A stretch of 64,000 nt of DNA from Sphingorhabdus sp. Alg231-15 (lineage in GTDB: Bacteria > Pseudomonadota > Alphaproteobacteria > Sphingomonadales > Sphingomonadaceae): NCBI RefSeq assembly GCF_900149705.1, contig NZ_LT703001.1, positions 2,784,001 through 2,848,000 of the forward strand, given 5' to 3'. Of the stretch, positions 1 through 64,000 are shown one piece after another. Within the stretch, counting starts at the first letter, position 1, and every line of letters begins with the position of its first letter. The notes under the pieces are model-generated. The model was not told the DNA's origin. It did no database searches and saw nothing but the letters and a program-made list of their open reading frames with translations. Position numbers and translations under genes: made by a program.

Positions 1-746
1 GCGATCACCGCAATCGACAGCCAGATCAGCCAGAACCGGTAGTCTTTCAGCGCCACACCCAAGGTGACACCAGTCAGGTTGCCGCTATCGCTCAATATTG
101 CCTTGGGCCGTTCTTCCGGGCGCGGCTCGCGAAACAGGAAATAGCCTAGCGGTAAGGCGACGAAAAGCGGCAAGGCGGCGACAATCGCAAACATCGCTCG
201 CCAGCCATAGTTTTCGATACCCCAAACGGCGAGCTTGGGAACGGTAATCGCTGCGAGGCTGGTGCCTAGCAGCAATATGCCAAGCGCGAGTCCGCGATTT
301 TTGTAAAACCATAAATTGATTGCGCGGCTCCAGCTGACCGGCGTTGAACCAATGCCGATAAGACCGACCAGAACCCATAAAGCATAGTAAATGTAGAGCG
401 TGGATGTGACCTGCGCGGTAGGTGTGAAGGAAATGGCTGCAAAAGACAGACCAAAGGCGAGCAGTGAATAGAGCGCGACTTTCCGCACACCATATTTGTC
501 GGCCAGTGATCCGAAAAACGGTGCCAGCAAAGACGCGATAATGCCGAAAATTGTGATCGGGATTAATATCTGGGTCCGGGTCCAGCCAAATTCTTCAATC
601 AGCGGTTCGACGGTGAAACCGATGACGTTAAACGGTATCGGTGATGCCCCGCAGGCCACACCAAGGACACCTGCCAGCAGGACCTTCCAGCCCATGGCAA
701 ATTCACTCCGCTCGGGATCGTTCACTGATGGTTGTGACATACTCAT
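1..746 (-). CDS. MFS transporter, N-terminal part (runs off window edge)
   Basis: Inner-membrane major facilitator superfamily permease, cut by the left edge; about 248 residues are visible and no stop codon is seen. From the ATG the protein reads MSMSQPSVNDP, a short cytosolic tail, then hydrophobic segments near residues 21-45, 58-80, 90-107, 118-138 and 153-172. The loop GSLADKYGVRK (79-89) between the second and third segments is the classic MFS motif A, and WFYKNRGLALGI (146-157) resembles the monocarboxylate/OFA-type branch. A second in-frame ATG lies two codons in. A degenerate copy of the window's regulatory palindrome lies about 40 bases upstream, so it may take up the substrate or an intermediate of the left-hand regulon. 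Family is secure; substrate is unknown. Confidence 0.85.
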   Translation of the reverse strand, partial: MSMSQPSVNDPERSEFAMGWKVLLAGVLGVACGASPIPFNVIGFTVEPLIEEFGWTRTQILIPITIFGIIASLLAPFFGSLADKYGVRKVALYSLLAFGLSFAAISFTPTAQVTSTLYIYYALWVLVGLIGIGSTPVSWSRAINLWFYKNRGLALGILLLGTSLAAITVPKLAVWGIENYGWRAMFAIVAALPLFVALPLGYFLFREPRPEERPKAILSDSGNLTGVTLGVALKDYRFWLIWLSIAVI

Positions 747-787
747 TGCGCGATTGTGCCTCTCCGATGAATGACAGGCAAGATATG

Positions 788-803
788 ATTGCTCCGGACA
801 TGT
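788..803. promoter_or_regulatory. Degenerate copy of the TTGTCCGGACAA operator
   Basis: The sequence ATTGCTCCGGACATGT keeps the CTCCGGACA centre of the recurring palindrome but matches only 9 of the 12 core positions. It lies about 40 bases upstream of the MFS start, the same placement as the good copies elsewhere. On its own this match would be weak; position raises it slightly. Confidence 0.35.
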
Positions 804-856
804 GCGCCGACATGATTTACGTGCATAGCACCCGGCCTATCGCCTGAAATTAAATA

Positions 857-894
857 TTCCGCTGGCACCGGGCTTGCGCACGGTGCCAGCGGAA
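857..894 (-). terminator. Hairpin downstream of TonB receptor 1
   Basis: A perfect 14-bp stem (TTCCGCTGGCACCG pairing with its complement) closes a 10-base loop, about 35 bases after the receptor stop codon in the direction of its transcription. The following bases on the transcribed strand are A/T-rich (ATATTTAATTT) but not a clean U-run, so termination is probable rather than certain. Confidence 0.6.
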
Positions 895-926
895 AAGGAT
901 ATTTGGGACCTTGCTTCCTTTTGCCG

Positions 927-3464
927 TTAAAAATCAAAGCGCCCTTTGATCAAGAAGGTCCGTGGTGGATTCAGATAGCTGTAATTGGCTAATGTTGATT
1001 CCACCGATTCCTCATCAAAGCAGTTTTTGCACTCTGCCGTAATCGACCAGCCAGACTCGCTTTTCAGCGCCAGTCCGGCATTGACGATCCACCGGTCTTC
1101 CGAAAAGCTACCGGTTATGACATCGCCATTGCCGAGCGTGTTTGATGGGAAAACCGTTCCGGACGGGCCGGTTATCGGCTGATCAAACAGAGTAACTTCG
1201 CTGGTGCCGGTTTCACTGTCGCTGCGCCAGTTAGCGTTGATCGAAGGAACAAGCGACAATCCGCCACCAAATTCGGCGGTATAGCTCGCGCCAATCGCGA
1301 TGGTGAAATCAGGCGTTCTGACGGGTTCGGCGATGCTGCCATCCGGTGCAACAATGCCAACGCCGCAAGAGGCCGCCGTGTCGGCTCCGGCCGCATTGGG
1401 AATCAATCCGCCAGCCAGTTGGGCCTGACAGGCTGCCTGCTGAGCATTGACGGATTGTACGCCGAAGGGGTCGAGCGCAGCGGCATTGCGATCAATACGG
1501 TAATTATCGTCCTGATAGCCCAATGATGCAAAGATATTCAGGCCATCATAGAGCGCTGTGTTAAGTTCGACTTCGATCCCGCGGTTGCGATAATCAGCAA
1601 AATTGCGAGTGATGAAGGCTAGCGATCCATCGGGCCGGATAAAGGCGGAAGGGGTTTGTAAGCCATCGATATCGAGCTGAAAGGCGGTGATATTCAACCG
1701 AACGCGGCGATCAAACAATTCCGATTTGAATCCGGCCTCATAGCTCCATGCCTTTTCAGGACCAAACGGCAGTAGCTCACTGGGCGATGTTCCGCGCGCA
1801 TTCCAACCGCCTGATTTGAAGCCACGGGTAGCGGATGCAAAAATCAGAATGTCATCCGACACGTCATAATTTATCGCAAAGCGCGGGGTCCAGATTTTGA
1901 CATTCTGCTCCTGCGGAATCGCAGCCCCGTTATTCGCAACCAGATTGGCGCTGTCGATACAGGTGCTGGGACCGAATTGAAAAGGCCCAAAGCAGGTATT
2001 CTGTCCCAGAGCATTTGTTCCAACAATCGGTCGATTGTCGCGCACCGCAAAGGTCTTTTCCTCATCTGTGTAACGGATACCGGCAGTCAGCTTCAGTGCG
2101 TCGGTGACATTGAGATCGGCTTGCAAATAGCCGGCCCATGCTGTGGTTTCGTTGCGAATCTCGCGATCCGCAAGAACCAGTGGGAATCCAGCCGGCAGCG
2201 GCGGGAAGGCGAGAGAGAAAATGTCACCAAAGTCGGTGCGGTTATTCTCCTCAAAATAATAGACGCCACCAACGAGATCGATCAGGCCATCGGCCAGCGA
2301 ACCGGTAATTTTGATTTCCTGAGTGAACTGGTCATGTTCGCCCTGATTGGCGATGGTGAAGCCGCCGCTGGTGAAACCGATAACTGGCGGAATTGGTGTC
2401 GAAGTGTTCGGGAGACCACGACCATCGGCGAAGTCGAGAGCAAAATCCTGGCTTAGATCAATGAAGCCGGTGATCAGATTGATCTCAAAATCGCCCAGAT
2501 CGATCTCGAGATTGGAAGAGATAAAATCCATCTCGACTTCGTTACCCAGCCCGAAATCGCTCTTTGGGCCGGTCAAAATACCATTGAAATTGCTGTCCTT
2601 GGTCAGGCCCGTGGTGACAAACCGACCTGAACAGTTGCTGGGATCTGCCGGATCGCAATCAAAGTTCAATATGTTCCCGGCATCGGCATAAGTATGCATG
2701 TAGGAACCGGTCCAGCGGACGGAGTCAGACAATTCTCCGCGGAAGCCCAAGCGCACGCCCCAGCCATCGCTTTCATTGGTGCGCTCTCCGGTGGTCGTGT
2801 TCTGAGCGTAGCCCTCGTCATCCTGGAAATAGCCAGAGACTTTGACGGCGAAGCTGTCCGCCAAAGGTACATCAACCGATGCGCGCACGAGATAGCGTTC
2901 ATAGCTGCCATATCCTGCTTCCACATAGCCGGCAAATTCGTCACCGGGTTCTTTTAGAATCACATTGATGGCGCCGCCGGTTGTATTCCGGCCAAATAAT
3001 GTCCCCTGAGGACCACGAAGCACCTCCAGTCGCTCGACATCGAAAAAGGACAGATTATTGGCATTTTGCCGAGACATGTAGATATCGTCGACATAGGTGC
3101 CGATTGGCGGGTCAAATGTGGCAATGGATTCAGTGTTGCCGATCCCGCGAAGGAAATAGGAGTTGGCTGTGCCCAGGCCGGTATTGTTGAGTCCAACCAG
3201 ATTGGGTACAAATTGTGTCACCTCCAACGCATTGGAAACGCCGCGGGTTTCCAGCTCCTCGGCAGAAAAGGCGCTGATCGCGATGGGGATGTCCTGAACG
3301 CTTTCTTCTCTGCGTTGTGCCGTCACCACAATGACATTCAGTCCGCCTTCCTCGGAAGCCTCCTGATCTGCTGATGATTGTGCATAGGCCGGCGCACCAG
3401 CGAGTGATGCCAATGCCAAACCGAAAATGGTTGAGTTTTTGAATGCAGTTTTGCGCGATATCAT
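927..3464 (-). CDS. TonB-dependent outer-membrane receptor 1
   Basis: Outer-membrane active-transport channel of 845 residues, the usual length for sphingomonad TonB-dependent receptors. It has a Sec signal peptide ending AYA-Q near residue 29, a TonB box-like NVIVVTAQRR near residue 43, a plug domain containing VLRGPQGTLFGRNTTGGAIN, and a long beta-barrel ending in the expected C-terminal Phe (GRFDF). The ATG follows a modest ribosome site (CAGGGAGAC on the coding strand). A palindromic operator lies about 50 bases upstream, and an AACCAATTGGTT palindrome beside a TGCTAACAACC element shared with the LysR promoter lies further upstream. It therefore appears to be under two regulators. Likely role: import of the large substrate or a co-substrate of the cluster. 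The ligand cannot be told from sequence; a siderophore receptor is possible but unsupported by neighbours. Confidence 0.95.
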   Translation of the reverse strand: MISRKTAFKNSTIFGLALASLAGAPAYAQSSADQEASEEGGLNVIVVTAQRREESVQDIPIAISAFSAEELETRGVSNALEVTQFVPNLVGLNNTGLGTANSYFLRGIGNTESIATFDPPIGTYVDDIYMSRQNANNLSFFDVERLEVLRGPQGTLFGRNTTGGAINVILKEPGDEFAGYVEAGYGSYERYLVRASVDVPLADSFAVKVSGYFQDDEGYAQNTTTGERTNESDGWGVRLGFRGELSDSVRWTGSYMHTYADAGNILNFDCDPADPSNCSGRFVTTGLTKDSNFNGILTGPKSDFGLGNEVEMDFISSNLEIDLGDFEINLITGFIDLSQDFALDFADGRGLPNTSTPIPPVIGFTSGGFTIANQGEHDQFTQEIKITGSLADGLIDLVGGVYYFEENNRTDFGDIFSLAFPPLPAGFPLVLADREIRNETTAWAGYLQADLNVTDALKLTAGIRYTDEEKTFAVRDNRPIVGTNALGQNTCFGPFQFGPSTCIDSANLVANNGAAIPQEQNVKIWTPRFAINYDVSDDILIFASATRGFKSGGWNARGTSPSELLPFGPEKAWSYEAGFKSELFDRRVRLNITAFQLDIDGLQTPSAFIRPDGSLAFITRNFADYRNRGIEVELNTALYDGLNIFASLGYQDDNYRIDRNAAALDPFGVQSVNAQQAACQAQLAGGLIPNAAGADTAASCGVGIVAPDGSIAEPVRTPDFTIAIGASYTAEFGGGLSLVPSINANWRSDSETGTSEVTLFDQPITGPSGTVFPSNTLGNGDVITGSFSEDRWIVNAGLALKSESGWSITAECKNCFDEESVESTLANYSYLNPPRTFLIKGRFDF

Positions 3465-3515
3465 TTTTGTCTCCCTGGTTCCCGACAGTCAGAGAATGCG
3501 TGATTCACATCCAAG

Positions 3516-3527
3516 TTGTCCAGACAA
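3516..3527. promoter_or_regulatory. Palindromic operator TTGTCCAGACAA (TonB receptor 1)
   Basis: Eleven of twelve core positions match TTGTCCGGACAA; the one change breaks only the central pair. Flanking AAAT is kept on one side. It lies about 50 bases upstream of TonB receptor 1, a position suited to a repressor overlapping the promoter. Confidence 0.75.
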
Positions 3528-3565
3528 ATTTTAGGAGTCTTGGCTAATCTTCTTGATAGGGGGAA

Positions 3566-3584
3566 TGCTAACAACCAATTGGTT
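3566..3584. promoter_or_regulatory. TGCTAACAACC element plus AACCAATTGGTT palindrome
   Basis: The 11-mer TGCTAACAACC is followed by and overlaps a perfect 12-bp palindrome AACCAATTGGTT. The same 11-mer occurs inverted in the promoter region of the adjacent LysR gene. A further ACAACC lies at 3593-3598. Sharing between the two intergenic regions flanking the LysR gene suggests a LysR binding site; this is inference. Confidence 0.45.
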
Positions 3585-3616
3585 TGTACCTACAACCAGA
3601 AGGATTTTCCGAGTTT

Positions 3617-4606
3617 TTATGGTTTTTCCGCCACAGTGATGCCGCGCAGTTGATTGATGCCAACCACAGCACGGCAGGCGGCGATCAGCTCGTTTTTCAG
3701 GCTCTGGGCCGCCGGTTGCAGCACCGAATTGCGGCGTATGGCGAAATAGGCAGTGCGTGCCACCGGAAACTCGGTACCTTCCACGATATGATATTGTGCA
3801 CGTTCCTCTTCGGTGGCGAACAATTCCTTGGCGAGCAGCATGACCGCATCACTTTGCAACAGGGTTGATTTGGCGAGAATGACGGAGTCCATATCGACAT
3901 ATTTGGCCGGTGGAGAAAGTCCGGCGGCAAGAAACACATTGCAGATGCGCTGCCATTGCATCTGCAGTTGCATGGATACCAGCCATGTCTGTGAAGCCAG
4001 ATCTTCCAGCGTTATATCGGATTTGGATGCCAGCGGATGGTCGCGTCGCATCATGATGACATCGCGGTCTTCGAACATTTCCGTCGCGTCGATTGCATTG
4101 TCGATGTCGAGATCGGTTGGCGGCGCGCTGGCGACAAACTCCACCTCGCCGCGCAACAGCTTCTCGTAAAGGGTTTTGGTGTCTCCCGACGTGATGCTGA
4201 GTGTTACACCCGGTTGTTTTTCACTGAATCGATTGATGACCATTGGAGCAATGCGGGTGAGGAATGACCAGCCGAGGCCGATCCGTACATAGCCTTTGTC
4301 AGCGCCGCGTAATGCGCTGATCTCTGCAGCTGCGAGTCGGCTTTCGGCGGTGATGACCTTGGCTCGGCGCGCCAGGGCATGGCCGAACTGTGTGGGTTCT
4401 GCACCGAACGCCCCCCGTTCGAACAATCGCACGCCAAGTGTTTCTTCCAGTTTCGCGACGCTTTTCGAAACGGCTTGCTGGCTGACATCATTATTGCTCG
4501 CGGCGCGAGAGAAGCTCCCGGTGTCGTAGACCGATAGGAAATGCTGCAATTTCTGCGGGTCCATCGACGGCTTGATGAAGCGTTGGCGCAAGTCGGGCTG
4601 GGTCAT
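3617..4606 (-). CDS. LysR-family transcriptional regulator
   Basis: DNA-binding regulator of 329 residues. The N-terminal winged helix-turn-helix reads KLQHFLSVYDTGSFSRAA...VSQQAVSKSVAKLEETLGVRLFER, a textbook LysR start, followed by a periplasmic-binding-like effector domain (about residues 105-310). The ATG has an AGAGGA ribosome site seven bases away. The protein carries about 14 residues before the MDPQKL that many family members start with, so an internal ATG at 4564 is an alternative. It is divergent from the calycin-like gene and lies directly behind TonB receptor 1, and both flanking intergenic regions carry TGCTAACAACC. It probably senses a small acidic or aromatic inducer, which cannot be identified. 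Confidence 0.93.
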   Translation of the reverse strand: MTQPDLRQRFIKPSMDPQKLQHFLSVYDTGSFSRAASNNDVSQQAVSKSVAKLEETLGVRLFERGAFGAEPTQFGHALARRAKVITAESRLAAAEISALRGADKGYVRIGLGWSFLTRIAPMVINRFSEKQPGVTLSITSGDTKTLYEKLLRGEVEFVASAPPTDLDIDNAIDATEMFEDRDVIMMRRDHPLASKSDITLEDLASQTWLVSMQLQMQWQRICNVFLAAGLSPPAKYVDMDSVILAKSTLLQSDAVMLLAKELFATEEERAQYHIVEGTEFPVARTAYFAIRRNSVLQPAAQSLKNELIAACRAVVGINQLRGITVAEKP

Positions 4607-4660
4607 CCATATTTCCTCTGCAAACCTGTTACAATCAATGGCTGTGCAAAAGCCAAAATA

Positions 4661-4671
4661 GGTTGTTAGCA
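4661..4671. promoter_or_regulatory. Inverted copy of TGCTAACAACC in the LysR divergent promoter
   Basis: GGTTGTTAGCA is the exact reverse complement of the 11-mer upstream of TonB receptor 1. It lies between the LysR gene and the divergent calycin-like gene, where LysR proteins usually bind. An AACCTG half-site about 35 bases away (4623-4628) may be the partner half. Confidence 0.45.
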
Positions 4672-4734
4672 GCCCATTATCACGTCGCCTAACGAATGCG
4701 AAATTTTATCGAGCAACGAGGAATGATCGCTGAG

Positions 4735-5196
4735 ATGGCAAAGAGCAAAGCGATATTGACGGATATCATGCCTGGCATGTTGAAGCATCAAGGCATCTGG
4801 TCTGGGGTCTACCGGCATGTCGACACGGACAATCAGCTGGTCGACCAGCACCAGGCTCGTGTCGAATGCATTTTTCCGCATGACGGTCCCTATGCCTATA
4901 TCCAGAAAAACCTGTTCGAGTGGGAGGATGGCCGGGAATACCGCTCTACCCTGAACGGTGTGCTGCGTGACGGAAAGCTATGGTGGGACAACGAGAATTT
5001 CGACGGTTGTGGCTGGGAGACGGACTTTGGCCTGATCCTTTTGAACCTCAATCGCAAGGATGATCCGGGCGCAAATTTCTATGAGATTATCTGTCTCGGC
5101 GCCAATGGCAGTCATCGAGCACGAACGTGGCACTGGTTCAAGGATGGGCAATTGTTCAAGCGAACTTTGTGCGACGAGCACCGCGTAGCCGACTAA
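4735..5196 (+). CDS. Calycin/lipocalin-like protein (DUF3598-like)
   Basis: Cytosolic protein of about 153 residues with no signal peptide. Features such as GIWSGVYRHVD, ECIFPHDGPYAYIQKNLFEWEDGRE and DGKLWWDNENFDGCGWETD resemble small calycin-fold proteins annotated as DUF3598 or lipocalin-like, often found in sphingomonad catabolic clusters; this is recognition by pattern only. The start at MAKSKAIL is chosen because a GAGGA lies 12 bases upstream; ATGs 12 and 39 bases earlier are alternatives. It is divergent from the LysR gene and probably its target. A ligand-binding or isomerase-like role is possible, but no catalytic residue is evident. Confidence 0.75.
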   Translation: MAKSKAILTDIMPGMLKHQGIWSGVYRHVDTDNQLVDQHQARVECIFPHDGPYAYIQKNLFEWEDGREYRSTLNGVLRDGKLWWDNENFDGCGWETDFGLILLNLNRKDDPGANFYEIICLGANGSHRARTWHWFKDGQLFKRTLCDEHRVAD

Positions 5197-5231
5197 CCAA
5201 TCTGTTGGGGCTTGCGGATCGGCATTGCAAT

Positions 5232-5243
5232 TTGTCCGGACAT
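5232..5243. promoter_or_regulatory. Palindromic operator TTGTCCGGACAT (membrane protein gene)
   Basis: Eleven of twelve core positions match, preceded by AAT as in the best copies. It lies about 45 bases upstream of the next start codon. Confidence 0.75.
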
Positions 5244-5286
5244 ATATGATCATGGGTGATCAGGTAACAAACGGGGGTCCGGCGCG

Positions 5287-5973
5287 ATGACAGAGCTACT
5301 CAATTTTTCCTTTTATCAACTGCTGGTCTTCATCCATATCATTCTATTTGTCCTGTGGCTGGGCGCAGATGTTGGTGTGTTCATGCTGGGTCAGCATTTT
5401 CGCAAGCGAGAGAAATATGACCTGCCGCAGCGGTTGGTCCTGCTGCAACTGCTCGTCAATCTCGATATGACGCCTCGTACAGCCTGGGCCTTGATGGTGC
5501 CGCTGACGATTACGATGGTCGATGCTGGCGGCTGGTGGGAAGTGCCAGTCTGGGGTGTGGCACTCTCCTGGGTAGTTGGTGCTGTCTGGCTATGGTTGGT
5601 CTGGGATGCGCATATCCATGACCAGACCGAGCGGGCCGCGCGGGATCGGAAAATCGAGTTCGTGCTGAAAATCGGCCTGACCCTGTTCTATCTTGGTCTG
5701 GGGATCATCTCGTTGTTGCAAGGCGAGCCATTGATCCCGATATGGCTGGGCACCAAGGCGCTTATGTTCGGCCTTATCTTTGCCGCCGCCATCATGATTG
5801 ATGTCGCGTTCAAGCCGGTCGGACCGCAACTCGGCAAACTAATCGCCGAAGGATCGTCGGATGAGACCGAGATACCGCTACGCAAGACGATGGACACAAC
5901 CCGAATCTGGGTTTGGATTGTCTATCTGTTGCTGCTCGCGACCGCGTTTCTCGGCAATATCAAGCCATTCTAG
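5287..5973 (+). CDS. Multi-pass inner-membrane protein
   Basis: Integral membrane protein of 228 residues. Hydrophobic segments are visible at about 8-33, 64-80, 86-106, 127-145, 152-172 and 207-224, giving six likely helices. The first segment contains FIHIILFVLWLGADVGVF, with a His and an Asp in the membrane as in CopD/DUF2269-type proteins. I do not recognise a specific family with confidence. The start has GGGGGT about ten bases upstream. It forms its own unit behind a palindromic operator and ends near a hairpin shared with the convergent DUF1838 gene. A role in transport or electron transfer is possible but unproven. Confidence 0.85.
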   Translation: MTELLNFSFYQLLVFIHIILFVLWLGADVGVFMLGQHFRKREKYDLPQRLVLLQLLVNLDMTPRTAWALMVPLTITMVDAGGWWEVPVWGVALSWVVGAVWLWLVWDAHIHDQTERAARDRKIEFVLKIGLTLFYLGLGIISLLQGEPLIPIWLGTKALMFGLIFAAAIMIDVAFKPVGPQLGKLIAEGSSDETEIPLRKTMDTTRIWVWIVYLLLLATAFLGNIKPF

Positions 5974-5975
5974 GG

Positions 5976-6005
5976 AAAAAAGGAGGTCGACCAATATGGC
6001 CGACC
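5976..6005 (-). terminator. Rho-independent terminator of the DUF1838 gene
   Basis: Read on the minus strand, GGTCGGCC and GGTCGACC form an 8-bp stem with one G-U pair around an ATATT loop, followed by TCC and a run of six T. It sits in the 60-base gap between two convergent genes. Confidence 0.7.
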
Positions 6006-6033
6006 CCCAGGGAGAAAACTTTTACAGGAAGCG

Positions 6034-6942
6034 CTATTTCTTGTCTTTTTCTGCTGTCCGCTCCGCATCGATCATCTTCTTGAATACCGTCCAGGTGGTC
6101 TCATTTCTGCGCGGATCATCGCCGGGTGGCGGCGCGGTATATTCGGGATAGTTGAGCGCAATCTCATCCTTGATCACGTCGGGCAGCTCATCATAGCTTT
6201 TCAGCTTCGTGCCCATGGCGTTGAAGACCATTTGTCCCTGTCGTCCGCGCATTTTCATCCACGGCATCCAGTCGGAAATGCGTACCCAGCTGATCGCCGG
6301 ATAGGCGGTTGGATTATTGGTATCGAGTATCTCGTCGGCGAGCATGGTGAAGTCGAAAATCTCCATCGCATGATATTTGTTGCCGACATAATCCTGATAA
6401 TCGCCCGCCAGCACATTATGGTAAAAGAGCGGCACTTCAATCGGCATGAACATCCAGTTCCCCTGCTGCCGGATATTGGGTAGCGTATAAGGCGTGCCAT
6501 CGGCGCGGTAGGGATAGTTGGGACGGCTGTTTACCGGATCATTGGCTATTTGCATGACCTTGACCGTCTCACCCGTCCATGGATTATCCCAGGTGCGCAG
6601 GACTTCGTTGGTCTTGGGATCAAGATAGAACATCACTTCGCGGCTGACCTGCCGATAACCGACTCCGCGTTTAGGGTTTTCGATCCGTACACATTGCCGG
6701 ATATTCATGCCTTCACCATTGTACAAATGCCGATCAGGCTCCCCCTGAACACGGGAATAGACTTTACCGGACCAGTGATAGACGGCAGGCACACCATCAG
6801 CAGTACCGCATTGTGTTCGCTTCATGATTTCCAGAGCATCTTCGGGCTTTTTCGGATCAAGGGTCCGCGCTGAAGAAGAGCTGGCAAGAGCAAAAGATGC
6901 CACCATCGTTGCCAAAGCAGTCTGCTTAAAAAATCGATTCAT
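6034..6942 (-). CDS. Secreted DUF1838 family protein
   Basis: Predicted periplasmic protein of 302 residues with a Sec signal (MNRFFKQTALATMVASFALA, cleavage near SSSA-RT). The body (CGTADGVPAVYHWSGKVYSRVQGE, EVMFYLDPKTNEVLRTWDNPWTGETV, PAISWVRISDWMPWMKMRGR) is characteristic of DUF1838, a family without assigned reaction that is frequent in sphingomonads. The ATG is chosen because AGGGAGAA lies seven to nine bases upstream and the signal peptide begins there; the frame stays open much further upstream but that stretch is antisense to the next operon. A perfect operator lies about 70 bases upstream, shared with the divergent CitE-like gene. Lipid or steroid-type ligand binding is a guess. Confidence 0.88.
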   Translation of the reverse strand: MNRFFKQTALATMVASFALASSSSARTLDPKKPEDALEIMKRTQCGTADGVPAVYHWSGKVYSRVQGEPDRHLYNGEGMNIRQCVRIENPKRGVGYRQVSREVMFYLDPKTNEVLRTWDNPWTGETVKVMQIANDPVNSRPNYPYRADGTPYTLPNIRQQGNWMFMPIEVPLFYHNVLAGDYQDYVGNKYHAMEIFDFTMLADEILDTNNPTAYPAISWVRISDWMPWMKMRGRQGQMVFNAMGTKLKSYDELPDVIKDEIALNYPEYTAPPPGDDPRRNETTWTVFKKMIDAERTAEKDKK

Positions 6943-7012
6943 TTCACGCTTCTCCCTAAAAATTGTGCCAAGTGATCTTGGAAATAATTTCACTTTCTGG
7001 TTGACTTTAGAT

Positions 7013-7024
7013 TTGTCCGGACAA
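7013..7024. promoter_or_regulatory. Perfect palindromic operator, DUF1838 / CitE divergent promoter
   Basis: ATTTGTCCGGACAAAT, a perfect 16-bp palindrome including flanks, lies between the two divergent genes, 28 bases before the CitE-like start. One site can serve both directions. Confidence 0.85.
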
Positions 7025-7051
7025 ATTGTGAAGAGGTAATATTGATCGAAC

Positions 7052-7879
7052 ATGATATTGGACCCTATGACCGGTTTTACCAACTTCCTTTTTGTACCTG
7101 CCAATCGGCCTGAACGCTTTGAGAAAGCGGCGAATAGTGGTGCAGATCTCATCTGTATCGATCTCGAAGATTCGGTACCGGCAGAGCAAAAAGACAGCGC
7201 ACGCGAATCTGTGCTGGATGCCCTGAAAACGCTCGATCGGGCAAAAATGGCGGTACGAATCAATGGCCTCAAGACAGCCGCTGGTCTGGCCGACCTGCTC
7301 GCTCTGTCGGCCACCGAACAACTTCCAGCTCTGCTTTTTCTGCCGATGGTCGAAAGTGCGACGGAGGTGGAGATTGCGCATAGCATTTTAGGAGACCGCG
7401 TCGAAGGTTTGATCCCGCTGATCGAAACCGTCAGAGGCCTGCGCGCTGGTGATGCCATTGCTGGCAGTGCAGGTGTGACCGGTATGATGTTCGGTGGAGG
7501 CGATTTTTCGGCGGAACTGGGAACCAAGCTGGAATGGGAGCCGCTGCTCGCGGCGCGGGGTGCTTTCATTCTGTGCTGCGCATCGGCCGCCGTTGCAGCG
7601 ATTGACGTCCCTTATATCGACATGAGCAATGAGGCAGGTTTGGAAGAAGAATCGGCCCGGGCAAAAGCGATGGGCTTTCACGCCAAGGCTGCCATTCATC
7701 CCAAACAGATCGCTCTCATCGCCAAGGCGATGAAGCCGACCGAGGCGGAAGTGGCGGAGGCGATCGACGCAATCAATGCATTTGATGCAGCGGGAGGCAA
7801 AGCGATTAGTTATAATGGGCGTATGTTAGAAGCACCGGTTATGCAACGATACCGGCATATCGCGGCAGCAGCCGGATAG
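7052..7879 (+). CDS. HpcH/HpaI aldolase, CitE-like acyl-CoA lyase
   Basis: Cytosolic lyase of 275 residues from the citrate lyase beta / malyl-CoA lyase group, which split beta-hydroxyacyl-CoAs such as malyl-, citramalyl- or methylmalyl-CoA. Visible motifs are LFVPANRPERFEKAANSGAD, the acidic IDLEDSVP segment, ARESV, VRING, LIETVRG (metal-binding Glu) and MMFGGGDFSAELG, then a C-terminal GFHAKAAIHPKQI. The ATG chosen is 15 bases after AAGAGG; an ATG five codons later (MTGFTNF) is also possible. It opens a plus-strand run with MaoC, an acyl-CoA dehydrogenase and two CoA transferases. With those, a citramalyl-CoA-type cleavage to acetyl-CoA and pyruvate is plausible, but the exact substrate is inferred. 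Confidence 0.9.
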   Translation: MILDPMTGFTNFLFVPANRPERFEKAANSGADLICIDLEDSVPAEQKDSARESVLDALKTLDRAKMAVRINGLKTAAGLADLLALSATEQLPALLFLPMVESATEVEIAHSILGDRVEGLIPLIETVRGLRAGDAIAGSAGVTGMMFGGGDFSAELGTKLEWEPLLAARGAFILCCASAAVAAIDVPYIDMSNEAGLEEESARAKAMGFHAKAAIHPKQIALIAKAMKPTEAEVAEAIDAINAFDAAGGKAISYNGRMLEAPVMQRYRHIAAAAG

Positions 7880-7918
7880 AAAAGAAGATGAGGATGTTTA
7901 ATCAACAAGGACAAATAC

Positions 7919-8428
7919 ATGCGTGATGGAGTGATTGAAGTTAGCCCGGGACGATTCCGTGAGACGTTCGGACGCTATTTTGAGGATTTTGAGGTGGGGC
8001 ATATCTATGAGCATCGTCCTGGCCGGACGATCACCGATACTGACAATGTGCATTTCACCCTGCTGACGATGAACACGCATCCAGCACATTTCGACTATGA
8101 ATTTGCCAAGAAAACCGAATTTGAAAAGCCGCTGGTCTGCTCTCCGCTGACTGTCGCGTTGATGGTCGGGATGAGCGTTTCGGACACCAGCCAGAAAGCA
8201 GTGGCCAATCTGGGTTGGGATAAAATTCGCCTGACCCATCCGCTGTTTCCCGGTGACACACTTTACGCTGAGAGCGAGGTGCTGAACAAAAAAGAATCCG
8301 CGTCACGGCCGGAGCAAGGCATCGTAACCATCAAAACCATTGGGAAAAACCAAGACGACAAAGTTGTGTGTACGTTTGAACGTACCATGCTGATCTGGAA
8401 GCGCGGCTTTGGCGGCGCAGACGATTAA
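7919..8428 (+). CDS. MaoC-like hydratase, mesaconyl-CoA hydratase type
   Basis: Hot-dog fold enoyl-CoA hydratase of 169 residues. It shows the MaoC arrangement GRYFEDFEVGHIYEHRPGRTITDTDNVHFTLLTMNTHPAHFD, with the catalytic Asp/His pair expected in this segment, and a second part LTHPLFPGDTLYAESEV typical of the family. The length and the TMNTHPAHFD segment resemble mesaconyl-CoA hydratase and related single-domain hydratases. The gene follows the CitE-like gene by 39 bases with an AAGGA ribosome site. Hydration here followed by CitE-type cleavage is a consistent pair of steps. The specific acyl group is not shown by the sequence. Confidence 0.9.
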   Translation: MRDGVIEVSPGRFRETFGRYFEDFEVGHIYEHRPGRTITDTDNVHFTLLTMNTHPAHFDYEFAKKTEFEKPLVCSPLTVALMVGMSVSDTSQKAVANLGWDKIRLTHPLFPGDTLYAESEVLNKKESASRPEQGIVTIKTIGKNQDDKVVCTFERTMLIWKRGFGGADD

Positions 8429-8475
8429 ATAAGAGGGGAGGGGACCCCGAATTTGAGACATCAGGAGCGACGATA

Positions 8476-9654
8476 ATGGCAACGGCAATTGATAATGCAC
8501 AGCATATGATTGACCCGGAAGAAGAACAGGCTTTCATGGACGCGATCCAGAAATGGATCGATCGTTCAGTGAAGCCGGTGGTCATGGAGCATGACCATGA
8601 GGACAAATGGCCGGAGCAACTGGTTGGCGAAATGGCCGACATGGGCCTGTTCGGCGCAACCATCGGCGAGGAATATGGCGGTCTCGGACTGCCAGCGACC
8701 AGCTATGCGAAGATCGTCGCGGAAATTGCATCGCACTGGATGGCGATAACCGGCATTTTCAATTCACACTTGATCATGGCCTGCGCGGTCGAGCGTTTTG
8801 GCACCGCAGAGCAGAAAGCCAAATGGCTCCCCAAATTTGCCAGCGGTGAGATTCGAGGCGGACTGGCGCTGACTGAACCCAATGCCGGCACGGATTTGCA
8901 AGCGATCCGCACGACTGCGGTCCGAGACGGCGATGAATATGTGATCAACGGGACCAAGACCTGGATTTCCAACGGGATTAACGGCAGCTGTTTTGCGCTG
9001 CTGGTCAAAACCGATCCCAAGGCAGATCCGCGCTATAAAGGCATGAGTCTGATGATCGCTCCCAAGGGTGAAGGTTTTACAGTTGGCAAGAAGTTCAAGA
9101 AACTCGGCTATAACAGCATCGACAGCGCGGAACTGGTGTTCGATAATTATCGCATCCCGGCAGAAAACCTGATTGGTGGCGTCGAAGGGCAAGGGTTTTT
9201 TCAGGCCACTGGCGGGCTGGAGCTGGGCCGGATCAATGTCGCTGCACGCGGTGTTGGCCTGGCGGAAGGATCCTTGCGGCTGGCGACCGAATATGCGCAG
9301 TTGCGCGAAACCATGGGCAAGCCGATTTCCGAACACCAGGCGATCCAATTGAAACTCGGTGAAATGGTGACCCGTGCAAGAGCGGCGCGCTTGCTGACAC
9401 TCGATGCGGCGGAAGCTTACGACCGCGGGGAGCGTTGTGATCTGGAAGCGGGCATGGCAAAATATTTCGCCTCGGAAGCGGCAGTGCGCAATTCGGAGGA
9501 ATCGATGCGCGTGCATGGCGGCTATGCCTATTCCAAGGAATATGAAATCGAGCGCTATTATCGCGATTCTTTGTTGATGTGTATTGGTGAGGGGACCAAC
9601 GAGATGCAGCGGATGATTATTTCCAAACAATGGGTCAAGAGGAACCCTGCGTGA
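8476..9654 (+). CDS. Acyl-CoA dehydrogenase
   Basis: FAD enzyme of 392 residues that introduces an alpha-beta double bond into an acyl-CoA. Domain order is the usual helical N-terminal domain, beta middle domain (GGLALTEPNAGTDLQAIRTTA, the FAD-binding segment near residue 135) and helical C-terminal domain (VHGGYAYSKEYEIERYYRDS). The expected catalytic Glu fits E372 in GEGTNEMQ. Start is ATG, 13 bases after GGAG. It stands between the hydratase and two CoA transferases, so a short branched dicarboxyl-CoA such as methylsuccinyl-CoA would fit, though a fatty-type substrate is not excluded. Confidence 0.93.
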   Translation: MATAIDNAQHMIDPEEEQAFMDAIQKWIDRSVKPVVMEHDHEDKWPEQLVGEMADMGLFGATIGEEYGGLGLPATSYAKIVAEIASHWMAITGIFNSHLIMACAVERFGTAEQKAKWLPKFASGEIRGGLALTEPNAGTDLQAIRTTAVRDGDEYVINGTKTWISNGINGSCFALLVKTDPKADPRYKGMSLMIAPKGEGFTVGKKFKKLGYNSIDSAELVFDNYRIPAENLIGGVEGQGFFQATGGLELGRINVAARGVGLAEGSLRLATEYAQLRETMGKPISEHQAIQLKLGEMVTRARAARLLTLDAAEAYDRGERCDLEAGMAKYFASEAAVRNSEESMRVHGGYAYSKEYEIERYYRDSLLMCIGEGTNEMQRMIISKQWVKRNPA

Positions 9655-9679
9655 TGGGGCTGGCACCCATAAACCCGCC

Positions 9680-9749
9680 ATCCCAGCGAAAGCTGGGATC
9701 CGCTCAAGTCCTTATGAAGTCTCCAGGAGATTCCAGCTTTCGCTGGAAT
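9680..9749. repeat. REP-like inverted pair of hairpins
   Basis: Two 8-bp stems, ATCCCAGC-GAAA-GCTGGGAT and ATTCCAGC-TTTC-GCTGGAAT, lie head to head about 30 bases apart. The second is the reverse complement of the CATTCCAGCGAAAGCTGGAAT type of repeat common between genes in sphingomonads. The right end is only 11 bases from the next start codon, inside the operon, so it may form mRNA structure that uncouples upstream and downstream expression. Confidence 0.8.
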
Positions 9750-9760
9750 GACGACATAGC

Positions 9761-10954
9761 GTGACCGTCAAACAACCCCTGAAGGGCTTTCGCGTCCTCT
9801 CTGCCGAGCAATATGGCGCCGGTCCTTATGGCACCATGTTCCTGGCCCAAATGGGTGCGGATGTGATCAAGATCGAGCCACCAAAAGGGGGTGATACGGC
9901 CCGTCATGTCGGGCCGCATTGGCTGCGTGAACAGGAAAGCCTGTATTTTCAGAGCTTCAATCTGAACAAACGTTCACTGACTCTCGACCTGCGTACCGAC
10001 GAAGGGCAGCAAGTGCTGCACACGCTCGCCAAGAACGCTCATGTCGTGGCGAATAATCTGCGCGGTGATGTGCCGGACAAGGTCGGTTTGAACTATGATG
10101 CGCTGAAGGTGGTCAATCCGGCTATCGTCTGTGCCCATATCTCTGCATATGGACGAGGCAATGAGCGGTCGAAATGGCCAGGCTATGATTATCTTATGCA
10201 GGCCGAGGCCGGTTTCTGTGCGCTGACCGGTGATCCGGACGGGCCGCCAGTGCGCTTTGGTTTATCGATGGTCGATTTCATGACGGGCACCATGGCAGCC
10301 GTTGGCTTGCTAGCGGCTTTGCTGGACTCCCAGCGATCCGGCGAGGGTTGTGATGTCGATGTTGATCTCTTATCCGCCGCCGTGCACCAGACCAGCTATC
10401 CTGCTCTTTGGTATATGAACGAAGAAGACGTGACGGGCCGCGCACCCTATGGCGCGCATCCTTCCGCAACGCCCAGTCAGATGTTCAAGGCCGCCGATGG
10501 TTGGATGTTCGTGATGGCGCAGCTGCCAAAATTCTGGGCCATATTATGCGAGCGCATTGGCCATGAGGAACTGATGACAGATCCGCGCTTCGATACACCA
10601 GCCAATCGTCTGACCAATCGGGAGGCCCTATCGGACGTTTTGAGCGAGATATTCGCTCCGCAACCTGTCGCACACTGGCTTGATCTGCTGCAGGGCCTGA
10701 TGCCGGTCGCTCCCGTTTATGATCTGGACCAGGCGCTCGACAGCCCATGGCTTAAGACCATTGGCATGCGGGACACGGTCAGCCATCCGGACCGCGCGGA
10801 CATGAATGTGTTGTCCAGCCCAATTAAGTTGAACGGCGAACGCTTGCCTAACCGAGCAGGCCCGCTGCTCGGTGCTGATAGTGATGCGGTATTGGCTGAG
10901 GCAGGCTATGATGCCGGTGCCATTGCCGATCTGCGCGCGAAGGGGATAGTCTGA
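9761..10954 (+). CDS. Class III CoA transferase (CaiB/BaiF), first copy
   Basis: Formyl-CoA transferase family enzyme of 397 residues that moves CoA between carboxylic acids. Motifs include LKGFRVLSAEQYGAGPYGTMFLAQMGADVIKIEPP, FNLNKRSLTLDL and GLSMVDFMTGTMAA, where D172 is the expected catalytic Asp that forms the acyl-anhydride and glutamyl/aspartyl-CoA intermediates. It starts with GTG; no in-frame start lies upstream because a stop precedes it, and the next ATG would delete conserved residues. No convincing ribosome site is visible and a REP-like hairpin abuts the start, so expression may be low or structure-dependent. The partner acid is unknown; succinyl-CoA-dependent activation of a C5 diacid fits the neighbours. 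Confidence 0.92.
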   Translation: MTVKQPLKGFRVLSAEQYGAGPYGTMFLAQMGADVIKIEPPKGGDTARHVGPHWLREQESLYFQSFNLNKRSLTLDLRTDEGQQVLHTLAKNAHVVANNLRGDVPDKVGLNYDALKVVNPAIVCAHISAYGRGNERSKWPGYDYLMQAEAGFCALTGDPDGPPVRFGLSMVDFMTGTMAAVGLLAALLDSQRSGEGCDVDVDLLSAAVHQTSYPALWYMNEEDVTGRAPYGAHPSATPSQMFKAADGWMFVMAQLPKFWAILCERIGHEELMTDPRFDTPANRLTNREALSDVLSEIFAPQPVAHWLDLLQGLMPVAPVYDLDQALDSPWLKTIGMRDTVSHPDRADMNVLSSPIKLNGERLPNRAGPLLGADSDAVLAEAGYDAGAIADLRAKGIV

Positions 10955-10961
10955 CACACCT

Positions 10962-12050
10962 ATGGCCAAGTTGACGGGTATCAAGGTCGTTGACCTTTCG
11001 CTTTTTCTGCCGGGCCCGATGCTCAGTATGATGATGGCTGACCATGGCGCAGAGGTGATCAAGGTTGAACCCCCGACCGGTGACCCGGCGCGGGAAATGG
11101 AACCAATGGAAGCTGATCAGTCGGTCTGGTTCCGTAATCTCAATCGCGGCAAGCAGGCACTGGCACTCGATCTGAAATCCGATGCAGGCAGGGCACGGCT
11201 TTGGGAATTACTGGCCGACGCCGACGTGATGATCGAGGGATTTCGGCCGGGCGTGATGAAGCGGCTCGGTTTTGACTATGATACGGTTTCAGCGCGTTTG
11301 CCGCGTATCGTCTATTGTTCGATTTCCGCCTTTGGGCAGGAGGGTGAAATGGCCCATCATCCGGCGCATGATCTGGCGGTGCAGGCCTTGTCCGGTTTTC
11401 TGTCGGTTAATGATGGTGCTGATGGGACGCCAGTGGTGCCCGGCGTTCCGTCTGCTGATATGGCCGCGGGATTGAACGGACTATCGGCGGTGCTGATGGC
11501 GCTGATTGGGCGCGAAAATTCGGGTGCGGGCGACTATATCGACATCGCGATGTTTGATTCCATGCTGCCCTGGTGTGCGCATATTGCCGGATCGGCCATT
11601 GCTGGCTGCGCTTCGCCCCGATCGCAATCGCAACGATCATTGGGCGGCGCGGCTTTTTACAATGTCTACAAGACTGCAGATGACAGGCATGTGGTGTTGG
11701 GTGCGCGGGAAGTTAAATTTGCGCGCAATTTGCTGACCGCGCTTGATCGGCTCGACCTGTTGCCGCTCGCCGAGGCGGAACCGGGCGAAGGGCAAGCGCC
11801 GCTTGTTGCTTTTTTGCGGGAAACATTTGCAAACAAAACTCGCGACCAATGGGTTGAGTGGTTTGCCGACAAAGACGTTGCTTTCTCCCCCGTTCTCGAT
11901 TTTCGCGAAGCGCTTGATCAGAATTTCCTGCGTGAGCGCGGCCTGCTGATCGAAGCACATGGCAGCCATCAAATTGGCCCGTCTTTTCGCTTTGCATCGG
12001 AATCAGATTGGCAACCGGAAGATGCGCCGGTTCTGGATGAGCCGCAATGA
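10962..12050 (+). CDS. Class III CoA transferase (CaiB/BaiF), second copy
   Basis: A second class III CoA transferase of 362 residues, only seven bases after the first. It has the same layout (IKVVDLSLFLPGPMLSMMMADHGAEVIKVEPP; LNRGKQALALDL; GVPSADMAAGLNG), with D166 as the expected catalytic Asp, but is clearly diverged from its neighbour and shorter. Alpha-methylacyl-CoA racemases share this fold, so racemase activity is an alternative; that group also uses His/Asp residues I cannot place reliably. Paired class III subunits sometimes form heteromers such as succinyl-CoA:(R)-benzylsuccinate CoA transferase (BbsEF), which is a reasonable hypothesis here. It ends eight bases from the convergent GntR gene. 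Confidence 0.9.
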   Translation: MAKLTGIKVVDLSLFLPGPMLSMMMADHGAEVIKVEPPTGDPAREMEPMEADQSVWFRNLNRGKQALALDLKSDAGRARLWELLADADVMIEGFRPGVMKRLGFDYDTVSARLPRIVYCSISAFGQEGEMAHHPAHDLAVQALSGFLSVNDGADGTPVVPGVPSADMAAGLNGLSAVLMALIGRENSGAGDYIDIAMFDSMLPWCAHIAGSAIAGCASPRSQSQRSLGGAAFYNVYKTADDRHVVLGAREVKFARNLLTALDRLDLLPLAEAEPGEGQAPLVAFLRETFANKTRDQWVEWFADKDVAFSPVLDFREALDQNFLRERGLLIEAHGSHQIGPSFRFASESDWQPEDAPVLDEPQ

Positions 12051-12058
12051 CGCGGGCT

Positions 12059-12838
12059 TTAGTCCACCTCGATATGCATCGAATAGGCAAAGCGTTCGCC
12101 GGGATGATAGCTGGCCGAAATCTCGAACATCCGGTCGCTTTCGTCAAAATAACAGCGCAAGATGCGCAGTACCGGATCGCCTTTTTCCAGGCCAAGCTCC
12201 GCCAAAATATCTTTCGCGCCTTTAATCGCCTGAATATCCTGCGTCACTCGGGCGACACTGACTTCACCCAGCGTTTCAATCTGCCCAAACAGGGTCGTGG
12301 CGTTGACGTCAATCTGAGCGACAGCATCAGCCAATTCGGGATGCACCCAAGCCTCGGTCACCGCAATGGGTCGCTTGCGTCCGGGCTTCATCCGCTTGCC
12401 GCGAAAGGCGAACCAGTCGCCTTCGGCTTTCGCGCCAATTTGTTCCGCAACATCTTTAGGAATGGCCCCGGCTTTTTTCTTTTCAAAAGCAATCGTGGTG
12501 TCGCGTGCATATTGCAAAATCTCGCCGACATTGCTCAGCGGCTGGTGCAATGCGCCAGCACGCGCGGTGGCAGGCTGAACCACCGTACCCGAGCCACGCT
12601 TGCGGGTGATCAGGCCCTCGGCGGTCAGTTTCCGCAACGCCTCCCGTACAGTGAAGCGGCTAACATCATATTTTTTGCACAGGACAGATTCGGTTGGGAA
12701 ATCACCGGGATCGGGATAGTCGCCACGCAACACCGCTTCACGCAGTTCGTCAGCCAATTCCAGATAGCGCGGTTTCTTCTTGGACGCTCTTTTCGATTTA
12801 ACGGGCGCTTTGGCAGCCAATTTTTCTCTCCCGGACAT
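12059..12838 (-). CDS. GntR-family regulator with UTRA domain (HutC subfamily)
   Basis: Transcription factor of 259 residues, the only GntR protein in the window. After a Lys-rich N-terminus, the winged helix reads RYLELADELREAVLRGDY, FPTESVLCKKYDVSRFTVREALRKL and EGLITRKRGSGTVV. The rest (about 105-255) looks like a UTRA effector domain, ending LRILRCYFDESDRMFEISASYHPGERFAYSM. It is divergent from the PrpD operon, and the intergenic/early coding region holds a degenerate TTGTCCGGACAA. Operators of HutC-type and AraR-type GntR domains commonly have TTGT-N4-ACAA arms, so this protein is the best candidate reader of the palindrome found across the left 40 kb, probably as a repressor released by a pathway intermediate. 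That assignment is inference. Confidence 0.92.
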   Translation of the reverse strand: MSGREKLAAKAPVKSKRASKKKPRYLELADELREAVLRGDYPDPGDFPTESVLCKKYDVSRFTVREALRKLTAEGLITRKRGSGTVVQPATARAGALHQPLSNVGEILQYARDTTIAFEKKKAGAIPKDVAEQIGAKAEGDWFAFRGKRMKPGRKRPIAVTEAWVHPELADAVAQIDVNATTLFGQIETLGEVSVARVTQDIQAIKGAKDILAELGLEKGDPVLRILRCYFDESDRMFEISASYHPGERFAYSMHIEVD

Positions 12839-12864
12839 CGGTCAGTCTTAGGACGGGTGCGGCT

Positions 12865-14115
12865 ATGACGCAAGAGAGCCTGACCGAGAAATTGTCCGTA
12901 CATTTAATGCGGCCGGTTGACGAAGCAACCCGGCAACGCGCGCGGCTGCATTTGCTGGATTGGTTGGGCTGTGTGGCGGGGGCGCTCAAGTCAGAACTGG
13001 GAACGCTTCCCAAGGATATTTTTGAAATTCGACCATCGACAGAAGCCGGTTGGTTAGGAAACCTGCTAGAAATGGATGATATTCACAGGAGCGCCATTCT
13101 CCATCCCGGCCCAGTTGTCTGGGGTACTGCCTTTGCTAATCAGATGGGCGATATGGACGAGATCGTCGATGCAGCTGTTCGTGGCTATGACGCGATAATT
13201 TGCATTGGCGCTACTTTGGATGACGGTCACTATGCCATGTGGCATAACACCAGTACGGCCGGAATTTTTGGGGCTGCAGTGACAGCCTGTCATTTATTTG
13301 AACCAGAAATGGATTACAACGCTCTTGTGTCTGCGATGGGGCTGGTCGGCTCTGTAGCAGGAGGGCTCTGGCAGATGCGGCACGAGCAGGGCCAGACAAA
13401 ACAATGGCATATCTCCCATGCCGCACAGACGGGATGGCGTGCTGCCGACGCTGTCTTGGAAGGTGTCGTTGGCCCCCGCTTCATTCTCGAAGGCCCACAA
13501 GGGCTCTACGCCGCCACCTGCAAAAACCCAAAACCCATGACCTTACCTGACCAGTGGCGCATCCATGAAGTTAGCTTCAAGCCATGGGGCGCTTGCCGCC
13601 ATGCGCATCCGGCGATTGATGCCGCGCTTGAACTGAAGGCCAAACTGGGTGCACTGGACGGCGATGTTCAGGTCGAAACCTATCGCGATGCCATCAGCTT
13701 CTGTGACCGTCCAAACCCACAAACTGTGATCGACGCGAAATTCTCGCTTCAGCATGCTGTGGCGGTGGTAGCTGAACGCGGGATTCCGCAACTGGCGGAT
13801 TTTGAACCCGATGCGATAACGGCTTTAGCCGACAGTCGTTCCCGTGTCACAGTCCGCGAAGCCAGCGATATAACGACCCGTTATCCTGAACATTACGGCG
13901 CACGGATTATATGTGGCGGAGAGAGCGTCGAATTGGTCGATACACTGGGTGATCCGGAACGGCCATTGTCGAAAGAGGGCATCATCGATAAAGCGCGCGC
14001 GCTGATTGCCTGGGGCGGTTTGGCGGACAAAGAGGCCGATCGAGCTATTGATCTGGCGTTAAACGGTGATGATCCAGCAGCGATTCATGAGATGCTATCA
14101 GAGTGGCTGTCATGA
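12865..14115 (+). CDS. MmgE/PrpD family protein, first copy
   Basis: Cytosolic protein of 416 residues from the MmgE/PrpD fold, which includes 2-methylcitrate dehydratase, iminodisuccinate epimerase and cis-aconitate decarboxylase. It has the expected all-alpha domain beginning LTEKLSVHLMRPVDEATRQRARLHLLDWLGCVAGAL and a smaller domain after about residue 265 (SFKPWGACRHAHPAIDAALEL, AKFSLQHAVAV). The start is ATG; an ATG 15 codons later would remove family sequence. This is the first gene of a run of ten genes, most joined by overlapping stop and start codons. A degenerate operator overlaps its early codons. The reaction is unknown; an isomerisation, dehydration or decarboxylation of a polycarboxylate is typical for the fold. 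Confidence 0.88.
   Translation: MTQESLTEKLSVHLMRPVDEATRQRARLHLLDWLGCVAGALKSELGTLPKDIFEIRPSTEAGWLGNLLEMDDIHRSAILHPGPVVWGTAFANQMGDMDEIVDAAVRGYDAIICIGATLDDGHYAMWHNTSTAGIFGAAVTACHLFEPEMDYNALVSAMGLVGSVAGGLWQMRHEQGQTKQWHISHAAQTGWRAADAVLEGVVGPRFILEGPQGLYAATCKNPKPMTLPDQWRIHEVSFKPWGACRHAHPAIDAALELKAKLGALDGDVQVETYRDAISFCDRPNPQTVIDAKFSLQHAVAVVAERGIPQLADFEPDAITALADSRSRVTVREASDITTRYPEHYGARIICGGESVELVDTLGDPERPLSKEGIIDKARALIAWGGLADKEADRAIDLALNGDDPAAIHEMLSEWLS
12892..12903. promoter_or_regulatory. Degenerate operator TTGTCCGTACAT in the GntR/PrpD divergent region
   Basis: Ten of twelve core positions match and the arms TTGT and ACA are kept. It lies 54 bases upstream of the GntR start and 27 bases inside the divergent PrpD gene. 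A weaker site at the regulator's own promoter is common in autoregulation; the position inside coding sequence is a reason for caution. Confidence 0.45.
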
Positions 14116-15419
14116 GCGCGACCCGGAAAATATTGGATTTCGTGGCAGCGGATCATGTGCTGCCAGACAGCACCCGAACCACTGCGCTCCATTTATTGGG
14201 CGATACTTTGGCTGGCGGCGCGGCTGGTGCGGCCTCCAACGAAGCGCAAAATATGCTGTTCGCCGTCCGAAAATGGGGTGACAGTATTGACGCGCGGGCT
14301 TTGGGAATTGGTGAGAGGCTCCCAGCACCATCGGCAGCTTGGTTCAACGGCTTTGCCATCCACTGTCTGGAATGGGACGCCGTGCACGAACCAGCGGTTG
14401 TGCACGCTATGTCTGTTGTTACGGCGGCCTTGTTCGCCAGTGCGGATCGGATGGGTGGATGCGGTGAAGATGAATTTCTGACCGCTTTGACTGTCGGGGT
14501 GGATATTGCCAGCGGTATAGGCGTTGCTGCGACCGGGGCGATGGAGTTTTTCCGCCCCGCGACAGCAGGCATAATCGGTGCGGCTCTGGCAGTCGCGAGA
14601 CTGGAAGGCCTTCCAGCGGAAAAATTTGCCGACATAATGGGGCTGGCTTACTCCCAAGCCGCAGGCACCATGCAGGCCCATGTTGAAGCATCGATTGCTT
14701 TGCCGCTGCAGATCGCCAATGCCTCTCGCGCGGCAATTACCGCTGTTGATCTGGCAAAGGCCGGTATGGATGGTCCCCATGATGCGCTGGATGGGCCATT
14801 TGGATATTTCAAACTGTTCGAACCGGGTGATCTGTCGCGCTACACTGATGATATTGGTGAACGCTGGTTGATTGAGGAAGTCAGCATCAAACCCTTCCCC
14901 TCTGGCCGCGCCAGCCACGGTATCTTGGGTGCGATTGATGATATGATCCGCGACGGATCGCTGGACCCGACAATGGTGCAATCGGTTGATGTTGCAGCAC
15001 CGCCGCTGATCCACCGGCTGGTCGGGCGTCCCTATAACGCTGATATGACACCAAGCTATGCACGGCTCTGCCTGCCCTTCTTGGTGCCCTTGATGCTGCG
15101 TGACCGGATCATTGATCCCGCTTGTTTCCATTCCGAAGAATTTACCAATCCCGATTTGGTGAGGCTCGGTAGCGATGTGATCGTTCGTATCGACGATAAT
15201 CCTGATCACAATGCACTGGCACCTCAAAAGCTGCGCATTACGTTTTCGGACGGCACTATGATCGAGCATGTGATAACCGACAATCTCGGCAGTCCTACTG
15301 CGCCGATGTCGGATGCCCAAACGCAATCCAAACGCGATCTGGCTCGTTCGCTTGCGAATAAGAACTGCGACCCCAGAATATTTGATGACCCCTTAGCCTA
15401 TGCCACGGAGCCCCAATGA
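14112..15419 (+). CDS. MmgE/PrpD family protein, second copy
   Basis: A second MmgE/PrpD protein, 435 residues from the ATG that overlaps the previous stop as ATGA; an upstream in-frame start would add only three residues. It contains TRTTALHLLGDTLAGGAAGA, AWFNGFAIHCLEWDAVHEPAVVHAMSVVTAALFA (the conserved helical core), GLAYSQAAGTMQAHVE and SIKPFPSGRASHGILGAIDD (small domain). It is clearly diverged from its partner, so the two are not a recent duplication and may act on successive intermediates or form a heteromer. Translational coupling suggests equal amounts. The reaction is not known. Confidence 0.88.
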   Translation: MSATRKILDFVAADHVLPDSTRTTALHLLGDTLAGGAAGAASNEAQNMLFAVRKWGDSIDARALGIGERLPAPSAAWFNGFAIHCLEWDAVHEPAVVHAMSVVTAALFASADRMGGCGEDEFLTALTVGVDIASGIGVAATGAMEFFRPATAGIIGAALAVARLEGLPAEKFADIMGLAYSQAAGTMQAHVEASIALPLQIANASRAAITAVDLAKAGMDGPHDALDGPFGYFKLFEPGDLSRYTDDIGERWLIEEVSIKPFPSGRASHGILGAIDDMIRDGSLDPTMVQSVDVAAPPLIHRLVGRPYNADMTPSYARLCLPFLVPLMLRDRIIDPACFHSEEFTNPDLVRLGSDVIVRIDDNPDHNALAPQKLRITFSDGTMIEHVITDNLGSPTAPMSDAQTQSKRDLARSLANKNCDPRIFDDPLAYATEPQ

Positions 15420-16777
15420 CCTTTCCGACTTATTTCGAAGCTTTTGATGCCCAGCAGATGCTTGCTGACTATCCTGTCGGAGACGCTTTCACTGCGCGCT
15501 ATATCGGCATGTCCCGAGATGAGCTTTTTGCCATTCAGGACAAGCAGTTTTTGAGGTTGATGCGGCGCGGATGGGAGATACCATTTTATAGGCGCTTGTG
15601 GAGCAATCAGGGCATAGAGGCAGGCGATATCAGGGGGCTGGAGGATATCACAAAGCTTCCGGTTTATGACAAGAGCGATCTGATGGCTTCGGTCAATGAC
15701 TATCCGCCTTATGGTGATTTTGACGGACGTGGAGACACACCCGTAGTGTTCCACACGACATCAGGAACAACAGGCCGTCCGCAACCGCTGATGTTCGGGC
15801 CGAAGGGGCGAGAAATTACCAATTTGCTGGTCGGACGGATGTATCGCTGGATGGGTCTGGGACGCGATGATGTGGTGCAGTCCGTCTATGGGCACGGGAT
15901 GATCAATGGTGGGCACTATATTCGCGAGGCGGTGACGCATTTTACCAACGCCCTGTTCCTGAGTGCAGGAACCGGGATTGAAACCCGGTCGATCAATCAG
16001 GTCAACCTGATGGCGGATTTCAATGTCAGCTGCATGGTTGGTTTTGTCGACTATATCCGCAAACTGGCCGATGTCGCTGCGGCAGAGGAATTGTTTGACC
16101 GGATCAATCTCAAGATGATTATCGGTCACTTGGGAACAGAAGATCGGGCCTCGACAGAAGCGGCTTGGCAAGGGGCCAAGGCCTATGACTGGTACGGCGT
16201 CGGTGATACCGGCAGCATTGCGGGCGAAGGGCCCGAGCGCGACGGCATGTATGTTTGGGAAGATGCGCAGTATCTCGAATTGCTGGATGTCGATACCGGT
16301 GCGCCCGTGGCGCCCGGCGAGACCGGCGACATGGTCGTGACCTGTCTATTCAAAGATGATATTGCGCCCTGTATCCGGTTCAACACTCATGATATTACCG
16401 AGGAGCGCACCGACAGCAACGCCACTGGCATGGTGTTCAAGCGCATTACCGGTTTCAAGGGACGCAGCGACAATATGGTCAAGCTGCGCGGTATCAATAT
16501 CTTCCCGCATGCCATTGGTGCCATCATCGAAGGGCGGAATGACTTGACCGGTGAATATGTATGCCGTGTCACCCGAGATGACAAAGGACGGGATGAGATG
16601 CATGTCACGCTGGAAAGCAAAGGCAGCAGCAGCCAAGCGGAGCTGGTGGAGCTGCTACGTAAAGGCATTGGTATTGAAGTCGGCGTGGCATTGGTTGATG
16701 CCGGAGAGACTGCAAAAGATACACAAATTGATACGCGCCAGAAACCCATTCGCCTGATAGATGAGCGAGGTTTATGA
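15416..16777 (+). CDS. Phenylacetate-CoA ligase-like AMP-binding enzyme
   Basis: Adenylate-forming CoA ligase of 453 residues, the size of the PaaK group. After an N-terminal segment it has VFHTTSGTTGRPQPLMF (phosphate loop, near residue 118), a middle part with YDWYGVGDTGSIAGEGP corresponding to the adenine/acyl pocket, and a C-terminal domain GFKGRSDNMVKLRGINIFPHAIGAII that resembles PaaK closely. It should activate a carboxylic acid, probably aromatic or cyclic, as acyl-CoA. The start overlaps the preceding stop as ATGA, and the next gene overlaps in the same way. The substrate is unknown. Confidence 0.9.
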   Translation: MTFPTYFEAFDAQQMLADYPVGDAFTARYIGMSRDELFAIQDKQFLRLMRRGWEIPFYRRLWSNQGIEAGDIRGLEDITKLPVYDKSDLMASVNDYPPYGDFDGRGDTPVVFHTTSGTTGRPQPLMFGPKGREITNLLVGRMYRWMGLGRDDVVQSVYGHGMINGGHYIREAVTHFTNALFLSAGTGIETRSINQVNLMADFNVSCMVGFVDYIRKLADVAAAEELFDRINLKMIIGHLGTEDRASTEAAWQGAKAYDWYGVGDTGSIAGEGPERDGMYVWEDAQYLELLDVDTGAPVAPGETGDMVVTCLFKDDIAPCIRFNTHDITEERTDSNATGMVFKRITGFKGRSDNMVKLRGINIFPHAIGAIIEGRNDLTGEYVCRVTRDDKGRDEMHVTLESKGSSSQAELVELLRKGIGIEVGVALVDAGETAKDTQIDTRQKPIRLIDERGL

Positions 16778-17967
16778 TCGACTGGGATGCCTTGGTAACG
16801 GCCAACAGGCCGCTAAATGCCTTTACCGATTTTGATCGGACCGCGACCGGTGGTGCCGGACCTCTGGCCGGGGTCACCATCGGTGTGAAGGGCAATATCG
16901 CAGTTAATGCCATGCCCTGGACCGCTGGCTGCGAACTATATCGTGACCGTATCGCGGGCAAAGACGCTGCTGTGGTGGCAAAGCTGCGAGCGGATGGCGG
17001 CGCTATTATCGGAATGCTGAATATGGAGGAGGCCGCGCTGGGCGCAAAGACCGACAATCCATGGTTCGGCAAAACATATAATCCGCACAAGGAAGACTAT
17101 ACGCCCGGCGGCTCATCTGGCGGAAGCGGGGCTGCGGTTGCGGCTGGTCTATGCGATGTCGCGTTAGGAACGGACACAATGGGGTCTGTGCGTATACCGG
17201 CCGCTTATTGCGGGGTGTTCGGATTTAAGCCTGCACAATCGGCGATCAGTCAGGATGGTTTGGAGCTCGCGGAACCATCGCTGGACTGTATCGGACCGCT
17301 GGCCCGGAATTTAGACCTGCTGGAAAAGGTCGCAAGAATCATTAGCGATTTTGGTGAGGACCGGGCGGCGACTGGATCACTGGCGACATTGGTCGAAACG
17401 GGTGTTGAGTGCGAATTGGAAGTCATCGAGAATTTTCGCGACATCATGCGCTGGGCGGGGGAAACTATTGCCGTGGCCCAGCTCAAACATAGCTTGTCGC
17501 GCATTCGGTTTGCCGGGTTTATAAAAACATCGAAAGCCATGGCTGCACATTTTGCGGACGAAGATCAAAGCAAGCTTTCCGATAATTTTAAAAAACTGCT
17601 TACCTATGGCCCGAAACGCAGCGCTTCAGATTGGGACGAGGATCAGGCGATTCTCGAACAGACTGCTGAAACGATGCAGATGCTGGTTTCGAAACACGGT
17701 TTTTGTATCTTGCCGACAGCGCCGCAAGGTGCCTTTCCGCATAGCGACGATGCACCAGCCAATCAGGCTGATTATACCTGCCTTGCCAATATTGCAGACC
17801 TTCCGGCGATTACTATTCCTTCCGGCTTTAACGATAATGGCATGCCTTTGGGGCTCCAGATTATAGCGCCACAAGGATGTGAAGCGGATCTATTTGCTCT
17901 GGCGCGAAAGCTGGACGAGAAGTTACGCGGTCATCGTCGCCCCGAAGTTTATTTGGAAATCACATAA
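16774..17967 (+). CDS. Amidase signature family hydrolase
   Basis: Amide hydrolase of 397 residues, no signal peptide. The Ser-cisSer-Lys triad is readable: Lys in GVTIGVKGNIAV, the first Ser in TPGGSSGGSGAAVAAG, and the nucleophile region GTDTMGSVRIPAAYCGVFGFKP, where the usual GTDTGGS has Met in place of one Gly. The family cleaves aliphatic or aromatic amides, ureas and allophanate-like compounds. The gene is coupled to the ligase before it by ATGA. With the nitrilase-like and amine-oxidase-like proteins elsewhere in the regulon it hints at a nitrogen-containing substrate; this is inference, since amidases also act as C-C or ester hydrolases. Confidence 0.92.
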   Translation: MIDWDALVTANRPLNAFTDFDRTATGGAGPLAGVTIGVKGNIAVNAMPWTAGCELYRDRIAGKDAAVVAKLRADGGAIIGMLNMEEAALGAKTDNPWFGKTYNPHKEDYTPGGSSGGSGAAVAAGLCDVALGTDTMGSVRIPAAYCGVFGFKPAQSAISQDGLELAEPSLDCIGPLARNLDLLEKVARIISDFGEDRAATGSLATLVETGVECELEVIENFRDIMRWAGETIAVAQLKHSLSRIRFAGFIKTSKAMAAHFADEDQSKLSDNFKKLLTYGPKRSASDWDEDQAILEQTAETMQMLVSKHGFCILPTAPQGAFPHSDDAPANQADYTCLANIADLPAITIPSGFNDNGMPLGLQIIAPQGCEADLFALARKLDEKLRGHRRPEVYLEIT

Positions 17968-17980
17968 GAGGAGAGAAATT

Positions 17981-18286
17981 ATGCGCATCATTGTATTGTT
18001 TAACCTGAAAGAAGGTGTCGATATTGGCGAATATGAGGAATGGGCGAAGACGCGCGATATTCCGACGGCCAGCGCGCTGAGTTCGGTCACGTCTTTCACG
18101 GTCCATAAGGCGACCGGCTTGTTCGGTTCGGATGATCCTTCGCCTTATGAATATTTCGAGATTATTGACATAACCGGGATGGATGCATTTGTCGCCGATG
18201 TGTCGGACCCTGAATTTCAGGCGATGGCAGCACCGTTTCAGGACTATGCCGACGGTCCTCAATTCATCCTGACAGAAGACCTCTAA
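17981..18286 (+). CDS. REDY/HapK-like small protein
   Basis: Cytosolic protein of 101 residues. MRIIVLFNLKEGVDIGEYEEWAKTRDIPTASAL, the following VTSFTVHKATGLFG, and YEYFEIIDITGMDAF match the pattern of small dimeric alpha/beta-barrel proteins annotated as REDY-like protein HapK, relatives of RedY of undecylprodigiosin biosynthesis. The role in sphingomonads is not established. A strong GAGGAGAG ribosome site precedes the ATG by about seven bases. The stop shares an A with the next start (TAATG). A monooxygenase-like or condensation-assisting role is possible. Confidence 0.8.
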   Translation: MRIIVLFNLKEGVDIGEYEEWAKTRDIPTASALSSVTSFTVHKATGLFGSDDPSPYEYFEIIDITGMDAFVADVSDPEFQAMAAPFQDYADGPQFILTEDL

Positions 18287-19089
18287 TGTCGGGTCGGTTT
18301 GCGGGAAAAACGATTGTTGTTACCGGCTCCGGCAAGGAAAAGGGGTTAGGGCAGGGCATATTGCAGCGTTTTGCCGATGAAGGAGCAAACTGCGTGGTTT
18401 CTGACCTGTCCATTGGCGACCAAGAAGAAGGCGTAGCCGAGGAATTGCGCACGCGTGGTGCCAAAGTGGCGACCATTACATGCGATGTCAGCGATGCAGC
18501 GCAATGTCAGGCGTTGGTCGATCAAAGCGTGGATGCTTTTGGCGCGGTTGACATTTTCGTCAACAATGCCGGTATCGGTTTCATGATGAAGCCACTTCTG
18601 GAAGTCGATACGGCGAAGGAATGGGATCAGGTTATCGGTGTAAATCTATCCGGTGCCTTTTACTGTACCCAAGCGGCAGCTAAAACGATGGTTGCAGCTG
18701 GCAACGGCGGGAGAATTATCAATATAGCATCGCAGGCCGCAAAAACCGGTTTCCCGCATCTGCCCGCTTATGTCAGTTCCAAACATGGTATGGTGGGTCT
18801 GACCCGGGCGAGCGCCGTCGAGCTGGGTACGCACGGGATTACCGTCAACGCTGTTTGCCCCAATCATGTGACGACCGGTCTGGGTGCGCAGCAGAATGCA
18901 TATTTTTCAAAGCTGCTCGGCTTTGACAGCGTCGAGGACTACCTCGCCAATATGAGCAAGAGTAATCCGATGGGCAGGCCCGGCCTGCCATCTGACACAG
19001 CGGCGGCCTGTGCCTGGCTGGCCAGCGACGATGCCTTTTATGTCACCGGAGAAGCCATTAACGTCTCTGGCGGAGAGGAAATGCATTGA
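18286..19089 (+). CDS. Short-chain dehydrogenase/reductase
   Basis: Classical SDR of 267 residues. The Rossmann motif reads TIVVTGSGKEKGLGQG, slightly expanded from the usual TGxxxGIG, followed by NNAGIGF and the catalytic Ser (INIASQAA) and Tyr/Lys (YVSSK). The C-terminus INVSGGEEMH is typical. It probably oxidises or reduces a secondary alcohol or ketone in the cluster's pathway. It is coupled at both ends by overlapping stop and start codons. Substrate and cofactor cannot be read with confidence; an acidic Asp after the second strand (VVSDLS) favours NAD. Confidence 0.9.
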   Translation: MSGRFAGKTIVVTGSGKEKGLGQGILQRFADEGANCVVSDLSIGDQEEGVAEELRTRGAKVATITCDVSDAAQCQALVDQSVDAFGAVDIFVNNAGIGFMMKPLLEVDTAKEWDQVIGVNLSGAFYCTQAAAKTMVAAGNGGRIINIASQAAKTGFPHLPAYVSSKHGMVGLTRASAVELGTHGITVNAVCPNHVTTGLGAQQNAYFSKLLGFDSVEDYLANMSKSNPMGRPGLPSDTAAACAWLASDDAFYVTGEAINVSGGEEMH

Positions 19090-19511
19090 TGATGCACTAT
19101 GCCGGGGCCTGCCATTGTGGCGCGCTGACGCTGGATTTTCGCAGCAAAAAATCGCCAGCGGAACTCGGCGCGCGGACCTGCCAATGTTCTTTTTGCCAAG
19201 TGCATGGCGCGTCTTGGACATCCGACCCTGAGGGCAATGTAGTTATCACGTTGTCCGGTCCGGTTTCGCGATATCGTTTCGGAACGAAGACAGCGGAATT
19301 TCTGGTCTGCACAAATTGCGGTGTCGTTCCTGCTGTTGTCAGCGAAATTGAGGGACGGTTGCTCGGCGTGATCCGTGTTGACTGTCTCGAGCAGAGCGCG
19401 GTCTTTCTCGCGCAGGCCGCGCCCATGGACCTCGATGGGGAAATACTGGATTCACGCCTGGACCGCCGGGCGAAGGGCTGGACACCGGCCAAGATCAAGG
19501 ACAAAAACTGA
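19089..19511 (+). CDS. GFA/CENP-V family zinc protein
   Basis: Zinc-binding protein of about 140 residues of the glutathione-dependent formaldehyde-activating family. The zinc cysteines are visible: CHCGAL near the start, CQCSFCQ and CTNCGV. The start shares bases with the previous stop (TGATGATG), giving two adjacent ATGs. The family name overstates what is known; many members have no measured formaldehyde activity. Here it may help to deal with a reactive aldehyde or thiol adduct formed in the pathway. Confidence 0.85.
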   Translation: MMHYAGACHCGALTLDFRSKKSPAELGARTCQCSFCQVHGASWTSDPEGNVVITLSGPVSRYRFGTKTAEFLVCTNCGVVPAVVSEIEGRLLGVIRVDCLEQSAVFLAQAAPMDLDGEILDSRLDRRAKGWTPAKIKDKN

Positions 19512-19527
19512 TATGCAGGAAGAACGA

Positions 19528-20379
19528 ATGGATTGGCCTGATGGCGCGAAAATGGCGCTGAGCATTGTCGTCAATGTCGAAGAAGGCAGCGAGATGACCG
19601 TGGCGCGTGGCGATCGCGGGATGGAGCCGGTGGATGAGCTTGGCATCCATATCAAATCGCCAATCCGCAACTATGGCAATGAAAGCAATTATCTCTACGG
19701 CATCAAGGCAGGCGCCCCGCGCATCGTCAAACTGCTCAAAGAATATGAGATCATGGCGAGTTGGACCGTCGCGGCTATGAGTCTGGAAAACCATCCGGAA
19801 ATTGGCGCGGCTATTGCGGATATGGGCCATGAACCGGTTAGCCATGGCTATCGCTGGGTCCATCAGTTCAAGATGGATGAGGACAAGGAACGTGAGTTTA
19901 TCCGCAAGGCAGTTTCATCGATTGAGAAAACAACCGGCACGCGGCCTTATGGTTGGCTGTCACGCTATTTCCATACCGACAATACGCGCCGTCTGCTGAT
20001 CGAAGAGGGCTTTGCCTATCATATGGATGATTATTCCGGCGATATTCCCTTTTGGGACAAATCGACGGTGCCGGAAAAACCAATTGCGATTGTGCCCTAT
20101 CAACTCGATAGCAACGATATGAAAATGTGGACCGATCCGGCGATGACGCCTCAGCAATGGCTGGATTATGCCAAGCATAATTTCGACCAAGTTTTTCGCG
20201 AGGGCGAAGAAGGCAATCCGAAAATGATGTCGCTAGGTCTGCATCTGCGCATCATCGGTCGTCCGGGGCGCATCTGGGCTTTTGAAGAATTTCTAAAGCA
20301 TGTGCGGTCGAAGAACGATGTCTGGGTGACCACGCGTCATCAGATTGCCCAGCATCTGGCGAAGGTTGATCCTGCATGA
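19528..20379 (+). CDS. Polysaccharide deacetylase-like / PuuE-type allantoinase
   Basis: NodB-type hydrolase of 283 residues. It begins MDWPDGAKMALSIVVNVEEGSE, like PuuE allantoinases, and contains SWTVAAMSLENHPEIGAAIADMGHEPVSHGYRW (metal-site region) and TRPYGWLSRYFHTDNTRRLL. Start choice: the ATG five bases after AGGAAG; an ATG 15 bases upstream (MQEERM) is possible. PuuE-type members open cyclic amides such as allantoin, so with the amidase it may open a lactam, imide or hydantoin-like ring; that is inference. Its stop overlaps the next start as ATGA. Confidence 0.85.
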   Translation: MDWPDGAKMALSIVVNVEEGSEMTVARGDRGMEPVDELGIHIKSPIRNYGNESNYLYGIKAGAPRIVKLLKEYEIMASWTVAAMSLENHPEIGAAIADMGHEPVSHGYRWVHQFKMDEDKEREFIRKAVSSIEKTTGTRPYGWLSRYFHTDNTRRLLIEEGFAYHMDDYSGDIPFWDKSTVPEKPIAIVPYQLDSNDMKMWTDPAMTPQQWLDYAKHNFDQVFREGEEGNPKMMSLGLHLRIIGRPGRIWAFEEFLKHVRSKNDVWVTTRHQIAQHLAKVDPA

Positions 20380-21140
20380 CATTGCGGTTGGAGAAAAAGG
20401 GCAAGGTCGCGCATCTGCTCATTGACCGGCCGGAAAAGCGCAATGCGTTTAATCAGGCCATGTGGGAGCTGCTCCCCGAATTACTCGCCGATGCGATGGC
20501 GGATGATGCAATCCGCGTGTTGATGCTGCATGCCAGCCGCAAAGACAGCGCCTTTTGCGCCGGTGCCGATATTGGCGAATTTGCGACTGGTTCCAGCGAC
20601 CCAGAATGGCGCGCGCGCAATCAGGCTGCTATTGGCCGGGTCCAGCATGAACTGGCGCAAGCGCCCAAGCCAACCATAGCTATTGTTGATGGCGATTGTG
20701 TGGGTGGCGGCTGCGGCATCGCACTGGCCTGTGACATGCGGGTTGCTGCGCCAGGTGCGCGTTTCGGGATTACGCCGTCGAAACTGGGATTGGTCTATCC
20801 GCTGCACGACACCAAGTTGCTTGTCGATCTGGTCGGGCCTTCGCAAGCCAAGCGGATATTGTTCACTGGGCAACTGCTGTCTGCGCAGCAAGCGCTGGAT
20901 ATCGGCTTGATCACCTTATTGGCTGACGATCCCTATGCAGAGGCTGAAGCGCTGGCTGCTACGATGGCGTCGGTCTCTTTACACAGCCAGACGATGAGCA
21001 AGTCGATCATCAAGCGCATATTGGACGGGCAAGCTGACGACGATGCCGAGACATCCGCGCTGTTTGACTCTGCCTTTGAAAGCGATGATTTCAAGGAAGG
21101 CGTCAGCGCCTTCATGGAAAAGAGAAAGCCGGAATTTTGA
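20376..21140 (+). CDS. Enoyl-CoA hydratase/isomerase family protein
   Basis: Crotonase-fold protein of 254 residues. LLIDRPEKRNAFNQAMWELL, SAFCAGADIGEFA (first oxyanion-hole segment) and IVDGDCVGGGCGIALACDMRVAA (second) are all readable. In the usual catalytic segment it reads SKLGLVYPLHDTK instead of a Gly-rich LGxxPGxGG, so one of the hydratase Glu residues may be replaced and the activity could be an isomerase or a C-C hydrolase. It is coupled by ATGA to the deacetylase-like gene. Confidence 0.9.
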   Translation: MTLRLEKKGKVAHLLIDRPEKRNAFNQAMWELLPELLADAMADDAIRVLMLHASRKDSAFCAGADIGEFATGSSDPEWRARNQAAIGRVQHELAQAPKPTIAIVDGDCVGGGCGIALACDMRVAAPGARFGITPSKLGLVYPLHDTKLLVDLVGPSQAKRILFTGQLLSAQQALDIGLITLLADDPYAEAEALAATMASVSLHSQTMSKSIIKRILDGQADDDAETSALFDSAFESDDFKEGVSAFMEKRKPEF

Positions 21141-21141
21141 T

Positions 21142-22044
21142 ATGACACATGCTTTGCAACATGGTTCGATACTCGGCGGCGTCGCGACGGTGCCGGATCT
21201 GGAAGCGGCGCTGAAAGACTATCGCGATGTGCTCGGCATGCAGGTCGTTGATAGCGGACCAATGAGCGATGATCTGGCGCAAAGCTGGCATTGCCCGAAC
21301 AGCGCCGGTGCACCCATGGCGGTGCTGCAACCGGCCAGCGGAGCCGACTGCTTCATTCGTCTGGTCGAACAGCCTGATCATCCGGATTTCAAACCAACGA
21401 CTACTTATGGCTGGGCGGCCTATGAGCTGACGGTACAGGATGTGTTTGGCTGGCCTGACAGGTTGCAAGGCAGCGGCTTTGATATCATCGGTTCTCCGAA
21501 GGAGCTGGAAGGACTACCCTTTTTCGTGCCGATGCAAGTGCTGGGGACCGGGCGGGAAATGGTCTATCTCAATGAGGTGCGCGAAGACACGCCTTCAACG
21601 GATCTTCCCAAAGCACAGTCGTTAACCGACCATATCTTCATCGTCATATTGGCGACACCGGATCGCGCGGGGACCGTGGACTGGTATCGCGACCAGCTAC
21701 ATCTGACCGTCGGTGACACCTATACGCTGGAATATAGCATGATCAACGACGCGTTCGGAAAACCGGCGGGCACGGTTTCTGATCTAACCATGGTTCAAAA
21801 TGACCGATTACCGATTGTCGAGGTTGACGATTATCCGGAAGAGGCGACGCCGCGGCCACGGCATGACGGTATGTTGCCACCGGGCAATGCGCTGGTAACG
21901 CTCGCCGTCGCCGATCTGGATGCGATCGCAATCGACTGGATTGCGCCGCCAAAGGTGCGGGCGGGCGCGCTTTATCGGGATCGCCGAACAGCGACGGCGC
22001 TTGGTCCGGCGGGTGAACTCCTGGAACTGGTCGAGATCGGCTAA
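21142..22044 (+). CDS. VOC superfamily protein with two glyoxalase-like modules
   Basis: Protein of 300 residues containing two tandem vicinal-oxygen-chelate repeats: one from HGSILGGVATVPDLEAALKDYRDVLGMQV to about residue 130, and another starting TDHIFIVILATPDRAGTVDWYRDQLHL. Such proteins are ring-cleaving dioxygenases, glyoxalases or epimerases; the complete set of metal ligands cannot be assigned by eye. It is the last gene of the plus-strand operon, and its stop codon overlaps the stop of the convergent operon, leaving no space for a terminator. Confidence 0.82.
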   Translation: MTHALQHGSILGGVATVPDLEAALKDYRDVLGMQVVDSGPMSDDLAQSWHCPNSAGAPMAVLQPASGADCFIRLVEQPDHPDFKPTTTYGWAAYELTVQDVFGWPDRLQGSGFDIIGSPKELEGLPFFVPMQVLGTGREMVYLNEVREDTPSTDLPKAQSLTDHIFIVILATPDRAGTVDWYRDQLHLTVGDTYTLEYSMINDAFGKPAGTVSDLTMVQNDRLPIVEVDDYPEEATPRPRHDGMLPPGNALVTLAVADLDAIAIDWIAPPKVRAGALYRDRRTATALGPAGELLELVEIG

Positions 22045-22547
22045 TTGGCAGGCCGCTCTTCGGTCAGCACATCCGGGGCCTGATTATCCATGTCACGCCA
22101 CAGTCGCCATGCACCATTTGACCCTTTTTTGAAGACCAGGAAGGAGCGACCCTTCACCTCGACCGGATCGCCTTCGGACCTTTCGATAGTCATCCAATAT
22201 TTTGCGGTGAGATAGCCGCGATTTCCATCGATGAGAATCTCCTCATTGGCAAAGTCGATACGGACTTTGTTGCCCGCTTTTGTATTGCGACCGAGAAAAG
22301 TGAGAATCGCTTCAACGCCGCGAACGGCGGGCGTACCATGGGTCATTAAAACTGCATCGGATTCATACATTTCACGCAGCTGTTCCGTGTCGCCAGCCTC
22401 GAAATACTGTTTCCAGCGCGTGCTCCAACGTGCAATTTTCTGCTCATCGGTCGACTTGGTTTGCGCATGTGTTTCCGCCGCCCAAGTTGATGAAGCTGGG
22501 ATCGACAAAGCGAATATCGCCGACACTAATATTGCGGTCTTGATCAT
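22041..22547 (-). CDS. Secreted SnoaL/DUF4440-like protein
   Basis: Protein of 168 residues with a Sec signal (MIKTAILVSAIFALSIPASSTWA) followed by a nuclear-transport-factor-2 fold sequence: RWSTRWKQYFEAGDTEQLREMYESDAVLMTHGTPAVRG and KYWMTIERSEGDPVEVKGRSFLVFKKGSNGAWRLWRDMDNQ. The start overlaps the upstream stop (ATGA). It is the ninth and last gene of the operon that begins with DUF1330. Periplasmic NTF2-like proteins can be isomerases, hydratases or binding proteins; no catalytic assignment is possible. Confidence 0.82.
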   Translation of the reverse strand: MIKTAILVSAIFALSIPASSTWAAETHAQTKSTDEQKIARWSTRWKQYFEAGDTEQLREMYESDAVLMTHGTPAVRGVEAILTFLGRNTKAGNKVRIDFANEEILIDGNRGYLTAKYWMTIERSEGDPVEVKGRSFLVFKKGSNGAWRLWRDMDNQAPDVLTEERPAN

Positions 22548-23143
22548 GGGTTTTGCCGATGCTGTCCTGCTTGCCATTGATCGGGCTTATACAGCGCACT
22601 TGCAGAGTCAAAGGGCTTGTCTTCAAGTGCCGTCGCCAGGCTGTCGTTCCAGCGATTGAGAAAACCAAACATGCTGATTACTGCCATGATTTCGGTTTTC
22701 TGGCGTGCGTCATAAAAGGCATCAAGTGCTTTGAAATGCTGATCAGTCGCTGCATTTGGTACCTGTCCGGCGGCAAACGCAAGGTCGAGGGCCGCCCGCT
22801 CGGCCTCTGTGAATAAAACGCTGGACTGATAGTCCCAGACCGCTTTCACCTTCTCTTCATCCACGCCGACATCGCGCGCGCCCAATGTTGTATGCGCCTT
22901 GCAATATTGGCACCCGGCGGCCGCGCTGACGACGGCCCCGATCAGACGCTTCAAACCATTGTCGATAGCGCTTTCGCCATAGATCACGCTGACCAGCCCG
23001 CGAAACGCGCCGAGCAACTCCGGCCAATGGGCCATGGTCATCACCGAATTGGGTACATAGCCCATCAGGTTTTCGGAGAATTTCAACGCAGCCTGCGTCT
23101 CGTCGGGCAGTTCATCCATGGCCAGTGGCGTGATGCGAGTCAT
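22544..23143 (-). CDS. AhpD-like carboxymuconolactone decarboxylase family protein
   Basis: Protein of 199 residues from the CMD/AhpD group. The redox motif GCQYCKAHT (C78, C81, H84) is the alkylhydroperoxidase CxxC-x2-H type, pointing to peroxidase or thiol-redox work rather than lactone decarboxylation. It may detoxify peroxides produced by oxidases of the cluster. The start is ATG with an AGGAGAG ribosome site; the stop overlaps the next start. Confidence 0.9.
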   Translation of the reverse strand: MTRITPLAMDELPDETQAALKFSENLMGYVPNSVMTMAHWPELLGAFRGLVSVIYGESAIDNGLKRLIGAVVSAAAGCQYCKAHTTLGARDVGVDEEKVKAVWDYQSSVLFTEAERAALDLAFAAGQVPNAATDQHFKALDAFYDARQKTEIMAVISMFGFLNRWNDSLATALEDKPFDSASALYKPDQWQAGQHRQNP

Positions 23144-23173
23144 TTTTCTGCTCTCCTCAAGAAATATGAAAGC

Positions 23174-23476
23174 CTACCATATCTTGCCACCAATCCAGTC
23201 ACCAGCGGCAGCGGTAAATTCATTTATGCGAATATCGGCCCAGATGTCGGCGTGAAAATAGGGATCGGCTTCGAGCTGCGCGCGGGCATCTTCCGCCGTC
23301 TCGGCCTTGACGATCAACAGCGATCCCACCGTGTCGCCCTGCTCGTTTTTAAATGGCCCAGCGACAAACAGATTGTCGATTGTTTTTTCGATATGGGCAA
23401 AATGGGCAGCACGTGTGTCGAGGCGTTTTTGTTCGGTACCCGGCTTGTCAGTGCAATATATGGCAAAGGCTTTCAT
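23174..23476 (-). CDS. YCII-related protein
   Basis: Small dimeric ferredoxin-like protein of 100 residues. MKAFAIYCTDKPGTEQKRLDTRAAHFAHIE (with the family His) and GSLLIVKAETAEDARAQLEADPYFHADIW are typical of the YciI family. Roles proposed for relatives include hydrolase- or dehydrochlorinase-like chemistry, but none is established here. It overlaps the preceding hydrolase gene by four bases (ATGA). Confidence 0.87.
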   Translation of the reverse strand: MKAFAIYCTDKPGTEQKRLDTRAAHFAHIEKTIDNLFVAGPFKNEQGDTVGSLLIVKAETAEDARAQLEADPYFHADIWADIRINEFTAAAGDWIGGKIW

Positions 23477-24279
23477 GATGTGGTCCTGTCCAGAAAGTTC
23501 AATACTTCCTCAGCTGTCAAATCCGCCGCCTCGTCGAGCACCGCGCGTTTGATATCCAGCCGCTCGATGAATGTTGCGCTCGGCATGATCTCGGCAGCAT
23601 GACGGGTGGCGGTAAGTAAGCCTGATTGCGAGGCCAATATCAATGTCTCGTGTGTGATCGTCGGTAATTTTCCTTCGACATTGTAGCTGAATGCTGCATG
23701 GAAAGCCTTGTTCATCAACCGGCCCGGACGCAACTGTTCGGTAAACATTTCAAAACTGCGGTCCAGTGTCTGGCTTTCGATACGCTTGGTCATTCCCCGA
23801 TCCCATGGTCCTTCAAGGCAGGCAAGGTCCGGTGTGATCTCGAAAGGCTTTGCACTCGCGGTTCGAAATTTAGCACTCGTTTCGACATCAAAGGCTGGCA
23901 CGTCGACCAGCGCCAGACGCCCTATTTTCTTGGGCTCGGCCAGAGCCAATTCGGCTGCGACGAGATTGCCGGTGTGAAAGCCCATCAGGTCGACCGGACC
24001 ATCGCCTGATTGTTCATCAACCACTGCAGTTATCGCTGCAGCATATTCCTCTATTGTCGGTTCTTCTTTGAAAGCATCCGATCCGCCATGGCCGGGATAA
24101 TCCGGCGCAAAAACACGGCGATCTTGCGCGAGATGCGGCATTATGGTGGTAAAGGCGAGCCCACTGAACGGGGCCGGGTGCAGGCAATATAGGTCGGGTC
24201 GAGTCAACGGTCCTTTCGGTTCCAGCATCCGCCAGTGCACTTGACCGAACGGGCCGTCGCTATAGCCCTTGCGGATCAT
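23473..24279 (-). CDS. Alpha/beta hydrolase fold protein with unusual G-F-H-T-G elbow
   Basis: Cytosolic protein of 268 residues. The fold is clear: GPFGQVHWRML, oxyanion segment LHPAPFSGLAF, DYPGHGGSDAF and VDLMGFHTGNLVAAELAL. The nucleophile elbow, normally G-x-S-x-G, reads G100-F-H102-T-G104, placing His where Ser, Cys or Asp is expected. No usual C-terminal catalytic His is evident. The secreted homologue elsewhere in this regulon (29186-30166) has the same feature. It could be a non-hydrolytic member such as a cofactor-free oxygenase or lyase. It is coupled by ATGA on both sides, to the MFS and YCII-related genes. Confidence 0.87.
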   Translation of the reverse strand: MIRKGYSDGPFGQVHWRMLEPKGPLTRPDLYCLHPAPFSGLAFTTIMPHLAQDRRVFAPDYPGHGGSDAFKEEPTIEEYAAAITAVVDEQSGDGPVDLMGFHTGNLVAAELALAEPKKIGRLALVDVPAFDVETSAKFRTASAKPFEITPDLACLEGPWDRGMTKRIESQTLDRSFEMFTEQLRPGRLMNKAFHAAFSYNVEGKLPTITHETLILASQSGLLTATRHAAEIMPSATFIERLDIKRAVLDEAADLTAEEVLNFLDRTTS

Positions 24280-25643
24280 TCGCTGGCGGCGCCCAGGCGC
24301 ACCATCTGTTCCCGATAGAGTCGCCGCGTCACTGGCATCATCACAAACGGCACAAGGCCAAAGATCAGCGGAACCGCTGCGACGGCATAGCGGAGATTAT
24401 CTTCGCCAAAAACGCTGCTCGACAATTCACCGACTGCGATAGGACCTAGTGAACCGAACCAGCTGATCGCCAGATAATAGAGAGCGACCACCTGACCCCG
24501 GATTTGTGCTGGCGTGATAACCAGCAAGGATGTGACACCGATAGCCGAGACAATTCCGATACCGACGGTATTTATGCATAATATTGCAAAGGCCAGTTCC
24601 GCGCTGGGCATGAACAGGGGAATGGCGGCTGTCGGAACCATGATGAAAAAGCCTATATAGAGAATGCGCAAAGATGCATCCTGCACGCCTTTTTTCGTCC
24701 ACCAGTCGGAAATGGTGCCCATGATCATCATGTTGGCTGGACCTATGATCAGCAACGCAACGCCGTTTACGAAAGCATATTTCTGCGCCGACCATCCCCA
24801 GGTTCGTTCAAACGTGGGAGCCAGAAAACCCTGGCTATAAGCGATGGTCGTCATGGTGCAGATGATCAGTACGAAGCCGATATAGAGTGTCTTGTTGCGC
24901 CAGATATATTTGAGAGCGTCGAAAAAGCCGCTGCCGCTGATGACCTCTGCTGAGGCTTCTACCGGTCGCCGTGCCGGTTCCTTCATAAACAGGAAGAAGA
25001 GCGCAAAAATCATGCCGGGAAGGCCAACAATTATCAGCGTGAAACGCCATGGTGACAATTCTCCGAAAAAGGGCAGGGACTGGCTGCCACTCGCCGCGGT
25101 CCAAGCGATGATCGCGCCGCTCAACAGGGAGGCGAGGCCGGCACCAATCGGAAGAGCGGAGGAATAAAAGGCTATCGGTTTGCCGCGTTTCTCAGTGGGA
25201 AAACTGTCGCCAATCATTGAAAATGTCGCGGGGCTAAGAGTCGCTTCACCCACGCCGACGCCCATGCGCGCGGCGAACAATTGGAAGAAGTTTTTTGCCA
25301 CGCCGGTTGCGACAGTTGCCGCAGACCATAAGGCCACACCAACGGATACAATCCAGATGCGCTTACCGCGATCAATCAGCCAGCCCATGAAAATGCCGAC
25401 AAAGCCATAGACTAATGTGAATGCGCTAAGCAGCCAGCCGATTTGACGGTCGGACAAATCAAACTCCGCCTTGATCGGTTCAATCAAAAGCCCGAGGATA
25501 TAGCGGTCCACAAAACTGAAAATATAGGCAATGGTCAGCATTACCACCAGAAACCAGCCAGCCGTGGCGCTGGGATATGGCTTCACAGGCGTATCAGAAG
25601 CAGCAGCGGCCTCTGCTTCGGGTTGATCCGTCTGACTGGCCAT
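24276..25643 (-). CDS. MFS transporter, spinster-like
   Basis: Inner-membrane permease of 455 residues with about twelve hydrophobic segments. After a hydrophilic tail, the first helix reads GWFLVVMLTIAYIFSFVDRYILGLLI, the D-R motif seen in spinster/ExuT-like MFS carriers, with motif A-like FMGWLIDRGKR and RMGVGVGEATLSPATFSMIGDSF. It sits in the middle of the nine-gene operon between a VOC protein and the hydrolase, and probably carries the periplasmically processed substrate inward. The substrate is unknown. Confidence 0.92.
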   Translation of the reverse strand: MASQTDQPEAEAAAASDTPVKPYPSATAGWFLVVMLTIAYIFSFVDRYILGLLIEPIKAEFDLSDRQIGWLLSAFTLVYGFVGIFMGWLIDRGKRIWIVSVGVALWSAATVATGVAKNFFQLFAARMGVGVGEATLSPATFSMIGDSFPTEKRGKPIAFYSSALPIGAGLASLLSGAIIAWTAASGSQSLPFFGELSPWRFTLIIVGLPGMIFALFFLFMKEPARRPVEASAEVISGSGFFDALKYIWRNKTLYIGFVLIICTMTTIAYSQGFLAPTFERTWGWSAQKYAFVNGVALLIIGPANMMIMGTISDWWTKKGVQDASLRILYIGFFIMVPTAAIPLFMPSAELAFAILCINTVGIGIVSAIGVTSLLVITPAQIRGQVVALYYLAISWFGSLGPIAVGELSSSVFGEDNLRYAVAAVPLIFGLVPFVMMPVTRRLYREQMVRLGAASE

Positions 25644-26095
25644 TATTGCGCATCCGGGATGAGATAGATGACCACCAGATTGTCATCAAAATCGACAATA
25701 CCAATTTCACGCCCGATCCGCCCATCATGAGTTTCCAGACGACCCTCCTCATAGACTTGCAGGCCCAGTTTCCGCGCGCCTTCCATCACGGCATCCGGAT
25801 CAGCGACGTCCAGAACGATAGCGCCGCGCCGAGGATGCGGCACTGGGTCCAGGGGGACATTCTTGACCTCTGATAAAGCCATGACCCGCGGCTGACCCGG
25901 CAGTGAAAGGATCGAAAAACCAATCTCCGCCTCATTGGGAATTTCGAATACAGGAAAGGAATAGCTGTCGGGATTATGGCCTTTGCGGAACGTTTCCTCG
26001 AACCCGAGCACATCGCGATAGAAGGTCAGCGCCCGGTCGATATCGGCAACGACAAAATTACCGCGCTGGAACCGCGTCTGTTGTTTTTCACCCAC
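25643..26095 (-). CDS. VOC family protein, single module
   Basis: Glyoxalase/bleomycin-resistance fold protein of 150 residues: RGNFVVADIDRALTFYRDVLGFEE at the start and GAIVLDVADPDAVMEGARKLGLQVYEEG in the second half, with GIVDFDDNLVVIYLI at the end carrying acidic residues where a metal-ligand Glu is expected. The exact enzymatic role is unknown. It is separated from the reductase gene by 12 bases, and its last base is shared with the MFS start region. Confidence 0.87.
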   Translation of the reverse strand: MGEKQQTRFQRGNFVVADIDRALTFYRDVLGFEETFRKGHNPDSYSFPVFEIPNEAEIGFSILSLPGQPRVMALSEVKNVPLDPVPHPRRGAIVLDVADPDAVMEGARKLGLQVYEEGRLETHDGRIGREIGIVDFDDNLVVIYLIPDAQ

Positions 26096-26107
26096 AATTA
26101 TTCTCCC

Positions 26108-27202
26108 TCAAATCCAGTCATCCGGTTCATCGCGAACCGAGCAGCATTGCACGCCGACATTCTGACCGTAATAAAGATTGGCCAATGCGCGGGGCATATG
26201 TTGAAAACCTTGTTCTACATCCTGCACGGGTTTCAGCTTGCCGTCATGAATCCAGCCCGCCAGATCATCCATCACAGCCTCCCAGCGGTCCAGATGATTA
26301 TAGACAAAAAAGCCCTGCATTCGGGTTTCGGTGGCGCGAAGCCGAGTGTAGTTCGACAGTTTGAACGGTTCGTCCCGTGTATATTCGCTAATTGATCCGC
26401 AGAGAACCACTCGGCTGTGCAATCGAAGTCGTTCGAGACAGGCCTCAAGCGTTTCGCCTCCGACATTATCGAAATACAGATCAATGCCGTCAGGGCGCAG
26501 CTCGTCCAGTCGCGCTTCAATATTCTCGGATTTATAGTCAATCGCATGAGAGCAGCCATGATCGAGAATGAACGCACATTTCTCCGATCCACCTGCCATG
26601 CCGACAATATCACAGCCAACCACATTGGCTGCCATCTGGCTAACCATTGAACCAACCCCGCCAGCGGCTCCGGACAGAACCATGCGGTCGCCTTCTTCAG
26701 GGTCGCCGCAGGCAAAGAGCCCGGCATGGGCGGAGAGACCGGTCATCCCCAACACGCCAGAACCAAGGGCGGCGGGTAATCCATTCGGCGGCATCCGGAA
26801 AAATTTCTCCTGCTCCGTCATTTTGGAGACCTTGTAAGTCTGCCAGCCCATTTGACCCTGTACCATCTCGCCTTCGCGCCAGTCAGGGTGGCGGGACTTA
26901 ACGACTTGCGCGACCCCGCGGCCGTGAATGACATCGCCGGGTTCAAGCACGCGTTCACCTGCGGCACCCGTGCCTTGCATATAGAAGCGCATGACCGGGG
27001 CGAGGCCGAGATAATGGGTTTTCAGCAGTACTTCGCCTTCGCCGGGCTCGGGTATTTCAGTGACCGTCCATTCAAAGTCCGACGGTACAACATTACCAAC
27101 CGGCCTGGCCGCGACGCGCCATTGGTAGTTGGCGTCATTGTCAACCTGCTTGTCTGCAGACAGGGCATCAAAATCGGTAAGAGAGGAACCGGCGGCGGTC
27201 AC
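26108..27202 (-). CDS. PTGR-like NADP-dependent oxidoreductase, first copy
   Basis: Medium-chain reductase of 364 residues from the prostaglandin reductase / leukotriene B4 dehydrogenase group, reducing or oxidising alpha-beta double bonds next to a carbonyl with NADPH. It shows GQMGWQTY, GVLGMTGLSAHAGLF, SGAAGGVGSMVSQMAANVVGCDIVGMAGGSEKC (nucleotide-binding), DGIDLYFDNVGGETLEACL and CGSISEYTRDEP. No zinc ligands are present, as expected. The N-terminus has about 20 extra residues (MTAAGSSLTDFDALSADKQ). It follows the VOC gene with zero spacing. Two further homologues lie at 53.8 and 61.4 kb. Confidence 0.92.
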   Translation of the reverse strand: MTAAGSSLTDFDALSADKQVDNDANYQWRVAARPVGNVVPSDFEWTVTEIPEPGEGEVLLKTHYLGLAPVMRFYMQGTGAAGERVLEPGDVIHGRGVAQVVKSRHPDWREGEMVQGQMGWQTYKVSKMTEQEKFFRMPPNGLPAALGSGVLGMTGLSAHAGLFACGDPEEGDRMVLSGAAGGVGSMVSQMAANVVGCDIVGMAGGSEKCAFILDHGCSHAIDYKSENIEARLDELRPDGIDLYFDNVGGETLEACLERLRLHSRVVLCGSISEYTRDEPFKLSNYTRLRATETRMQGFFVYNHLDRWEAVMDDLAGWIHDGKLKPVQDVEQGFQHMPRALANLYYGQNVGVQCCSVRDEPDDWI

Positions 27203-27676
27203 TCAGTCATGAACCTTCACGACCTGATTCACTTCAAAGAAATAGCCATCAAGATCCCAAAAAGAACAACCGATCATGTCCTTTTGTTTGCCATCAGCGC
27301 CAGTGACGCTCCATTCACGCGGTTCGCTATGGATCCGGGAGCCGAGCGCTCTTGCTCTTTCCACTGCGCCGTTGGCATCTTCCGATGCGACAACAAAAAC
27401 CGGTGCACCAAATTTGATTTCGGCGGGCAGTTCATCCGGGGCATCCTGTTTGGGATCGAGCCATTCGAGCAATCCGATCATGCCTATCATGTCATGCTCG
27501 CATTTCAGGATGATCAACCGTGTCTGATCGCCTTTCTTACCCGCAGCCAGCTGCGTACCCGACAGGGTAAAGGGCGTGTCCATCCATTTGGTCATGCCAA
27601 AGACGGTTTCGTACCAGTTGGACGCAGCGTCGCCATCACGAACCATAAGGGTCGTGCGTTTGATGATATCGGTCAT
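27203..27676 (-). CDS. VOC family protein
   Basis: Glyoxalase-fold protein of 157 residues: IIKRTTLMVRDGDAASNWYETVFGMTKWMDTPFTL, then ARALGSRIHSEPREWSVTG and IGCSFWDLDGYFFEVNQVVKVHD, where the final Glu fits a metal ligand. The ATG chosen overlaps the stop of the preceding DUF1330 gene as ATGA; an upstream in-frame start is not needed. Its position as second gene suggests an early step, possibly an isomerisation or dioxygenation, but this is not shown. Confidence 0.86.
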   Translation of the reverse strand: MTDIIKRTTLMVRDGDAASNWYETVFGMTKWMDTPFTLSGTQLAAGKKGDQTRLIILKCEHDMIGMIGLLEWLDPKQDAPDELPAEIKFGAPVFVVASEDANGAVERARALGSRIHSEPREWSVTGADGKQKDMIGCSFWDLDGYFFEVNQVVKVHD

Positions 27677-27975
27677 GCGATTTTCGGGCTTTCTATAACG
27701 AGGACCTGACAATCGGCGATATCGGCGCGCATTTTTTTGGCTTCCTGATATTCCGGGCTGTTCCAGAATTTGTAGACGGCTGCCTTATCGGGCCATTCGG
27801 AGATAACCATCGAGGCTCCGTCGCCAAAATCGCCTTCGAGAAGCTCGGCTCCGGGGCCGCGTAATACATAGCGTCCACCGAATTTCTCAACCAAGGCACC
27901 TGCAGCAGCGCCATAGCCCTGTATGAATTTGTCACGATCTGCAATCTTGGCGGTAACGATCATATAGGCGGGCAT
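27673..27975 (-). CDS. DUF1330 family protein
   Basis: Small dimeric alpha/beta-barrel protein of 100 residues: PAYMIVTAKIADRDKFIQGYGAAAGALVEKFGGRYVLRG and MVISEWPDKAAVYKFWNSPEYQEAKKMR are hallmarks of DUF1330. It opens a nine-gene operon and lies directly behind a perfect operator core, about 20 bases away. The family is thought to be dimeric and related to antibiotic-biosynthesis monooxygenases, without an established reaction. Confidence 0.9.
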   Translation of the reverse strand: MPAYMIVTAKIADRDKFIQGYGAAAGALVEKFGGRYVLRGPGAELLEGDFGDGASMVISEWPDKAAVYKFWNSPEYQEAKKMRADIADCQVLVIESPKIA

Positions 27976-27995
27976 AGGTGAGTCCTCTTAAAAAG

Positions 27996-28007
27996 TTGTC
28001 CGGACAA
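27996..28007. promoter_or_regulatory. Palindromic operator in front of the nine-gene operon
   Basis: A perfect TTGTCCGGACAA core, with AAAT kept on one flank, 21 bases upstream of the DUF1330 start. It also lies 40 bases beyond the nitrilase-like gene's stop. Such closeness to the start suits a repressor blocking the promoter or early transcript. Confidence 0.82.
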
Positions 28008-28047
28008 ATTACGCGAGAGGCGGCTGATTGCAACTGCTATTTTACAG

Positions 28048-29199
28048 CTATTGCGGCCATCTGGCTTTGTCGCGCAAATAGCGCCCGGAATCCTTTGTGT
28101 CCCTGGGCTGATATTCGCTGAAAAGATTGGGGCCATATTTGGATCTATATTGTTCGAAGACCGGCATGAACAATTCGCTATGGACAATGGGCTGGCTGTT
28201 GCGAGCACGGAAATCAGCGATCGGGATGCGGGCCGTGACATTGGTTTCAAATGCAGTTTTCGCCTTGTTCATTTCCTTGCCGCTGGGATCGTAAATTGCC
28301 GTACCACCGCCACCAGCATCTTCAAAATAGAGCTTGTTATCAGGGGATGCGCTGTTGTTAGCAATCGCTGTATAAACACCATTATAGAGCGACGTCGCCT
28401 GCATATCGAGGGGCGTAAAGCCGCCCGATGCGGTGCGCAGGATAATCTCGGCACCCTTCATCGCCATGGCCCGGAACAACTCGGGCTCACGCTGGACCGA
28501 GCTGGTAGCGAAATTACCGAGCGGTGTACGGGTGATCGGAATGACGGCATCAGCCCCGTACATCTCAACATAGCGATCCATCACATCATAGATGGTGGTT
28601 GTGAACAGCTCGAAGTCACCGCCAAAAAAGCCTTTGATATTGCGCGCCTTCCAATGCTTGTCGACGACTTCGCCCTTGTCATTCATAATTGTGGTGATCG
28701 AGAGCAGATTTTCCGGCCAGTCAGGGTCGCGAACATAGGATCCAAAGACCAGCCATGTGCCATATTCACGCGCCTTTTTCGCGAGCATCTCGGTTTCCTC
28801 ACCCGGAATCTCGATCGCCACCTTGCGTGCTTCTTTCAGACCCCATTTGAAATTATAGCCGGTGATAGGAAACTCGTGAAAGAACAGCATGTCCTTTGGC
28901 CCGGAAAAACCGCTGGCATAGTCGATCAAGTCCATCATATGCTGGACGTTGGCGCGGCGTGTCTGTTTGAGATTATTCTCATCGACTGAAATCACGCGCG
29001 ACTGGACAACACCCAAATTGATATAATTTTTGGTCAGAGGAACTGTCTCGTAGCGACCATCTGGGGTGACGTTGAGCTTGTCTGGCCCGCCTTTCACGGT
29101 GGCCTCAGCAATATCGGTCCAGCTTAAAGCGGCACCGGCGGCCAATCCTGCACCCGCCGTAAACAGCCGGCGTCGCGAGACGCCATCATTCTCGTCCAT
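28048..29199 (-). CDS. Secreted nitrilase-superfamily protein lacking the catalytic Cys
   Basis: Predicted Tat-exported protein of 383 residues: SRRRLFTAGAGLAAGAALSWTDIAEA is a twin-arginine signal. The body is a carbon-nitrogen hydrolase fold: LGVVQSRV, PKDMLFFHEFPITGYNF with the expected Glu (E109), and DKHWKARNIKG with the expected Lys (K184). The Cys motif, normally CYDxxFPE, reads ATSSVQREPE, leaving Ser (S233 or S234) in place of Cys. The following FRAMAMKGAEIILRT is normal for the family. It may be inactive, a Ser hydrolase, or a binding protein. It overlaps the upstream secreted hydrolase gene by 14 bases and shares its operator. Confidence 0.88.
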   Translation of the reverse strand: MDENDGVSRRRLFTAGAGLAAGAALSWTDIAEATVKGGPDKLNVTPDGRYETVPLTKNYINLGVVQSRVISVDENNLKQTRRANVQHMMDLIDYASGFSGPKDMLFFHEFPITGYNFKWGLKEARKVAIEIPGEETEMLAKKAREYGTWLVFGSYVRDPDWPENLLSITTIMNDKGEVVDKHWKARNIKGFFGGDFELFTTTIYDVMDRYVEMYGADAVIPITRTPLGNFATSSVQREPELFRAMAMKGAEIILRTASGGFTPLDMQATSLYNGVYTAIANNSASPDNKLYFEDAGGGGTAIYDPSGKEMNKAKTAFETNVTARIPIADFRARNSQPIVHSELFMPVFEQYRSKYGPNLFSEYQPRDTKDSGRYLRDKARWPQ

Positions 29200-30166
29200 C
29201 GTCTAACTCCTTTGCATTTTGCATCTTTGCCACCGAATCGCCGTCCAGAAAGGGACGGATGGCGGCCACATATTTTTCTGGTGCGAGATCAAAACCGCCA
29301 AGCGTTATGCCACTAATGTGAGTCAGTCGCGCATCCGGGAATAGAGGCTGAGCCGCTTCGGTTTCTTCCTTCAGGCTGCCGTCATTGGTGATCAGCAGGA
29401 CAGGCTGACGGACTGCCGGGAACCGGTCTTTCGAAGGGTAAGTGAAGACGCCGTGATAGGCTTCCCAGCAATGCGGGTAGCATTGCATCATGTCGCCAAA
29501 ATGCTCTTGCGCCCGGTCTATCGGCAGGCCAGCGGTGGTTGCCGCGGCGGCGAATTCCCATTTCTTCGCGAGATGCGATCCGTCAGGCGCAATGGGCTCC
29601 GGTTGAACATTAGCCTGATAGGCCTCTTTGCGTGCTTCGCCGACAAAAAAGGGTAAACCAGGGAGAACCAATCGACGGACAAGGCCAGGATGGCGAATTG
29701 CCAATTCGGTCGCGATCAACGTGCCTGTATGATAGCCAAGTATATCGACCGGCTGCCCATGGTCGCCACCATAGCCCATCGCGATTAGGACCGTTGCTGC
29801 GGATCCGGCATAGCCGCCGATCGATTGTAATTCTCTTGGTCGCTCAGAATCACCATAGCCAGGCGTATCGATGGCAATGACTACCCGATCACTTGCCATG
29901 AGCCGCATGAACTTCAGGAAATAGTCGCTAGAATAGGGTGTAGGATGAAAAAGTACCAGCGCGGGAAATTGGGTTTTTGATTCGGAGCGGGCGGTGCGAA
30001 CATGAACCTGACCGAACGGACCGGCGATAAAATCCCGTTCTATTTTTATCGAAGAAGCTTCAGTTTTTGCGGGTGAATGAGACTGAGCAGCGCTGTCCTG
30101 AGCGTACAGGAACATCGTCAACATCATAAAATACAACAGAAAAACATGACCTTGATAAAGTCGCAT
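29186..30166 (-). CDS. Secreted alpha/beta hydrolase fold protein with G-Y-H-T-G elbow
   Basis: Protein of 326 residues with an N-terminal signal (MRLYQGHVFLLYFMMLTMFLYAQDSAAQ), placing it in the periplasm. The fold is shown by GPFGQVHVRTA, LFHPTPYSSDYFLKFM, DTPGYGDSERP and VDILGYHTGTLIATELAI. The elbow G144-Y-H146-T-G148 has His at the nucleophile position, as in the cytosolic homologue of the nine-gene operon. The C-terminal half has no obvious catalytic His motif. The ATG chosen follows GGGAG by seven bases; an in-frame TTG one codon earlier is less likely. First gene of a two-gene unit with the nitrilase-like protein. Confidence 0.86.
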   Translation of the reverse strand: MRLYQGHVFLLYFMMLTMFLYAQDSAAQSHSPAKTEASSIKIERDFIAGPFGQVHVRTARSESKTQFPALVLFHPTPYSSDYFLKFMRLMASDRVVIAIDTPGYGDSERPRELQSIGGYAGSAATVLIAMGYGGDHGQPVDILGYHTGTLIATELAIRHPGLVRRLVLPGLPFFVGEARKEAYQANVQPEPIAPDGSHLAKKWEFAAAATTAGLPIDRAQEHFGDMMQCYPHCWEAYHGVFTYPSKDRFPAVRQPVLLITNDGSLKEETEAAQPLFPDARLTHISGITLGGFDLAPEKYVAAIRPFLDGDSVAKMQNAKELDDGRE

Positions 30167-30216
30167 CAAATCTCCCTCAGCGGCTTTTTTGGCGTGATTA
30201 CCAGAAAACGCGCGAA

Positions 30217-30228
30217 ATGTCCGGACAA
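30217..30228. promoter_or_regulatory. Palindromic operator ATGTCCGGACAA (secreted hydrolase unit)
   Basis: Eleven of twelve core positions, followed by ATTATT as at other copies. It lies 50 bases upstream of the secreted hydrolase start and 115 bases from the operator of the divergent TonB receptor 2. Confidence 0.75.
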
Positions 30229-30331
30229 ATTATTTGACTGAACCTGCATGTGGCTTTTCTTTCACCTTGAGCAACCAATAGGCGTTGCATTTTTGTGACA
30301 GTTTCTTGCTTCGAACGACGTTTGGTAAAAT

Positions 30332-30343
30332 TTGTCTGGACAA
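30332..30343. promoter_or_regulatory. Palindromic operator TTGTCTGGACAA (TonB receptor 2)
   Basis: AAATTTGTCTGGACAAATT has arms of nine bases around one central mismatch. It lies 73 bases before the start of TonB receptor 2. Confidence 0.8.
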
Positions 30344-30415
30344 ATTATCTGGAGAATGAAAGTTTAAAGATGGAGGTCGATAAAACTGGCATTCGCCGGT
30401 TTCAGGGAGGAAAAA

Positions 30416-32902
30416 ATGAAAACGATGTTCAAGGCTGCGCTTTTGGCAGCAACCGCTACTATTCCGGTTTCGGCATATGCACAGAATACAGGTGCCGGCG
30501 ATGAAGCCGTGGAGGATGACTCCAATGTCATCATCGTAACCGCCCGAAAAATGTCGGAAAACCTGCAGGAAGTTCCGTCGACCATTGCGGTTGTAAGTTC
30601 CGATGCAATTGAGGATTTGGCGCTCGACAGTGTGGCTGATATTTCGCGGTTGACCGCAGGACTGACATTTGACGACAGTTTTGGTCGCGATTCCAATCGT
30701 CCGGTAATCCGTGGCCAGGCAAATATTCTCGGTGACTCCGGTGTTGCCGTGTTTATTGACGGAATCTATTTCAGTGGCTCGATAGGCGACTATAATGTCG
30801 ACAATATTGAACGTATTGAGGTTGTTAAAGGGCCGCAAAGTGCTCTCTACGGCCGCAACACCTATTCCGGCGCGATAAATATCATCTCCAAGGGTCCGGC
30901 TGATCAGCTTGAGGGAAATATTACCCTCGATATCTCGGAGAACGACCGGTACGAGGTGACCGGCGGAATCCGAGGGCCGATAACAGATTCGATTAGTGCT
31001 GCGGTATCTGCTCGCTTCTACGATTTTGGCGGAGAGTTCACAAATTTGTTTGACGGCGACAAAGTTGGCGATCAGTCATCTTATTCTTTCTCCGGTGCTT
31101 TCCAATTTGATAATGATGGTCCATTCACTGCGTCATTGCGAACCTATTATAATCGCACGGATGATGGTCAGCCTGCCATTTTTGCGCAGGATACAAGCGC
31201 CAATAACTGCTTTACCGACAATGGTGCCCTTTACGGTGGCGGTGGACGCTATTTCTGCGGGACCATTCAGCCGCAACCTATCAACACAGACTATACGCGG
31301 CAATTTGTGAATGCAGGCGATGTCGGCTTGGAGGCCAAGACCTTCAATGCTGCCTTTCGGATGGACTATGAGATTAGTGACCAAGTGACGTTGACCTCTC
31401 TGTCCGGTTATAACTATCGCAGGGAAATTCTGAACACCGACGGTGACTATTCACCGACCAGTTTTGAAACAGCGGTATTTGCCCGCTTCCCAGCTGGTGC
31501 TCCCATTGGTTTTGGTCCGGCTGGACCGATTTTCCCATTTGGTTTTGTCGGTACCACAGTGGATTTCTCATTCTCCAACAATAGTCTGACCGAGGACTGG
31601 TCGCAGGAATTGCGTCTGTCTTATGATGGTGACCGCTTTGATTTCTTGCTTGGTGGATATTATTTCGATCAGGATAGCGACAGTCAGAGCATCCGCGAGG
31701 TGCCAGCCGATGCAGCTGCCCGTGCAGGTGCCAGTTTTGGGGCCGCGGTGGCAAATGAGCAGGCAATTTGTACAGCTAATCCCAATTGCGGATTTGTGTT
31801 TCCGCTTTTCGGTCCCGCCACACCCAATTCACGTGATCTAAATAGTCAGAATATTCGCAACTGGGCGATTTTCGGATCTGCCAGCTTCGAAATAACTGAC
31901 AGGCTGACCTTGGGTGTTGAGGGACGTTATGCATCAGAGCGGGTTCGCCAGTCGACTATTGATCGCGATGCTGGTGATCCGTTCCCAGCACCCGTAGCGG
32001 TTAGTGAGACGTTCAAGAAGTTTTCTCCGCGTATCACTCTGGACTATAAAATCAGTCCGGATAATTTGATCTATGCCGACTTTGGCCAAGGACAAAAGCC
32101 CGGAGGTTTCAATGGTGTGACAGCCATCAATGCTGGTGTGCCTTCCTATGAAGAAGAGGAGGTTGATGCGTTCGAAATCGGTACAAAAAACACCTTCGCC
32201 GATGGAAAACTCATCTTTAACGCTGCGGCTTTCTACAATGACATAACGGGTTACCAATTGACCCAGAATGTCCAGTCAGCGGCAAATGCGGTTTCCGCGA
32301 TTGTCAACGCTGGCGATGCACGAGTGGTTGGCCTCGAACTGGAATTGCTCGCTCGGCCTAATCCAAATTGGACGTTCACGGCCAATTATGCGTTGGCAGA
32401 CAGCAAGTTCACTTCGGGTGTTGATGAGAACCAAGGTGTTCTCAATGACGTCGCCGACGATGGACTTAACAATTGCTCAACCGGTTTTCAGTTCCCTGAG
32501 CTTACCGGTTGTTCAAATGCCAAAGCGGTATTTGGTTCCATTGAAGGCAAGCGCATACCGCGTGCACCTGTACATCAGTTTTTTGTAGATGCAGATTACC
32601 GGATGCCGATTGGGGCGGGCGATTGGGAATTCTTCGCCGGAGCCAATGTCACAATGGTTTCCACCAGTTTTGCGCAAGTGCATAATCTGGCCGAAACCGG
32701 CGGGTCAGTTGTGGCAGATGCCCGGCTGGGATTTGAAAATGAGAATTTCAAGATTCAGGCCTATGTGAAGAACTTTACCGATGAAGATGCCGTGGCGCAG
32801 ATCATTCGGTACGCCGATTCCAGTGATAGTTTCCGGCGTAGTTTCATAGCTGGTCTACGTCCTGGCCGTCGTTTCGGGCTAATCCTTTCAGCCAAATACT
32901 AA
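30416..32902 (+). CDS. TonB-dependent outer-membrane receptor 2
   Basis: Outer-membrane receptor of 828 residues. Signal peptide MKTMFKAALLAATATIPVSAYA, acidic linker, TonB box-like NVIIVTARK near residue 38, plug with VVKGPQSALYGRNTYSGAINI, and a barrel ending LILSAKY (aromatic C-terminus). A strong GGGAGG precedes the ATG. It resembles TonB receptor 3, next to it, more than receptor 1 (shared signal peptide pattern and EVxKGPQSALxGRNT plug). It is a monocistronic unit with an operator upstream and a strong terminator downstream. Its divergent partner encodes periplasmic enzymes, suggesting uptake and processing are induced together. Confidence 0.96.
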   Translation: MKTMFKAALLAATATIPVSAYAQNTGAGDEAVEDDSNVIIVTARKMSENLQEVPSTIAVVSSDAIEDLALDSVADISRLTAGLTFDDSFGRDSNRPVIRGQANILGDSGVAVFIDGIYFSGSIGDYNVDNIERIEVVKGPQSALYGRNTYSGAINIISKGPADQLEGNITLDISENDRYEVTGGIRGPITDSISAAVSARFYDFGGEFTNLFDGDKVGDQSSYSFSGAFQFDNDGPFTASLRTYYNRTDDGQPAIFAQDTSANNCFTDNGALYGGGGRYFCGTIQPQPINTDYTRQFVNAGDVGLEAKTFNAAFRMDYEISDQVTLTSLSGYNYRREILNTDGDYSPTSFETAVFARFPAGAPIGFGPAGPIFPFGFVGTTVDFSFSNNSLTEDWSQELRLSYDGDRFDFLLGGYYFDQDSDSQSIREVPADAAARAGASFGAAVANEQAICTANPNCGFVFPLFGPATPNSRDLNSQNIRNWAIFGSASFEITDRLTLGVEGRYASERVRQSTIDRDAGDPFPAPVAVSETFKKFSPRITLDYKISPDNLIYADFGQGQKPGGFNGVTAINAGVPSYEEEEVDAFEIGTKNTFADGKLIFNAAAFYNDITGYQLTQNVQSAANAVSAIVNAGDARVVGLELELLARPNPNWTFTANYALADSKFTSGVDENQGVLNDVADDGLNNCSTGFQFPELTGCSNAKAVFGSIEGKRIPRAPVHQFFVDADYRMPIGAGDWEFFAGANVTMVSTSFAQVHNLAETGGSVVADARLGFENENFKIQAYVKNFTDEDAVAQIIRYADSSDSFRRSFIAGLRPGRRFGLILSAKY

Positions 32903-32921
32903 TCGGTTTACTCCCCGTAAA

Positions 32922-32957
32922 ACCCGCTGCCAAGAAATTGGCAGCGGGTCTTTTTTT
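32922..32957 (+). terminator. Rho-independent terminator of TonB receptor 2
   Basis: A perfect 10-bp stem, ACCCGCTGCC with GGCAGCGGGT, around an AAGAAATT loop, followed by C and seven T. It starts 20 bases after the receptor stop codon. Confidence 0.93.
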
Positions 32958-33025
32958 GCATCTTTCTGATGCAAATTGAGCACAAATCTTGCGCCAAAGC
33001 TGAAAACTCTGACGGATTCAAAAAT

Positions 33026-33037
33026 TTGTCTGGACAA
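33026..33037. promoter_or_regulatory. Palindromic operator, distal copy (TonB receptor 3)
   Basis: AAATTTGTCTGGACAAATT, identical over 19 bases to the site before TonB receptor 2. It is the first of two operators spaced 47 bases apart, centre to centre. Confidence 0.82.
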
Positions 33038-33072
33038 ATTACCGGATCAATGGGATTTGGGTTGCAATAAAT

Positions 33073-33084
33073 TTGTCCAGACAA
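33073..33084. promoter_or_regulatory. Palindromic operator, proximal copy (TonB receptor 3)
   Basis: AATTTGTCCAGACAAATAA is the same variant in the opposite orientation, 23 bases before the start codon. The two copies, 47 bases apart, are near four and a half helical turns and thus on roughly opposite faces, unless the DNA is bent. Confidence 0.82.
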
Positions 33085-33106
33085 ATAATCCAGGGGAGAT
33101 GTGGGG

Positions 33107-35596
33107 ATGCGAGTGATATTAAAGGCTGCGCTATTGTCGGCCACCATTTTGGGCAGCACACAAGTGTTTGCGCAGGACACCGCCTCGGAAGGTGTTGATG
33201 ACAATTCCGATGTCATCATTGTAACTGCACGCAAGAAAGAAGAGACTCTGTTGGATGCTCCTTTGGCGGTCACCGTCATTGGTGAGGCCGAGCTAGAGGG
33301 CGCCGGATTCAATGACATAACGGAAGTCACGAAGGCGGCTCCGGGCGCTTTCGTCGAACCTTTCGGTGACAATACCAATGGCACAGCGCGCATTAATTCC
33401 ACGCCCCGGTTTCGCGGCATCACCTTGATCAGTGGTAACCGTTTGCAACAGACTGCAACCGTTTTTCTTGACGGCGTATTCCTCAGCGGAGGCGCTCAGA
33501 CGATTGGCATCAACGAATTGCAGCGCGTGGAGATTATCAAGGGTCCGCAATCGGCACTGTTCGGTCGCAATACTTTTGCTGGTGCAATCAACTATGTCAC
33601 CAAGGATCCCAGTGACGAGTTTCAGGTTGATCTGAGCGTTACCGCTGCAACCCGGGATGAATATAATTTTGCCGCAGGCATAGAAGGGCCAATTATGGAC
33701 GGGCTTTCTTTCCGTTTGAGCGGTAACTATGATTCGAAAGACGGTCATTTTGACAATGTGGCTGTTCCTGGTCAGCGCCTGGGTGATGAGTCACAATGGT
33801 CCATCGCTGGCACGTTGCTGATCGAACCAAGCGATGGCCTCCGGCTTAAATTGAGAGGCTCTTATCAAGAAATTGATGACGGCCCGGCGGCTTCTGTTTT
33901 ATACTTTGGTACTAGCCAGCACAATTTTGGCGGTTTCGAGATCGTCAATGGCATTGCAGATCAAACGGATTCCGTTGTGCCTTCACCCGGCGGTAGTCGC
34001 GGTGAATCGGTCTTCCGTGGACGGATCACCCAGCCACCGGCTGATCGCATAGGACTGAACACAGCACCTGAAAATCTTCAGGCGTTTCTGGGTTTTCTGG
34101 ATGATGGGCGTTCCGATCCCAGCGATGCCATATTTGATTTTAAATATAATCCAACCACAGTGGATGATTTCGGTCTGAACCTGGATTCATTGCGTCTGAG
34201 CGCCGTCGGTTCTGCGGATCTGACCGACAATATCGAGTTCAGTTTCCTGGCTGGGTATAATAAGGAGAGATTTGGTTTTTACACCGATTTCGATTCAACC
34301 CCCGACAATAGTTTCACCAGCTTTACCGCGCGTGAAACGGAAGATTTAACTGTCGAAGGGCGCCTATCCGCGTCTTTGTTTGATGATAGCCTCAATATCT
34401 CAGCCGGTGCGAGCTATGTAAAAATCGATATTGACGAGCTGGGTGGAACGGCGAGTTTCTTTGGCCCATCGATTTTCTTTGGCGATATTTTCAGGTCTGA
34501 TCCCTTTGTTTCGGGCGCTGAAACTCTCGGCTTTTTTGGTTCACTAGATTACCAAATTACCGACCAGCTCTCGATCACACTCGAAGGGCGTTTCCAGAAA
34601 GATGAGTTCAGCAACCCTGAGGTAAATGACGGTCTGGCAACACCGATCTCGCCCGGCGAGATCAACAGTTTCCTGCCGCGCGGTACCTTGCGATATCAGC
34701 CGTCAAATTATACAACATTTTATGCAACCTACAGCGAGGGCAATCTGCCAGGCGGTTTCAATCCGCAAATCGCTGGACTGGATGCGGTGCAACTAGCCGA
34801 GTTGGCTGCTTTGGCACCCGATGCCAATGTGCTCTTTGGTGAGGAGCAGCTGACCAACTATGAATTCGGCTGGAAGCAACAGCACCCAAGCGGCATTTTC
34901 GCGTTCAACCTCGCTGCTTTCTACATGAAACGGAGTGACGAAATTTTCAGCTCCATTGAGGTGATAACCGATACGGACCCCGGAGCACCCAATCCAGTGC
35001 GTACGGTCAATTTCACCTCTAACGGAGCGAGCACCAATATCTATGGTGTGGAATTTGATGCGACAGTGAACGTCAGCGAGAATCTGTCGATGCAGGGATC
35101 TTTTGCTTATATTGATGCAACGATCTCATCCTTTCCTGCCGAGGGCGGCACCGGAGACTTTGGCGATATCTTTGGCCCCGATGCCGATATCTCCGGGCAA
35201 CGGGCCCCGCGCTTTCCACCTTTGACGCTATCGTTAGGCGCAACCTATGAAGACGATTTCAACGGATTTGGTGACTTTTTCGAAAGCTGGTACTTGCGTA
35301 GCGACCTCTATTTCACGGGCGACTATTTTGACAGCAATGCCAATGTTGCCAAGGTCGAGGAAGCAACCGATGTCAATCTGCGCCTGGGTTTAACCGGCCA
35401 GAATGCGGGCATCGAGTTTTTCGTCACCAATCTTCTGAATGAAGACGCTCCAACAACCGCCTTCAACTTTGCGGATACGAGCTTTGGTACCCGTGCACTC
35501 CCTGGTGGGTTCTTCAACTTTGGCCGGGAAGGCGACCGTGTTGGTCTGCGTGACAAGCGGCAATTTGGCGTCAAATTGAAATATACGTTCAAGTAG
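33107..35596 (+). CDS. TonB-dependent outer-membrane receptor 3
   Basis: Outer-membrane receptor of 829 residues. Signal peptide MRVILKAALLSATILGSTQVFA, TonB box-like DVIIVTARKKEE, plug with EIIKGPQSALFGRNTFAGAINYVTKD and a barrel ending KLKYTFK. The ATG is chosen over a GTG six bases earlier because GGGGAGA is better spaced. It is a tandem paralogue of receptor 2, but the two are well diverged through the barrel, suggesting different ligands, such as the parent compound and a processed form. It has the only double operator in the window and ends at a strong two-way terminator. Confidence 0.96.
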   Translation: MRVILKAALLSATILGSTQVFAQDTASEGVDDNSDVIIVTARKKEETLLDAPLAVTVIGEAELEGAGFNDITEVTKAAPGAFVEPFGDNTNGTARINSTPRFRGITLISGNRLQQTATVFLDGVFLSGGAQTIGINELQRVEIIKGPQSALFGRNTFAGAINYVTKDPSDEFQVDLSVTAATRDEYNFAAGIEGPIMDGLSFRLSGNYDSKDGHFDNVAVPGQRLGDESQWSIAGTLLIEPSDGLRLKLRGSYQEIDDGPAASVLYFGTSQHNFGGFEIVNGIADQTDSVVPSPGGSRGESVFRGRITQPPADRIGLNTAPENLQAFLGFLDDGRSDPSDAIFDFKYNPTTVDDFGLNLDSLRLSAVGSADLTDNIEFSFLAGYNKERFGFYTDFDSTPDNSFTSFTARETEDLTVEGRLSASLFDDSLNISAGASYVKIDIDELGGTASFFGPSIFFGDIFRSDPFVSGAETLGFFGSLDYQITDQLSITLEGRFQKDEFSNPEVNDGLATPISPGEINSFLPRGTLRYQPSNYTTFYATYSEGNLPGGFNPQIAGLDAVQLAELAALAPDANVLFGEEQLTNYEFGWKQQHPSGIFAFNLAAFYMKRSDEIFSSIEVITDTDPGAPNPVRTVNFTSNGASTNIYGVEFDATVNVSENLSMQGSFAYIDATISSFPAEGGTGDFGDIFGPDADISGQRAPRFPPLTLSLGATYEDDFNGFGDFFESWYLRSDLYFTGDYFDSNANVAKVEEATDVNLRLGLTGQNAGIEFFVTNLLNEDAPTTAFNFADTSFGTRALPGGFFNFGREGDRVGLRDKRQFGVKLKYTFK

Positions 35597-35618
35597 CTCA
35601 TTTGATTGGCAGTTCCAC

Positions 35619-35649
35619 AAAAAAGGCGTCTCTCAGGGACGCCTTTTTT
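35619..35649. terminator. Bidirectional terminator between receptor 3 and convergent hydrolase
   Basis: AAAAAAGGCGTC and GACGCCTTTTTT form a 12-bp stem around a TCTCAGG loop. A T-run is present on both strands, so it can stop the receptor gene and the opposite Tat-hydrolase gene. Confidence 0.92.
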
Positions 35650-35700
35650 GTCAGCCTCGCACAGATAGAATGAAATGCGGCTTTGGGTGCCGCGCTTTTG

Positions 35701-36561
35701 TTACGCTGCCAAAATCCGGATCAGCTCGTCAGGTGCTGTCACCATCGCATCATGGCCAGTGGCAAGCGCATGGTATGTCCAGCTTGGATCGACTTGTACT
35801 TTCGCGGCATGATAAGGAAAGTTACTATTAGGTAGGACAGGGTTAGTGCAATGGATATAACTGCGCTTCAACCCGTGTGATCCGCCATTTTCAAACGATA
35901 TAGGGTCCAGCCAGGTTTTGAGCGGGTGGGGCGTGAGTTTCCCGGCGACCCAATCATAACTGGGATGGTCTTTCGGTATACCGAGAAACTCAGGCGGGAA
36001 GGTCGCCATAGCAATGCCGTCAGGGGCAAGCCCCGCTAATGCCTTACGGGTTTGTTCGATAATTTCCGGACTGCGTTCCGGTCCTTGCGTGATCATTGTC
36101 TCGCCATTTTTCGGCAAGGCGGCGTCGAGATAGATAATCTCGCTGATCCGATCCTTCATGGCATCGGTAACACCGGTAATCACCATGCCGCCATAGCTAT
36201 GGCCAACCAGCACGATGTCCTTCAGGTCATAATAGTCGATCAGCGATGTGATATCTTTGATGTGCGTATCCAGCCCGATATCCGCTGACAGCAGGTGCGC
36301 GCGCTCTGCGAGTCCGGTTAAGGTAGGTGTGAACACACGGTGTCCTTGTGCCTCCAGTTGCGACCGGACATCACGCCAACACCATCCGCCATGCCAAGCA
36401 CCATGGACCAGAACGAAAGTCTGGGCAGCGCTCCCGGACCTATGCTCGGTGCGATCGGCATGTGATTTGGCATTGGCGGTTGCCGAAGTCGCAAAACCCG
36501 TCGCTGCCGCGGCGGCGATAAATTCACGGCGGCTGGTCAAGATTTTGGGACGATCACTCAT
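35701..36561 (-). CDS. Tat-exported alpha/beta hydrolase (esterase-like)
   Basis: Periplasmic hydrolase of 286 residues. The N-terminus TSRREFIAAAAATGFATSATANA is a twin-arginine signal. The fold shows FVLVHGAWHGGWCWRDV, the normal elbow VGHSYGGMV (S122), and a C-terminal GHDAMVTAPDEL supplying the His. The arrangement resembles esterases of the salicylate/pyrethroid-hydrolase type. Unlike the two other alpha/beta hydrolases of this regulon it has a complete-looking triad. It lies 17 bases after the amine-oxidase-like gene and is probably transcribed with it from the operator at 38062-38073. Confidence 0.9.
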   Translation of the reverse strand: MSDRPKILTSRREFIAAAAATGFATSATANAKSHADRTEHRSGSAAQTFVLVHGAWHGGWCWRDVRSQLEAQGHRVFTPTLTGLAERAHLLSADIGLDTHIKDITSLIDYYDLKDIVLVGHSYGGMVITGVTDAMKDRISEIIYLDAALPKNGETMITQGPERSPEIIEQTRKALAGLAPDGIAMATFPPEFLGIPKDHPSYDWVAGKLTPHPLKTWLDPISFENGGSHGLKRSYIHCTNPVLPNSNFPYHAAKVQVDPSWTYHALATGHDAMVTAPDELIRILAA

Positions 36562-36578
36562 GGCTTTATATTTCTCCG

Positions 36579-38018
36579 CTAAGCTAGGGCTAGCACTCTG
36601 TTTGCGGCTCTTTCAGCGGTTTCGAGCGCGCCTTCCATGCCGGGCCAGTTTTGCGTCATATGTTCACCGGCAAAATGGAGGCGTTGGCCCTGATACTGCA
36701 CAGTTTTGGCAAGGGCAGCACCGAGACCCGATCCAATATGATGATAGATACCGCGCGCAAAAGGCTCCTTTTGCCAGCTGAACATGCTGAGGTAGGACAG
36801 TTTTCCCTTTGCAGATGGCCTGACTTTCTCAATGCGCGTGATCATTTCGGCAGCCGCCTGCTGAGGGTTCATATTGTCGAGTACTTCTGCCGCAGGGCCA
36901 TTGATCCAGACCTTGAGCAGCGGCGGGCTGCTGTTTAGCGTGAATACCCGGCCGAGTAGCGGGTCGTCACTCCAGATATATTCTGGCAGGCCATCCTCTT
37001 TCCAAAAAGCATCGGTCGCGCGCAGGAAGACAAAACTAGCCTTTGTATAGGGTAGCTGCTGGATGGTGTTTCGCAGAACCGGCGGCAGGGGCGCTTCGAT
37101 TTTCATGTTTTTGACCGTGCTGAAAGGGGCGGTGCAAATCACCTGACGTGCGCCAAACTTCCGTCCATCGACCAAGCTGACTTCCACACCATCGCCCTTG
37201 TCGACAATTGCCGAAACCGGGGCGTTTAATATGATATCCGAATTTAGTGCGCTGGTCATGGCATCGGTCATACGTTGCGATCCACCGCGGATGAATTTGG
37301 TCGGTCCGGGATTGGCGTTGCGCGCGGTAGTGAACATGGAAAGTGTCCGCTGCATATGGAGCATCGACATTTCTTCAAGCGTGCGACCGTTGAGATTGGC
37401 GTTCATGAAGCGCATCGCTTCATCCGACGCGCCCTGCGCCTTCAACCAGCTGGCAAGCGAGATATCTTCCGCGGTGATTTCAGGAGACATCCAGTCCGCG
37501 GTCATCTCTAGTCCGGGCAGTTTGCGTAAATAGGAGAAAAACAGCGCATCAGGGGTTGTCTTTTTTTCACCATCGCCGAGCATATTTTGCGGCAAGCTTG
37601 GCCATTCATCCTTCTGGAAATTCTGTCCGCGGACATTGTACAGATATCCACCCCGACCGCTTTCGGGCAGATAACGCTCGACGCCCAATCGATCCGCAAT
37701 AGTATTGAAGCGTTTATAGGCTGCTCCAACCTGGACCCCGCCAGCGTCGGGTGTTCCGGGCAGGTTGTCCAGGGTATATAGCCGTCCGCCAGTTCTATTA
37801 TTGCCTTCCAATAGCATCACTTTCAGCCCGGCCTGTTCCAGCTGCCAAGTTGCATGTAATCCCGCCAGTCCAGCGCCGATCACAATGACATCCGCGGTGG
37901 TTTTGCTCCAGCTTTGACGCGGCGTTGCACAGGCAACCAGAGACGCGCTGGCACCCCCGATAAATGCGCGCCTGCTGAGTGCCCGTCCATTTATCGAATA
38001 TCTATAGCCCCGTTTCAT
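36579..38018 (-). CDS. Exported flavin amine oxidase-like protein (Tat lipoprotein)
   Basis: FAD oxidoreductase of 479 residues. ALSRRAFIGGASASLVAC combines a twin-arginine motif with a lipobox (LVAC, C30), so it is probably exported folded with FAD and lipid-anchored. The FAD motif VIVIGAGLAGLHATWQLEQAGLKVMLLEGNNRTGGRL follows, and the C-terminal LHFAGEHMTQNWPGMEGALETAERAA is the second FAD segment of the monoamine oxidase family. The ATG chosen starts the signal; the open frame upstream lies across the operator. It likely oxidises an amine or a C-C bond in the periplasm, releasing peroxide. Downstream partner: the Tat hydrolase. Confidence 0.92.
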   Translation of the reverse strand: MKRGYRYSINGRALSRRAFIGGASASLVACATPRQSWSKTTADVIVIGAGLAGLHATWQLEQAGLKVMLLEGNNRTGGRLYTLDNLPGTPDAGGVQVGAAYKRFNTIADRLGVERYLPESGRGGYLYNVRGQNFQKDEWPSLPQNMLGDGEKKTTPDALFFSYLRKLPGLEMTADWMSPEITAEDISLASWLKAQGASDEAMRFMNANLNGRTLEEMSMLHMQRTLSMFTTARNANPGPTKFIRGGSQRMTDAMTSALNSDIILNAPVSAIVDKGDGVEVSLVDGRKFGARQVICTAPFSTVKNMKIEAPLPPVLRNTIQQLPYTKASFVFLRATDAFWKEDGLPEYIWSDDPLLGRVFTLNSSPPLLKVWINGPAAEVLDNMNPQQAAAEMITRIEKVRPSAKGKLSYLSMFSWQKEPFARGIYHHIGSGLGAALAKTVQYQGQRLHFAGEHMTQNWPGMEGALETAERAANRVLALA

Positions 38019-38061
38019 GTACGCATGTTGACAGAAACCACCAGACCAAGGCAAGATAAAT

Positions 38062-38073
38062 TTGTCCGGACAA
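38062..38073. promoter_or_regulatory. Perfect palindromic operator, amine oxidase / secreted protein divergent promoter
   Basis: AAATTTGTCCGGACAAATAA, with a perfect 16-bp palindrome, lies 44 bases from the amine-oxidase-like start and 17 bases from the opposite start, able to control both. Confidence 0.85.
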
Positions 38074-38089
38074 ATAAAGAGGTGCCCGC

Positions 38090-38851
38090 ATGAACAGATA
38101 TCTCCACTATTTGATAGTGATGATATTGACGACAATCGCGTTTCCTGTTGAGGCAGCAGATGACTCGCTGGAGGGTGCCGCGATATTGGCAATGGCCAGG
38201 GAAGCGGCAGGTGGTGATGATTGGGCTAATGCACGGACTTTGACATTGTCGGGTCATGCCGTTTTCTACGGACCCCTGGGCCACAAACCGCGCACCAAGG
38301 CTACCAACTACCGAATGTGGCGAGTGTTCGATCCCAACCGCAAAGTGGCCCATGGAGCGGACGGCAAGGTCCGCATCATTGCTAAAAATGCCGACAAACT
38401 GATTTTCGAGGTCGGTTATGACGGTGAGATCACCTGGACCGAGCGCGGGATTACACCCAAGGCAGAGGCAGATAAATTCTGGGCGAGCAATTTCGGTTTC
38501 GGGATTATCCGGCAGGCCGACAAGCCGGGTTTTGTTGCGACCCGCTTGCCGGATGATGATGTCGGCGGTCATGCGCTCTACATGGTGGAGTTGACCGATC
38601 CAAAGGGTGGCAAGACTCTGTTCGGTATTGATCAGCAGAGCCATGCGATCCGCACCATGGGTTTCCGGACACCAAGAGGCTGGCATCAACGGGTCTACGA
38701 TGATTTTGTCATGCTGACAGACCCGCGTTGGCTACAGGCGCGCCATGTCACGCTCTATTATGACGGGCGCAAATCCAATGAAGTGTTCTGGACCGAGACC
38801 AGAGTGAATGCGGAGATTGACGAAGCTTTGTTTACGCCGCCGTCCAATTGA
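38090..38851 (+). CDS. Secreted protein of unknown family (253 aa)
   Basis: Sec signal MNRYLHYLIVMILTTIAFPVEA, then a periplasmic domain containing AREAAGGDDWANARTLTLSGHAVFYG, MWRVFDPNRKVAHGADGKVRI, VGYDGEITWTERG and DGRKSNEVFWTETRVNAEIDEALF. The start of the domain and the ending on a DEALFTPP-like phrase resemble periplasmic beta-sheet proteins of the LolA/outer-membrane lipoprotein-sorting type, a weak impression only. No catalytic motif is visible. It is a monocistronic unit with its start 17 bases from a perfect operator; its stop abuts the stop of the next, convergent gene. Confidence 0.82.
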   Translation: MNRYLHYLIVMILTTIAFPVEAADDSLEGAAILAMAREAAGGDDWANARTLTLSGHAVFYGPLGHKPRTKATNYRMWRVFDPNRKVAHGADGKVRIIAKNADKLIFEVGYDGEITWTERGITPKAEADKFWASNFGFGIIRQADKPGFVATRLPDDDVGGHALYMVELTDPKGGKTLFGIDQQSHAIRTMGFRTPRGWHQRVYDDFVMLTDPRWLQARHVTLYYDGRKSNEVFWTETRVNAEIDEALFTPPSN

Positions 38852-39658
38852 TCAGCCGCGAAAATTGCTGCCTGTTACATCGGAAGCCCGCTCTGCACCC
38901 TTGATTGTGCAACTTGCCTGCATCCAGCGCAAATTAAGTCCCACACGACTGGCGTCGATGTCGGCCCAGCTATAGCTGACTGCACGATCCGGGTTGTCGG
39001 GTTTATGGACATAAAGAACCATGCTTGGACGGTTGGTGCTGGGTTTGGGCCAATAAACGGCCCGCATGCGCAGGATTAGCGGTTCGGTTCCGCTCTCCTC
39101 TCCGCCAATCATTACCCGACCGCCCTGATCGTGCAGACTCAATTTTCGTACGAAAAGCCAATCCGGACTGCCATCTGCCTTGGGTTCGGTCTTCTTGGCA
39201 GCGGCCCAGCATTCGACCGGGCGAGCCCGTTTTAGTTGGGTTTCGGTGCCATCTGCAAAGCGCAGTTTCAATCCTTCCGCACTGACCCCGATTATCTGAT
39301 AATCTTGGTTACATAGCATTCTGTTTTGCACGGCGCTGAAAGTCCAGCCTGCATCTGTACGATCAAAATTACGAGTGCAATTGTCGACTGTCAGGCTATC
39401 CCGTTCTGCTCCCGAGGTAACAAGCCCAGTTTGCGGGGACGCGACCGGTTTGCCGAAAGCATCGGTGCGAGTGATGGTCAGTCCATTGTCCTGACTTTCA
39501 ATTTTCAGAGCGATCCAAGGTGGTGGTGTACGGCCGGCATCTTTCTCAAAATAGGCCTGTTCCTCATTTGTATAGATGCCGGGTAGTTGCTGATCCAGCG
39601 TTACGGCGCTTTGCGATCCGGCCGCGAGTGCCAGAATGGAAAGGCTGGTGAGAGACAT
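38852..39658 (-). CDS. Secreted protein of unknown family (268 aa)
   Basis: Signal-like N-terminus MSLTSLSILALAAGSQSA, then LPGIYTNEEQAYFEKDAGRTPPPWIALKIES, an opening reminiscent of CpeT-type chromophore lyases, though length and later sequence do not obviously follow. Cys residues in NCTRNF, MLCNQDY, VECWAA and QASCTIKG could form disulfides in the periplasm. Function not recognised. It has its own operator about 24 bases upstream, so it belongs to the same regulon as the adjacent, tail-to-tail secreted protein. Confidence 0.82.
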   Translation of the reverse strand: MSLTSLSILALAAGSQSAVTLDQQLPGIYTNEEQAYFEKDAGRTPPPWIALKIESQDNGLTITRTDAFGKPVASPQTGLVTSGAERDSLTVDNCTRNFDRTDAGWTFSAVQNRMLCNQDYQIIGVSAEGLKLRFADGTETQLKRARPVECWAAAKKTEPKADGSPDWLFVRKLSLHDQGGRVMIGGEESGTEPLILRMRAVYWPKPSTNRPSMVLYVHKPDNPDRAVSYSWADIDASRVGLNLRWMQASCTIKGAERASDVTGSNFRG

Positions 39659-39681
39659 AGAACGGATCCTTCACAAATAAT

Positions 39682-39693
39682 TTGTCCGGACAA
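39682..39693. promoter_or_regulatory. Palindromic operator, rightmost copy
   Basis: A perfect TTGTCCGGACAA core preceded by AAATAA, 24 bases before the secreted-protein start. It marks the right border of the regulon: no good copy was seen in the remaining 24 kb. Confidence 0.82.
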
Positions 39694-39724
39694 CTTAGCA
39701 TTAATTGTGCAGGACGCAACAGCA

Positions 39725-40201
39725 TTAGGCCATCGAGCCGGCACCGCGTCTAGCCGCTAGTTCGAATAAGCCGCGATCACCCATTTCCCAGGTCACGTTG
39801 AGTTGGGTTTTGTGAATCAGCCAACCGTCTCCTTCCCGTTCCAGCTCATGGACATAATAGCCGCCAATGGAATGCATCTGACGATCGCCTTCGACGATGA
39901 GATGATGATGAGCGGCCATATAGCAGGTACAAATCGCCCTGTTACCGTCGAGGTTGATGCTGAAGTTAGTCAACACATGTTGGGTCGCGTCAAACGGCTC
40001 CAGCGTTGCGCGGACACCGGCAACCCAATCATCGACCGGCATGGTGCTGGCCGGATCACCCGACCAACTTGAGAAATCCAGAGTGATTTCGTCAGTAAAG
40101 ATCGAGCGATATAAATCCCATTGGTGCCGGTCGATGCCGGTGGCATAGTTCAGCACATGATCCGTGATATTTGCCCGGTCGATCAAATCGTCATGTGTCA
40201 T
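39725..40201 (-). CDS. SnoaL-like / ring-hydroxylating dioxygenase beta-like NTF2 protein
   Basis: Cytosolic NTF2-fold protein of 158 residues: DLIDRANITDHVLNYATGIDRHQWDLYRSIFTDEITLDFSSW and HVLTNFSINLDGNRAICTCYMAAHHHL, then GGYYVHELEREGDGWLIHKTQLNVTW. Such proteins are annotated as SnoaL-like polyketide cyclases or small oxygenase subunits. The ATG after GGAGA is chosen; a TTG 12 bases upstream is less likely. It follows the TIM-barrel gene directly and could act as an isomerase or dehydratase on its product. Confidence 0.87.
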   Translation of the reverse strand: MTHDDLIDRANITDHVLNYATGIDRHQWDLYRSIFTDEITLDFSSWSGDPASTMPVDDWVAGVRATLEPFDATQHVLTNFSINLDGNRAICTCYMAAHHHLIVEGDRQMHSIGGYYVHELEREGDGWLIHKTQLNVTWEMGDRGLFELAARRGAGSMA

Positions 40202-40213
40202 TATCGTCTCCAA

Positions 40214-41011
40214 TCATTCCAGCAGGGCTCTGCTTGCCACTATCGCTTCGCGCGCCCAATTTTCCGGGTTAAAATACGGTGCAGCTGCATAATGTGGTAC
40301 TTCTATATCCAGGTCGACATGCTCCCCCAAAAGTTCGATCAAGGCGGAAAGCGGGAACATCCCTTCACCCGGAATCATCCGGTTCATCGCTTCCTCGACA
40401 TAGTCATCCGATTTCCGAAAGTGCGGACCATCGCATAGCTGGGCATAGCCAATGATCTGAGGATCGACGGACTTGAGCTGATCCAGAGAACCGCCCGTTC
40501 GAAAAAGATGCAGCGCATCAACGGCTATTTTCAGATTAGGCAGGTCCATCATCTGATGCAGCCTGACTGCTTTTTCAAGACTGTCGCAACCCTTTGCAAA
40601 ACCGGTAAATTCCAATCCGATTTCCATGCCCAAATGACCAGCCATTTCACAAAGCTTGCCGAGTTGATTGGAGATACGGGACGCATCAACGTCGTGAATA
40701 TGGGTGACAGCGCGTTTGGCGCCTAATTCAGCCGCAAGCTCCAGTTCTGAGGCATATTGACTGACATCAATATTTGGCGTGATCGGGAAATATTCGGCGT
40801 TGATGATCGAAACACCGTTATCGGCAAGGACGGTTTGAAACTCTGTTCTTTCGGGAGGTGTAACAGTTGGAAACATCTCCCTACCATCGGATGCCAGCGG
40901 CGTTGCGGTGAACAGGCAGATCTTGCTGAGACCAGCCGCTGCCGCAAACCGGACAAGTCCAGCCGGACCGCCCTGCGTCATGGTAATTTGATGGAGAGCC
41001 AAATTTTGCAT
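40214..41011 (-). CDS. TIM-barrel sugar-phosphate isomerase/epimerase-like protein
   Basis: AP-endonuclease-2/xylose-isomerase-like barrel of 265 residues. GLEFTGFAKGCDSLEKAV, AVDALHLFRTGG and YAQLCDGPH show the metal-binding pattern of barrel strands (Glu, Asp, His), and VDLDIEVPHY supplies a final Glu. Relatives include hydroxypyruvate isomerase, inosose dehydratase and 3-dehydroshikimate dehydratase. It is divergent from the acyl-CoA ligase and coupled to the SnoaL-like gene. Substrate not known. Confidence 0.9.
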   Translation of the reverse strand: MQNLALHQITMTQGGPAGLVRFAAAAGLSKICLFTATPLASDGREMFPTVTPPERTEFQTVLADNGVSIINAEYFPITPNIDVSQYASELELAAELGAKRAVTHIHDVDASRISNQLGKLCEMAGHLGMEIGLEFTGFAKGCDSLEKAVRLHQMMDLPNLKIAVDALHLFRTGGSLDQLKSVDPQIIGYAQLCDGPHFRKSDDYVEEAMNRMIPGEGMFPLSALIELLGEHVDLDIEVPHYAAAPYFNPENWAREAIVASRALLE

Positions 41012-41040
41012 GGACCAATCCTAGTCCAAGCCGATGCGAT

Positions 41041-41061
41041 TGCACCTATGCATTTGGTGCA
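41041..41061. promoter_or_regulatory. Inverted repeat TGCACC-N9-GGTGCA
   Basis: Perfect 6-bp arms around TATGCATTT, located 30 bases upstream of the isomerase start, in the divergent region shared with the acyl-CoA ligase. A regulator site is possible; no second copy was noticed. Confidence 0.4.
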
Positions 41062-41135
41062 GACATGACCTTTAGGCTAGTCAATATGTTAGGCTGTGCG
41101 CGACGCCGCGCCCTTTAGATAGAGTATTGAGAATC

Positions 41136-41147
41136 GGTCCGAACGGA
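41136..41147. promoter_or_regulatory. GGTCCGAACGG motif, copy 1
   Basis: GGTCCGAACGGA contains the TCCG-AA-CGGA inverted repeat. It lies 25 bases upstream of the acyl-CoA ligase start. The 11-mer GG[TA]CCGAAC[GC]G recurs at two other divergent promoters to the right. Confidence 0.5.
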
Positions 41148-41171
41148 GGGCCTCGAGAACAGGACAGGACC

Positions 41172-42752
41172 ATGCTGAAAGAAGATATCATAACCATAGC
41201 GGACGTGATCCGGCAACAAGCCAAAGATCAGGGTGACGGGCTGGTGTTCACCTTTGAAGGTGACGAGATGACCTATGCCCAGCTTGATGTAGGTAGCAGC
41301 CGGGCCGCCAACGGGCTGGCTTCGCTAGGCGTCAAAAAAGGTGACCGGATTGCCTATATGGGCAAAAACTCGCATCTCTACTTTGAGATATTGCTGGGTG
41401 CAGCGAAGATTGGTGCGGTTATGACGCCGGTCAACTGGCGGCTGGCCGGTCCGGAAGTCGCCTATATCGTCAATAATTGTCAGGCCAAAATCCTGTTCAT
41501 TGGCCCTGAATTTGTCGACCTGGTGAAGCAGATCAGGCCGCAGTTCGAATATGTCGAAACGATTTTCTGCTCTGAAGAGGCGACCGAGGAATTTGCTGGC
41601 TATCCGGCTTGGCGTGATGGGTTTTCTGATGTCGATCCGATGGTCAACTGCGCGCCGGATGACGATGCGTTGCAGCTATACACGTCCGGCACTACTGGTC
41701 ACCCCAAGGGTGCGATCATGACCGGCTATTCCATTTTTGGTGCGCGCTCCAAACTCACTGAAGACGATCTCGCCGATTGGCAAAAGTCTCAGCCGGGTGA
41801 GACCATGCTGCTCGCCATGCCCTGTTTCCATATTGGTGGTACCGGATCCGGGCTCGGTAACATGTATAGTGGCGGTCATGCTATTATTGTGCGGGAATAT
41901 GACCCGGCACAGGCGCTTGATTTCATTGAGCAATATGGGATCAGCAAGATATTCATGGTTCCTGCTGCCATTCAGATATTGCTCAATCATCCCAGGGTGG
42001 GAGAGGTCGATTTTTCGAAGTTGAATTATATCACCTATGGTGCATCGCCTATCCCGCTGGAAATGATGAAGCAGAGCATCGACATGTTCGGCTGCGAATT
42101 TGTGCAGATGTACGGGATGACCGAGACATCAGGGACGATTGTCGCGCTACCTCCGGAGGATCATGATCCGAACGGCAATGACAAGATGCGCTCGGTCGGC
42201 AAACCGTTGCACGGTGTAGAAGTGAAGATAATCGACGAAGACGGCGACACATTGCCCGCGCGCGAAGTGGGTGAGATTGCCACCCGCTCTTCCTTCAATA
42301 TGAAGGGCTATTGGAATATGGCTGATGCCACGGCGGCAACAATCGATAGCGATGGCTGGCTCCGCACAGGTGATGCGGGATATTTTGACGAAGACGGCTA
42401 TCTCTACATCCATGACCGAGTGAAGGATATGATCATCTCCGGTGGGGAGAATATCTATCCGGCCGAGGTTGAAAATGCGATCTATGGTCACCCAGCTATT
42501 GCGGATGTCGCGGTAATTGGCGTGCCGGATGAAAAATGGGGAGAGGCGGTCAAGGCCTGTGTCGTGTTGAAAGCAGGAGCGGAGATAGACGAGACAGATC
42601 TGATTGCCCATGCGCGGACCAATATAGCCGGTTTCAAATGCCCTAAATCTGTCGATTTCATCCCTGAATTGCCGCGCAATCCATCCGGTAAAATTCTGCG
42701 TCGCGAATTGCGTGCGCCTTATTGGGATGGCAAAGACCGGGCGGTCAACTAG
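41172..42752 (+). CDS. Fatty-acid/aryl acyl-CoA ligase
   Basis: Adenylate-forming acyl-CoA synthetase of 526 residues. LQLYTSGTTGHPKGAIMT is the phosphate loop, MYGMTETSGTIVALP the adenine motif, GWLRTGDAGYFDEDGYLYIHDRVKDMIISGGENIYPAEVE the hinge and C-terminal segment, and PRNPSGKILRRELR carries the catalytic Lys. The ATG is preceded by AGGACAGGA. It should activate a free acid, perhaps the side chain or ring-opened acid degraded by the right-hand module. It is followed by an enoyl-CoA hydratase 26 bases downstream. Confidence 0.94.
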   Translation: MLKEDIITIADVIRQQAKDQGDGLVFTFEGDEMTYAQLDVGSSRAANGLASLGVKKGDRIAYMGKNSHLYFEILLGAAKIGAVMTPVNWRLAGPEVAYIVNNCQAKILFIGPEFVDLVKQIRPQFEYVETIFCSEEATEEFAGYPAWRDGFSDVDPMVNCAPDDDALQLYTSGTTGHPKGAIMTGYSIFGARSKLTEDDLADWQKSQPGETMLLAMPCFHIGGTGSGLGNMYSGGHAIIVREYDPAQALDFIEQYGISKIFMVPAAIQILLNHPRVGEVDFSKLNYITYGASPIPLEMMKQSIDMFGCEFVQMYGMTETSGTIVALPPEDHDPNGNDKMRSVGKPLHGVEVKIIDEDGDTLPAREVGEIATRSSFNMKGYWNMADATAATIDSDGWLRTGDAGYFDEDGYLYIHDRVKDMIISGGENIYPAEVENAIYGHPAIADVAVIGVPDEKWGEAVKACVVLKAGAEIDETDLIAHARTNIAGFKCPKSVDFIPELPRNPSGKILRRELRAPYWDGKDRAVN

Positions 42753-42778
42753 ATACTAATAGCCGAGGAGAGCCTGCT

Positions 42779-43516
42779 TTGACGGATTGTGTATTACGGA
42801 CAGATCACGATGGATGGTCGATGCTGACACTGAACAGGCCTGACAAGCTCAATGCGCTGACCGTCGAGATGTTTCGCGAGTTGCGAAGGCATGTTGCGGA
42901 CTTGCGCAAGGACGATGCGATTGGCTGCGTTGTCATTCGCGGTGCCGGAAAATGCTTTTCTGCAGGGCATGATCTGAGCGATATTGCTGAAGGTGAAGAG
43001 GTGCCATCACGCGGCTGGCATTCCGAAACGCTTCGTCTGCTGGAAAAGCTTCCGAAACCGGTAATCGCGGCGGTGCACGGCCATTGCTATACCGGTGCAC
43101 TGGAAGTGGCACTCGCAGCAGATTTCATCCTGGCTGCCGATAGCGCTCGTTTTGGGGATACCCATGCGAAATGGGCATTAACGCCGGTATGGGGTATGAG
43201 TCAGCGCCTGCCACGCCGGGTCGGTATCGCAACCGCCAAGCGGTTGATGTTCACGGCAGATATGATCGGCACAGAGGAGGCTGTTCGTATTGGTCTGGCG
43301 GAATATTCCGTTCCGCTGGCGCAATTTGATGATGAAATTGCCCAACTAGCCCAGAAAATTGTGTCGAACTCTGGGTTTTCTCATGCTGCGAACAAGCGGC
43401 TTCTGGAGGCGACCGATGGCGATCCGCTTGATGCCGGATTGCAATGGGAAGTGATGGAAACAGAAGGCCATGGTCCCGATATGCATGACCGAATTTCAGC
43501 TTTCACCAAAAAGTAG
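42779..43516 (+). CDS. Enoyl-CoA hydratase/isomerase
   Basis: Crotonase of 245 residues starting at a TTG ten bases after GAGGAG; the ATG further upstream lies inside the ligase gene. MLTLNRPDKLNALTVEMFRELRRH, KCFSAGHDLSDIA and VIAAVHGHCYTGALEVALAADFILA are the family motifs with both oxyanion-hole segments. The usual first catalytic Glu region reads HCYTGALEVAL; the second, WALTPVWGMSQRLPRRVG, differs from the classic LGxxPGxGGTQRL only in part. A hydration step after the ligase and a dehydrogenase is likely. Confidence 0.91.
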   Translation: MTDCVLRTDHDGWSMLTLNRPDKLNALTVEMFRELRRHVADLRKDDAIGCVVIRGAGKCFSAGHDLSDIAEGEEVPSRGWHSETLRLLEKLPKPVIAAVHGHCYTGALEVALAADFILAADSARFGDTHAKWALTPVWGMSQRLPRRVGIATAKRLMFTADMIGTEEAVRIGLAEYSVPLAQFDDEIAQLAQKIVSNSGFSHAANKRLLEATDGDPLDAGLQWEVMETEGHGPDMHDRISAFTKK

Positions 43517-43565
43517 AGCTTGGCCTCGGGATAAACTTTTCGCGGGATCGCGGTGCTGAAAGTTG

Positions 43566-43591
43566 CGGGTCCCGACCATAGCCGGGACCCG
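43566..43591. terminator. Hairpin between convergent hydratase and SDR genes
   Basis: CGGGTCCCG and CGGGACCCG form a perfect 9-bp GC-rich stem around ACCATAGC. There is no clear T-run, but it lies alone in an 80-base gap between two converging genes. Confidence 0.65.
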
Positions 43592-43596
43592 ACACA

Positions 43597-44355
43597 TTAG
43601 AATTGAACGCGCTTGGTAAAGCCGCCGTCAATGACCAAATGGGCGCCTGTGGTATAGCTTGAGGCCGGGCTGGCGAGGAAGACCACGCTGCGTGCAACAT
43701 CATCCGCTCCGCCAAAATCACCAAGGGCAAAGCCCGCTTTGGTCATTTCATAGAATTCCGGCATGCCTGCTTCTATCTGCGACCAGTTGCCACCAGGGAA
43801 TTTGATCGGGCCCGGGGAAACCATGTTCACCCTGATGCCTTTGGGGCCAAGCGCTTGGCTAAGCTGGCTGCCATAGGTGATCAATGCCGCTTTCATCGCG
43901 TTAAACGCTTGCGGAGCAACGAACGTCTCGAAAGCTGCTGTCGAAGACATGAAGATCACCGAGCCATCATCCGATTTTTCGAGATGCGGTTCAAGCACCT
44001 CAAGAGCCTTCACCGCGCCGATAATATCGGTTTGGAAGGTGACTTCCCAATCACCGGTCGCTCCGGCACCGGACGAGCTGACATTGTGGATGAAAATATC
44101 ACAGCCGCCAAGTTCACCGGCTGCTTTTTCCAGCCATTTGGGATAGCCTTCGGCATCGGTCATATCAAAAGCTTCTGCAAAGACCTTGCCACCGTGGGCT
44201 TCCAGTTCGCTCTTGGCTGCGGCCACTTGTTCGGCATTGCGTGAGAAAAATGCGACATCGGCACCCTCCTTGGCAAAATGCTCAAGCGCTGCGCGTCCGA
44301 GGCCCCGGCTACCGCCAGTGAGTATAACTTTTTTGCCCTTCAGTCCTAAATCCAT
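43597..44355 (-). CDS. SDR family protein with Phe at the catalytic Tyr position
   Basis: Short-chain dehydrogenase fold of 252 residues: VILTGGSRGLGRAAL, HNVSSSG and IFMSSTAAF are normal. In the catalytic YxxxK motif the sequence reads F151-N-A-M-K155, so the Tyr that gives or takes the proton is Phe. The remaining region (GPKGIRVNMVSPGPI, HLVIDGGFTKR) is intact, so this is not obvious decay. It might be a non-redox family member (dehydratase, aldolase or binding partner). A GGAGAG ribosome site precedes the ATG. It is the last of four minus-strand genes after ThuA, VOC and GST, with small gaps. Confidence 0.92.
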   Translation of the reverse strand: MDLGLKGKKVILTGGSRGLGRAALEHFAKEGADVAFFSRNAEQVAAAKSELEAHGGKVFAEAFDMTDAEGYPKWLEKAAGELGGCDIFIHNVSSSGAGATGDWEVTFQTDIIGAVKALEVLEPHLEKSDDGSVIFMSSTAAFETFVAPQAFNAMKAALITYGSQLSQALGPKGIRVNMVSPGPIKFPGGNWSQIEAGMPEFYEMTKAGFALGDFGGADDVARSVVFLASPASSYTTGAHLVIDGGFTKRVQF

Positions 44356-44396
44356 TTTGCTCTCCTTTAATTGTGTTCAGGGTTGAAATTATGCGT

Positions 44397-45185
44397 CTAG
44401 AATTTTGCTATCGCGGGCTGACAGCACCATTTGATGCCGCGGCGTAGCAGGTCATAGATTATCGGCTGTTGCCAACCGGAACGATCCACTTCAGGCCACC
44501 AGTCGAGGACCGGATCCATATCATAGTGGCCGCGGCAATGGCCCATGGTTAGATAGAGTACGGCGCCTTCGCCCATTTTACGAATGTAGAAAACCGGGTG
44601 GCGGCTTTTTTCAATGTCACTATGCACGAAGCCGCTAATATCATCGGTGCCATTATATTCGGTGTCGAGCAGCACATCAATTTCCGCTCGGGTTTCAACC
44701 AGATATTGCTCATCAACCGTTTCAAAACTGGGTATGTCCTTGACTAGCGGATGATCCGGCTGCGCATTATCGACAGTGAACGGGATGATCGGTGGATGGG
44801 ACAGAAAGCGGCTGCCCAATGTGTCGACAAAGGTTGGCATGTCATCGGGCGCATCGACCCGGCCGTCTTCCAGGAATTTCAGAACGCTGTTGGTACCGTG
44901 TAGTGCGAAATACTGACCGCCACCATTAACGAAGGCTTGGATATTTTTTTGCGCCGCTTCACTGGGTAAAAGATCACAGGTATAACTGATCAGGACATCG
45001 GCATTTTTGATGGCATCGAGATTTTCATAATCTTCAAAAACCCGAACGCGGATACGGTCATCCTCGGCGAGCAGTTTTAATATTTCGAGCCTGGCAAAAT
45101 CGATGTCATGATATTTGCCTGCAGCGACGAGCACGCATTTGATCGGTTTCTGGTCGGGCCGGCGTTCTGGTGGAGTTTCACTCAT
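44397..45185 (-). CDS. ThuA-like domain protein
   Basis: Glutamine-amidotransferase-like fold protein of 262 residues. VLISYTCDLLPSEAAQKNIQAFVNGGGQYFALHGTNSV, HPLVKDIPSFETVDEQYLVE and MGHCRGHYDMDPVLDWW are features of ThuA/trehalose-utilisation proteins, often found beside sugar or natural-product catabolic genes. ThuA relatives can act in keto-disaccharide metabolism; that specificity is not supported here. Its gene sits three bases after the VOC stop. Confidence 0.9.
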   Translation of the reverse strand: MSETPPERRPDQKPIKCVLVAAGKYHDIDFARLEILKLLAEDDRIRVRVFEDYENLDAIKNADVLISYTCDLLPSEAAQKNIQAFVNGGGQYFALHGTNSVLKFLEDGRVDAPDDMPTFVDTLGSRFLSHPPIIPFTVDNAQPDHPLVKDIPSFETVDEQYLVETRAEIDVLLDTEYNGTDDISGFVHSDIEKSRHPVFYIRKMGEGAVLYLTMGHCRGHYDMDPVLDWWPEVDRSGWQQPIIYDLLRRGIKWCCQPAIAKF

Positions 45186-45188
45186 ATT

Positions 45189-45749
45189 CTATTCTTTTCC
45201 TATTACCGGATTGGTCACGCCATCCCAATCGAGATGCGCTTGCCGCATGGCCGCAAAGCCGTCGAGGCCTGCTTGCGGGATTTGCAGATATTCGATGATG
45301 GTACCGGGCCCACCGCCATAATCGGCATAGAATGCACCGCCGACACCGCCGGGCAGGCTGACTTCCTGGATGACATCACCACCTTTACTTTCGGTGATTT
45401 GCCGCGCTTCGGCCAGATCATCGACGATGATGCAAAGATGCTGGACACCCTGTAGACCCTTTGCACGCCAGTCCTTGAACATCGATGGCGCATCATTGTC
45501 GGGCCGGATCAACTCGACCTGCACATCGCCCCAATAGCCGATGGCCATAGAAAACTGGATATCGGAAGGCTCGCCGCGATATTTGACATTTTCAACCTGC
45601 ACGCCCTCGGTGTGAAAAAAGGGGCCTGCACCCATTTTTTGGGTCCAATAGTCCAGTGCAGCATCATAATCGTCCGGCACATAGCTGATCTGCATGATCG
45701 TGCCGAGTTTAGCGAGAGTGGCCGGAGAAGAGGTTGACGTATCGGTCAT
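45189..45749 (-). CDS. VOC family protein (lactoylglutathione lyase-like)
   Basis: Protein of 186 residues with a single VOC module: IMQISYVPDDYDAALDYWTQKMGAGPFF at the start, GVQHLCIIVDDLAEARQITESKGGDVIQE and YADYGGGPGTIIEYLQI, with His and Glu where metal ligands are expected. The start overlaps the GST stop (ATGA). Pairing with GST suggests handling of a glutathione adduct or a reactive epoxide/enone formed downstream of the Rieske oxygenase; this is inference from context. Confidence 0.88.
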   Translation of the reverse strand: MTDTSTSSPATLAKLGTIMQISYVPDDYDAALDYWTQKMGAGPFFHTEGVQVENVKYRGEPSDIQFSMAIGYWGDVQVELIRPDNDAPSMFKDWRAKGLQGVQHLCIIVDDLAEARQITESKGGDVIQEVSLPGGVGGAFYADYGGGPGTIIEYLQIPQAGLDGFAAMRQAHLDWDGVTNPVIGKE

Positions 45750-46375
45750 TCTTCGCCGCGCCAGATTTCAGCCGAAGGCCGTTCTTCCATCATGGCCGCA
45801 AAGCGCGCCAGATTGTCGGTGCCTTCGGGCAATGTCCATCCCACCGTACCGCCAAATTTGATAAAGCAGAAGGCAACCAGATCAGCGAGTGTCAGCTTGC
45901 CATGGCAGATATAGTCTTTGTCACCCAATTGTCCGTCGAGCCAAATCCAATGCTTGTCCGACATGGCCGATAGTTCGGCTGCGGCTTCGGTGCTGACCAC
46001 ATTCATGCGTGGTTCGAACATCGGACGGCCACCGCCACCGCGAAAGCCGAGCGTCATCGGAACTGCTATTTCCTGATCGATACGCCGTGCCCAGCGCCGC
46101 GTTTCTGCCCGCTCAGTCGGTGTTGATCCGATCAACACCGGGTCGGGTTTTATCTCTTCCAGATATTCGCAAATCACCGTCGACTCGCTCAGCAGCGTTC
46201 CATCATCCAGCTCCAGTGTCGGAGTGGTCTGCATCACATTTTTTGTCGCATAGTCGTCGCTGCGATTTTCACCGGTGATAATGTCGAGATGGATTCGTTC
46301 CACCTCTATATCTTTTTCCACTAGGAACATGCGGGCAAGCCGAGGATTGGGGCCAAGGCTGGAATAGAGTTTCAC
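45746..46375 (-). CDS. Glutathione S-transferase family protein
   Basis: Two-domain GST of 209 residues: MKLYSSLGPNPRLARMFLVEKDIEVERI, then QTTPTLELDDGTLLSESTVICEYLEE (cis-Pro and the Ser of the glutathione site) and an all-helical C-terminal half with GKLTLADLVAFCFIKF. It is divergent from the Rieske gene and may conjugate, isomerise or reductively remove a group from the oxygenase product. An AGGAGAGC ribosome site precedes the start. Confidence 0.91.
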   Translation of the reverse strand: MKLYSSLGPNPRLARMFLVEKDIEVERIHLDIITGENRSDDYATKNVMQTTPTLELDDGTLLSESTVICEYLEEIKPDPVLIGSTPTERAETRRWARRIDQEIAVPMTLGFRGGGGRPMFEPRMNVVSTEAAAELSAMSDKHWIWLDGQLGDKDYICHGKLTLADLVAFCFIKFGGTVGWTLPEGTDNLARFAAMMEERPSAEIWRGEE

Positions 46376-46442
46376 GGGTTTGCTCTCCTTTTTTCGGCAG
46401 ACTCAAAACCTGCTTCTTGCAAAGCAAGATACACAGGTAAGC

Positions 46443-46456
46443 GGACCGAACGGTCC
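46443..46456. promoter_or_regulatory. Inverted repeat GGACCG-AA-CGGTCC (motif copy 2)
   Basis: Perfect 6-bp arms with a two-base spacer, the most symmetric copy of the GG[TA]CCGAAC[GC]G motif. It lies about 70 bases before the GST start and 160 bases before the Rieske start. Size and symmetry suit a TetR-type operator, but no such regulator is visible in the window. Confidence 0.55.
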
Positions 46457-46613
46457 TCTCAAAAGCACTAGGTTATATCGCTGGTTTCGCCTCGCAGAAA
46501 AATCAACTGAACAAGGCTGCTGAACAAACCTGGGGCTGCCAGATTCACTAGTGGAGTTTGCCGGTTCTTGCGGTAGTCTGCCCGCAAATAAGTTTAGTTT
46601 TCAGGAGAAGATA

Positions 46614-48194
46614 ATGGTCGAGACGTTAACGGGTCACAATCGGTCAAACGGCATTTCCTATACCGAGTTGTTGGAAGGCGACAAAGTGCGCGCACCCGAG
46701 GTATATTTTGAAGAATCCCCGATGGAGCCTGGTCTGACGGAAGTTGAGGTCAGTCGTTACTGGACGAAGGAAGAGCATGACCGCGAAGTTGAAATGCTCT
46801 GGAAGCGGGTCTGGCAAATGGCTTGCCACAAAGATGATATCAAGGATGTCGGTGATACCCATGTCTATGATATTGCCGGATTGTCTTTCATCATCGTGCG
46901 CGTTTCTGAAGACGAAATTAAAGCCTATCCCAATAGCTGCATGCATCGGGGTCGTGCGATTTGTGACAATCATAAAAAGGGTCAGAAAGCACTGCGCTGT
47001 CCCTTCCATGGCTGGTCATGGGAGCTGGATGGCAAACTGAAAGAAGTACCGTGCCAGTGGGATTTCCCGTCCGTCAGCGAAGAGACCCATAGCCTGAAAG
47101 AAATCAGCGTTGGTGAATGGGGTGGATTTGTCTTTATCAATCCCGATCCCAATTGCGAGCCGCTGGAAGATTTTCTTGGCGATCTCGACCGCCATTTCCA
47201 GATCCCGTTCGAGCGTCGTTACAAAGCCGCGCATATGATCAAGCGTCTGCCGTGCAACTGGAAGATCGCGCAGGAAGCATTCATGGAATCCTATCATGTG
47301 GTCGGTACCCATCCGGAACTGATGCCTGCCTTTGCAGATGCGAACAGCAAATATGACGTTTGGAATAATGTGTCGCGCGCGATGTCCGCTCACGGTGCAC
47401 CAAGCCCGCATACCGATCTTGAGAATCCTGATCCGACGGCTTTCCCTGATCAGAAGGCTTTTCAGAGCTTTATCCATCCGATCAGCAAGCACACGTTCAA
47501 GCGGCTGGAAGAAAACCGTGTCGAGGTCTCATTGCCCAATGGCAAAAGCGGTATCTTCGACATGGAAGCCAATTATATCGAAGGCGATCTGAAATCCGCC
47601 GATCCCCATATGTGCAATTGGATCGGCGGCAAAATCGCTGCGGAAGAAGAAGACATGCCGATGGTGTTCACCGATGTGTCTGCGCACATGATGCGCGACG
47701 AGGCAGCCCAAGCCCGCCGCGAAGAGATGCGTCCAACATGGGGCGATGATGTCGACAAGATCAGCGACGCCGATCTGACCGATGCGATCTTCTACAGCGT
47801 GTTCCCGAATATGAGTCCTTGGGCGGATTTTAATCCGATCTTCTATCGCTTCCGTCCTGACGGGGATAATCCGGAGCAGTCACTGCATGAAGTGATGTTC
47901 ATGGTCGCGCTGCCGGAAGGTGCCGAGCGGCCGGAACCAGCAAAATGCACATTCCTCGATCTACATGATGATTATACCGAGGCGACCGAGTTTGGCAGCT
48001 ATTTGAATAAGGTGTTCAATCAGGATTACATCAATCACAAGGCCATGCAAAAGGGCGTGAAAAATCAACCGCACGGCGTTTCGATTTTTGCACAATATCA
48101 GGAAAGCAAAATTCGTCACTTCCACGAGACATTGGACAGATGGCTGACGAGCAAGGAGCCACCAAAAAGTCCCAAGCTCCAGGCGGCTGAATAA
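46614..48194 (+). CDS. Rieske non-haem iron oxygenase, alpha subunit
   Basis: Oxygenase of 526 residues. The Rieske cluster motif is C109-M-H111 and C129-PF-H132 in SCMHRGRAICDNHKKG and LRCPFHGWSW. The mononuclear iron motif is EAFMESYHVVGTHPE (H228, H233). It should put oxygen on an aromatic ring or other C-H bond. It is longer than the usual 430-460 residues of dioxygenase alpha subunits, mostly in a middle insertion (about 255-390). No beta subunit, ferredoxin or reductase is seen nearby, so electron partners must be elsewhere. ATG follows AGGAGAAG. It is followed by a thioesterase. Confidence 0.94.
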   Translation: MVETLTGHNRSNGISYTELLEGDKVRAPEVYFEESPMEPGLTEVEVSRYWTKEEHDREVEMLWKRVWQMACHKDDIKDVGDTHVYDIAGLSFIIVRVSEDEIKAYPNSCMHRGRAICDNHKKGQKALRCPFHGWSWELDGKLKEVPCQWDFPSVSEETHSLKEISVGEWGGFVFINPDPNCEPLEDFLGDLDRHFQIPFERRYKAAHMIKRLPCNWKIAQEAFMESYHVVGTHPELMPAFADANSKYDVWNNVSRAMSAHGAPSPHTDLENPDPTAFPDQKAFQSFIHPISKHTFKRLEENRVEVSLPNGKSGIFDMEANYIEGDLKSADPHMCNWIGGKIAAEEEDMPMVFTDVSAHMMRDEAAQARREEMRPTWGDDVDKISDADLTDAIFYSVFPNMSPWADFNPIFYRFRPDGDNPEQSLHEVMFMVALPEGAERPEPAKCTFLDLHDDYTEATEFGSYLNKVFNQDYINHKAMQKGVKNQPHGVSIFAQYQESKIRHFHETLDRWLTSKEPPKSPKLQAAE

Positions 48195-48198
48195 CGTC

Positions 48199-48606
48199 TT
48201 GGATTCAGTACCGGAAGGATTTGAACCCGCGACATTTTCCAGCGGTTTTCTGGATGTTGCCGGGCCTTACTTCACCCGTAAGGAGGCTGATCATATCGCG
48301 GTCGGCATCCGAATATCGGAAGGGCATATTAACGGGATCCAGGTTGCGCATGGCGGCGTGCTTACCACTCTGGCCGATGTAGCGCTTAGCTATCAACTAT
48401 TTGTGAGCGAAAAGCCGCGCTTACCCATCGCCACTATTAATCTTAGCACCAATTTCCTGAGCGGCGCGAAGCTGGGAGAATGGGTCGTGGCCCATGCCCA
48501 TATTGATCGCAAGGGAAAGCGCACCGCTTATTGCCATGGCGAAATTGTCGCCGGTGATCGGTTGTTGATGACGATGACCGGAGTGTTCGCGTTGTTACGC
48601 AAATAG
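48199..48606 (+). CDS. PaaI-like thioesterase
   Basis: Hot-dog thioesterase of 135 residues: GHINGIQVAHGGVLTTLADVALSYQLFV is the PaaI/acyl-CoA thioesterase motif with HGG and Asp, followed by ATINLSTNFLSGAKLGEWVVAHAHIDRKGKRTAYCHGEI. It starts at TTG four bases after the Rieske stop, with no clear ribosome site, so translation probably depends on coupling. It likely releases CoA from stalled aryl-CoA or acyl-CoA intermediates. Confidence 0.88.
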   Translation: MDSVPEGFEPATFSSGFLDVAGPYFTRKEADHIAVGIRISEGHINGIQVAHGGVLTTLADVALSYQLFVSEKPRLPIATINLSTNFLSGAKLGEWVVAHAHIDRKGKRTAYCHGEIVAGDRLLMTMTGVFALLRK

Positions 48607-48610
48607 CAGG

Positions 48611-49423
48611 CTAGTCAGTCGCTCCGAGATAGCCGAGCTGGCCCGCCTTGAAAATCGTCTGACCGCGGTTGACGCTGTTGAGCTTTTGTCCGGCGCGGTT
48701 GACATGATAGCGGATAGTCGCATGACTGAGCGACAGGATCATGCTGATTTCCTTGTCCGTTTTTCCGATTGCGGCCCAGTGCAGACATTCAGCTTCCCGT
48801 TTGGACAATATGCAATTGGCTGGCATCCGGTGCTTCTTACGCATTGCTAGAACATAACCGGTCACAAAGCGGCTGGTTACGATCGCAAGAAAATCGGAGT
48901 AAAGCCGGTAGGGTTCACTTAGATCTGTGACATCATAGTCCTTGGGAGTGAAGCTGACCGCTGCGATCTGGCCGAATGGCAAATGGACCGGGATTAATAT
49001 TGCCGATTTTGCGGTGGCACCATTGTCGTAAAATTCTGTGAGGTCGATCTCATCGAGATATTCATTTTGCCAATGACCATGAAAGCCTTCGGCATTGCAC
49101 CAGATTGGCTCACTCTCGTAGCGACAGGCGCGAGGAAGAGGTGAACTCAGCGCCAGTCTGGTGTCCTCCCACCAGCGCTCGCCTTCAGCGACCCAGCCAA
49201 AAATATCCTTGTTGATCAGCTCCCCTTCGGCATCAACCAAATGGGCCTTTGATGAGATGTCCGCGCTGACAGCGATGCGAAAGCCATAGGATTGCGCAAT
49301 TTGGTGGATCGCTTCCGCCGCAGGACGGATTTCCGCGGCATTGGTGATAGTGACACTGTCCACATTGCGACGAAATGTGGCTTTTGAAACATCAGGTATC
49401 TCGGCGACGAAATTCTCTGCCAT
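48611..49423 (-). CDS. LuxR-family regulator with N-terminal autoinducer-type domain
   Basis: Transcription factor of 270 residues. The C-terminal helix-turn-helix reads LSKREAECLHWAAIGKTDKEISMILSLSHATIRYHVNRAGQKL, a classic LuxR end. The N-terminal part (SYGFRIAVSADI, EGERWWEDTRLALSSPLPRACRYESEPIWC, AAVSFTP) resembles the autoinducer-binding domain by position and Trp/Tyr content. No LuxI synthase is in the window, so it is a LuxR solo if it binds a lactone. The ATG is preceded by GGAGGA. It is convergent with the thioesterase and lies next to a dehydrogenase set and a lactonase-type gene. Confidence 0.9.
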   Translation of the reverse strand: MAENFVAEIPDVSKATFRRNVDSVTITNAAEIRPAAEAIHQIAQSYGFRIAVSADISSKAHLVDAEGELINKDIFGWVAEGERWWEDTRLALSSPLPRACRYESEPIWCNAEGFHGHWQNEYLDEIDLTEFYDNGATAKSAILIPVHLPFGQIAAVSFTPKDYDVTDLSEPYRLYSDFLAIVTSRFVTGYVLAMRKKHRMPANCILSKREAECLHWAAIGKTDKEISMILSLSHATIRYHVNRAGQKLNSVNRGQTIFKAGQLGYLGATD

Positions 49424-49487
49424 AATAGCGCTTATCCTCCACGGAATCCTTGTTTCTGGACCCTCGACTTGCGCCACTTGTCGCGTT

Positions 49488-49511
49488 GTTTGGTTTTGCA
49501 GTCAACCAAAC
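49488..49511. promoter_or_regulatory. Lux-box-like inverted repeat upstream of the LuxR gene
   Basis: GTTTGGTT-N8-AACCAAAC has perfect 8-bp arms and an 8-base spacer, 65 bases upstream of the LuxR start. There is no T-run on the minus strand after it, so an operator is more likely than a terminator for the lipoyl gene. Confidence 0.5.
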
Positions 49512-49559
49512 ATTACTAATAATGTTGATAGGGCTTTGATAAGCCGCTTTTGTCGCTGA

Positions 49560-49793
49560 TTATTCTATCGTCCCGATTAGCTCACCAACCGGATATTCTT
49601 CCCCGGTTGTATCGACGATGATCTTGAGTTTTCCCGTCGCAGGAGATTCTACTTCCTGGGTCGATTTATCATTTTCCAGGGCATAGATTTCCTGCCCTTC
49701 GGTTACATCCGCACCATCGGGCACAAGCCACTCGGCCAGTGTCCCCACTTCCATGCTGAATCCCAGTTTCGGTATGCGTATTTCAGTAGCCAT
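49560..49793 (-). CDS. Stand-alone lipoyl/biotinyl domain protein
   Basis: A 77-residue protein that is only one lipoyl domain: RIPKLGFSMEVGTLAEWLVPDGADVTEGQEIYALENDKSTQEVESPATGKL, with the attachment Lys at K43 in ENDKS. It has no subunit-binding or acyltransferase domain of a normal E2. It follows the E1 beta gene by two bases and probably serves as a swinging lipoyl carrier for the E1 pair. The acyltransferase and E3 are absent here. Confidence 0.93.
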   Translation of the reverse strand: MATEIRIPKLGFSMEVGTLAEWLVPDGADVTEGQEIYALENDKSTQEVESPATGKLKIIVDTTGEEYPVGELIGTIE

Positions 49794-49795
49794 TA

Positions 49796-50788
49796 TTACC
49801 CCAGTATTTTGCGGATTTCGCGTTCGATATCATCTTCACTGAACATCCATGCTTTTTCGATGGCGGGTGAGAAGGGAACTGGCGCATAGCCTGATCCAAC
49901 ACGGCCAACCGGTCCTTTTAGTTCAGAAAATAGTTCTTCATGGATGCGTGAGGAGATTTCCGCGCCGGTGCCGAAATTCTTGACCGCTTCGTGCACGACC
50001 ACCGCAGCCTTCGTTTTGGCAACGCTCTTCAGCACTGTTTCTTCGTCAAACGGCGCGATGGTGCGTAGATCGATCACCTCGCAGGAAATACCCTCACCAG
50101 CGAGTTTTTCGGCCACAGCATGGCAGGCCCCAACCCCGCGGCTATAGGTGATCAGGCTGATGTCCGAACCCTCTCGCGGTACGGATGCCTTGCCAAGCGG
50201 CACGACATGATCTGGCGCGGGCGCTGGTCCCTTGGTGAAATAGGTTGGCGTATTCTCAATGAAGATCACCGGATTGTCGTCCATGATCGAGGAGTAGAGC
50301 AGACCATAGGCATCCGCAGGATTGGATGCGGCGACCACTTTCAATCCGGGTACGTGGGCCAGCCATGCTTCCAGCATATCACTATGCTGTCCGCCAAGGC
50401 CGGTTCCGGCGCCGGTAGTGGTACGAATGGTGAGCGGCACACTGGTTTGACCGCCGGACATGAAACGCAACTTGGCAGCATGATTGACAATCTGGTCCAT
50501 CGCTACGGTGATGAAGTTCATCAACATAATCTCGGCAACGGGTCTATAGCCGACCAGTGCCGACCCCACCGCTGCTCCGACAATCGCTTGCTCCGAAATC
50601 GGGGTCGAGCGGACGCGATCTGTACCATATTGCGCAGACAGACCAGCGGTTACTTTAAACACACCGCCGCCTTGATCGTCGGCAATATCTTCGCCCATCA
50701 GAATGACCTTGGGGTCGTCGGCCATTGCTTTGGCCATGGCCATGTTACAAGCCTGCGCGAACATGATTTCCTTTGGTGCGTCGCTCAT
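49796..50788 (-). CDS. 2-oxoacid (acetoin-type) dehydrogenase E1, beta subunit
   Basis: Transketolase-like beta subunit of 330 residues: MGEDIADDQGGGVFKVTAGLSAQYGTDRVRSTPISEQAIVGAAVGSALVGYRPVAEIM, TTTGAGTGLGGQHSDMLEAWLAHVPGLKVVAASNPADAYGLL and EVIDLRTIAPFDEETVLKSV are family hallmarks. With the alpha subunit it forms the thiamine-diphosphate decarboxylase part of pyruvate, branched-chain, or acetoin dehydrogenase complexes. Its ATG overlaps the alpha subunit stop. Confidence 0.94.
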   Translation of the reverse strand: MSDAPKEIMFAQACNMAMAKAMADDPKVILMGEDIADDQGGGVFKVTAGLSAQYGTDRVRSTPISEQAIVGAAVGSALVGYRPVAEIMLMNFITVAMDQIVNHAAKLRFMSGGQTSVPLTIRTTTGAGTGLGGQHSDMLEAWLAHVPGLKVVAASNPADAYGLLYSSIMDDNPVIFIENTPTYFTKGPAPAPDHVVPLGKASVPREGSDISLITYSRGVGACHAVAEKLAGEGISCEVIDLRTIAPFDEETVLKSVAKTKAAVVVHEAVKNFGTGAEISSRIHEELFSELKGPVGRVGSGYAPVPFSPAIEKAWMFSEDDIEREIRKILG

Positions 50789-51768
50789 GCTGCAATCTCC
50801 TCGTCCAGAACATCGATGCGATATTCGTCTCCAGGAGGATAAGGCGCGTCGAGTGCAAATTTCGCTGCTTCGTCGATAGTCGCCGCATTTTTCGCTTCAA
50901 TCGCGGCAATGTCCGCCTCGCTAATCTGCATGTCGAGTAACTGCTGACGCAGGATCGGCATCGGATCATCTTTCAGCGCCTGTTCCATCTCTGCTTCGGG
51001 GATATAATGTCCTGTATCGCCGAGCAAATGTCCGTGGAAGCGGAAGGTCATTGCCTCGATCAATGTCGGCCCGTTTCCGGCGCGTGCATATTCGACAGCC
51101 TCTTTTGCCGCAGCATACATTTCGCTGGCATCATTGCCATTGACCCGTACCGATCGCATGCCCAGACCATCGCCACGTTGTTTGATCGTTTCGGAGCTGG
51201 TCGCAAAGGCCATTGGTGTATGTTCGGAGTAAAGGTTATTCTGACAGAGAAAAATCACCGGTAACTTCCAGACTTGCGCCATGTTCAGACCTTCATGGAA
51301 CGCGCCAATATTGGATGCGCCATCACCGAAACAGCAGACTGTAACCTTGCCATCTTTTTCCAACTGGCTGGCCAGACCCAGTCCGTTGGCAATCGGAATT
51401 CCTGATCCGACAATGCCAGTCGTCACCATCACTCCGGTTTCGGGATGGGTGATATGCATCGGCCCGCCTTTGCCTTTGCAAGTTCCCGCCATTTTACCCG
51501 CAAATTCAGCCCACAAATCTTTGGATGGAATGCCTTTGGCCAATTGGTCATGTAGTCCGCGATAGATGGTGACGAGATAATCTTCCTGATTGATTGCCGC
51601 CATCATCGCGGCAGAGACAACTTCCTGCCCGCGCACGGGATAATAGACAATCTGCAACTGTCCGGCACCGATCATTTTGCGGAATTTGATATCCGATTGC
51701 ATGATCAGGTCTGCACGGGTGAAAATGTCGATCATGACATCTTTGTCTGCCATCTGTGTGTCGCTCAA
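50785..51768 (-). CDS. 2-oxoacid (acetoin-type) dehydrogenase E1, alpha subunit
   Basis: Thiamine-diphosphate alpha subunit of 327 residues. GDGASNIGAFHEGLNMAQVWKLPVIFLCQNNLYSEHTP is the TPP-binding motif (GDG to NN), with YRGLHDQLAKG and RFHGHLLGDTGHY. Overall it resembles acetoin:DCPIP oxidoreductase or pyruvate dehydrogenase alpha. ATG start with AGGAGCGAAG upstream. First of three coupled genes (alpha, beta, lipoyl). It could cleave a 2-oxoacid or an acyloin produced by the pathway; substrate unknown. Confidence 0.94.
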   Translation of the reverse strand: MSDTQMADKDVMIDIFTRADLIMQSDIKFRKMIGAGQLQIVYYPVRGQEVVSAAMMAAINQEDYLVTIYRGLHDQLAKGIPSKDLWAEFAGKMAGTCKGKGGPMHITHPETGVMVTTGIVGSGIPIANGLGLASQLEKDGKVTVCCFGDGASNIGAFHEGLNMAQVWKLPVIFLCQNNLYSEHTPMAFATSSETIKQRGDGLGMRSVRVNGNDASEMYAAAKEAVEYARAGNGPTLIEAMTFRFHGHLLGDTGHYIPEAEMEQALKDDPMPILRQQLLDMQISEADIAAIEAKNAATIDEAAKFALDAPYPPGDEYRIDVLDEEIAA

Positions 51769-51873
51769 GGCTTCGCTCCTTTAATGGTTACCCTCTGACG
51801 GGGATTTGCTTTAAAATCTACATAGCGCAGGCAGGGTTACTCGCCACTATTGTTATAGGGAGTAGGGCGGCTA

Positions 51874-52644
51874 TCAGATTGCCCCCAAGCCACTAAGATC
51901 GAGCGCTTGCGCCTGCGGAATTGTGGCCCAGAATTCCGGATCATGACCATAGAAAATCCGCGCTCCGTCTCGTCGTAACTGCGAGAGTTTCTCCAGAGAT
52001 CCGCGATACTGATCCACATTGTAGCAATGATCGGGGAGGTGCATCTCATCCAGAGAACGCCGCATATTACAACAATCGGCAGCGAGCACCGCTTCGCCGG
52101 TGGCTGTCTTTACCCGTACTGATTGGTGGCCGGGGGTGTGGCCGGCTGTTGGAAAAATTATAACGGTGCCGTCCCCAAATAGATCATGATCTCCGGCGAT
52201 ACGCTTGACCGGCTGACCCGTGTCAAAATCTTGTAAGTCATAGGCGGTGTCTTCTCCAGTCTTCCCAAAATCCCATTCAGGTCCCTGCACGATGACCGTC
52301 GCGTCGGGGATCAGGGCATTGCCACCGGCATGATCAATATGGAGATGGGAGTTGATCACATAGTCGATCCGTGCCGGATCAATTTCCAGGGCGCGTAACC
52401 GGTCAGCAACGCATTCCCCCTCCGGCATATCGACAATTTTACCGAGTCCTTTTTCCATTCCAACGAACCGGTCGCTGAAACCGGTATCGAACAGAACCAG
52501 ACCTTTGGGATGATCGATCAGGAATACGCAGGCTGGCACTTTCGCTTTGCCCGGCTCGCCATCCAGAAAAAAGCTCATCGGCAGGGTAATATACCCGCAG
52601 GTAAATGCGTAGAGCAATATGCCTTCATCGTTACTTGTTCTCAT
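51874..52644 (-). CDS. Metallo-beta-lactamase fold hydrolase, AHL-lactonase type
   Basis: Zinc hydrolase of 256 residues with the motif SHLHIDHAGG (H100, H102, D104, H105), FPTAGHTPGHQS (another His) and LAADC, and a lid region near the N-terminus as in the AttM/AiiB quorum-quenching lactonases. It should open lactones; a pathway lactone or an acyl-homoserine lactone are both possible. The ATG chosen follows GGAGGAGA; an upstream start adds ten residues not needed. The gene lies about 100 bases before the E1 alpha gene, near the LuxR regulator. Confidence 0.91.
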   Translation of the reverse strand: MRTSNDEGILLYAFTCGYITLPMSFFLDGEPGKAKVPACVFLIDHPKGLVLFDTGFSDRFVGMEKGLGKIVDMPEGECVADRLRALEIDPARIDYVINSHLHIDHAGGNALIPDATVIVQGPEWDFGKTGEDTAYDLQDFDTGQPVKRIAGDHDLFGDGTVIIFPTAGHTPGHQSVRVKTATGEAVLAADCCNMRRSLDEMHLPDHCYNVDQYRGSLEKLSQLRRDGARIFYGHDPEFWATIPQAQALDLSGLGAI

Positions 52645-52663
52645 TCTGGTTCTCCTCCCATCA

Positions 52664-53656
52664 TTATTGGGCATTATCTGATGTAGATGCCTGTGATCTT
52701 ACAGCCAGTGTCTGGGCCGTGCTTGTCACCGAATATAAAGTTTCCATCCCCGGCCGTGCGCCGCCGCCAACGATTGTAACGCTGCCCGATATCTCCTGGT
52801 CGCTGACCGCAAAGCCATGACGTGGCTGATTGATCGGCTCTCCGACAGACCATTGCAATGTTTCAAGATCCAATATGTCATGATCGACAAAAACTCTCCC
52901 TGCGCTGAGCGATTCTCCGCCAAATATATGCAGGTTATTGTTGCTGACAAAAGCGCCATGCCCACCGCGCCCTTGCGGCATATTCGGTAGTTTTCCCCAG
53001 CGATCTTCGGTCAAATGATAAACATCGACCTGCTTCATTTCGCTGCCAAATTCGGCGCTGCGTCCGCCGGTCACATAGAGCAAGGGGCCAGAACGGCCGA
53101 TGGCATGGGAATGGCGCGCGGTCGGCATCGACGACAGCGCCAACCACGTCTTGTCGGCAATATCGTAGCGCCACATAGTGTCGAGATCCTGCCCGTCATC
53201 CTGGCCGCCAATCAGATAAAGCGCGCCGCCAAAATGGGTCATCGCGTGTTGGCCGATCGGATGAGGCAGTTTGCTGATTTCGGTCCAAATGCCGGTGTCG
53301 GGATCATAACGGAAGAGACCGGCTGCTTTGTCCGTCTCAAACGGCAGTGCGACATATCCCCCCGATGCATAGACATGCTGGTCATCTGCGGCCATTGCTA
53401 CATGATGCAGCGCCCGCGGAAGCTCGCCGCAGTCCGACCAGCCGTTTGATTCTAAATCCAGCGTTTCGCAGCTGTCCAATACTCGGAACAGTCCGATCCC
53501 ACCCGCGACATAGAGTTTTCCATTCAGTGTTGCCGCGTGAATTTCAGAACGCGCTTCACGCATTCCATCATTCCAACCAAGAAATGCGCGGGCCAGAAAA
53601 CCGGCTCCAACAAGAAGAAGGAAAAACAAAACGGTGGAGGCAATGAATCGCTTCAT
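52664..53656 (-). CDS. Membrane-anchored Kelch-repeat protein
   Basis: Protein of 330 residues: an N-terminal signal anchor MKRFIASTVLFFLLLVGAGFLARAFL, then about five or six Kelch repeats (LNGKLYVAGGIG, DQHVYASGGYV, GGALYLIGGQDD, SGPLLYVTGGRS, NNNLHIFGGESL, SGSVTIVGGGA) forming a beta-propeller outside the cytoplasm. Kelch propellers bind proteins or sugars; some act as mutarotases or oxidases. No catalytic residue is evident. It lies upstream of the lactonase-type gene with a 19-base gap and is divergent from the reductase. Confidence 0.9.
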   Translation of the reverse strand: MKRFIASTVLFFLLLVGAGFLARAFLGWNDGMREARSEIHAATLNGKLYVAGGIGLFRVLDSCETLDLESNGWSDCGELPRALHHVAMAADDQHVYASGGYVALPFETDKAAGLFRYDPDTGIWTEISKLPHPIGQHAMTHFGGALYLIGGQDDGQDLDTMWRYDIADKTWLALSSMPTARHSHAIGRSGPLLYVTGGRSAEFGSEMKQVDVYHLTEDRWGKLPNMPQGRGGHGAFVSNNNLHIFGGESLSAGRVFVDHDILDLETLQWSVGEPINQPRHGFAVSDQEISGSVTIVGGGARPGMETLYSVTSTAQTLAVRSQASTSDNAQ

Positions 53657-53727
53657 GCAAACGATATGCCATAGATTCGGAAATTCGCTACCCCCTTGGC
53701 TGCTATCAAAGCTGCCAGTTATCTCTT

Positions 53728-53738
53728 GGACCGTCCGT
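53728..53738. promoter_or_regulatory. Degenerate copy of the GG[TA]CCGAAC[GC]G motif
   Basis: GGACCGTCCGT matches eight of eleven positions and lies 40 bases before the reductase start, in a fourth divergent promoter region. Weak alone; listed because of position. Confidence 0.3.
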
Positions 53739-53778
53739 GATCTATCAAGCTGCTCATAAAGCGTAACGGGAGAAGATA

Positions 53779-54780
53779 ATGACCGACAACAGACAGTGGC
53801 TGATTAATGGACGTCCAAAAGGCCGCGGGCTGGTGGATGATGATTTCAAGAAAGTCGTGACACCGGTCCCTGAGGTTGCCGAAGGTCATGTGCTGGTCAA
53901 AAATGAGATACTCGGCTTCGATCCTGCGCAAAAAGGCTGGATGGAAAATATAGGTGGCTATGTTGCGCCAACCGAAATTGGTGAAGTGATGCGGGGGAGC
54001 GGTGTTGGAACCGTCGTCGAGTCCCGCGATTCGAGATTTGCAGCCGGTGACAAGGTTATGGGCATGCTGCGCTGGCAGGATTATGCCATGATTCCTGGTA
54101 GTGAACTGAACAAAATACCAGATGATGACTTGCTGGGTGCCAATTTGGGCGCGCTCGGAACAACTGGTATGACCGCTTATTTCGGTCTGCTCAAACATGG
54201 CCGACCACAACCGGGTGATACACTGGTGGTTTCGGGAGCGGCAGGAGCAACAGGATCCATGGTGGGTCAGATCGGCAAGATCGCCGGATGCCGGACCATT
54301 GGCATCGCTGGCGGTAAGGAAAAATGTGACTGGCTGACGCAGGATGTCGGTTATGATCATGCGATTGATTATAAAAATGACGATGTTCGCGCAAAGCTGA
54401 AAGAGCTTTGCAACCAATCGATTAATGTCTTTTATGACAATGTTGGCGGCAGCATATTGAACGACGCGCTTTCGCAAATTGCGATGCACGCGCGCGTTGT
54501 GATTTGCGGCGGTATTTCTCGCTATGAAAAAGGCGATATGCCCGCTGGTCCGGAAAATTACTTTAATCTGATCTTCAAGCGGGGAACGATGTCGGGATTT
54601 ATCGTCCTTGATTACATGAGTGAATATCCAGAAGCGCAAAAACGGATGCGTCAGTGGATCAAGGAAGGTAAAATTACATTCAAGGAAGATATTCAGGAAG
54701 GCTTTGACAATATTCCCGATACCTTGAAGCGGCTGTTTGCAGGCCAGAACTTTGGTAAGCAAATGTTGCGGCTGGACTGA
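53779..54780 (+). CDS. PTGR-like NADP-dependent oxidoreductase, second copy
   Basis: Medium-chain reductase of 333 residues, typical length: RQWLINGRPKGRGLVDDDF, ILGFDPAQKGWM, GALGTTGMTAYFGLL, SGAAGATGSMVGQIGKIAGCRTIGIAGGKEKC (nucleotide-binding), NVFYDNVGGSILNDAL and CGGISRYEKG. It should use NADPH to reduce an enone or enoyl compound. A GGAGAAG ribosome site precedes the ATG. First gene of a plus-strand run with two acyl-CoA dehydrogenases; a closer homologue is the third copy near 61.4 kb. Confidence 0.93.
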   Translation: MTDNRQWLINGRPKGRGLVDDDFKKVVTPVPEVAEGHVLVKNEILGFDPAQKGWMENIGGYVAPTEIGEVMRGSGVGTVVESRDSRFAAGDKVMGMLRWQDYAMIPGSELNKIPDDDLLGANLGALGTTGMTAYFGLLKHGRPQPGDTLVVSGAAGATGSMVGQIGKIAGCRTIGIAGGKEKCDWLTQDVGYDHAIDYKNDDVRAKLKELCNQSINVFYDNVGGSILNDALSQIAMHARVVICGGISRYEKGDMPAGPENYFNLIFKRGTMSGFIVLDYMSEYPEAQKRMRQWIKEGKITFKEDIQEGFDNIPDTLKRLFAGQNFGKQMLRLD

Positions 54781-54877
54781 CGGGCGATTGGACGGGTTCT
54801 GCCCTCATGCTAACTATTTGCGCAGTGCCAGCCCTTCGCCGTCTGCAATATGACTGTTTGATTACGAGAGGCAAATT

Positions 54878-56089
54878 ATGAGCGATCTGGAACAATTTCG
54901 CGCTGAAACACGGGCTTGGTTGGCAGAAAACTGCCCGGAAGAAATGCGCGATGGCGACATTACCGCAGAGAATCAGTGTTGGGGCGGCCGTCAATGGGAG
55001 TTCCAGTCCGACGCTCAGAAGCGCTGGTTCGAAGCTGCTTTGGCCAAAGGCTATACGGTTCCAACCTGGCCCAAGGAATATGGCGGCGCTGGACTGTCAA
55101 CGGATGAAGCGAAGATTCTGACGGAAGAGCGCGACCGGATCAACGCACGCAAACCGCTCAGCAATTTCGGCATATCGATGCTCGGCCCCGCTTTGCTCGC
55201 CTTTGGTACGCACGAACAGAAATTAATGCATTTGGGCGGGATCGCACGTGGTGAAATCCGCTGGTGCCAAGGCTATTCGGAGCCGGGCGCTGGTTCTGAC
55301 CTCGCGTCGCTCAAAACCAAATGTGAAGATAAGGGCAACCACTGGCTGATCAACGGCCAGAAAATCTGGACGTCCAATGCCGATATCTCTGACTGGATAT
55401 TCTGTCTGGTCCGCACCGATTTTGATGCGCCGAAACATAAGGGCATTACCTTCATCCTGATGGATATGGCGAGTGAGGGGATTAGCGTGAAGCCGATCAT
55501 CCTTATCTCCGGTCATTCGCCCTTTTGCGAGACTTTCTTTGATGATGTGAAAGTGCCGAAAGCTTATGGCGACGATAATCTGTCGGTTGTTGGCGAAGTC
55601 AATCGCGGCTGGGACGTGGCGAAAAACCTGTTGGTACATGAGCGCGGTATGTTGGGCACGATGTCGCCGCTGCGGGGCGCTACCGGACCCGAAAATCTGG
55701 GCGGCTATGCTGCAGGCGAAATCGGCGTCGATGCAACGGGGCGGCTTGATGACCCATCCTTGCGGCAAAAAATTGCGCAGGCCGAGATTGATGACTGGGC
55801 TTATAACTTGACGGTTGAACGGATGAATGACGAGGCTAATGCCGGAAATGGATTGGGCGCAAAATCATCCATGCTGAAATATACGGCGTCTGAACTGACC
55901 AAGAAGGGCAGTCAGCTGCGTATGGATATTGCCGGAACCGAGGCCGCGACCATTGGTCCGGATGGCATTGAATATGGGAGCCTCGCCAATACGTGGCTCT
56001 ATAACCGCGCTTATTCCATCCTTGGCGGCACGACCGAAGTTCAACTCAACATCATTTCCAAGCGCGTCTTGGAATTGCCCAGCGCGTAA
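54878..56089 (+). CDS. Acyl-CoA dehydrogenase, ChsE/FadE-like partner A
   Basis: Flavoprotein subunit of 403 residues: WCQGYSEPGAGSDLASLKTKCEDKGNHWLINGQKIWTSNADISDWIFCLVRT and RAYSILGGTTEVQLNIISKRVLELP. The arrangement resembles the large acyl-CoA dehydrogenase subunits of steroid and bile-acid catabolism, which form alpha2-beta2 heterotetramers with a shorter partner encoded beside them. The gap to the next acyl-CoA dehydrogenase gene is 14 bases. Start at ATG after GAGAGGCA. It would desaturate the CoA ester of a side chain; heteromer formation is inferred from context. Confidence 0.92.
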   Translation: MSDLEQFRAETRAWLAENCPEEMRDGDITAENQCWGGRQWEFQSDAQKRWFEAALAKGYTVPTWPKEYGGAGLSTDEAKILTEERDRINARKPLSNFGISMLGPALLAFGTHEQKLMHLGGIARGEIRWCQGYSEPGAGSDLASLKTKCEDKGNHWLINGQKIWTSNADISDWIFCLVRTDFDAPKHKGITFILMDMASEGISVKPIILISGHSPFCETFFDDVKVPKAYGDDNLSVVGEVNRGWDVAKNLLVHERGMLGTMSPLRGATGPENLGGYAAGEIGVDATGRLDDPSLRQKIAQAEIDDWAYNLTVERMNDEANAGNGLGAKSSMLKYTASELTKKGSQLRMDIAGTEAATIGPDGIEYGSLANTWLYNRAYSILGGTTEVQLNIISKRVLELPSA

Positions 56090-56103
56090 AAGGCGAGATA
56101 GAT

Positions 56104-57243
56104 ATGTCCCTAATTCTCACCGAAGAACAGGAAATGCTGCAAGATGCAGCCAATGGTTTTTTGACCGAAAACGCACCCGTTACTGCGTTTCGTGAGATCA
56201 GGGATAGTAAGAATCCAGACGGCTTTTGCAGGGATTTGTGGAAAGAAATGGCCGATATGGGCTGGGCCGGAATCATCGTGGATGAAGAATTTGGCGGCAG
56301 CGAATTTGGCTATGTCGGCGCGGGCGTTCTCGCCGAACAAATGGGCCGGAACCTTACCGCATCTCCGTTTTTTTCGACTTCTGTTCTGGGTGCAACTGCA
56401 GTTCAGCGCTATGGAACAGACAAACAGAAAGAGCAGCATCTGGGTTCGATTTGTGATGGCTCCGCTCTCTTCGCATTGGCCGTCGACGAAGGACCGCGCC
56501 ACCGGCCCGAGCATATCGAATTTGCCGCTACACCGCATGGTAACGGCTATAAGTTGTCCGGCGCCAAGACATTTGTCGCGGACGGCCATGTCGCCGATAA
56601 ACTGATTATCGCGGCTCGCACTTCGGGTGAAGCCAATGACCCATCGGGTATCACATTATTTCTGGTCGATGCAGATGCCGAAGAGATTGATCGCACCCAC
56701 ACACCGATGATCGACAGTCGCAATGCTGCAAATATCAAGGTTGATGGCCTAGAGGTCACCGGCGATGACATATTGGGTGAAGTCGACGGCGGCTATGAAG
56801 CCCTCGAAGGAATTTTAGCTGCCGGGCGCGCCGTATTGGGCGCGGAAATGTCAGGATCGTCGCAACAGGCTTTTTCTATTACCACTGACTATCTGAAAGA
56901 GCGCGAGCAATTTGGCCAGAAAATCGGTTCGTTCCAAGGGCTACAGCATCGCGCGGCCCATCTTGCGACCGAGATTGAGATGACCAAATCAGCTGTCCTG
57001 AAATCGTTGCAATTGCTCGACGATGATTTTGAAAGTGCATCGGCTACCTGTTCAATGGCAAAAGCCAAATCGGGCATGACCGCCCAGCTGTCCACTCAGG
57101 AAGCGATCCAGATGCATGGCGGCATTGGCGTGACCGACGAATATGATGTCGGGCTTTATTTCAAGCGCGTCCATGTCGCGCAGCAAATGTTTGGCGACGC
57201 CGGTTTCCATGCAGATCGGTTAGCGAAGCGGTCGGGCTATTGA
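56104..57243 (+). CDS. Acyl-CoA dehydrogenase, ChsE/FadE-like partner B
   Basis: Flavoprotein subunit of 379 residues: MGWAGIIVDEEFGGSEFGYVGAGVLAEQMGRN, FALAVDEGPRHRPEHIEFAA (the FAD segment is atypical, lacking the usual TEPxxGSD), EREQFGQKIGSFQGLQHRAAHL, and AIQMHGGIGVTDEYDVGLYFKR. The weakly conserved middle domain is typical of the second subunit in heteromeric acyl-CoA dehydrogenases. It should work with the preceding gene product. Ends 16 bases from the convergent ketosteroid isomerase gene. Confidence 0.92.
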   Translation: MSLILTEEQEMLQDAANGFLTENAPVTAFREIRDSKNPDGFCRDLWKEMADMGWAGIIVDEEFGGSEFGYVGAGVLAEQMGRNLTASPFFSTSVLGATAVQRYGTDKQKEQHLGSICDGSALFALAVDEGPRHRPEHIEFAATPHGNGYKLSGAKTFVADGHVADKLIIAARTSGEANDPSGITLFLVDADAEEIDRTHTPMIDSRNAANIKVDGLEVTGDDILGEVDGGYEALEGILAAGRAVLGAEMSGSSQQAFSITTDYLKEREQFGQKIGSFQGLQHRAAHLATEIEMTKSAVLKSLQLLDDDFESASATCSMAKAKSGMTAQLSTQEAIQMHGGIGVTDEYDVGLYFKRVHVAQQMFGDAGFHADRLAKRSGY

Positions 57244-57259
57244 GTGATAAAAGAGCGAT

Positions 57260-57640
57260 CTAACCTTCGTTCATTGTAATATTGGATGGGCCAAAATGCG
57301 CCGTCATTTTTTCAACTTTACCGGCTTCATCAAATTCAAAAATGTCGATCACTTCGACGATCAGAACCTTGCCGCCCCCCTGACCAATCTCCGCACGAAA
57401 CGGGAAGGCCGCAGTCTCTGCGCTTATTCTGATACTGTCAGTCAGTTCAACTTTCGCGCCGCCAGAAAAAGCATTCTGATAAAAGGTCAGGATATCGGCG
57501 CCCGTTTTCGGTTCGGTGCCAGCAGGGTCCTCAACCGCGGCATTGTCCGCATAAAGATCCATCACCGCATGCATGTCACCAGCATTAATCGCGGCCAAAT
57601 AACGATTGACGATATCGGTTATATGTTGGGGTGTTGGCAT
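57260..57640 (-). CDS. Ketosteroid isomerase (steroid delta-isomerase)
   Basis: NTF2-fold enzyme of 126 residues that closely follows Comamonas delta-5-3-ketosteroid isomerase: it begins MPTPQHITDIVNRYLAAINAGD, then YADNAAVEDPAGTEPKTG and VEVIDIFEFDEAGKVEKM. All three catalytic residues fall at the classic numbers, Y14, D38 and D99. It moves a C5-C6 double bond of a 3-oxosteroid, or an equivalent enone, into conjugation. The ATG with AGGAAGC upstream is chosen; a longer open frame upstream is antisense to the SDR promoter. It is the only minus-strand gene in the right-hand module, divergent from the SDR. Confidence 0.9.
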   Translation of the reverse strand: MPTPQHITDIVNRYLAAINAGDMHAVMDLYADNAAVEDPAGTEPKTGADILTFYQNAFSGGAKVELTDSIRISAETAAFPFRAEIGQGGGKVLIVEVIDIFEFDEAGKVEKMTAHFGPSNITMNEG

Positions 57641-57683
57641 CGGGCTTCCTTTCTGAAGAACAGGATGAATAATAGAGGCGCAT

Positions 57684-57695
57684 GGTCCGAACCGG
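57684..57695. promoter_or_regulatory. GGTCCGAACCGG motif, copy 3
   Basis: Matches the GG[TA]CCGAAC[GC]G pattern of copies 1 and 2. It lies in the 93-base gap between the divergent ketosteroid isomerase and SDR genes, about 40 bases from each start. Confidence 0.5.
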
Positions 57696-57699
57696 CGTC

Positions 57700-57717
57700 T
57701 CCCTAATTTGATAGGGA
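57700..57717. promoter_or_regulatory. Inverted repeat TCCCTA-N6-TAGGGA
   Basis: Perfect 6-bp arms around ATTTGA, five bases from the preceding motif and 17 bases before the SDR start codon. It could be an operator over the SDR promoter or a 5-prime leader hairpin; only one copy was seen. Confidence 0.4.
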
Positions 57718-57733
57718 TTTGAGGAGACAATAC

Positions 57734-58504
57734 GTGACTCAGCGGCTGCAGGGAAAAGCGGCAATTATTACTGGCGGTGCCAGCGGTATCGGCGCCGCGA
57801 TGGTGAAACGCTTTGCCGAAGAGGGCGCAAAGGTGCTTTCCACAGATGTTCAGGTAGAGCTTGGTAAAAAGGTCGCCGATGACGCCGGAGTGCTTTTTGT
57901 CGAGCAGGATGTGTCGGGCGAAGCGGGCTGGCAAGAGGTGGTGGCCAAAGCGCAATCAGAATTTGGTCGTCTCGATATTCTCGTCAACAATGCCGGAATC
58001 GTAGCAGCCAAGTCGATTGAGGAAATCGATCTGGAAAGCTGGCACCATTTGCTCGGCATCAATTTGACCGGCGTGATGTTGGGTTGTCAGAATGCGATTC
58101 TGGCGATGAAGCAAAATCCAGGTGGATCATCCGGTTCGATCATCAATATCGCCTCGACATCGGCCTTTACTGCACTTCCGGGAGACGTCACTTACACTGC
58201 TTCCAAAAGCGCGGTGCGGATGTTGACCCGATCAGTGGCGGTGCACTGCGCGCAATCCGGTCTCAACATTCGCTGCAACAACATCGTGCCGGGCGGAACC
58301 CATACCGGGATTATCGATGCCGCCAAACAGGTGGTGCCGGACATTTATGACCGGGTGGCTGCCATGTCTCCCATGAACCGCATGGGCGAGGGCGCTGACA
58401 TGGCCGGTGCCGCAGTCTATTTGGCCAGTGATGATGCCAGTTTCGTGACCGGTAGCGACCTGCTGGTGGATGGCGGGATGCTCGCCGTCCACCCCGGCTA
58501 TTAA
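57734..58504 (+). CDS. SDR, hydroxysteroid-dehydrogenase-like
   Basis: Classical SDR of 256 residues starting at GTG seven bases after GAGGAG. MTQRLQGKAAIITGGASGIGAAMVKRFAEEGAKV is strongly like 3(or 17)beta-hydroxysteroid dehydrogenases; catalytic Ser (INIASTSAF), Tyr and Lys (YTASK) are intact; Asp after the second strand (LSTDVQ) favours NAD. The region IRCNNIVPGGTHTGIIDAA is typical. With the neighbouring ketosteroid isomerase it suggests oxidation of a ring hydroxyl followed by double-bond shift. A terpenoid alcohol cannot be excluded. Confidence 0.91.
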   Translation: MTQRLQGKAAIITGGASGIGAAMVKRFAEEGAKVLSTDVQVELGKKVADDAGVLFVEQDVSGEAGWQEVVAKAQSEFGRLDILVNNAGIVAAKSIEEIDLESWHHLLGINLTGVMLGCQNAILAMKQNPGGSSGSIINIASTSAFTALPGDVTYTASKSAVRMLTRSVAVHCAQSGLNIRCNNIVPGGTHTGIIDAAKQVVPDIYDRVAAMSPMNRMGEGADMAGAAVYLASDDASFVTGSDLLVDGGMLAVHPGY

Positions 58505-58582
58505 ACTCACAACCTAGCCGTTTTGGCAGTTATTGAGCAGCATGCTTTGGCCTAATGTCGCTAGCAATAAAGGAGAGGGCGA

Positions 58583-58990
58583 ATGAACGCGCAGCCAATT
58601 GCAGACAATCTGTTCACCGACGACAATATGACCGCATTGGTCGGCGCGCGGAACAAACAGACGGGCCAGATATTCTTCCCTCTGCCACTCACGCCAAATG
58701 ACGATATCGAACCGATAGCTCTCGCGAGCCGAGGAACCGTTTGGACTTATACCGTGCAGCGGTTTCCGCCCAAAACACCTTATGCGGGACCGGCTGATCC
58801 AGAGAATTTTAAACCCTATATCGTGGCCTATGTCTCTCTGCCGGGACAAACCATGGTGGAATCGCGGCTGACTGGCATCGAGCCGGAAGATGTTGAAATC
58901 GGAATGGAAGTGGAACTGACTGCGATTCCGTTGGACCCGGATGCACCGGCCAGCGAGAAAGTCATGATCCACGCTTTCCAGCCAGTTTGA
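58583..58990 (+). CDS. DUF35 OB-fold protein lacking the zinc ribbon cysteines
   Basis: Protein of 135 residues with the DUF35 (ChsH2/acyl-CoA-associated) OB-fold: ASRGTVWTYTVQRFPPKTPYAGP, KPYIVAYVSLPGQTMVESRLTGIEPEDVEIGMEVEL. Family members normally have an N-terminal rubredoxin-like zinc ribbon with four Cys; here the corresponding segment (LVGARNKQTGQIFFPLPLTPND) has none. It is followed 12 bases later by the thiolase-like gene, the usual pair for retro-aldol side-chain cleavage in steroid degradation (Ltp2 with DUF35). An AGGAGAGG ribosome site precedes the start. Confidence 0.9.
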   Translation: MNAQPIADNLFTDDNMTALVGARNKQTGQIFFPLPLTPNDDIEPIALASRGTVWTYTVQRFPPKTPYAGPADPENFKPYIVAYVSLPGQTMVESRLTGIEPEDVEIGMEVELTAIPLDPDAPASEKVMIHAFQPV

Positions 58991-59002
58991 GGAGATATTG
59001 AG

Positions 59003-60148
59003 ATGAGCGACGTATGCATAGTAGGCGCGGGTATCCATCCCTTTGGCCGTACCGAAGGCCGTGATGGCATGGATCAGGGCGTTTATGCCGTAAAACAGGC
59101 CTTGGCCGATACCGGTATAGCTTGGGAAGATGTCGAATTTGCCTTTGGTGGTTCGGCTGCCTCTGGCGCCGCGGATACCATGGTGTCGAAACTGGGACTG
59201 ACCGGCATCCAGTTTATCAATGTCTCCAACGGCTGCGCAACCGGGGGCTCGGCGCTGAACGCGGCGGCGAGTGCGATCAAATCGGGTGAATATGAGATCG
59301 GCATGGCGGTTGGCTTTGACAAGCATCCCCGCGGCGCGTTTAACGCGGATCCGTCCGCCTATGGCTTGCCCAACTGGTATGGCGAAGCCGGCTATATGCT
59401 GACAACGCAGTTTTTCGGCGCGAAGATCATGCGCTATCTGCACGAAAATAATCTCAGTACCGAAGCGTTGGGACGGGTTTCCGAAAAAGCCTTCCGCAAT
59501 GGCGCCAAGACCGACCATGCCTGGCGACGCAGCGAAGTGGATCTCGAAACTATCATGAATGCCCCGATGATCAGCGACCCACTCAACAAATATATGTTCT
59601 GTTCGCCCGCCGAGGGTGCTGTGGCACTGATCCTGGCCAGCGAGAAAAAGGCGAAGGAATTGGGCGGGCCGATGATCCGCCTGAAAACTTCGGTCATGCG
59701 CACGCGGCCGCCGGGATCTTTTGAGGTTTTTGCGGCTTCCATCGATAATGAACGCGGCGGGACGGCGACAGAAATCGCTGCCAAGGCGGCCTTTGAACAG
59801 GCGGGCATGGGGCCAGAAGATATTGATGTCGCCCAGCTTCAGGATACCGAGTCTGGCGCGGAAATCATGCACATGGCGGAAAATGGCTTTTGCCCCCATG
59901 GTGATCAGGAAAAATGGCTGATCGAGGGGCGAACCGAGATTACCGGAGAACTGCCGGTCAATACCGATGGCGGCTGTCTGGCATGTGGTGAGCCCATTGG
60001 TGCATCCGGTTTGCGGCAGGTCTACGAAAATGTCGTGCAGTTACGCGGCACAGCAGGCGAACGACAAGTATCAGGTGTCCCGAAAACCGCCTATACACAG
60101 GTCTATGGTGCACCGGGTGTCTCGGCTGTGACGATATTGCAGCGTTGA
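59003..60148 (+). CDS. Thiolase-like lipid-transfer protein (SCP2/Ltp2 type)
   Basis: Thiolase-superfamily protein of 381 residues: VSNGCATGGSALNAAASAI with the nucleophile position C78, and a C-terminal DGGCLACGEPIGASGLRQVYENVVQL. This arrangement is that of non-condensing SCP2 thiolases, including the Ltp2 aldolase that removes propionyl-CoA from a steroid side chain together with a DUF35 partner. The DUF35 gene lies directly upstream, supporting that pairing. A simple thiolase function remains possible. ATG after GGAGATATTGAG. Confidence 0.93.
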   Translation: MSDVCIVGAGIHPFGRTEGRDGMDQGVYAVKQALADTGIAWEDVEFAFGGSAASGAADTMVSKLGLTGIQFINVSNGCATGGSALNAAASAIKSGEYEIGMAVGFDKHPRGAFNADPSAYGLPNWYGEAGYMLTTQFFGAKIMRYLHENNLSTEALGRVSEKAFRNGAKTDHAWRRSEVDLETIMNAPMISDPLNKYMFCSPAEGAVALILASEKKAKELGGPMIRLKTSVMRTRPPGSFEVFAASIDNERGGTATEIAAKAAFEQAGMGPEDIDVAQLQDTESGAEIMHMAENGFCPHGDQEKWLIEGRTEITGELPVNTDGGCLACGEPIGASGLRQVYENVVQLRGTAGERQVSGVPKTAYTQVYGAPGVSAVTILQR

Positions 60149-60162
60149 TTGTCATGATTGTC

Positions 60163-60238
60163 ACCCTGAACTTGATTCAGGGTCCAGAGCGGCTAGCTTT
60201 GCGTTTTGCAACTCTGGATGCTGTATCAAGCGCAGTAT
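60163..60238. repeat. REP-like palindromic element
   Basis: ACCCTGAA-CTTGA-TTCAGGGT forms a perfect 8-bp hairpin; about 40 bases later TGCTGTATCAAGCGCAGTATGAC resembles the partner half in reverse. The GTCACCCTGAACTTGATTCAGG type is common between genes of sphingomonads. It fills most of the gap between the thiolase-like gene and the next acyl-CoA dehydrogenase. Confidence 0.75.
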
Positions 60239-60262
60239 GACGAACACATAAAAGGAAAACCA

Positions 60263-61426
60263 TTGAACCACGAAATCAGTGCCGAAGCCCGTACCATAGC
60301 CGAAAATGTCGAAACCTTTGTCCGGGATAAGATATTTGCCTATGAAAAAGACCCGCGCTGCGAGGATCATGGGCCGACCGATGAGCTGGTGCAGGAAATG
60401 CGAGCCTTGGCGCGAGAGGCCGGTGTTCTCACTCCGCATATTCGTGAAGACGGCAGTCATTTGACGCATCTCGAAACGGCTTTGGTGTTACGCAAGTCAG
60501 GCCTGTCGCCGCTAGGTCCACTGGCGGTCAACACCTTCGCGCCGGATGAAGGCAATATGTACCTGCTTGGCAAATGCGCATCGCCAGAGCAGAAAGAGCA
60601 TTTCCTCAAGCCGCTGGTGGAAGGCGTTACGCGATCGGCCTTTTTCATGACCGAACCGGCCAGTGAAAATGGTGCCGGCTCTGACCCGATGATGATGCAA
60701 ACCACTGCCAAGCCAGACGGAAACCACTGGGTTATCAATGGTCGCAAGACCTTCATCACCGGGGCTAAGGGCGCAACGGTCGGGATCGTCATGGCGAAGT
60801 CTGATGATGGTGCCTGCATGTTCCTCGTCGATTTGCCCGACCCGGCGATTACCATCGAGCGTGTCCTTGATACCATCGACAGCTCTATGCCTGGCAGCCA
60901 TTCGGTGGTGAATATCGACAATCTCCGCGTGCCCGCTGACCAGATGCTCGGCGAAAGTGGAGAAGGGTTCAAATATGCGCAGGTTCGTCTCGCGCCCGCG
61001 CGGCTGACACACTGTATGCGCTGGCTTGGATGCTGTGACCGGGCGCAGGAGATTGCCACCGACTATGCCTGCAAACGCATGGCGTTTGGCAAGGCGCTGG
61101 TCGATCATGAAGGCGTCGGCTTCATGCTGGCGGAAAACCAGATTGATCTGAAGCAGGCAGAGTTGATGATCGACTGGTGCGCGCGCGTGCTAGATACGGG
61201 CGATATTGGTACAACCGAAAGCTCGATGGCCAAAGTTGCGGTATCCGAAGCCCTGTTCCGCATCGCCGACAAATGCGTACAAGTCATGGGCGGCACTGGC
61301 CTGAGTCAGGATACAGTTGTCGAACAGGTCTTCCGCGAAGTCCGTGCCTTCCGTGTTTATGACGGCCCGACCGAAGTCCACAAATGGTCACTAGCCAAGA
61401 AAATCAAGAAGTCCCATCAGGTTTAA
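60263..61426 (+). CDS. Acyl-CoA dehydrogenase
   Basis: Flavoprotein of 387 residues from the ACAD11-like branch: SAFFMTEPASENGAGSDPMMMQTTAKPDGNHWVINGRKTFITGAKG and CVQVMGGTGLSQDTVVEQVFREVRAFRVYDGPTEVHKWSLAKKI, with catalytic Glu expected in GPTEV. A TTG start is preferred: AAAGGA lies eight bases before it, and a start further upstream would place N-terminal sequence inside a REP-like repeat. It probably handles a later, shorter acyl-CoA of the module. Confidence 0.91.
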   Translation: MNHEISAEARTIAENVETFVRDKIFAYEKDPRCEDHGPTDELVQEMRALAREAGVLTPHIREDGSHLTHLETALVLRKSGLSPLGPLAVNTFAPDEGNMYLLGKCASPEQKEHFLKPLVEGVTRSAFFMTEPASENGAGSDPMMMQTTAKPDGNHWVINGRKTFITGAKGATVGIVMAKSDDGACMFLVDLPDPAITIERVLDTIDSSMPGSHSVVNIDNLRVPADQMLGESGEGFKYAQVRLAPARLTHCMRWLGCCDRAQEIATDYACKRMAFGKALVDHEGVGFMLAENQIDLKQAELMIDWCARVLDTGDIGTTESSMAKVAVSEALFRIADKCVQVMGGTGLSQDTVVEQVFREVRAFRVYDGPTEVHKWSLAKKIKKSHQV

Positions 61427-61440
61427 GAAGAGATACGATC

Positions 61441-62463
61441 ATGACTAAAAACCGCAAATTTACCCTCGTCAGTCGTCCCGACGGTGAACCCAAACCCAGT
61501 GACTTCGCGTTAGTCGAAGAAGACCTTCCGGAACTGGCAGATGGATCGTTTCTGGTCCGCAATCATTATATCTCACTCGATCCTGCTCAGCGCGGCTGGA
61601 TGAGTGATGCCGAAAGCTATATGCCGCCCATCCCATTGGGCGATGCCGTGCGTGCCAGCGCTGTGGGCCGCGTGCATGCTTCCAAAAATCCCGACTTTCC
61701 GGTCGGGCAGTGGGTTGTCGGTCTGGCCGCGATGGAAGAATATTCGGTGGTTGAAGCGGGTGGCTTTACTGCGCCTGTTGATGCATCACTGGTCCCTTCG
61801 CCGACGAATTTCCTTTCTGTCTTGGGCGCAGTCGGTATGACCGCCTATTTCGGAATGATCGACGATGGTAAGCCCAAAGAAGGTAATACACTGTTAGTCA
61901 CTGGCGCGGCTGGTGCGGTCGGATCACTTGTGGGACAGATTGGCAAGATCAAGGGCTGCCGAGTCGTTGGCATCGCGGGCGGTGCCGATAAATGTGCCAA
62001 GCTGGTGGATGATTATGGCTTTGACGCAGCGATTGATTATCGCGGTAAGAGCCAAGCGCAACTTGAGGCAGAGATCGCAGCCGCTGCACCAGATGGCGTA
62101 GACATCATCTGGGAAAATGTTGGCGGCATAATCATGGACGCCGGCATCGCATCGATCAACGAATATGGCCGAATGGTGCTTTGCGGCTTGATTAGCGAGT
62201 ATAATAGCCCCGAGCCTGTGGGCACGCGCAACTTGTGGTATCTCATCTCGCGTCAGGCGACGATCAAAGGCTTTCTGGTTCGCGATTATCCGCCGCGCTT
62301 TCCCGAGGGCATTGCGCAAATGGGGCAATGGTTGGCCGAGGGCAAGATCAAGCATGACGAGGATATCGAGAAAGGCATTGAGAACAGCTATGATGCTTTC
62401 ATGAAGCTGTTCTCCGGCGGCAATCAGGGTAAGCTCATTTTAGACGTTTCGCCCGAGGAATAA
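61441..62463 (+). CDS. PTGR-like NADP-dependent oxidoreductase, third copy
   Basis: Medium-chain reductase of 340 residues: NRKFTLVSRPDGEPKPSDFALVEED, ISLDPAQRGWMSDAESYMPPIPLG, GAVGMTAYFGMI, VTGAAGAVGSLVGQIGKIKGCRVVGIAGGADKC, DIIWENVGGIIMDAGI and CGLISEYNSPEP. The ATG is preceded by AAGAAGAGA. The motif order equals that of the second copy, so the two are likely paralogues recruited for different enoyl/enone reductions. Next gene 11 bases downstream is the epoxide-hydrolase-like protein. Confidence 0.93.
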   Translation: MTKNRKFTLVSRPDGEPKPSDFALVEEDLPELADGSFLVRNHYISLDPAQRGWMSDAESYMPPIPLGDAVRASAVGRVHASKNPDFPVGQWVVGLAAMEEYSVVEAGGFTAPVDASLVPSPTNFLSVLGAVGMTAYFGMIDDGKPKEGNTLLVTGAAGAVGSLVGQIGKIKGCRVVGIAGGADKCAKLVDDYGFDAAIDYRGKSQAQLEAEIAAAAPDGVDIIWENVGGIIMDAGIASINEYGRMVLCGLISEYNSPEPVGTRNLWYLISRQATIKGFLVRDYPPRFPEGIAQMGQWLAEGKIKHDEDIEKGIENSYDAFMKLFSGGNQGKLILDVSPEE

Positions 62464-62474
62464 GGAGTTTCATA

Positions 62475-62864
62475 ATGTCAAATGCTGCTGAACAAATCGT
62501 GGTCGACTTTATCGAAAGCTGGAACCGGATGGACTATGATTCCATTTATGCAGCGATGGCGGATGATATTTTCTATCACAATATTCCAATGGAACCCTGC
62601 GAAGGGATTGAGGCCGTGCGCGCTTTTTTTGAAGGCTCCGGCATGGGATCGGATGGTGCAGAATGGATAACCCACCACATCGCGTCCGACGAGAATGTGG
62701 TGCTGACAGAACGGACCGACAAGTTCCGGATTAACGGACAATGGGTTGCTATCCGGGTGATGGGAACGTTTGAGATTTCAAATGGGAAAATCGCCAAATG
62801 GCGGGACTATTTTGATCTCGCCGAATTTCAGAATGAAATGGCGCGGGTGATGGAGATCAGTTAG
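62475..62864 (+). CDS. Limonene-1,2-epoxide hydrolase-like protein
   Basis: NTF2-fold protein of 129 residues matching the limonene-1,2-epoxide hydrolase family: FIESWNRMDYDSIYAAMADDIFYHNIPMEPCEG, with Y34 and N36, then LTERTDKFRING with R80 and D82 at the same spacing as the enzyme's R99 and D101, and KIAKWRDYFDLAEF for the last Asp (D111 or D114). Catalytic residues appear kept, so it may hydrolyse an epoxide of a terpenoid or steroid-like ring, or act as a dehydratase of the same fold. An AAGGAG ribosome site precedes the ATG. Confidence 0.88.
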   Translation: MSNAAEQIVVDFIESWNRMDYDSIYAAMADDIFYHNIPMEPCEGIEAVRAFFEGSGMGSDGAEWITHHIASDENVVLTERTDKFRINGQWVAIRVMGTFEISNGKIAKWRDYFDLAEFQNEMARVMEIS

Positions 62865-62881
62865 TACTTTTCGATAAGCTT

Positions 62882-63325
62882 TCAGCCATCAACTTTCGAA
62901 GATCGTATGTGGCCGTGTTCAATAACTTCATATTTTGGTTTGAGAATTTCAACAAAAGCGCGTGCTTTTGATTGAATATTTCCGTCTGAAAACAAGAAGT
63001 TGTGAAACAGGAAGATATCATACCTGTTTTTGTCGAAGCTGTTGATGGTGAACACATATTCTTTAAAATTGCAGAACCCCATATGGTTTACCGTGAAGCT
63101 GTCACCGACCGTCTGGCTGGAAAACTGTTTGACTTCAAAGTTTGACTTTTCGCGGGATGCGAATTCCGCAAATTCCCGTTTGAAATCGCTGACATTTTCA
63201 TCGTCAATGCGCAATTTTATCACATAAGTTTGGGTGTAGTGGATGGGGTAAATGCAGCCTATTTTGGGAATCCATACAATCAGGATCACAATCAGGATGA
63301 GCGATGTTGCAATTTTCAATTTCAT
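62882..63325 (-). CDS. Membrane-anchored protein of unknown family, AT-rich
   Basis: Predicted protein of 147 residues with an N-terminal hydrophobic anchor (MKLKIATSLILIVILIVWIPKIGC) and a soluble domain rich in Phe, Asn and Lys (YVIKLRIDDENVSDFKREFAEFASREKSNF, NFKEYVFTINSFDKNRYDIFLFHNF). I do not recognise it. The gene is visibly richer in A/T than all its neighbours, which suggests recent acquisition or a different expression history. It is convergent with the epoxide-hydrolase-like gene, 17 bases away. Coding is supported by the clean membrane segment and open frame, but no family match is claimed. Confidence 0.65.
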   Translation of the reverse strand: MKLKIATSLILIVILIVWIPKIGCIYPIHYTQTYVIKLRIDDENVSDFKREFAEFASREKSNFEVKQFSSQTVGDSFTVNHMGFCNFKEYVFTINSFDKNRYDIFLFHNFLFSDGNIQSKARAFVEILKPKYEVIEHGHIRSSKVDG

Positions 63326-63381
63326 CCTGAGCCTTATCTGGGAGGAGTAATCAGTTAGTGCCGGTCTCAGACTTAGCGATC

Positions 63382-64000
63382 TCAGTTCGGCTGATAAAGC
63401 GTCCCGTTATCGACCGGATATTCGCCTGCCGTCATAAAGCGCGACGCATCGCTGGCCAGATAGATACATAGTTCGGCCACATCTTTGGGATGGCCCAAGC
63501 CGCCAAGCGGGATCATCCCGGTTTCCGAGGTCGGATCACCCTCTGCCCCAACAGCTGCTTGCCGAACCATCGGCGTGTCGATGCCGGCGGGGTGCAAGCT
63601 ATTGCAGCGGATCGGGTAATTTTGCTCTTTGCAATGTAACGCTACCGATTTGGTCATTGACCGCACACCGCCCTTGGCCGCGGCATAGGCAAGAAACGGC
63701 GAGTAACCCTGCAGTGCAGCCATGGAACTCATATTGATGATCGCACTGGGTTGATCATTGGATTTCATCGCCCGCACCGCCGTCTGACAACCGAGGAACA
63801 CCCCTTCGAGCATCACCGCATTGGTCAACCGAAATTGCTCCAGGGTACAATCTTCGATGGTGGCAGGAATGACCAGCCCGGCATTATTGACTAATATATG
63901 CGGGGTCCCGAAACTTTTCGCGGTTTCTTCAAACACCTCGTCCCAGCGTGTCGGATCAACAACATCCTGATGTAAGGCCATCGCGTCGTTGCCAATGGAT
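63382..64000 (-). CDS. SDR, hydroxysteroid-dehydrogenase-like, N-terminus beyond window
   Basis: Classical SDR lacking its N-terminal cofactor loop because the gene runs past the right edge (about 206 residues visible). Seen are LHQDVVDPTRWDEVF, PHILVNNAGLVIPA, INMSSMAALQG, the YAAAK catalytic pair, and NYPIRCNSLHPAGIDTPMVRQA, a pattern resembling 3beta/17beta-hydroxysteroid dehydrogenase of Comamonas. An in-frame ATG near the edge (MALHQD) is internal, since the reading continues upstream with family sequence (SIGNDAMAL). Likely a further ring alcohol dehydrogenase of the right-hand module. Confidence 0.88.
   Translation of the reverse strand, partial: SIGNDAMALHQDVVDPTRWDEVFEETAKSFGTPHILVNNAGLVIPATIEDCTLEQFRLTNAVMLEGVFLGCQTAVRAMKSNDQPSAIINMSSMAALQGYSPFLAYAAAKGGVRSMTKSVALHCKEQNYPIRCNSLHPAGIDTPMVRQAAVGAEGDPTSETGMIPLGGLGHPKDVAELCIYLASDASRFMTAGEYPVDNGTLYQPN

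Follow-up and report, generated by a model that had tools for sequence, protein, structure and literature searches.

A single palindrome recurs before transcription units in a 64,000-nucleotide stretch of Sphingorhabdus sp. Alg231-15 DNA (the window; positions count from its first letter, and negative ones lie upstream of it), which raises the question of whether the genes behind these copies, many of them catabolic, answer to one regulator. Here we propose that the core TTGTCCGGACAA, extended as AATTTGTCCGGACAAATT, is very probably the operator of a GntR/HutC-type repressor encoded at 12059-12838 that governs a catabolic gene cluster. As the site of one cluster-encoded regulator, the palindrome would therefore provide a single switch for several dozen genes. 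From the protein family to which the regulator belongs we infer that it binds DNA, represses rather than activates, and responds to an effector.

Scanning the window for TTGTCCGGACAA recovered all ten cores that an earlier note on this DNA had listed as matching at 11 or 12 of 12 positions, four of them perfect (7013, 27996, 38062 and 39682) and six with one mismatch (3516, 5232, 30217, 30332, 33026 and 33073). These operators precede start codons by roughly 10-100 bp (Table 1). The same note had seen no site in the remaining 24 kb, and beyond 39.7 kb every match in the window indeed has two or three mismatches. Its statement that almost every unit is marked applies to most units, the LysR gene at 3617 and the ORF at 4696 being without a site. 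The whole window holds 59 matches to TTGTCCGGACAA at up to three mismatches, compared with 26.5 expected.

Table 1. Operators and genes of the conserved cluster within the window. The last column gives the number of relatives with a site at the orthologous start among those with that orthologue.
Feature	Position	Strand	Context or annotation	Matrix score	Orthologous starts with site
MFS carrier (head -561)	3..746, runs off the left end of the window	minus	heads a unit; degenerate match at 790
TonB-dependent receptor	927..3464	minus	named by eye
Operator TTGTCCAGACAA	3516..3527		51 bp before TonB receptor 927-3464	27.4	5/5
Operator TTGTCCGGACAT	5232..5243		before membrane protein 5287-5973	27.6	7/7
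Membrane protein	5287..5973	plus	no Pfam family
DUF1838 protein	6034..6942	minus	PF08894, 1.6e-68
Operator TTGTCCGGACAA	7013..7024		between divergent 6034 (DUF1838) and 7052	31.4	7/8 for 6034
HpcH/HpaI lyase	7052..7879	plus	best NCBIfam model itaconate-degradation lyase RipC/Ccl, below cut-off
MaoC hydratase	7919..8428	plus	best model RipB/Ich, below cut-off
Acyl-CoA dehydrogenase	8476..9654	plus
Two CaiB-type CoA-transferases	9761..12050	plus	first: best model succinyl-CoA:mesaconate CoA-transferase, below cut-off
GntR/HutC-type regulator, probable repressor	12059..12838	minus	N-terminal GntR winged helix, C-terminal UTRA
Two MmgE/PrpD proteins	12865..15419	plus
Weak operator TTGTCCGTACAT	12892..12903		53 bp upstream of the GntR start	11.0
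CoA ligase, amidase, HapK/REDY-like protein, SDR	part of 15416..22044	plus
GFA-like protein, PuuE-like deacetylase-family protein, enoyl-CoA hydratase, VOC protein	part of 15416..22044	plus	GFA-like protein named by eye
SnoaL-like, CMD-like, YCII-like, hydrolase, MFS, VOC, reductase, DUF1330	22041..27975	minus	named by eye except DUF1330
Operator TTGTCCGGACAA	27996..28007		before minus-strand unit 27975-22041	31.1	4/6
Carbon-nitrogen hydrolase and alpha/beta hydrolase	28048..30169	minus	secretion signals by eye
Operator ATGTCCGGACAA	30217..30228		before minus-strand unit 30169-28048	22.8	1/1
Operator TTGTCTGGACAA	30332..30343		before TonB receptor 30416-32902	30.4	5/6
Two TonB-dependent receptors	30416..35596	plus	named by eye
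Operator 1 of TonB receptor 33101-35596	33026..33037		receptor without close orthologue	30.4	0/0
Operator 2 of TonB receptor 33101-35596	33073..33084			28.0
Alpha/beta hydrolase and flavin amine-oxidase-like protein	35701..38018	minus	start taken as 38018
Operator TTGTCCGGACAA	38062..38073		between divergent amine-oxidase-like gene (minus) and 38090 (plus)	31.8	4/6 at 38090; 1/1 at amine-oxidase-like gene
Two proteins without Pfam family	38090..39658	38090 plus, 38852 minus	signal peptides by eye
Operator TTGTCCGGACAA	39682..39693		before 38852-39658 (minus), last of the conserved cluster genes	31.1	4/4

A genome-wide scan, which the earlier note had put forward as a refutation test, found the sites gathered in one stretch. 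The pattern WTGTCYRGACAW occurs at 15 sites in the 3.62-Mb genome, 12 of them within 53 kb (G000:C1:2770549-2823693), and the reversed pattern used as a control gave five matches; a simple binomial bound for the clustering, calculated for a stretch picked after seeing the data, is about 4e-17. For the 18-mer AATTTGTCCGGACAAATT, allowing three mismatches at most, there are 14 sites, 13 of which fall in the same stretch (control, one). The window corresponds to C1:2784001-2848000, and two strong sites, at 2770549 and 2777791, therefore precede it.

We then scored sites with a weight matrix built from 61 sites of nine relatives, the genome itself being excluded. The ten window sites score 22.8-31.8 and the two upstream sites 34.1, followed by window positions -3167 (20.0), -13437 (15.9; a second copy adjoining an upstream site) and 12892 (11.0); the best remaining place in the 110 kb scanned, at 41477, reaches 7.4, and 790 scores 3.5. 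The site at -3167, which is the 13th 18-mer site and is absent from the 12-mer set, lies within a carbon-nitrogen hydrolase gene about 107 bp before a methyltransferase-like gene that has a site before its start in two of eight relatives. The three 12-mer matches elsewhere in the genome were rejected as members of the regulon, two being inside called ORFs and none having full AT flanks. The third of them precedes, by 92 bp, a gene that by eye is NhaA-like.

The two degenerate copies named in the earlier note fared differently under this scoring. The copy at 12892 differs from TTGTCCGGACAA at two positions and overlaps the first codons of the MmgE/PrpD ORF that diverges from the GntR gene; it is kept as a weak site at the regulator's own start, hardly better by sequence alone than the out-of-cluster 12-mers, because these reach 8.0-10.5. 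The copy named as 788 is a match at 790 with three mismatches and has no support of its own: the window is rich in chance matches of this kind, and we rejected it as a site by its own sequence. Separately, good sites stand before the orthologue of the MFS gene behind it in G089 and G243.

The other refutation test in the note, conservation in the clusters of relatives, showed that the sites recur at orthologous starts, and neither test refuted the reading. Across nine relatives from eight genera, 57 of 76 orthologues of unit heads, the heads being picked from the genome's own sites, have a 12-mer site close to their called start, compared with 10 of 242 for the remaining cluster genes. Three sites (in G243, G089 and G204) account for six of these ten, each being counted twice, for GntR and for the divergent MmgE/PrpD gene. 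The same three relatives, out of eight, carry better copies at the place of 12892, and it is possible from these sequences that GntR regulates its own gene. Poor heads are -561 (MFS) and -6994, with a site in two of nine and two of seven relatives, respectively. The gene at 7052 was left out of this comparison because a longer antisense ORF hid it. No position of the operator at 7013 differs among the 12 aligned sequences (the window and 11 of 15 relatives, with L071, L072, L075 and L079 left out), and about 30 bp beside it are likewise identical; the alignment varies further left, and the conserved block is wider than the operator. The share of each genome's short sites that lies inside the fetched stretch is 9/17 in G243, 5/6 in G108, 8/9 in G285, 9/10 in G060, 7/10 in G142, 6/9 in G095, 9/11 in G089, 5/6 in G204 and 3/63 in G072.

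The site distribution stops where the cluster itself stops. When 110 kb of the genome was set against stretches fetched from nine members of the family, a conserved cluster of about 59 kb emerged, from about 19 kb before the window through 39.66 kb. Each relative holds orthologues, at 45% identity or more, of 15 to 50 cluster genes, all between window positions -22124 and 39658; genes outside these limits have no orthologue at that identity in the fetched stretches. The part conserved in several relatives begins at about -19430, and the genes at -22124 and -21135 have close counterparts in G243 alone. The right border was tested 3.5 to 10 kb past the last gene in G108, G089, G204, G060 and G095. 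The left border is less certain because the stretches from G108, G095, G089 and G243 end at the cluster. Units were guessed from strand and spacing, a long one on the plus strand opening at 7052 and extending to 22044; site-headed units hold about 57 called ORFs in the whole cluster and 37 in the window, one five-ORF unit hanging on the weak 788 MFS promoter. The figure of about 35 genes given in the earlier note thus agrees with the window and is low for the cluster.

The regulator at 12059-12838 combines the Pfam families GntR (9.3e-17, 60.9 bits) and UTRA (6e-15, 55.7 bits), both above gathering thresholds. Its best NCBIfam model is HutC, the histidine utilization repressor (1.6e-26). HutC is a local catabolic repressor. 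The score of 93.1 bits is under the cut-off of 220, and no hut genes were noticed by eye in the cluster, which sets the protein apart from HutC proper. Its best match in the PDB is NagR/YvoA of Bacillus subtilis (1.4e-14), the GntR-UTRA protein that recognizes dre sites. In an excerpt of the study of NagR-DNA structures (PMC4333415), Arg48 reads G-4 and Arg38 reads G-5, and the half-sites are six bases apart. The palindrome shares with these sites the G at -4 and the half-site spacing, and has T at -5. In the alignment, Ser51, Arg61 and Gly82 correspond to NagR Arg38, Arg48 and Gly69, placing Arg61 at the start of helix alpha-D3, where it would face the half-site G-4. Unlike NagR, the regulator has Ser in place of Arg38 and its operator T in place of G-5; Gly69 is kept as Gly82, yet the G-7 of NagR sites is replaced by T. 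A NagR orthologue was defined by the presence of both Arg38 and Arg48, and with Ser51 at the first position the regulator is not one; the NagR regulon serves amino-sugar use, unlike the large catabolic cluster here. A motif with Ser, Thr, Asn or Ala in place of Arg38, which had the other arginine built in, matches 28 of 31 loci, and the remaining three agree in contact residues by alignment. Judged by this alignment, the contact residues of the GntR protein fit the operator. The GntR gene is present in all nine relatives compared, and this presence and the HutC-type contact residues support the reading of the earlier note, which had proposed one switch and a deletion of this gene. Searched for across the phylum at 1e-40, the regulator turned up in its own genome and in one other of 398.

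Regulator and site also go together across the family. Among 298 sampled genomes, 39 encode a relative of the GntR protein (at least 38% identity). One or more flanked sites, WTTGTCCGGACAAW, occur in 34 of these 39 compared with 8 of the 259 others, and two or more in 28 of 39 compared with 1 of 259. Such co-occurrence does not separate GntR from the other conserved genes of the cluster, which leaves room for the operator to belong to another regulator, either the LysR protein encoded at 3617 within the cluster or one encoded elsewhere, with GntR as a passenger. Two of the genomes, G132 and L079, favour this, a close relative of GntR standing there with no sites nearby, and others are at odds with the GntR reading. 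Flanked sites are absent from five of the 39 (G030, G113, G132, G218 and G219); in G132 the GntR protein is 57% identical with the same contact residues, and the one short site lies 1.2 Mb from its gene. G203, of the same genus, has seven short sites (control, one) and no such GntR. A 16-kb contig from a Sphingorhabdus metagenome-assembled genome (MAG), L079, encodes a GntR protein 78% identical with the same contact residues, and contains no core with up to two mismatches. Of twenty queries, and of a separate set of six, none but GntR has a close match on it. The contig runs from relatives of right-flank genes (46551 to 40214, 67-93% identity) through GntR to relatives of left-flank genes (-29903 to -41709, 79-89%) and, by this gene order, looks like the same genomic place without the cluster, although a MAG assembly is not proof. 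A GntR gene without sites is evidence against the simplest match between regulator and operator. LysR, however, occurs in only two of the nine relatives, and GntR has contact residues that fit the operator as well as sites at its own start in G243, G089 and G204; we therefore judge a different owner of the operator unlikely.

That the palindrome is a widespread, non-regulatory word whose local density is incidental is hardly credible. The reading takes its strength from G072, which has 63 short copies, and where 21 of the 24 site rows read (some loci overlap) fall inside called ORFs. Yet only 6 of those 63 copies have W flanks, just 8 of 259 family genomes without the regulator contain any flanked site, 13 of 14 18-mer sites of the genome studied here are in the cluster, and the contrast at orthologous starts already disfavours it. 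A closer question is the sign of regulation. The distances between operators and start codons suit activation as well as repression, and some units carry two operators (33026 and 33073), which would speak for an activator or dual regulator rather than a simple repressor. Against this stands the best matched HutC-type member, NagR, which blocks transcription according to the same excerpt (PMC4333415). On the minus strand, moreover, the operator at 7013 takes up the 17 bp that separate TTCACA from TAAAGT, two hexamers that are invariant in 12 of 12 sequences. A search for -35 and -10 elements around the sites, run without a shuffle control, gave mediocre scores, and this pair at 7013 was the only one that was also invariant. 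On balance, activation or dual control seems highly unlikely.

Under repression by GntR, a dimer would occupy about 12 to 15 copies of the palindrome within the cluster of about 59 kb and block transcription there. The substrate or an intermediate of the pathway would bind the UTRA domain and release the repressor, opening together uptake (TonB receptors and MFS carriers), secreted hydrolases and CoA-dependent breakdown; the gene of the regulator itself would probably be induced alongside.

The best reading of the locus is a HutC-type repressor/operator regulon; there is nothing out of the ordinary in a local GntR repressor that acts through repeated operators. In the view of the earlier note the regulon looks previously undescribed, which for cluster, operator and substrate agrees with the part of the literature that was searched, and is too strong for an architecture of known kind. 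In that part we found no paper giving the operator sequence as a binding site, none on such a regulon in sphingomonads and none joining DUF1838, TonB and a gene cluster; among the matches listed for substrate and pathway, none concerned bacterial use. An orphan cluster of about 59 kb thereby gains a boundary, a candidate regulator with relatives in 39 of 298 sampled family genomes, and an operator code, and its inducer and substrate can therefore be sought directly.

The enzymes offer clues to that substrate. The MaoC hydratase, the lyase and the first CoA-transferase resemble itaconate degradation (Ich/Ccl, RipABC) in their best models. All three are below the curated cut-offs (237.7 bits against 340 for RipB/Ich and 229.5 against 375 for RipC/Ccl), and the cluster, unlike that pathway, is a far larger set that includes amide hydrolases, LeuC/LeuD and TonB receptors. 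Upstream of the window, LeuC, LeuD and HMG-CoA lyase homologues pass NCBIfam subfamily cut-offs, and there are an isochorismatase-family protein with PDB matches that include N-carbamoylsarcosine amidohydrolase, a carbon-nitrogen hydrolase (one of two in the whole cluster) and two polysaccharide-deacetylase-family proteins, one of which, when tested, was PuuE-like below cut-off; a third is encoded at 19492, and two of the three are called PuuE-like. The substrate possibly contains nitrogen. The deacetylases, the isochorismatase-family protein, the carbon-nitrogen hydrolases, the amidase, LeuC/LeuD, HMG-CoA lyase and the Ich/Ccl-like pair together suggest, from sequence homology, a compound with a cyclic amide or imide, whose nitrogen ring would be opened and deamidated, leaving branched dicarboxylic acids for cleavage in the form of CoA esters.

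A more specific idea, which we regard as doubtful, is that the regulon serves a dedicated bacterial pathway for a pyrrole pigment or fragments of its ring, with tetrapyrroles derived from chlorophyll or bilins as examples; these compounds would be sensed by GntR and imported through the three TonB receptors. Maleimide-type rings would be opened by the PuuE-like hydrolases and deamidated by the isochorismatase-family hydrolase, and the products would be cleaved through LeuC/LeuD, HMG-CoA lyase and Ich/Ccl-like steps; were the substrate an abundant pigment, the cluster would describe a step that is missing from the turnover of carbon and nitrogen. The hint comes from a HapK-family protein and DUF3598-like proteins, together with the amide-hydrolase set. 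HapK/REDY-like proteins are named after prodiginine clusters. The protein at 17975-18286 matches Pfam HapK above gathering (3e-12) and the REDY-like protein of PDB 2jdj (1.9e-6); unlike in prodiginine clusters, no prodiginine biosynthesis genes were noticed. Two cluster proteins have weak DUF3598 matches, below gathering, and profile searches of the PDB with them gave a best E value of 0.2, to an unrelated entry. One of them is predicted to form a barrel with DUF3598, BFA1 and cyanobacterial Ycf58 as its closest structures. For the ORF at 4696 the best of five AlphaFold models was used (mean pLDDT 82.5, 74.1, 43.7, 41.5 and 37.5), and the model of the DUF1838 protein has a pLDDT of 36. In an excerpt of a study of a marine Novosphingobium (PMC4609964), a HapK gene is up 1.9-fold on a lignin dimer; the HapK family is therefore not tied to pyrroles, which made us lower an already small probability for the pigment slightly further.

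In L079, a 16-kb contig of a Sphingorhabdus metagenome-assembled genome, relatives of both flanks of the catabolic cluster (window positions −41709 to −29903 and 40214 to 46551; negative coordinates lie before the window) stand side by side, separated only by a single GntR gene whose product is 78% identical to the GntR regulator of the cluster. Because the flanks adjoin with just this gene between them, the whole cluster looks, from gene order, as if it were an island that was gained or lost at this place. The right flank (40214–63981), part of which adjoins the lone GntR gene in L079, contains no strong operators.

Genes of the right flank and an ORF of L001, the own-genome stretch that reaches before the window
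Feature	Position	Strand	Basis
Acyl-CoA ligase	within 40214–63981		named by eye
Enoyl-CoA hydratase	within 40214–63981		named by eye
Acyl-CoA dehydrogenases	within 40214–63981		named by eye
Rieske oxygenase	46551		named by eye
LuxR-type regulator	48611		named by eye
Dehydrogenase E1 pair	49796–51768		named by eye
466-aa ORF	L001 11160–12560	minus	first part matches alpha/beta hydrolase models

For the second part of the 466-aa ORF, no Pfam match of its own was found. Tandem operators 14 bp apart lie at −13451/−13437 (L001 12549/12563), and the same spacing recurs in a relative (G060:C1:1685640/1685654); at other promoters the pairs are spaced by 33–47 bp, as at 33026/33073. Such pairing of predicted sites possibly allows cooperative binding.

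The L075 orthologue of cluster ORF 4696 carries an in-frame stop within the tblastn-matched stretch (17540–18031, minus strand), which may reflect decay, a frameshift or an alignment artefact.

Whole-genome counting found an excess of the 12-bp palindromic core pattern WTGTCYRGACAW in G072, a relative of the same family: 63 copies (control, 0). They are scattered across the chromosome and, at the loci read (L087, L089 and L091–L101), lie mostly within ORFs and without AT flanks; G140, from the same genus as G072, has two copies.
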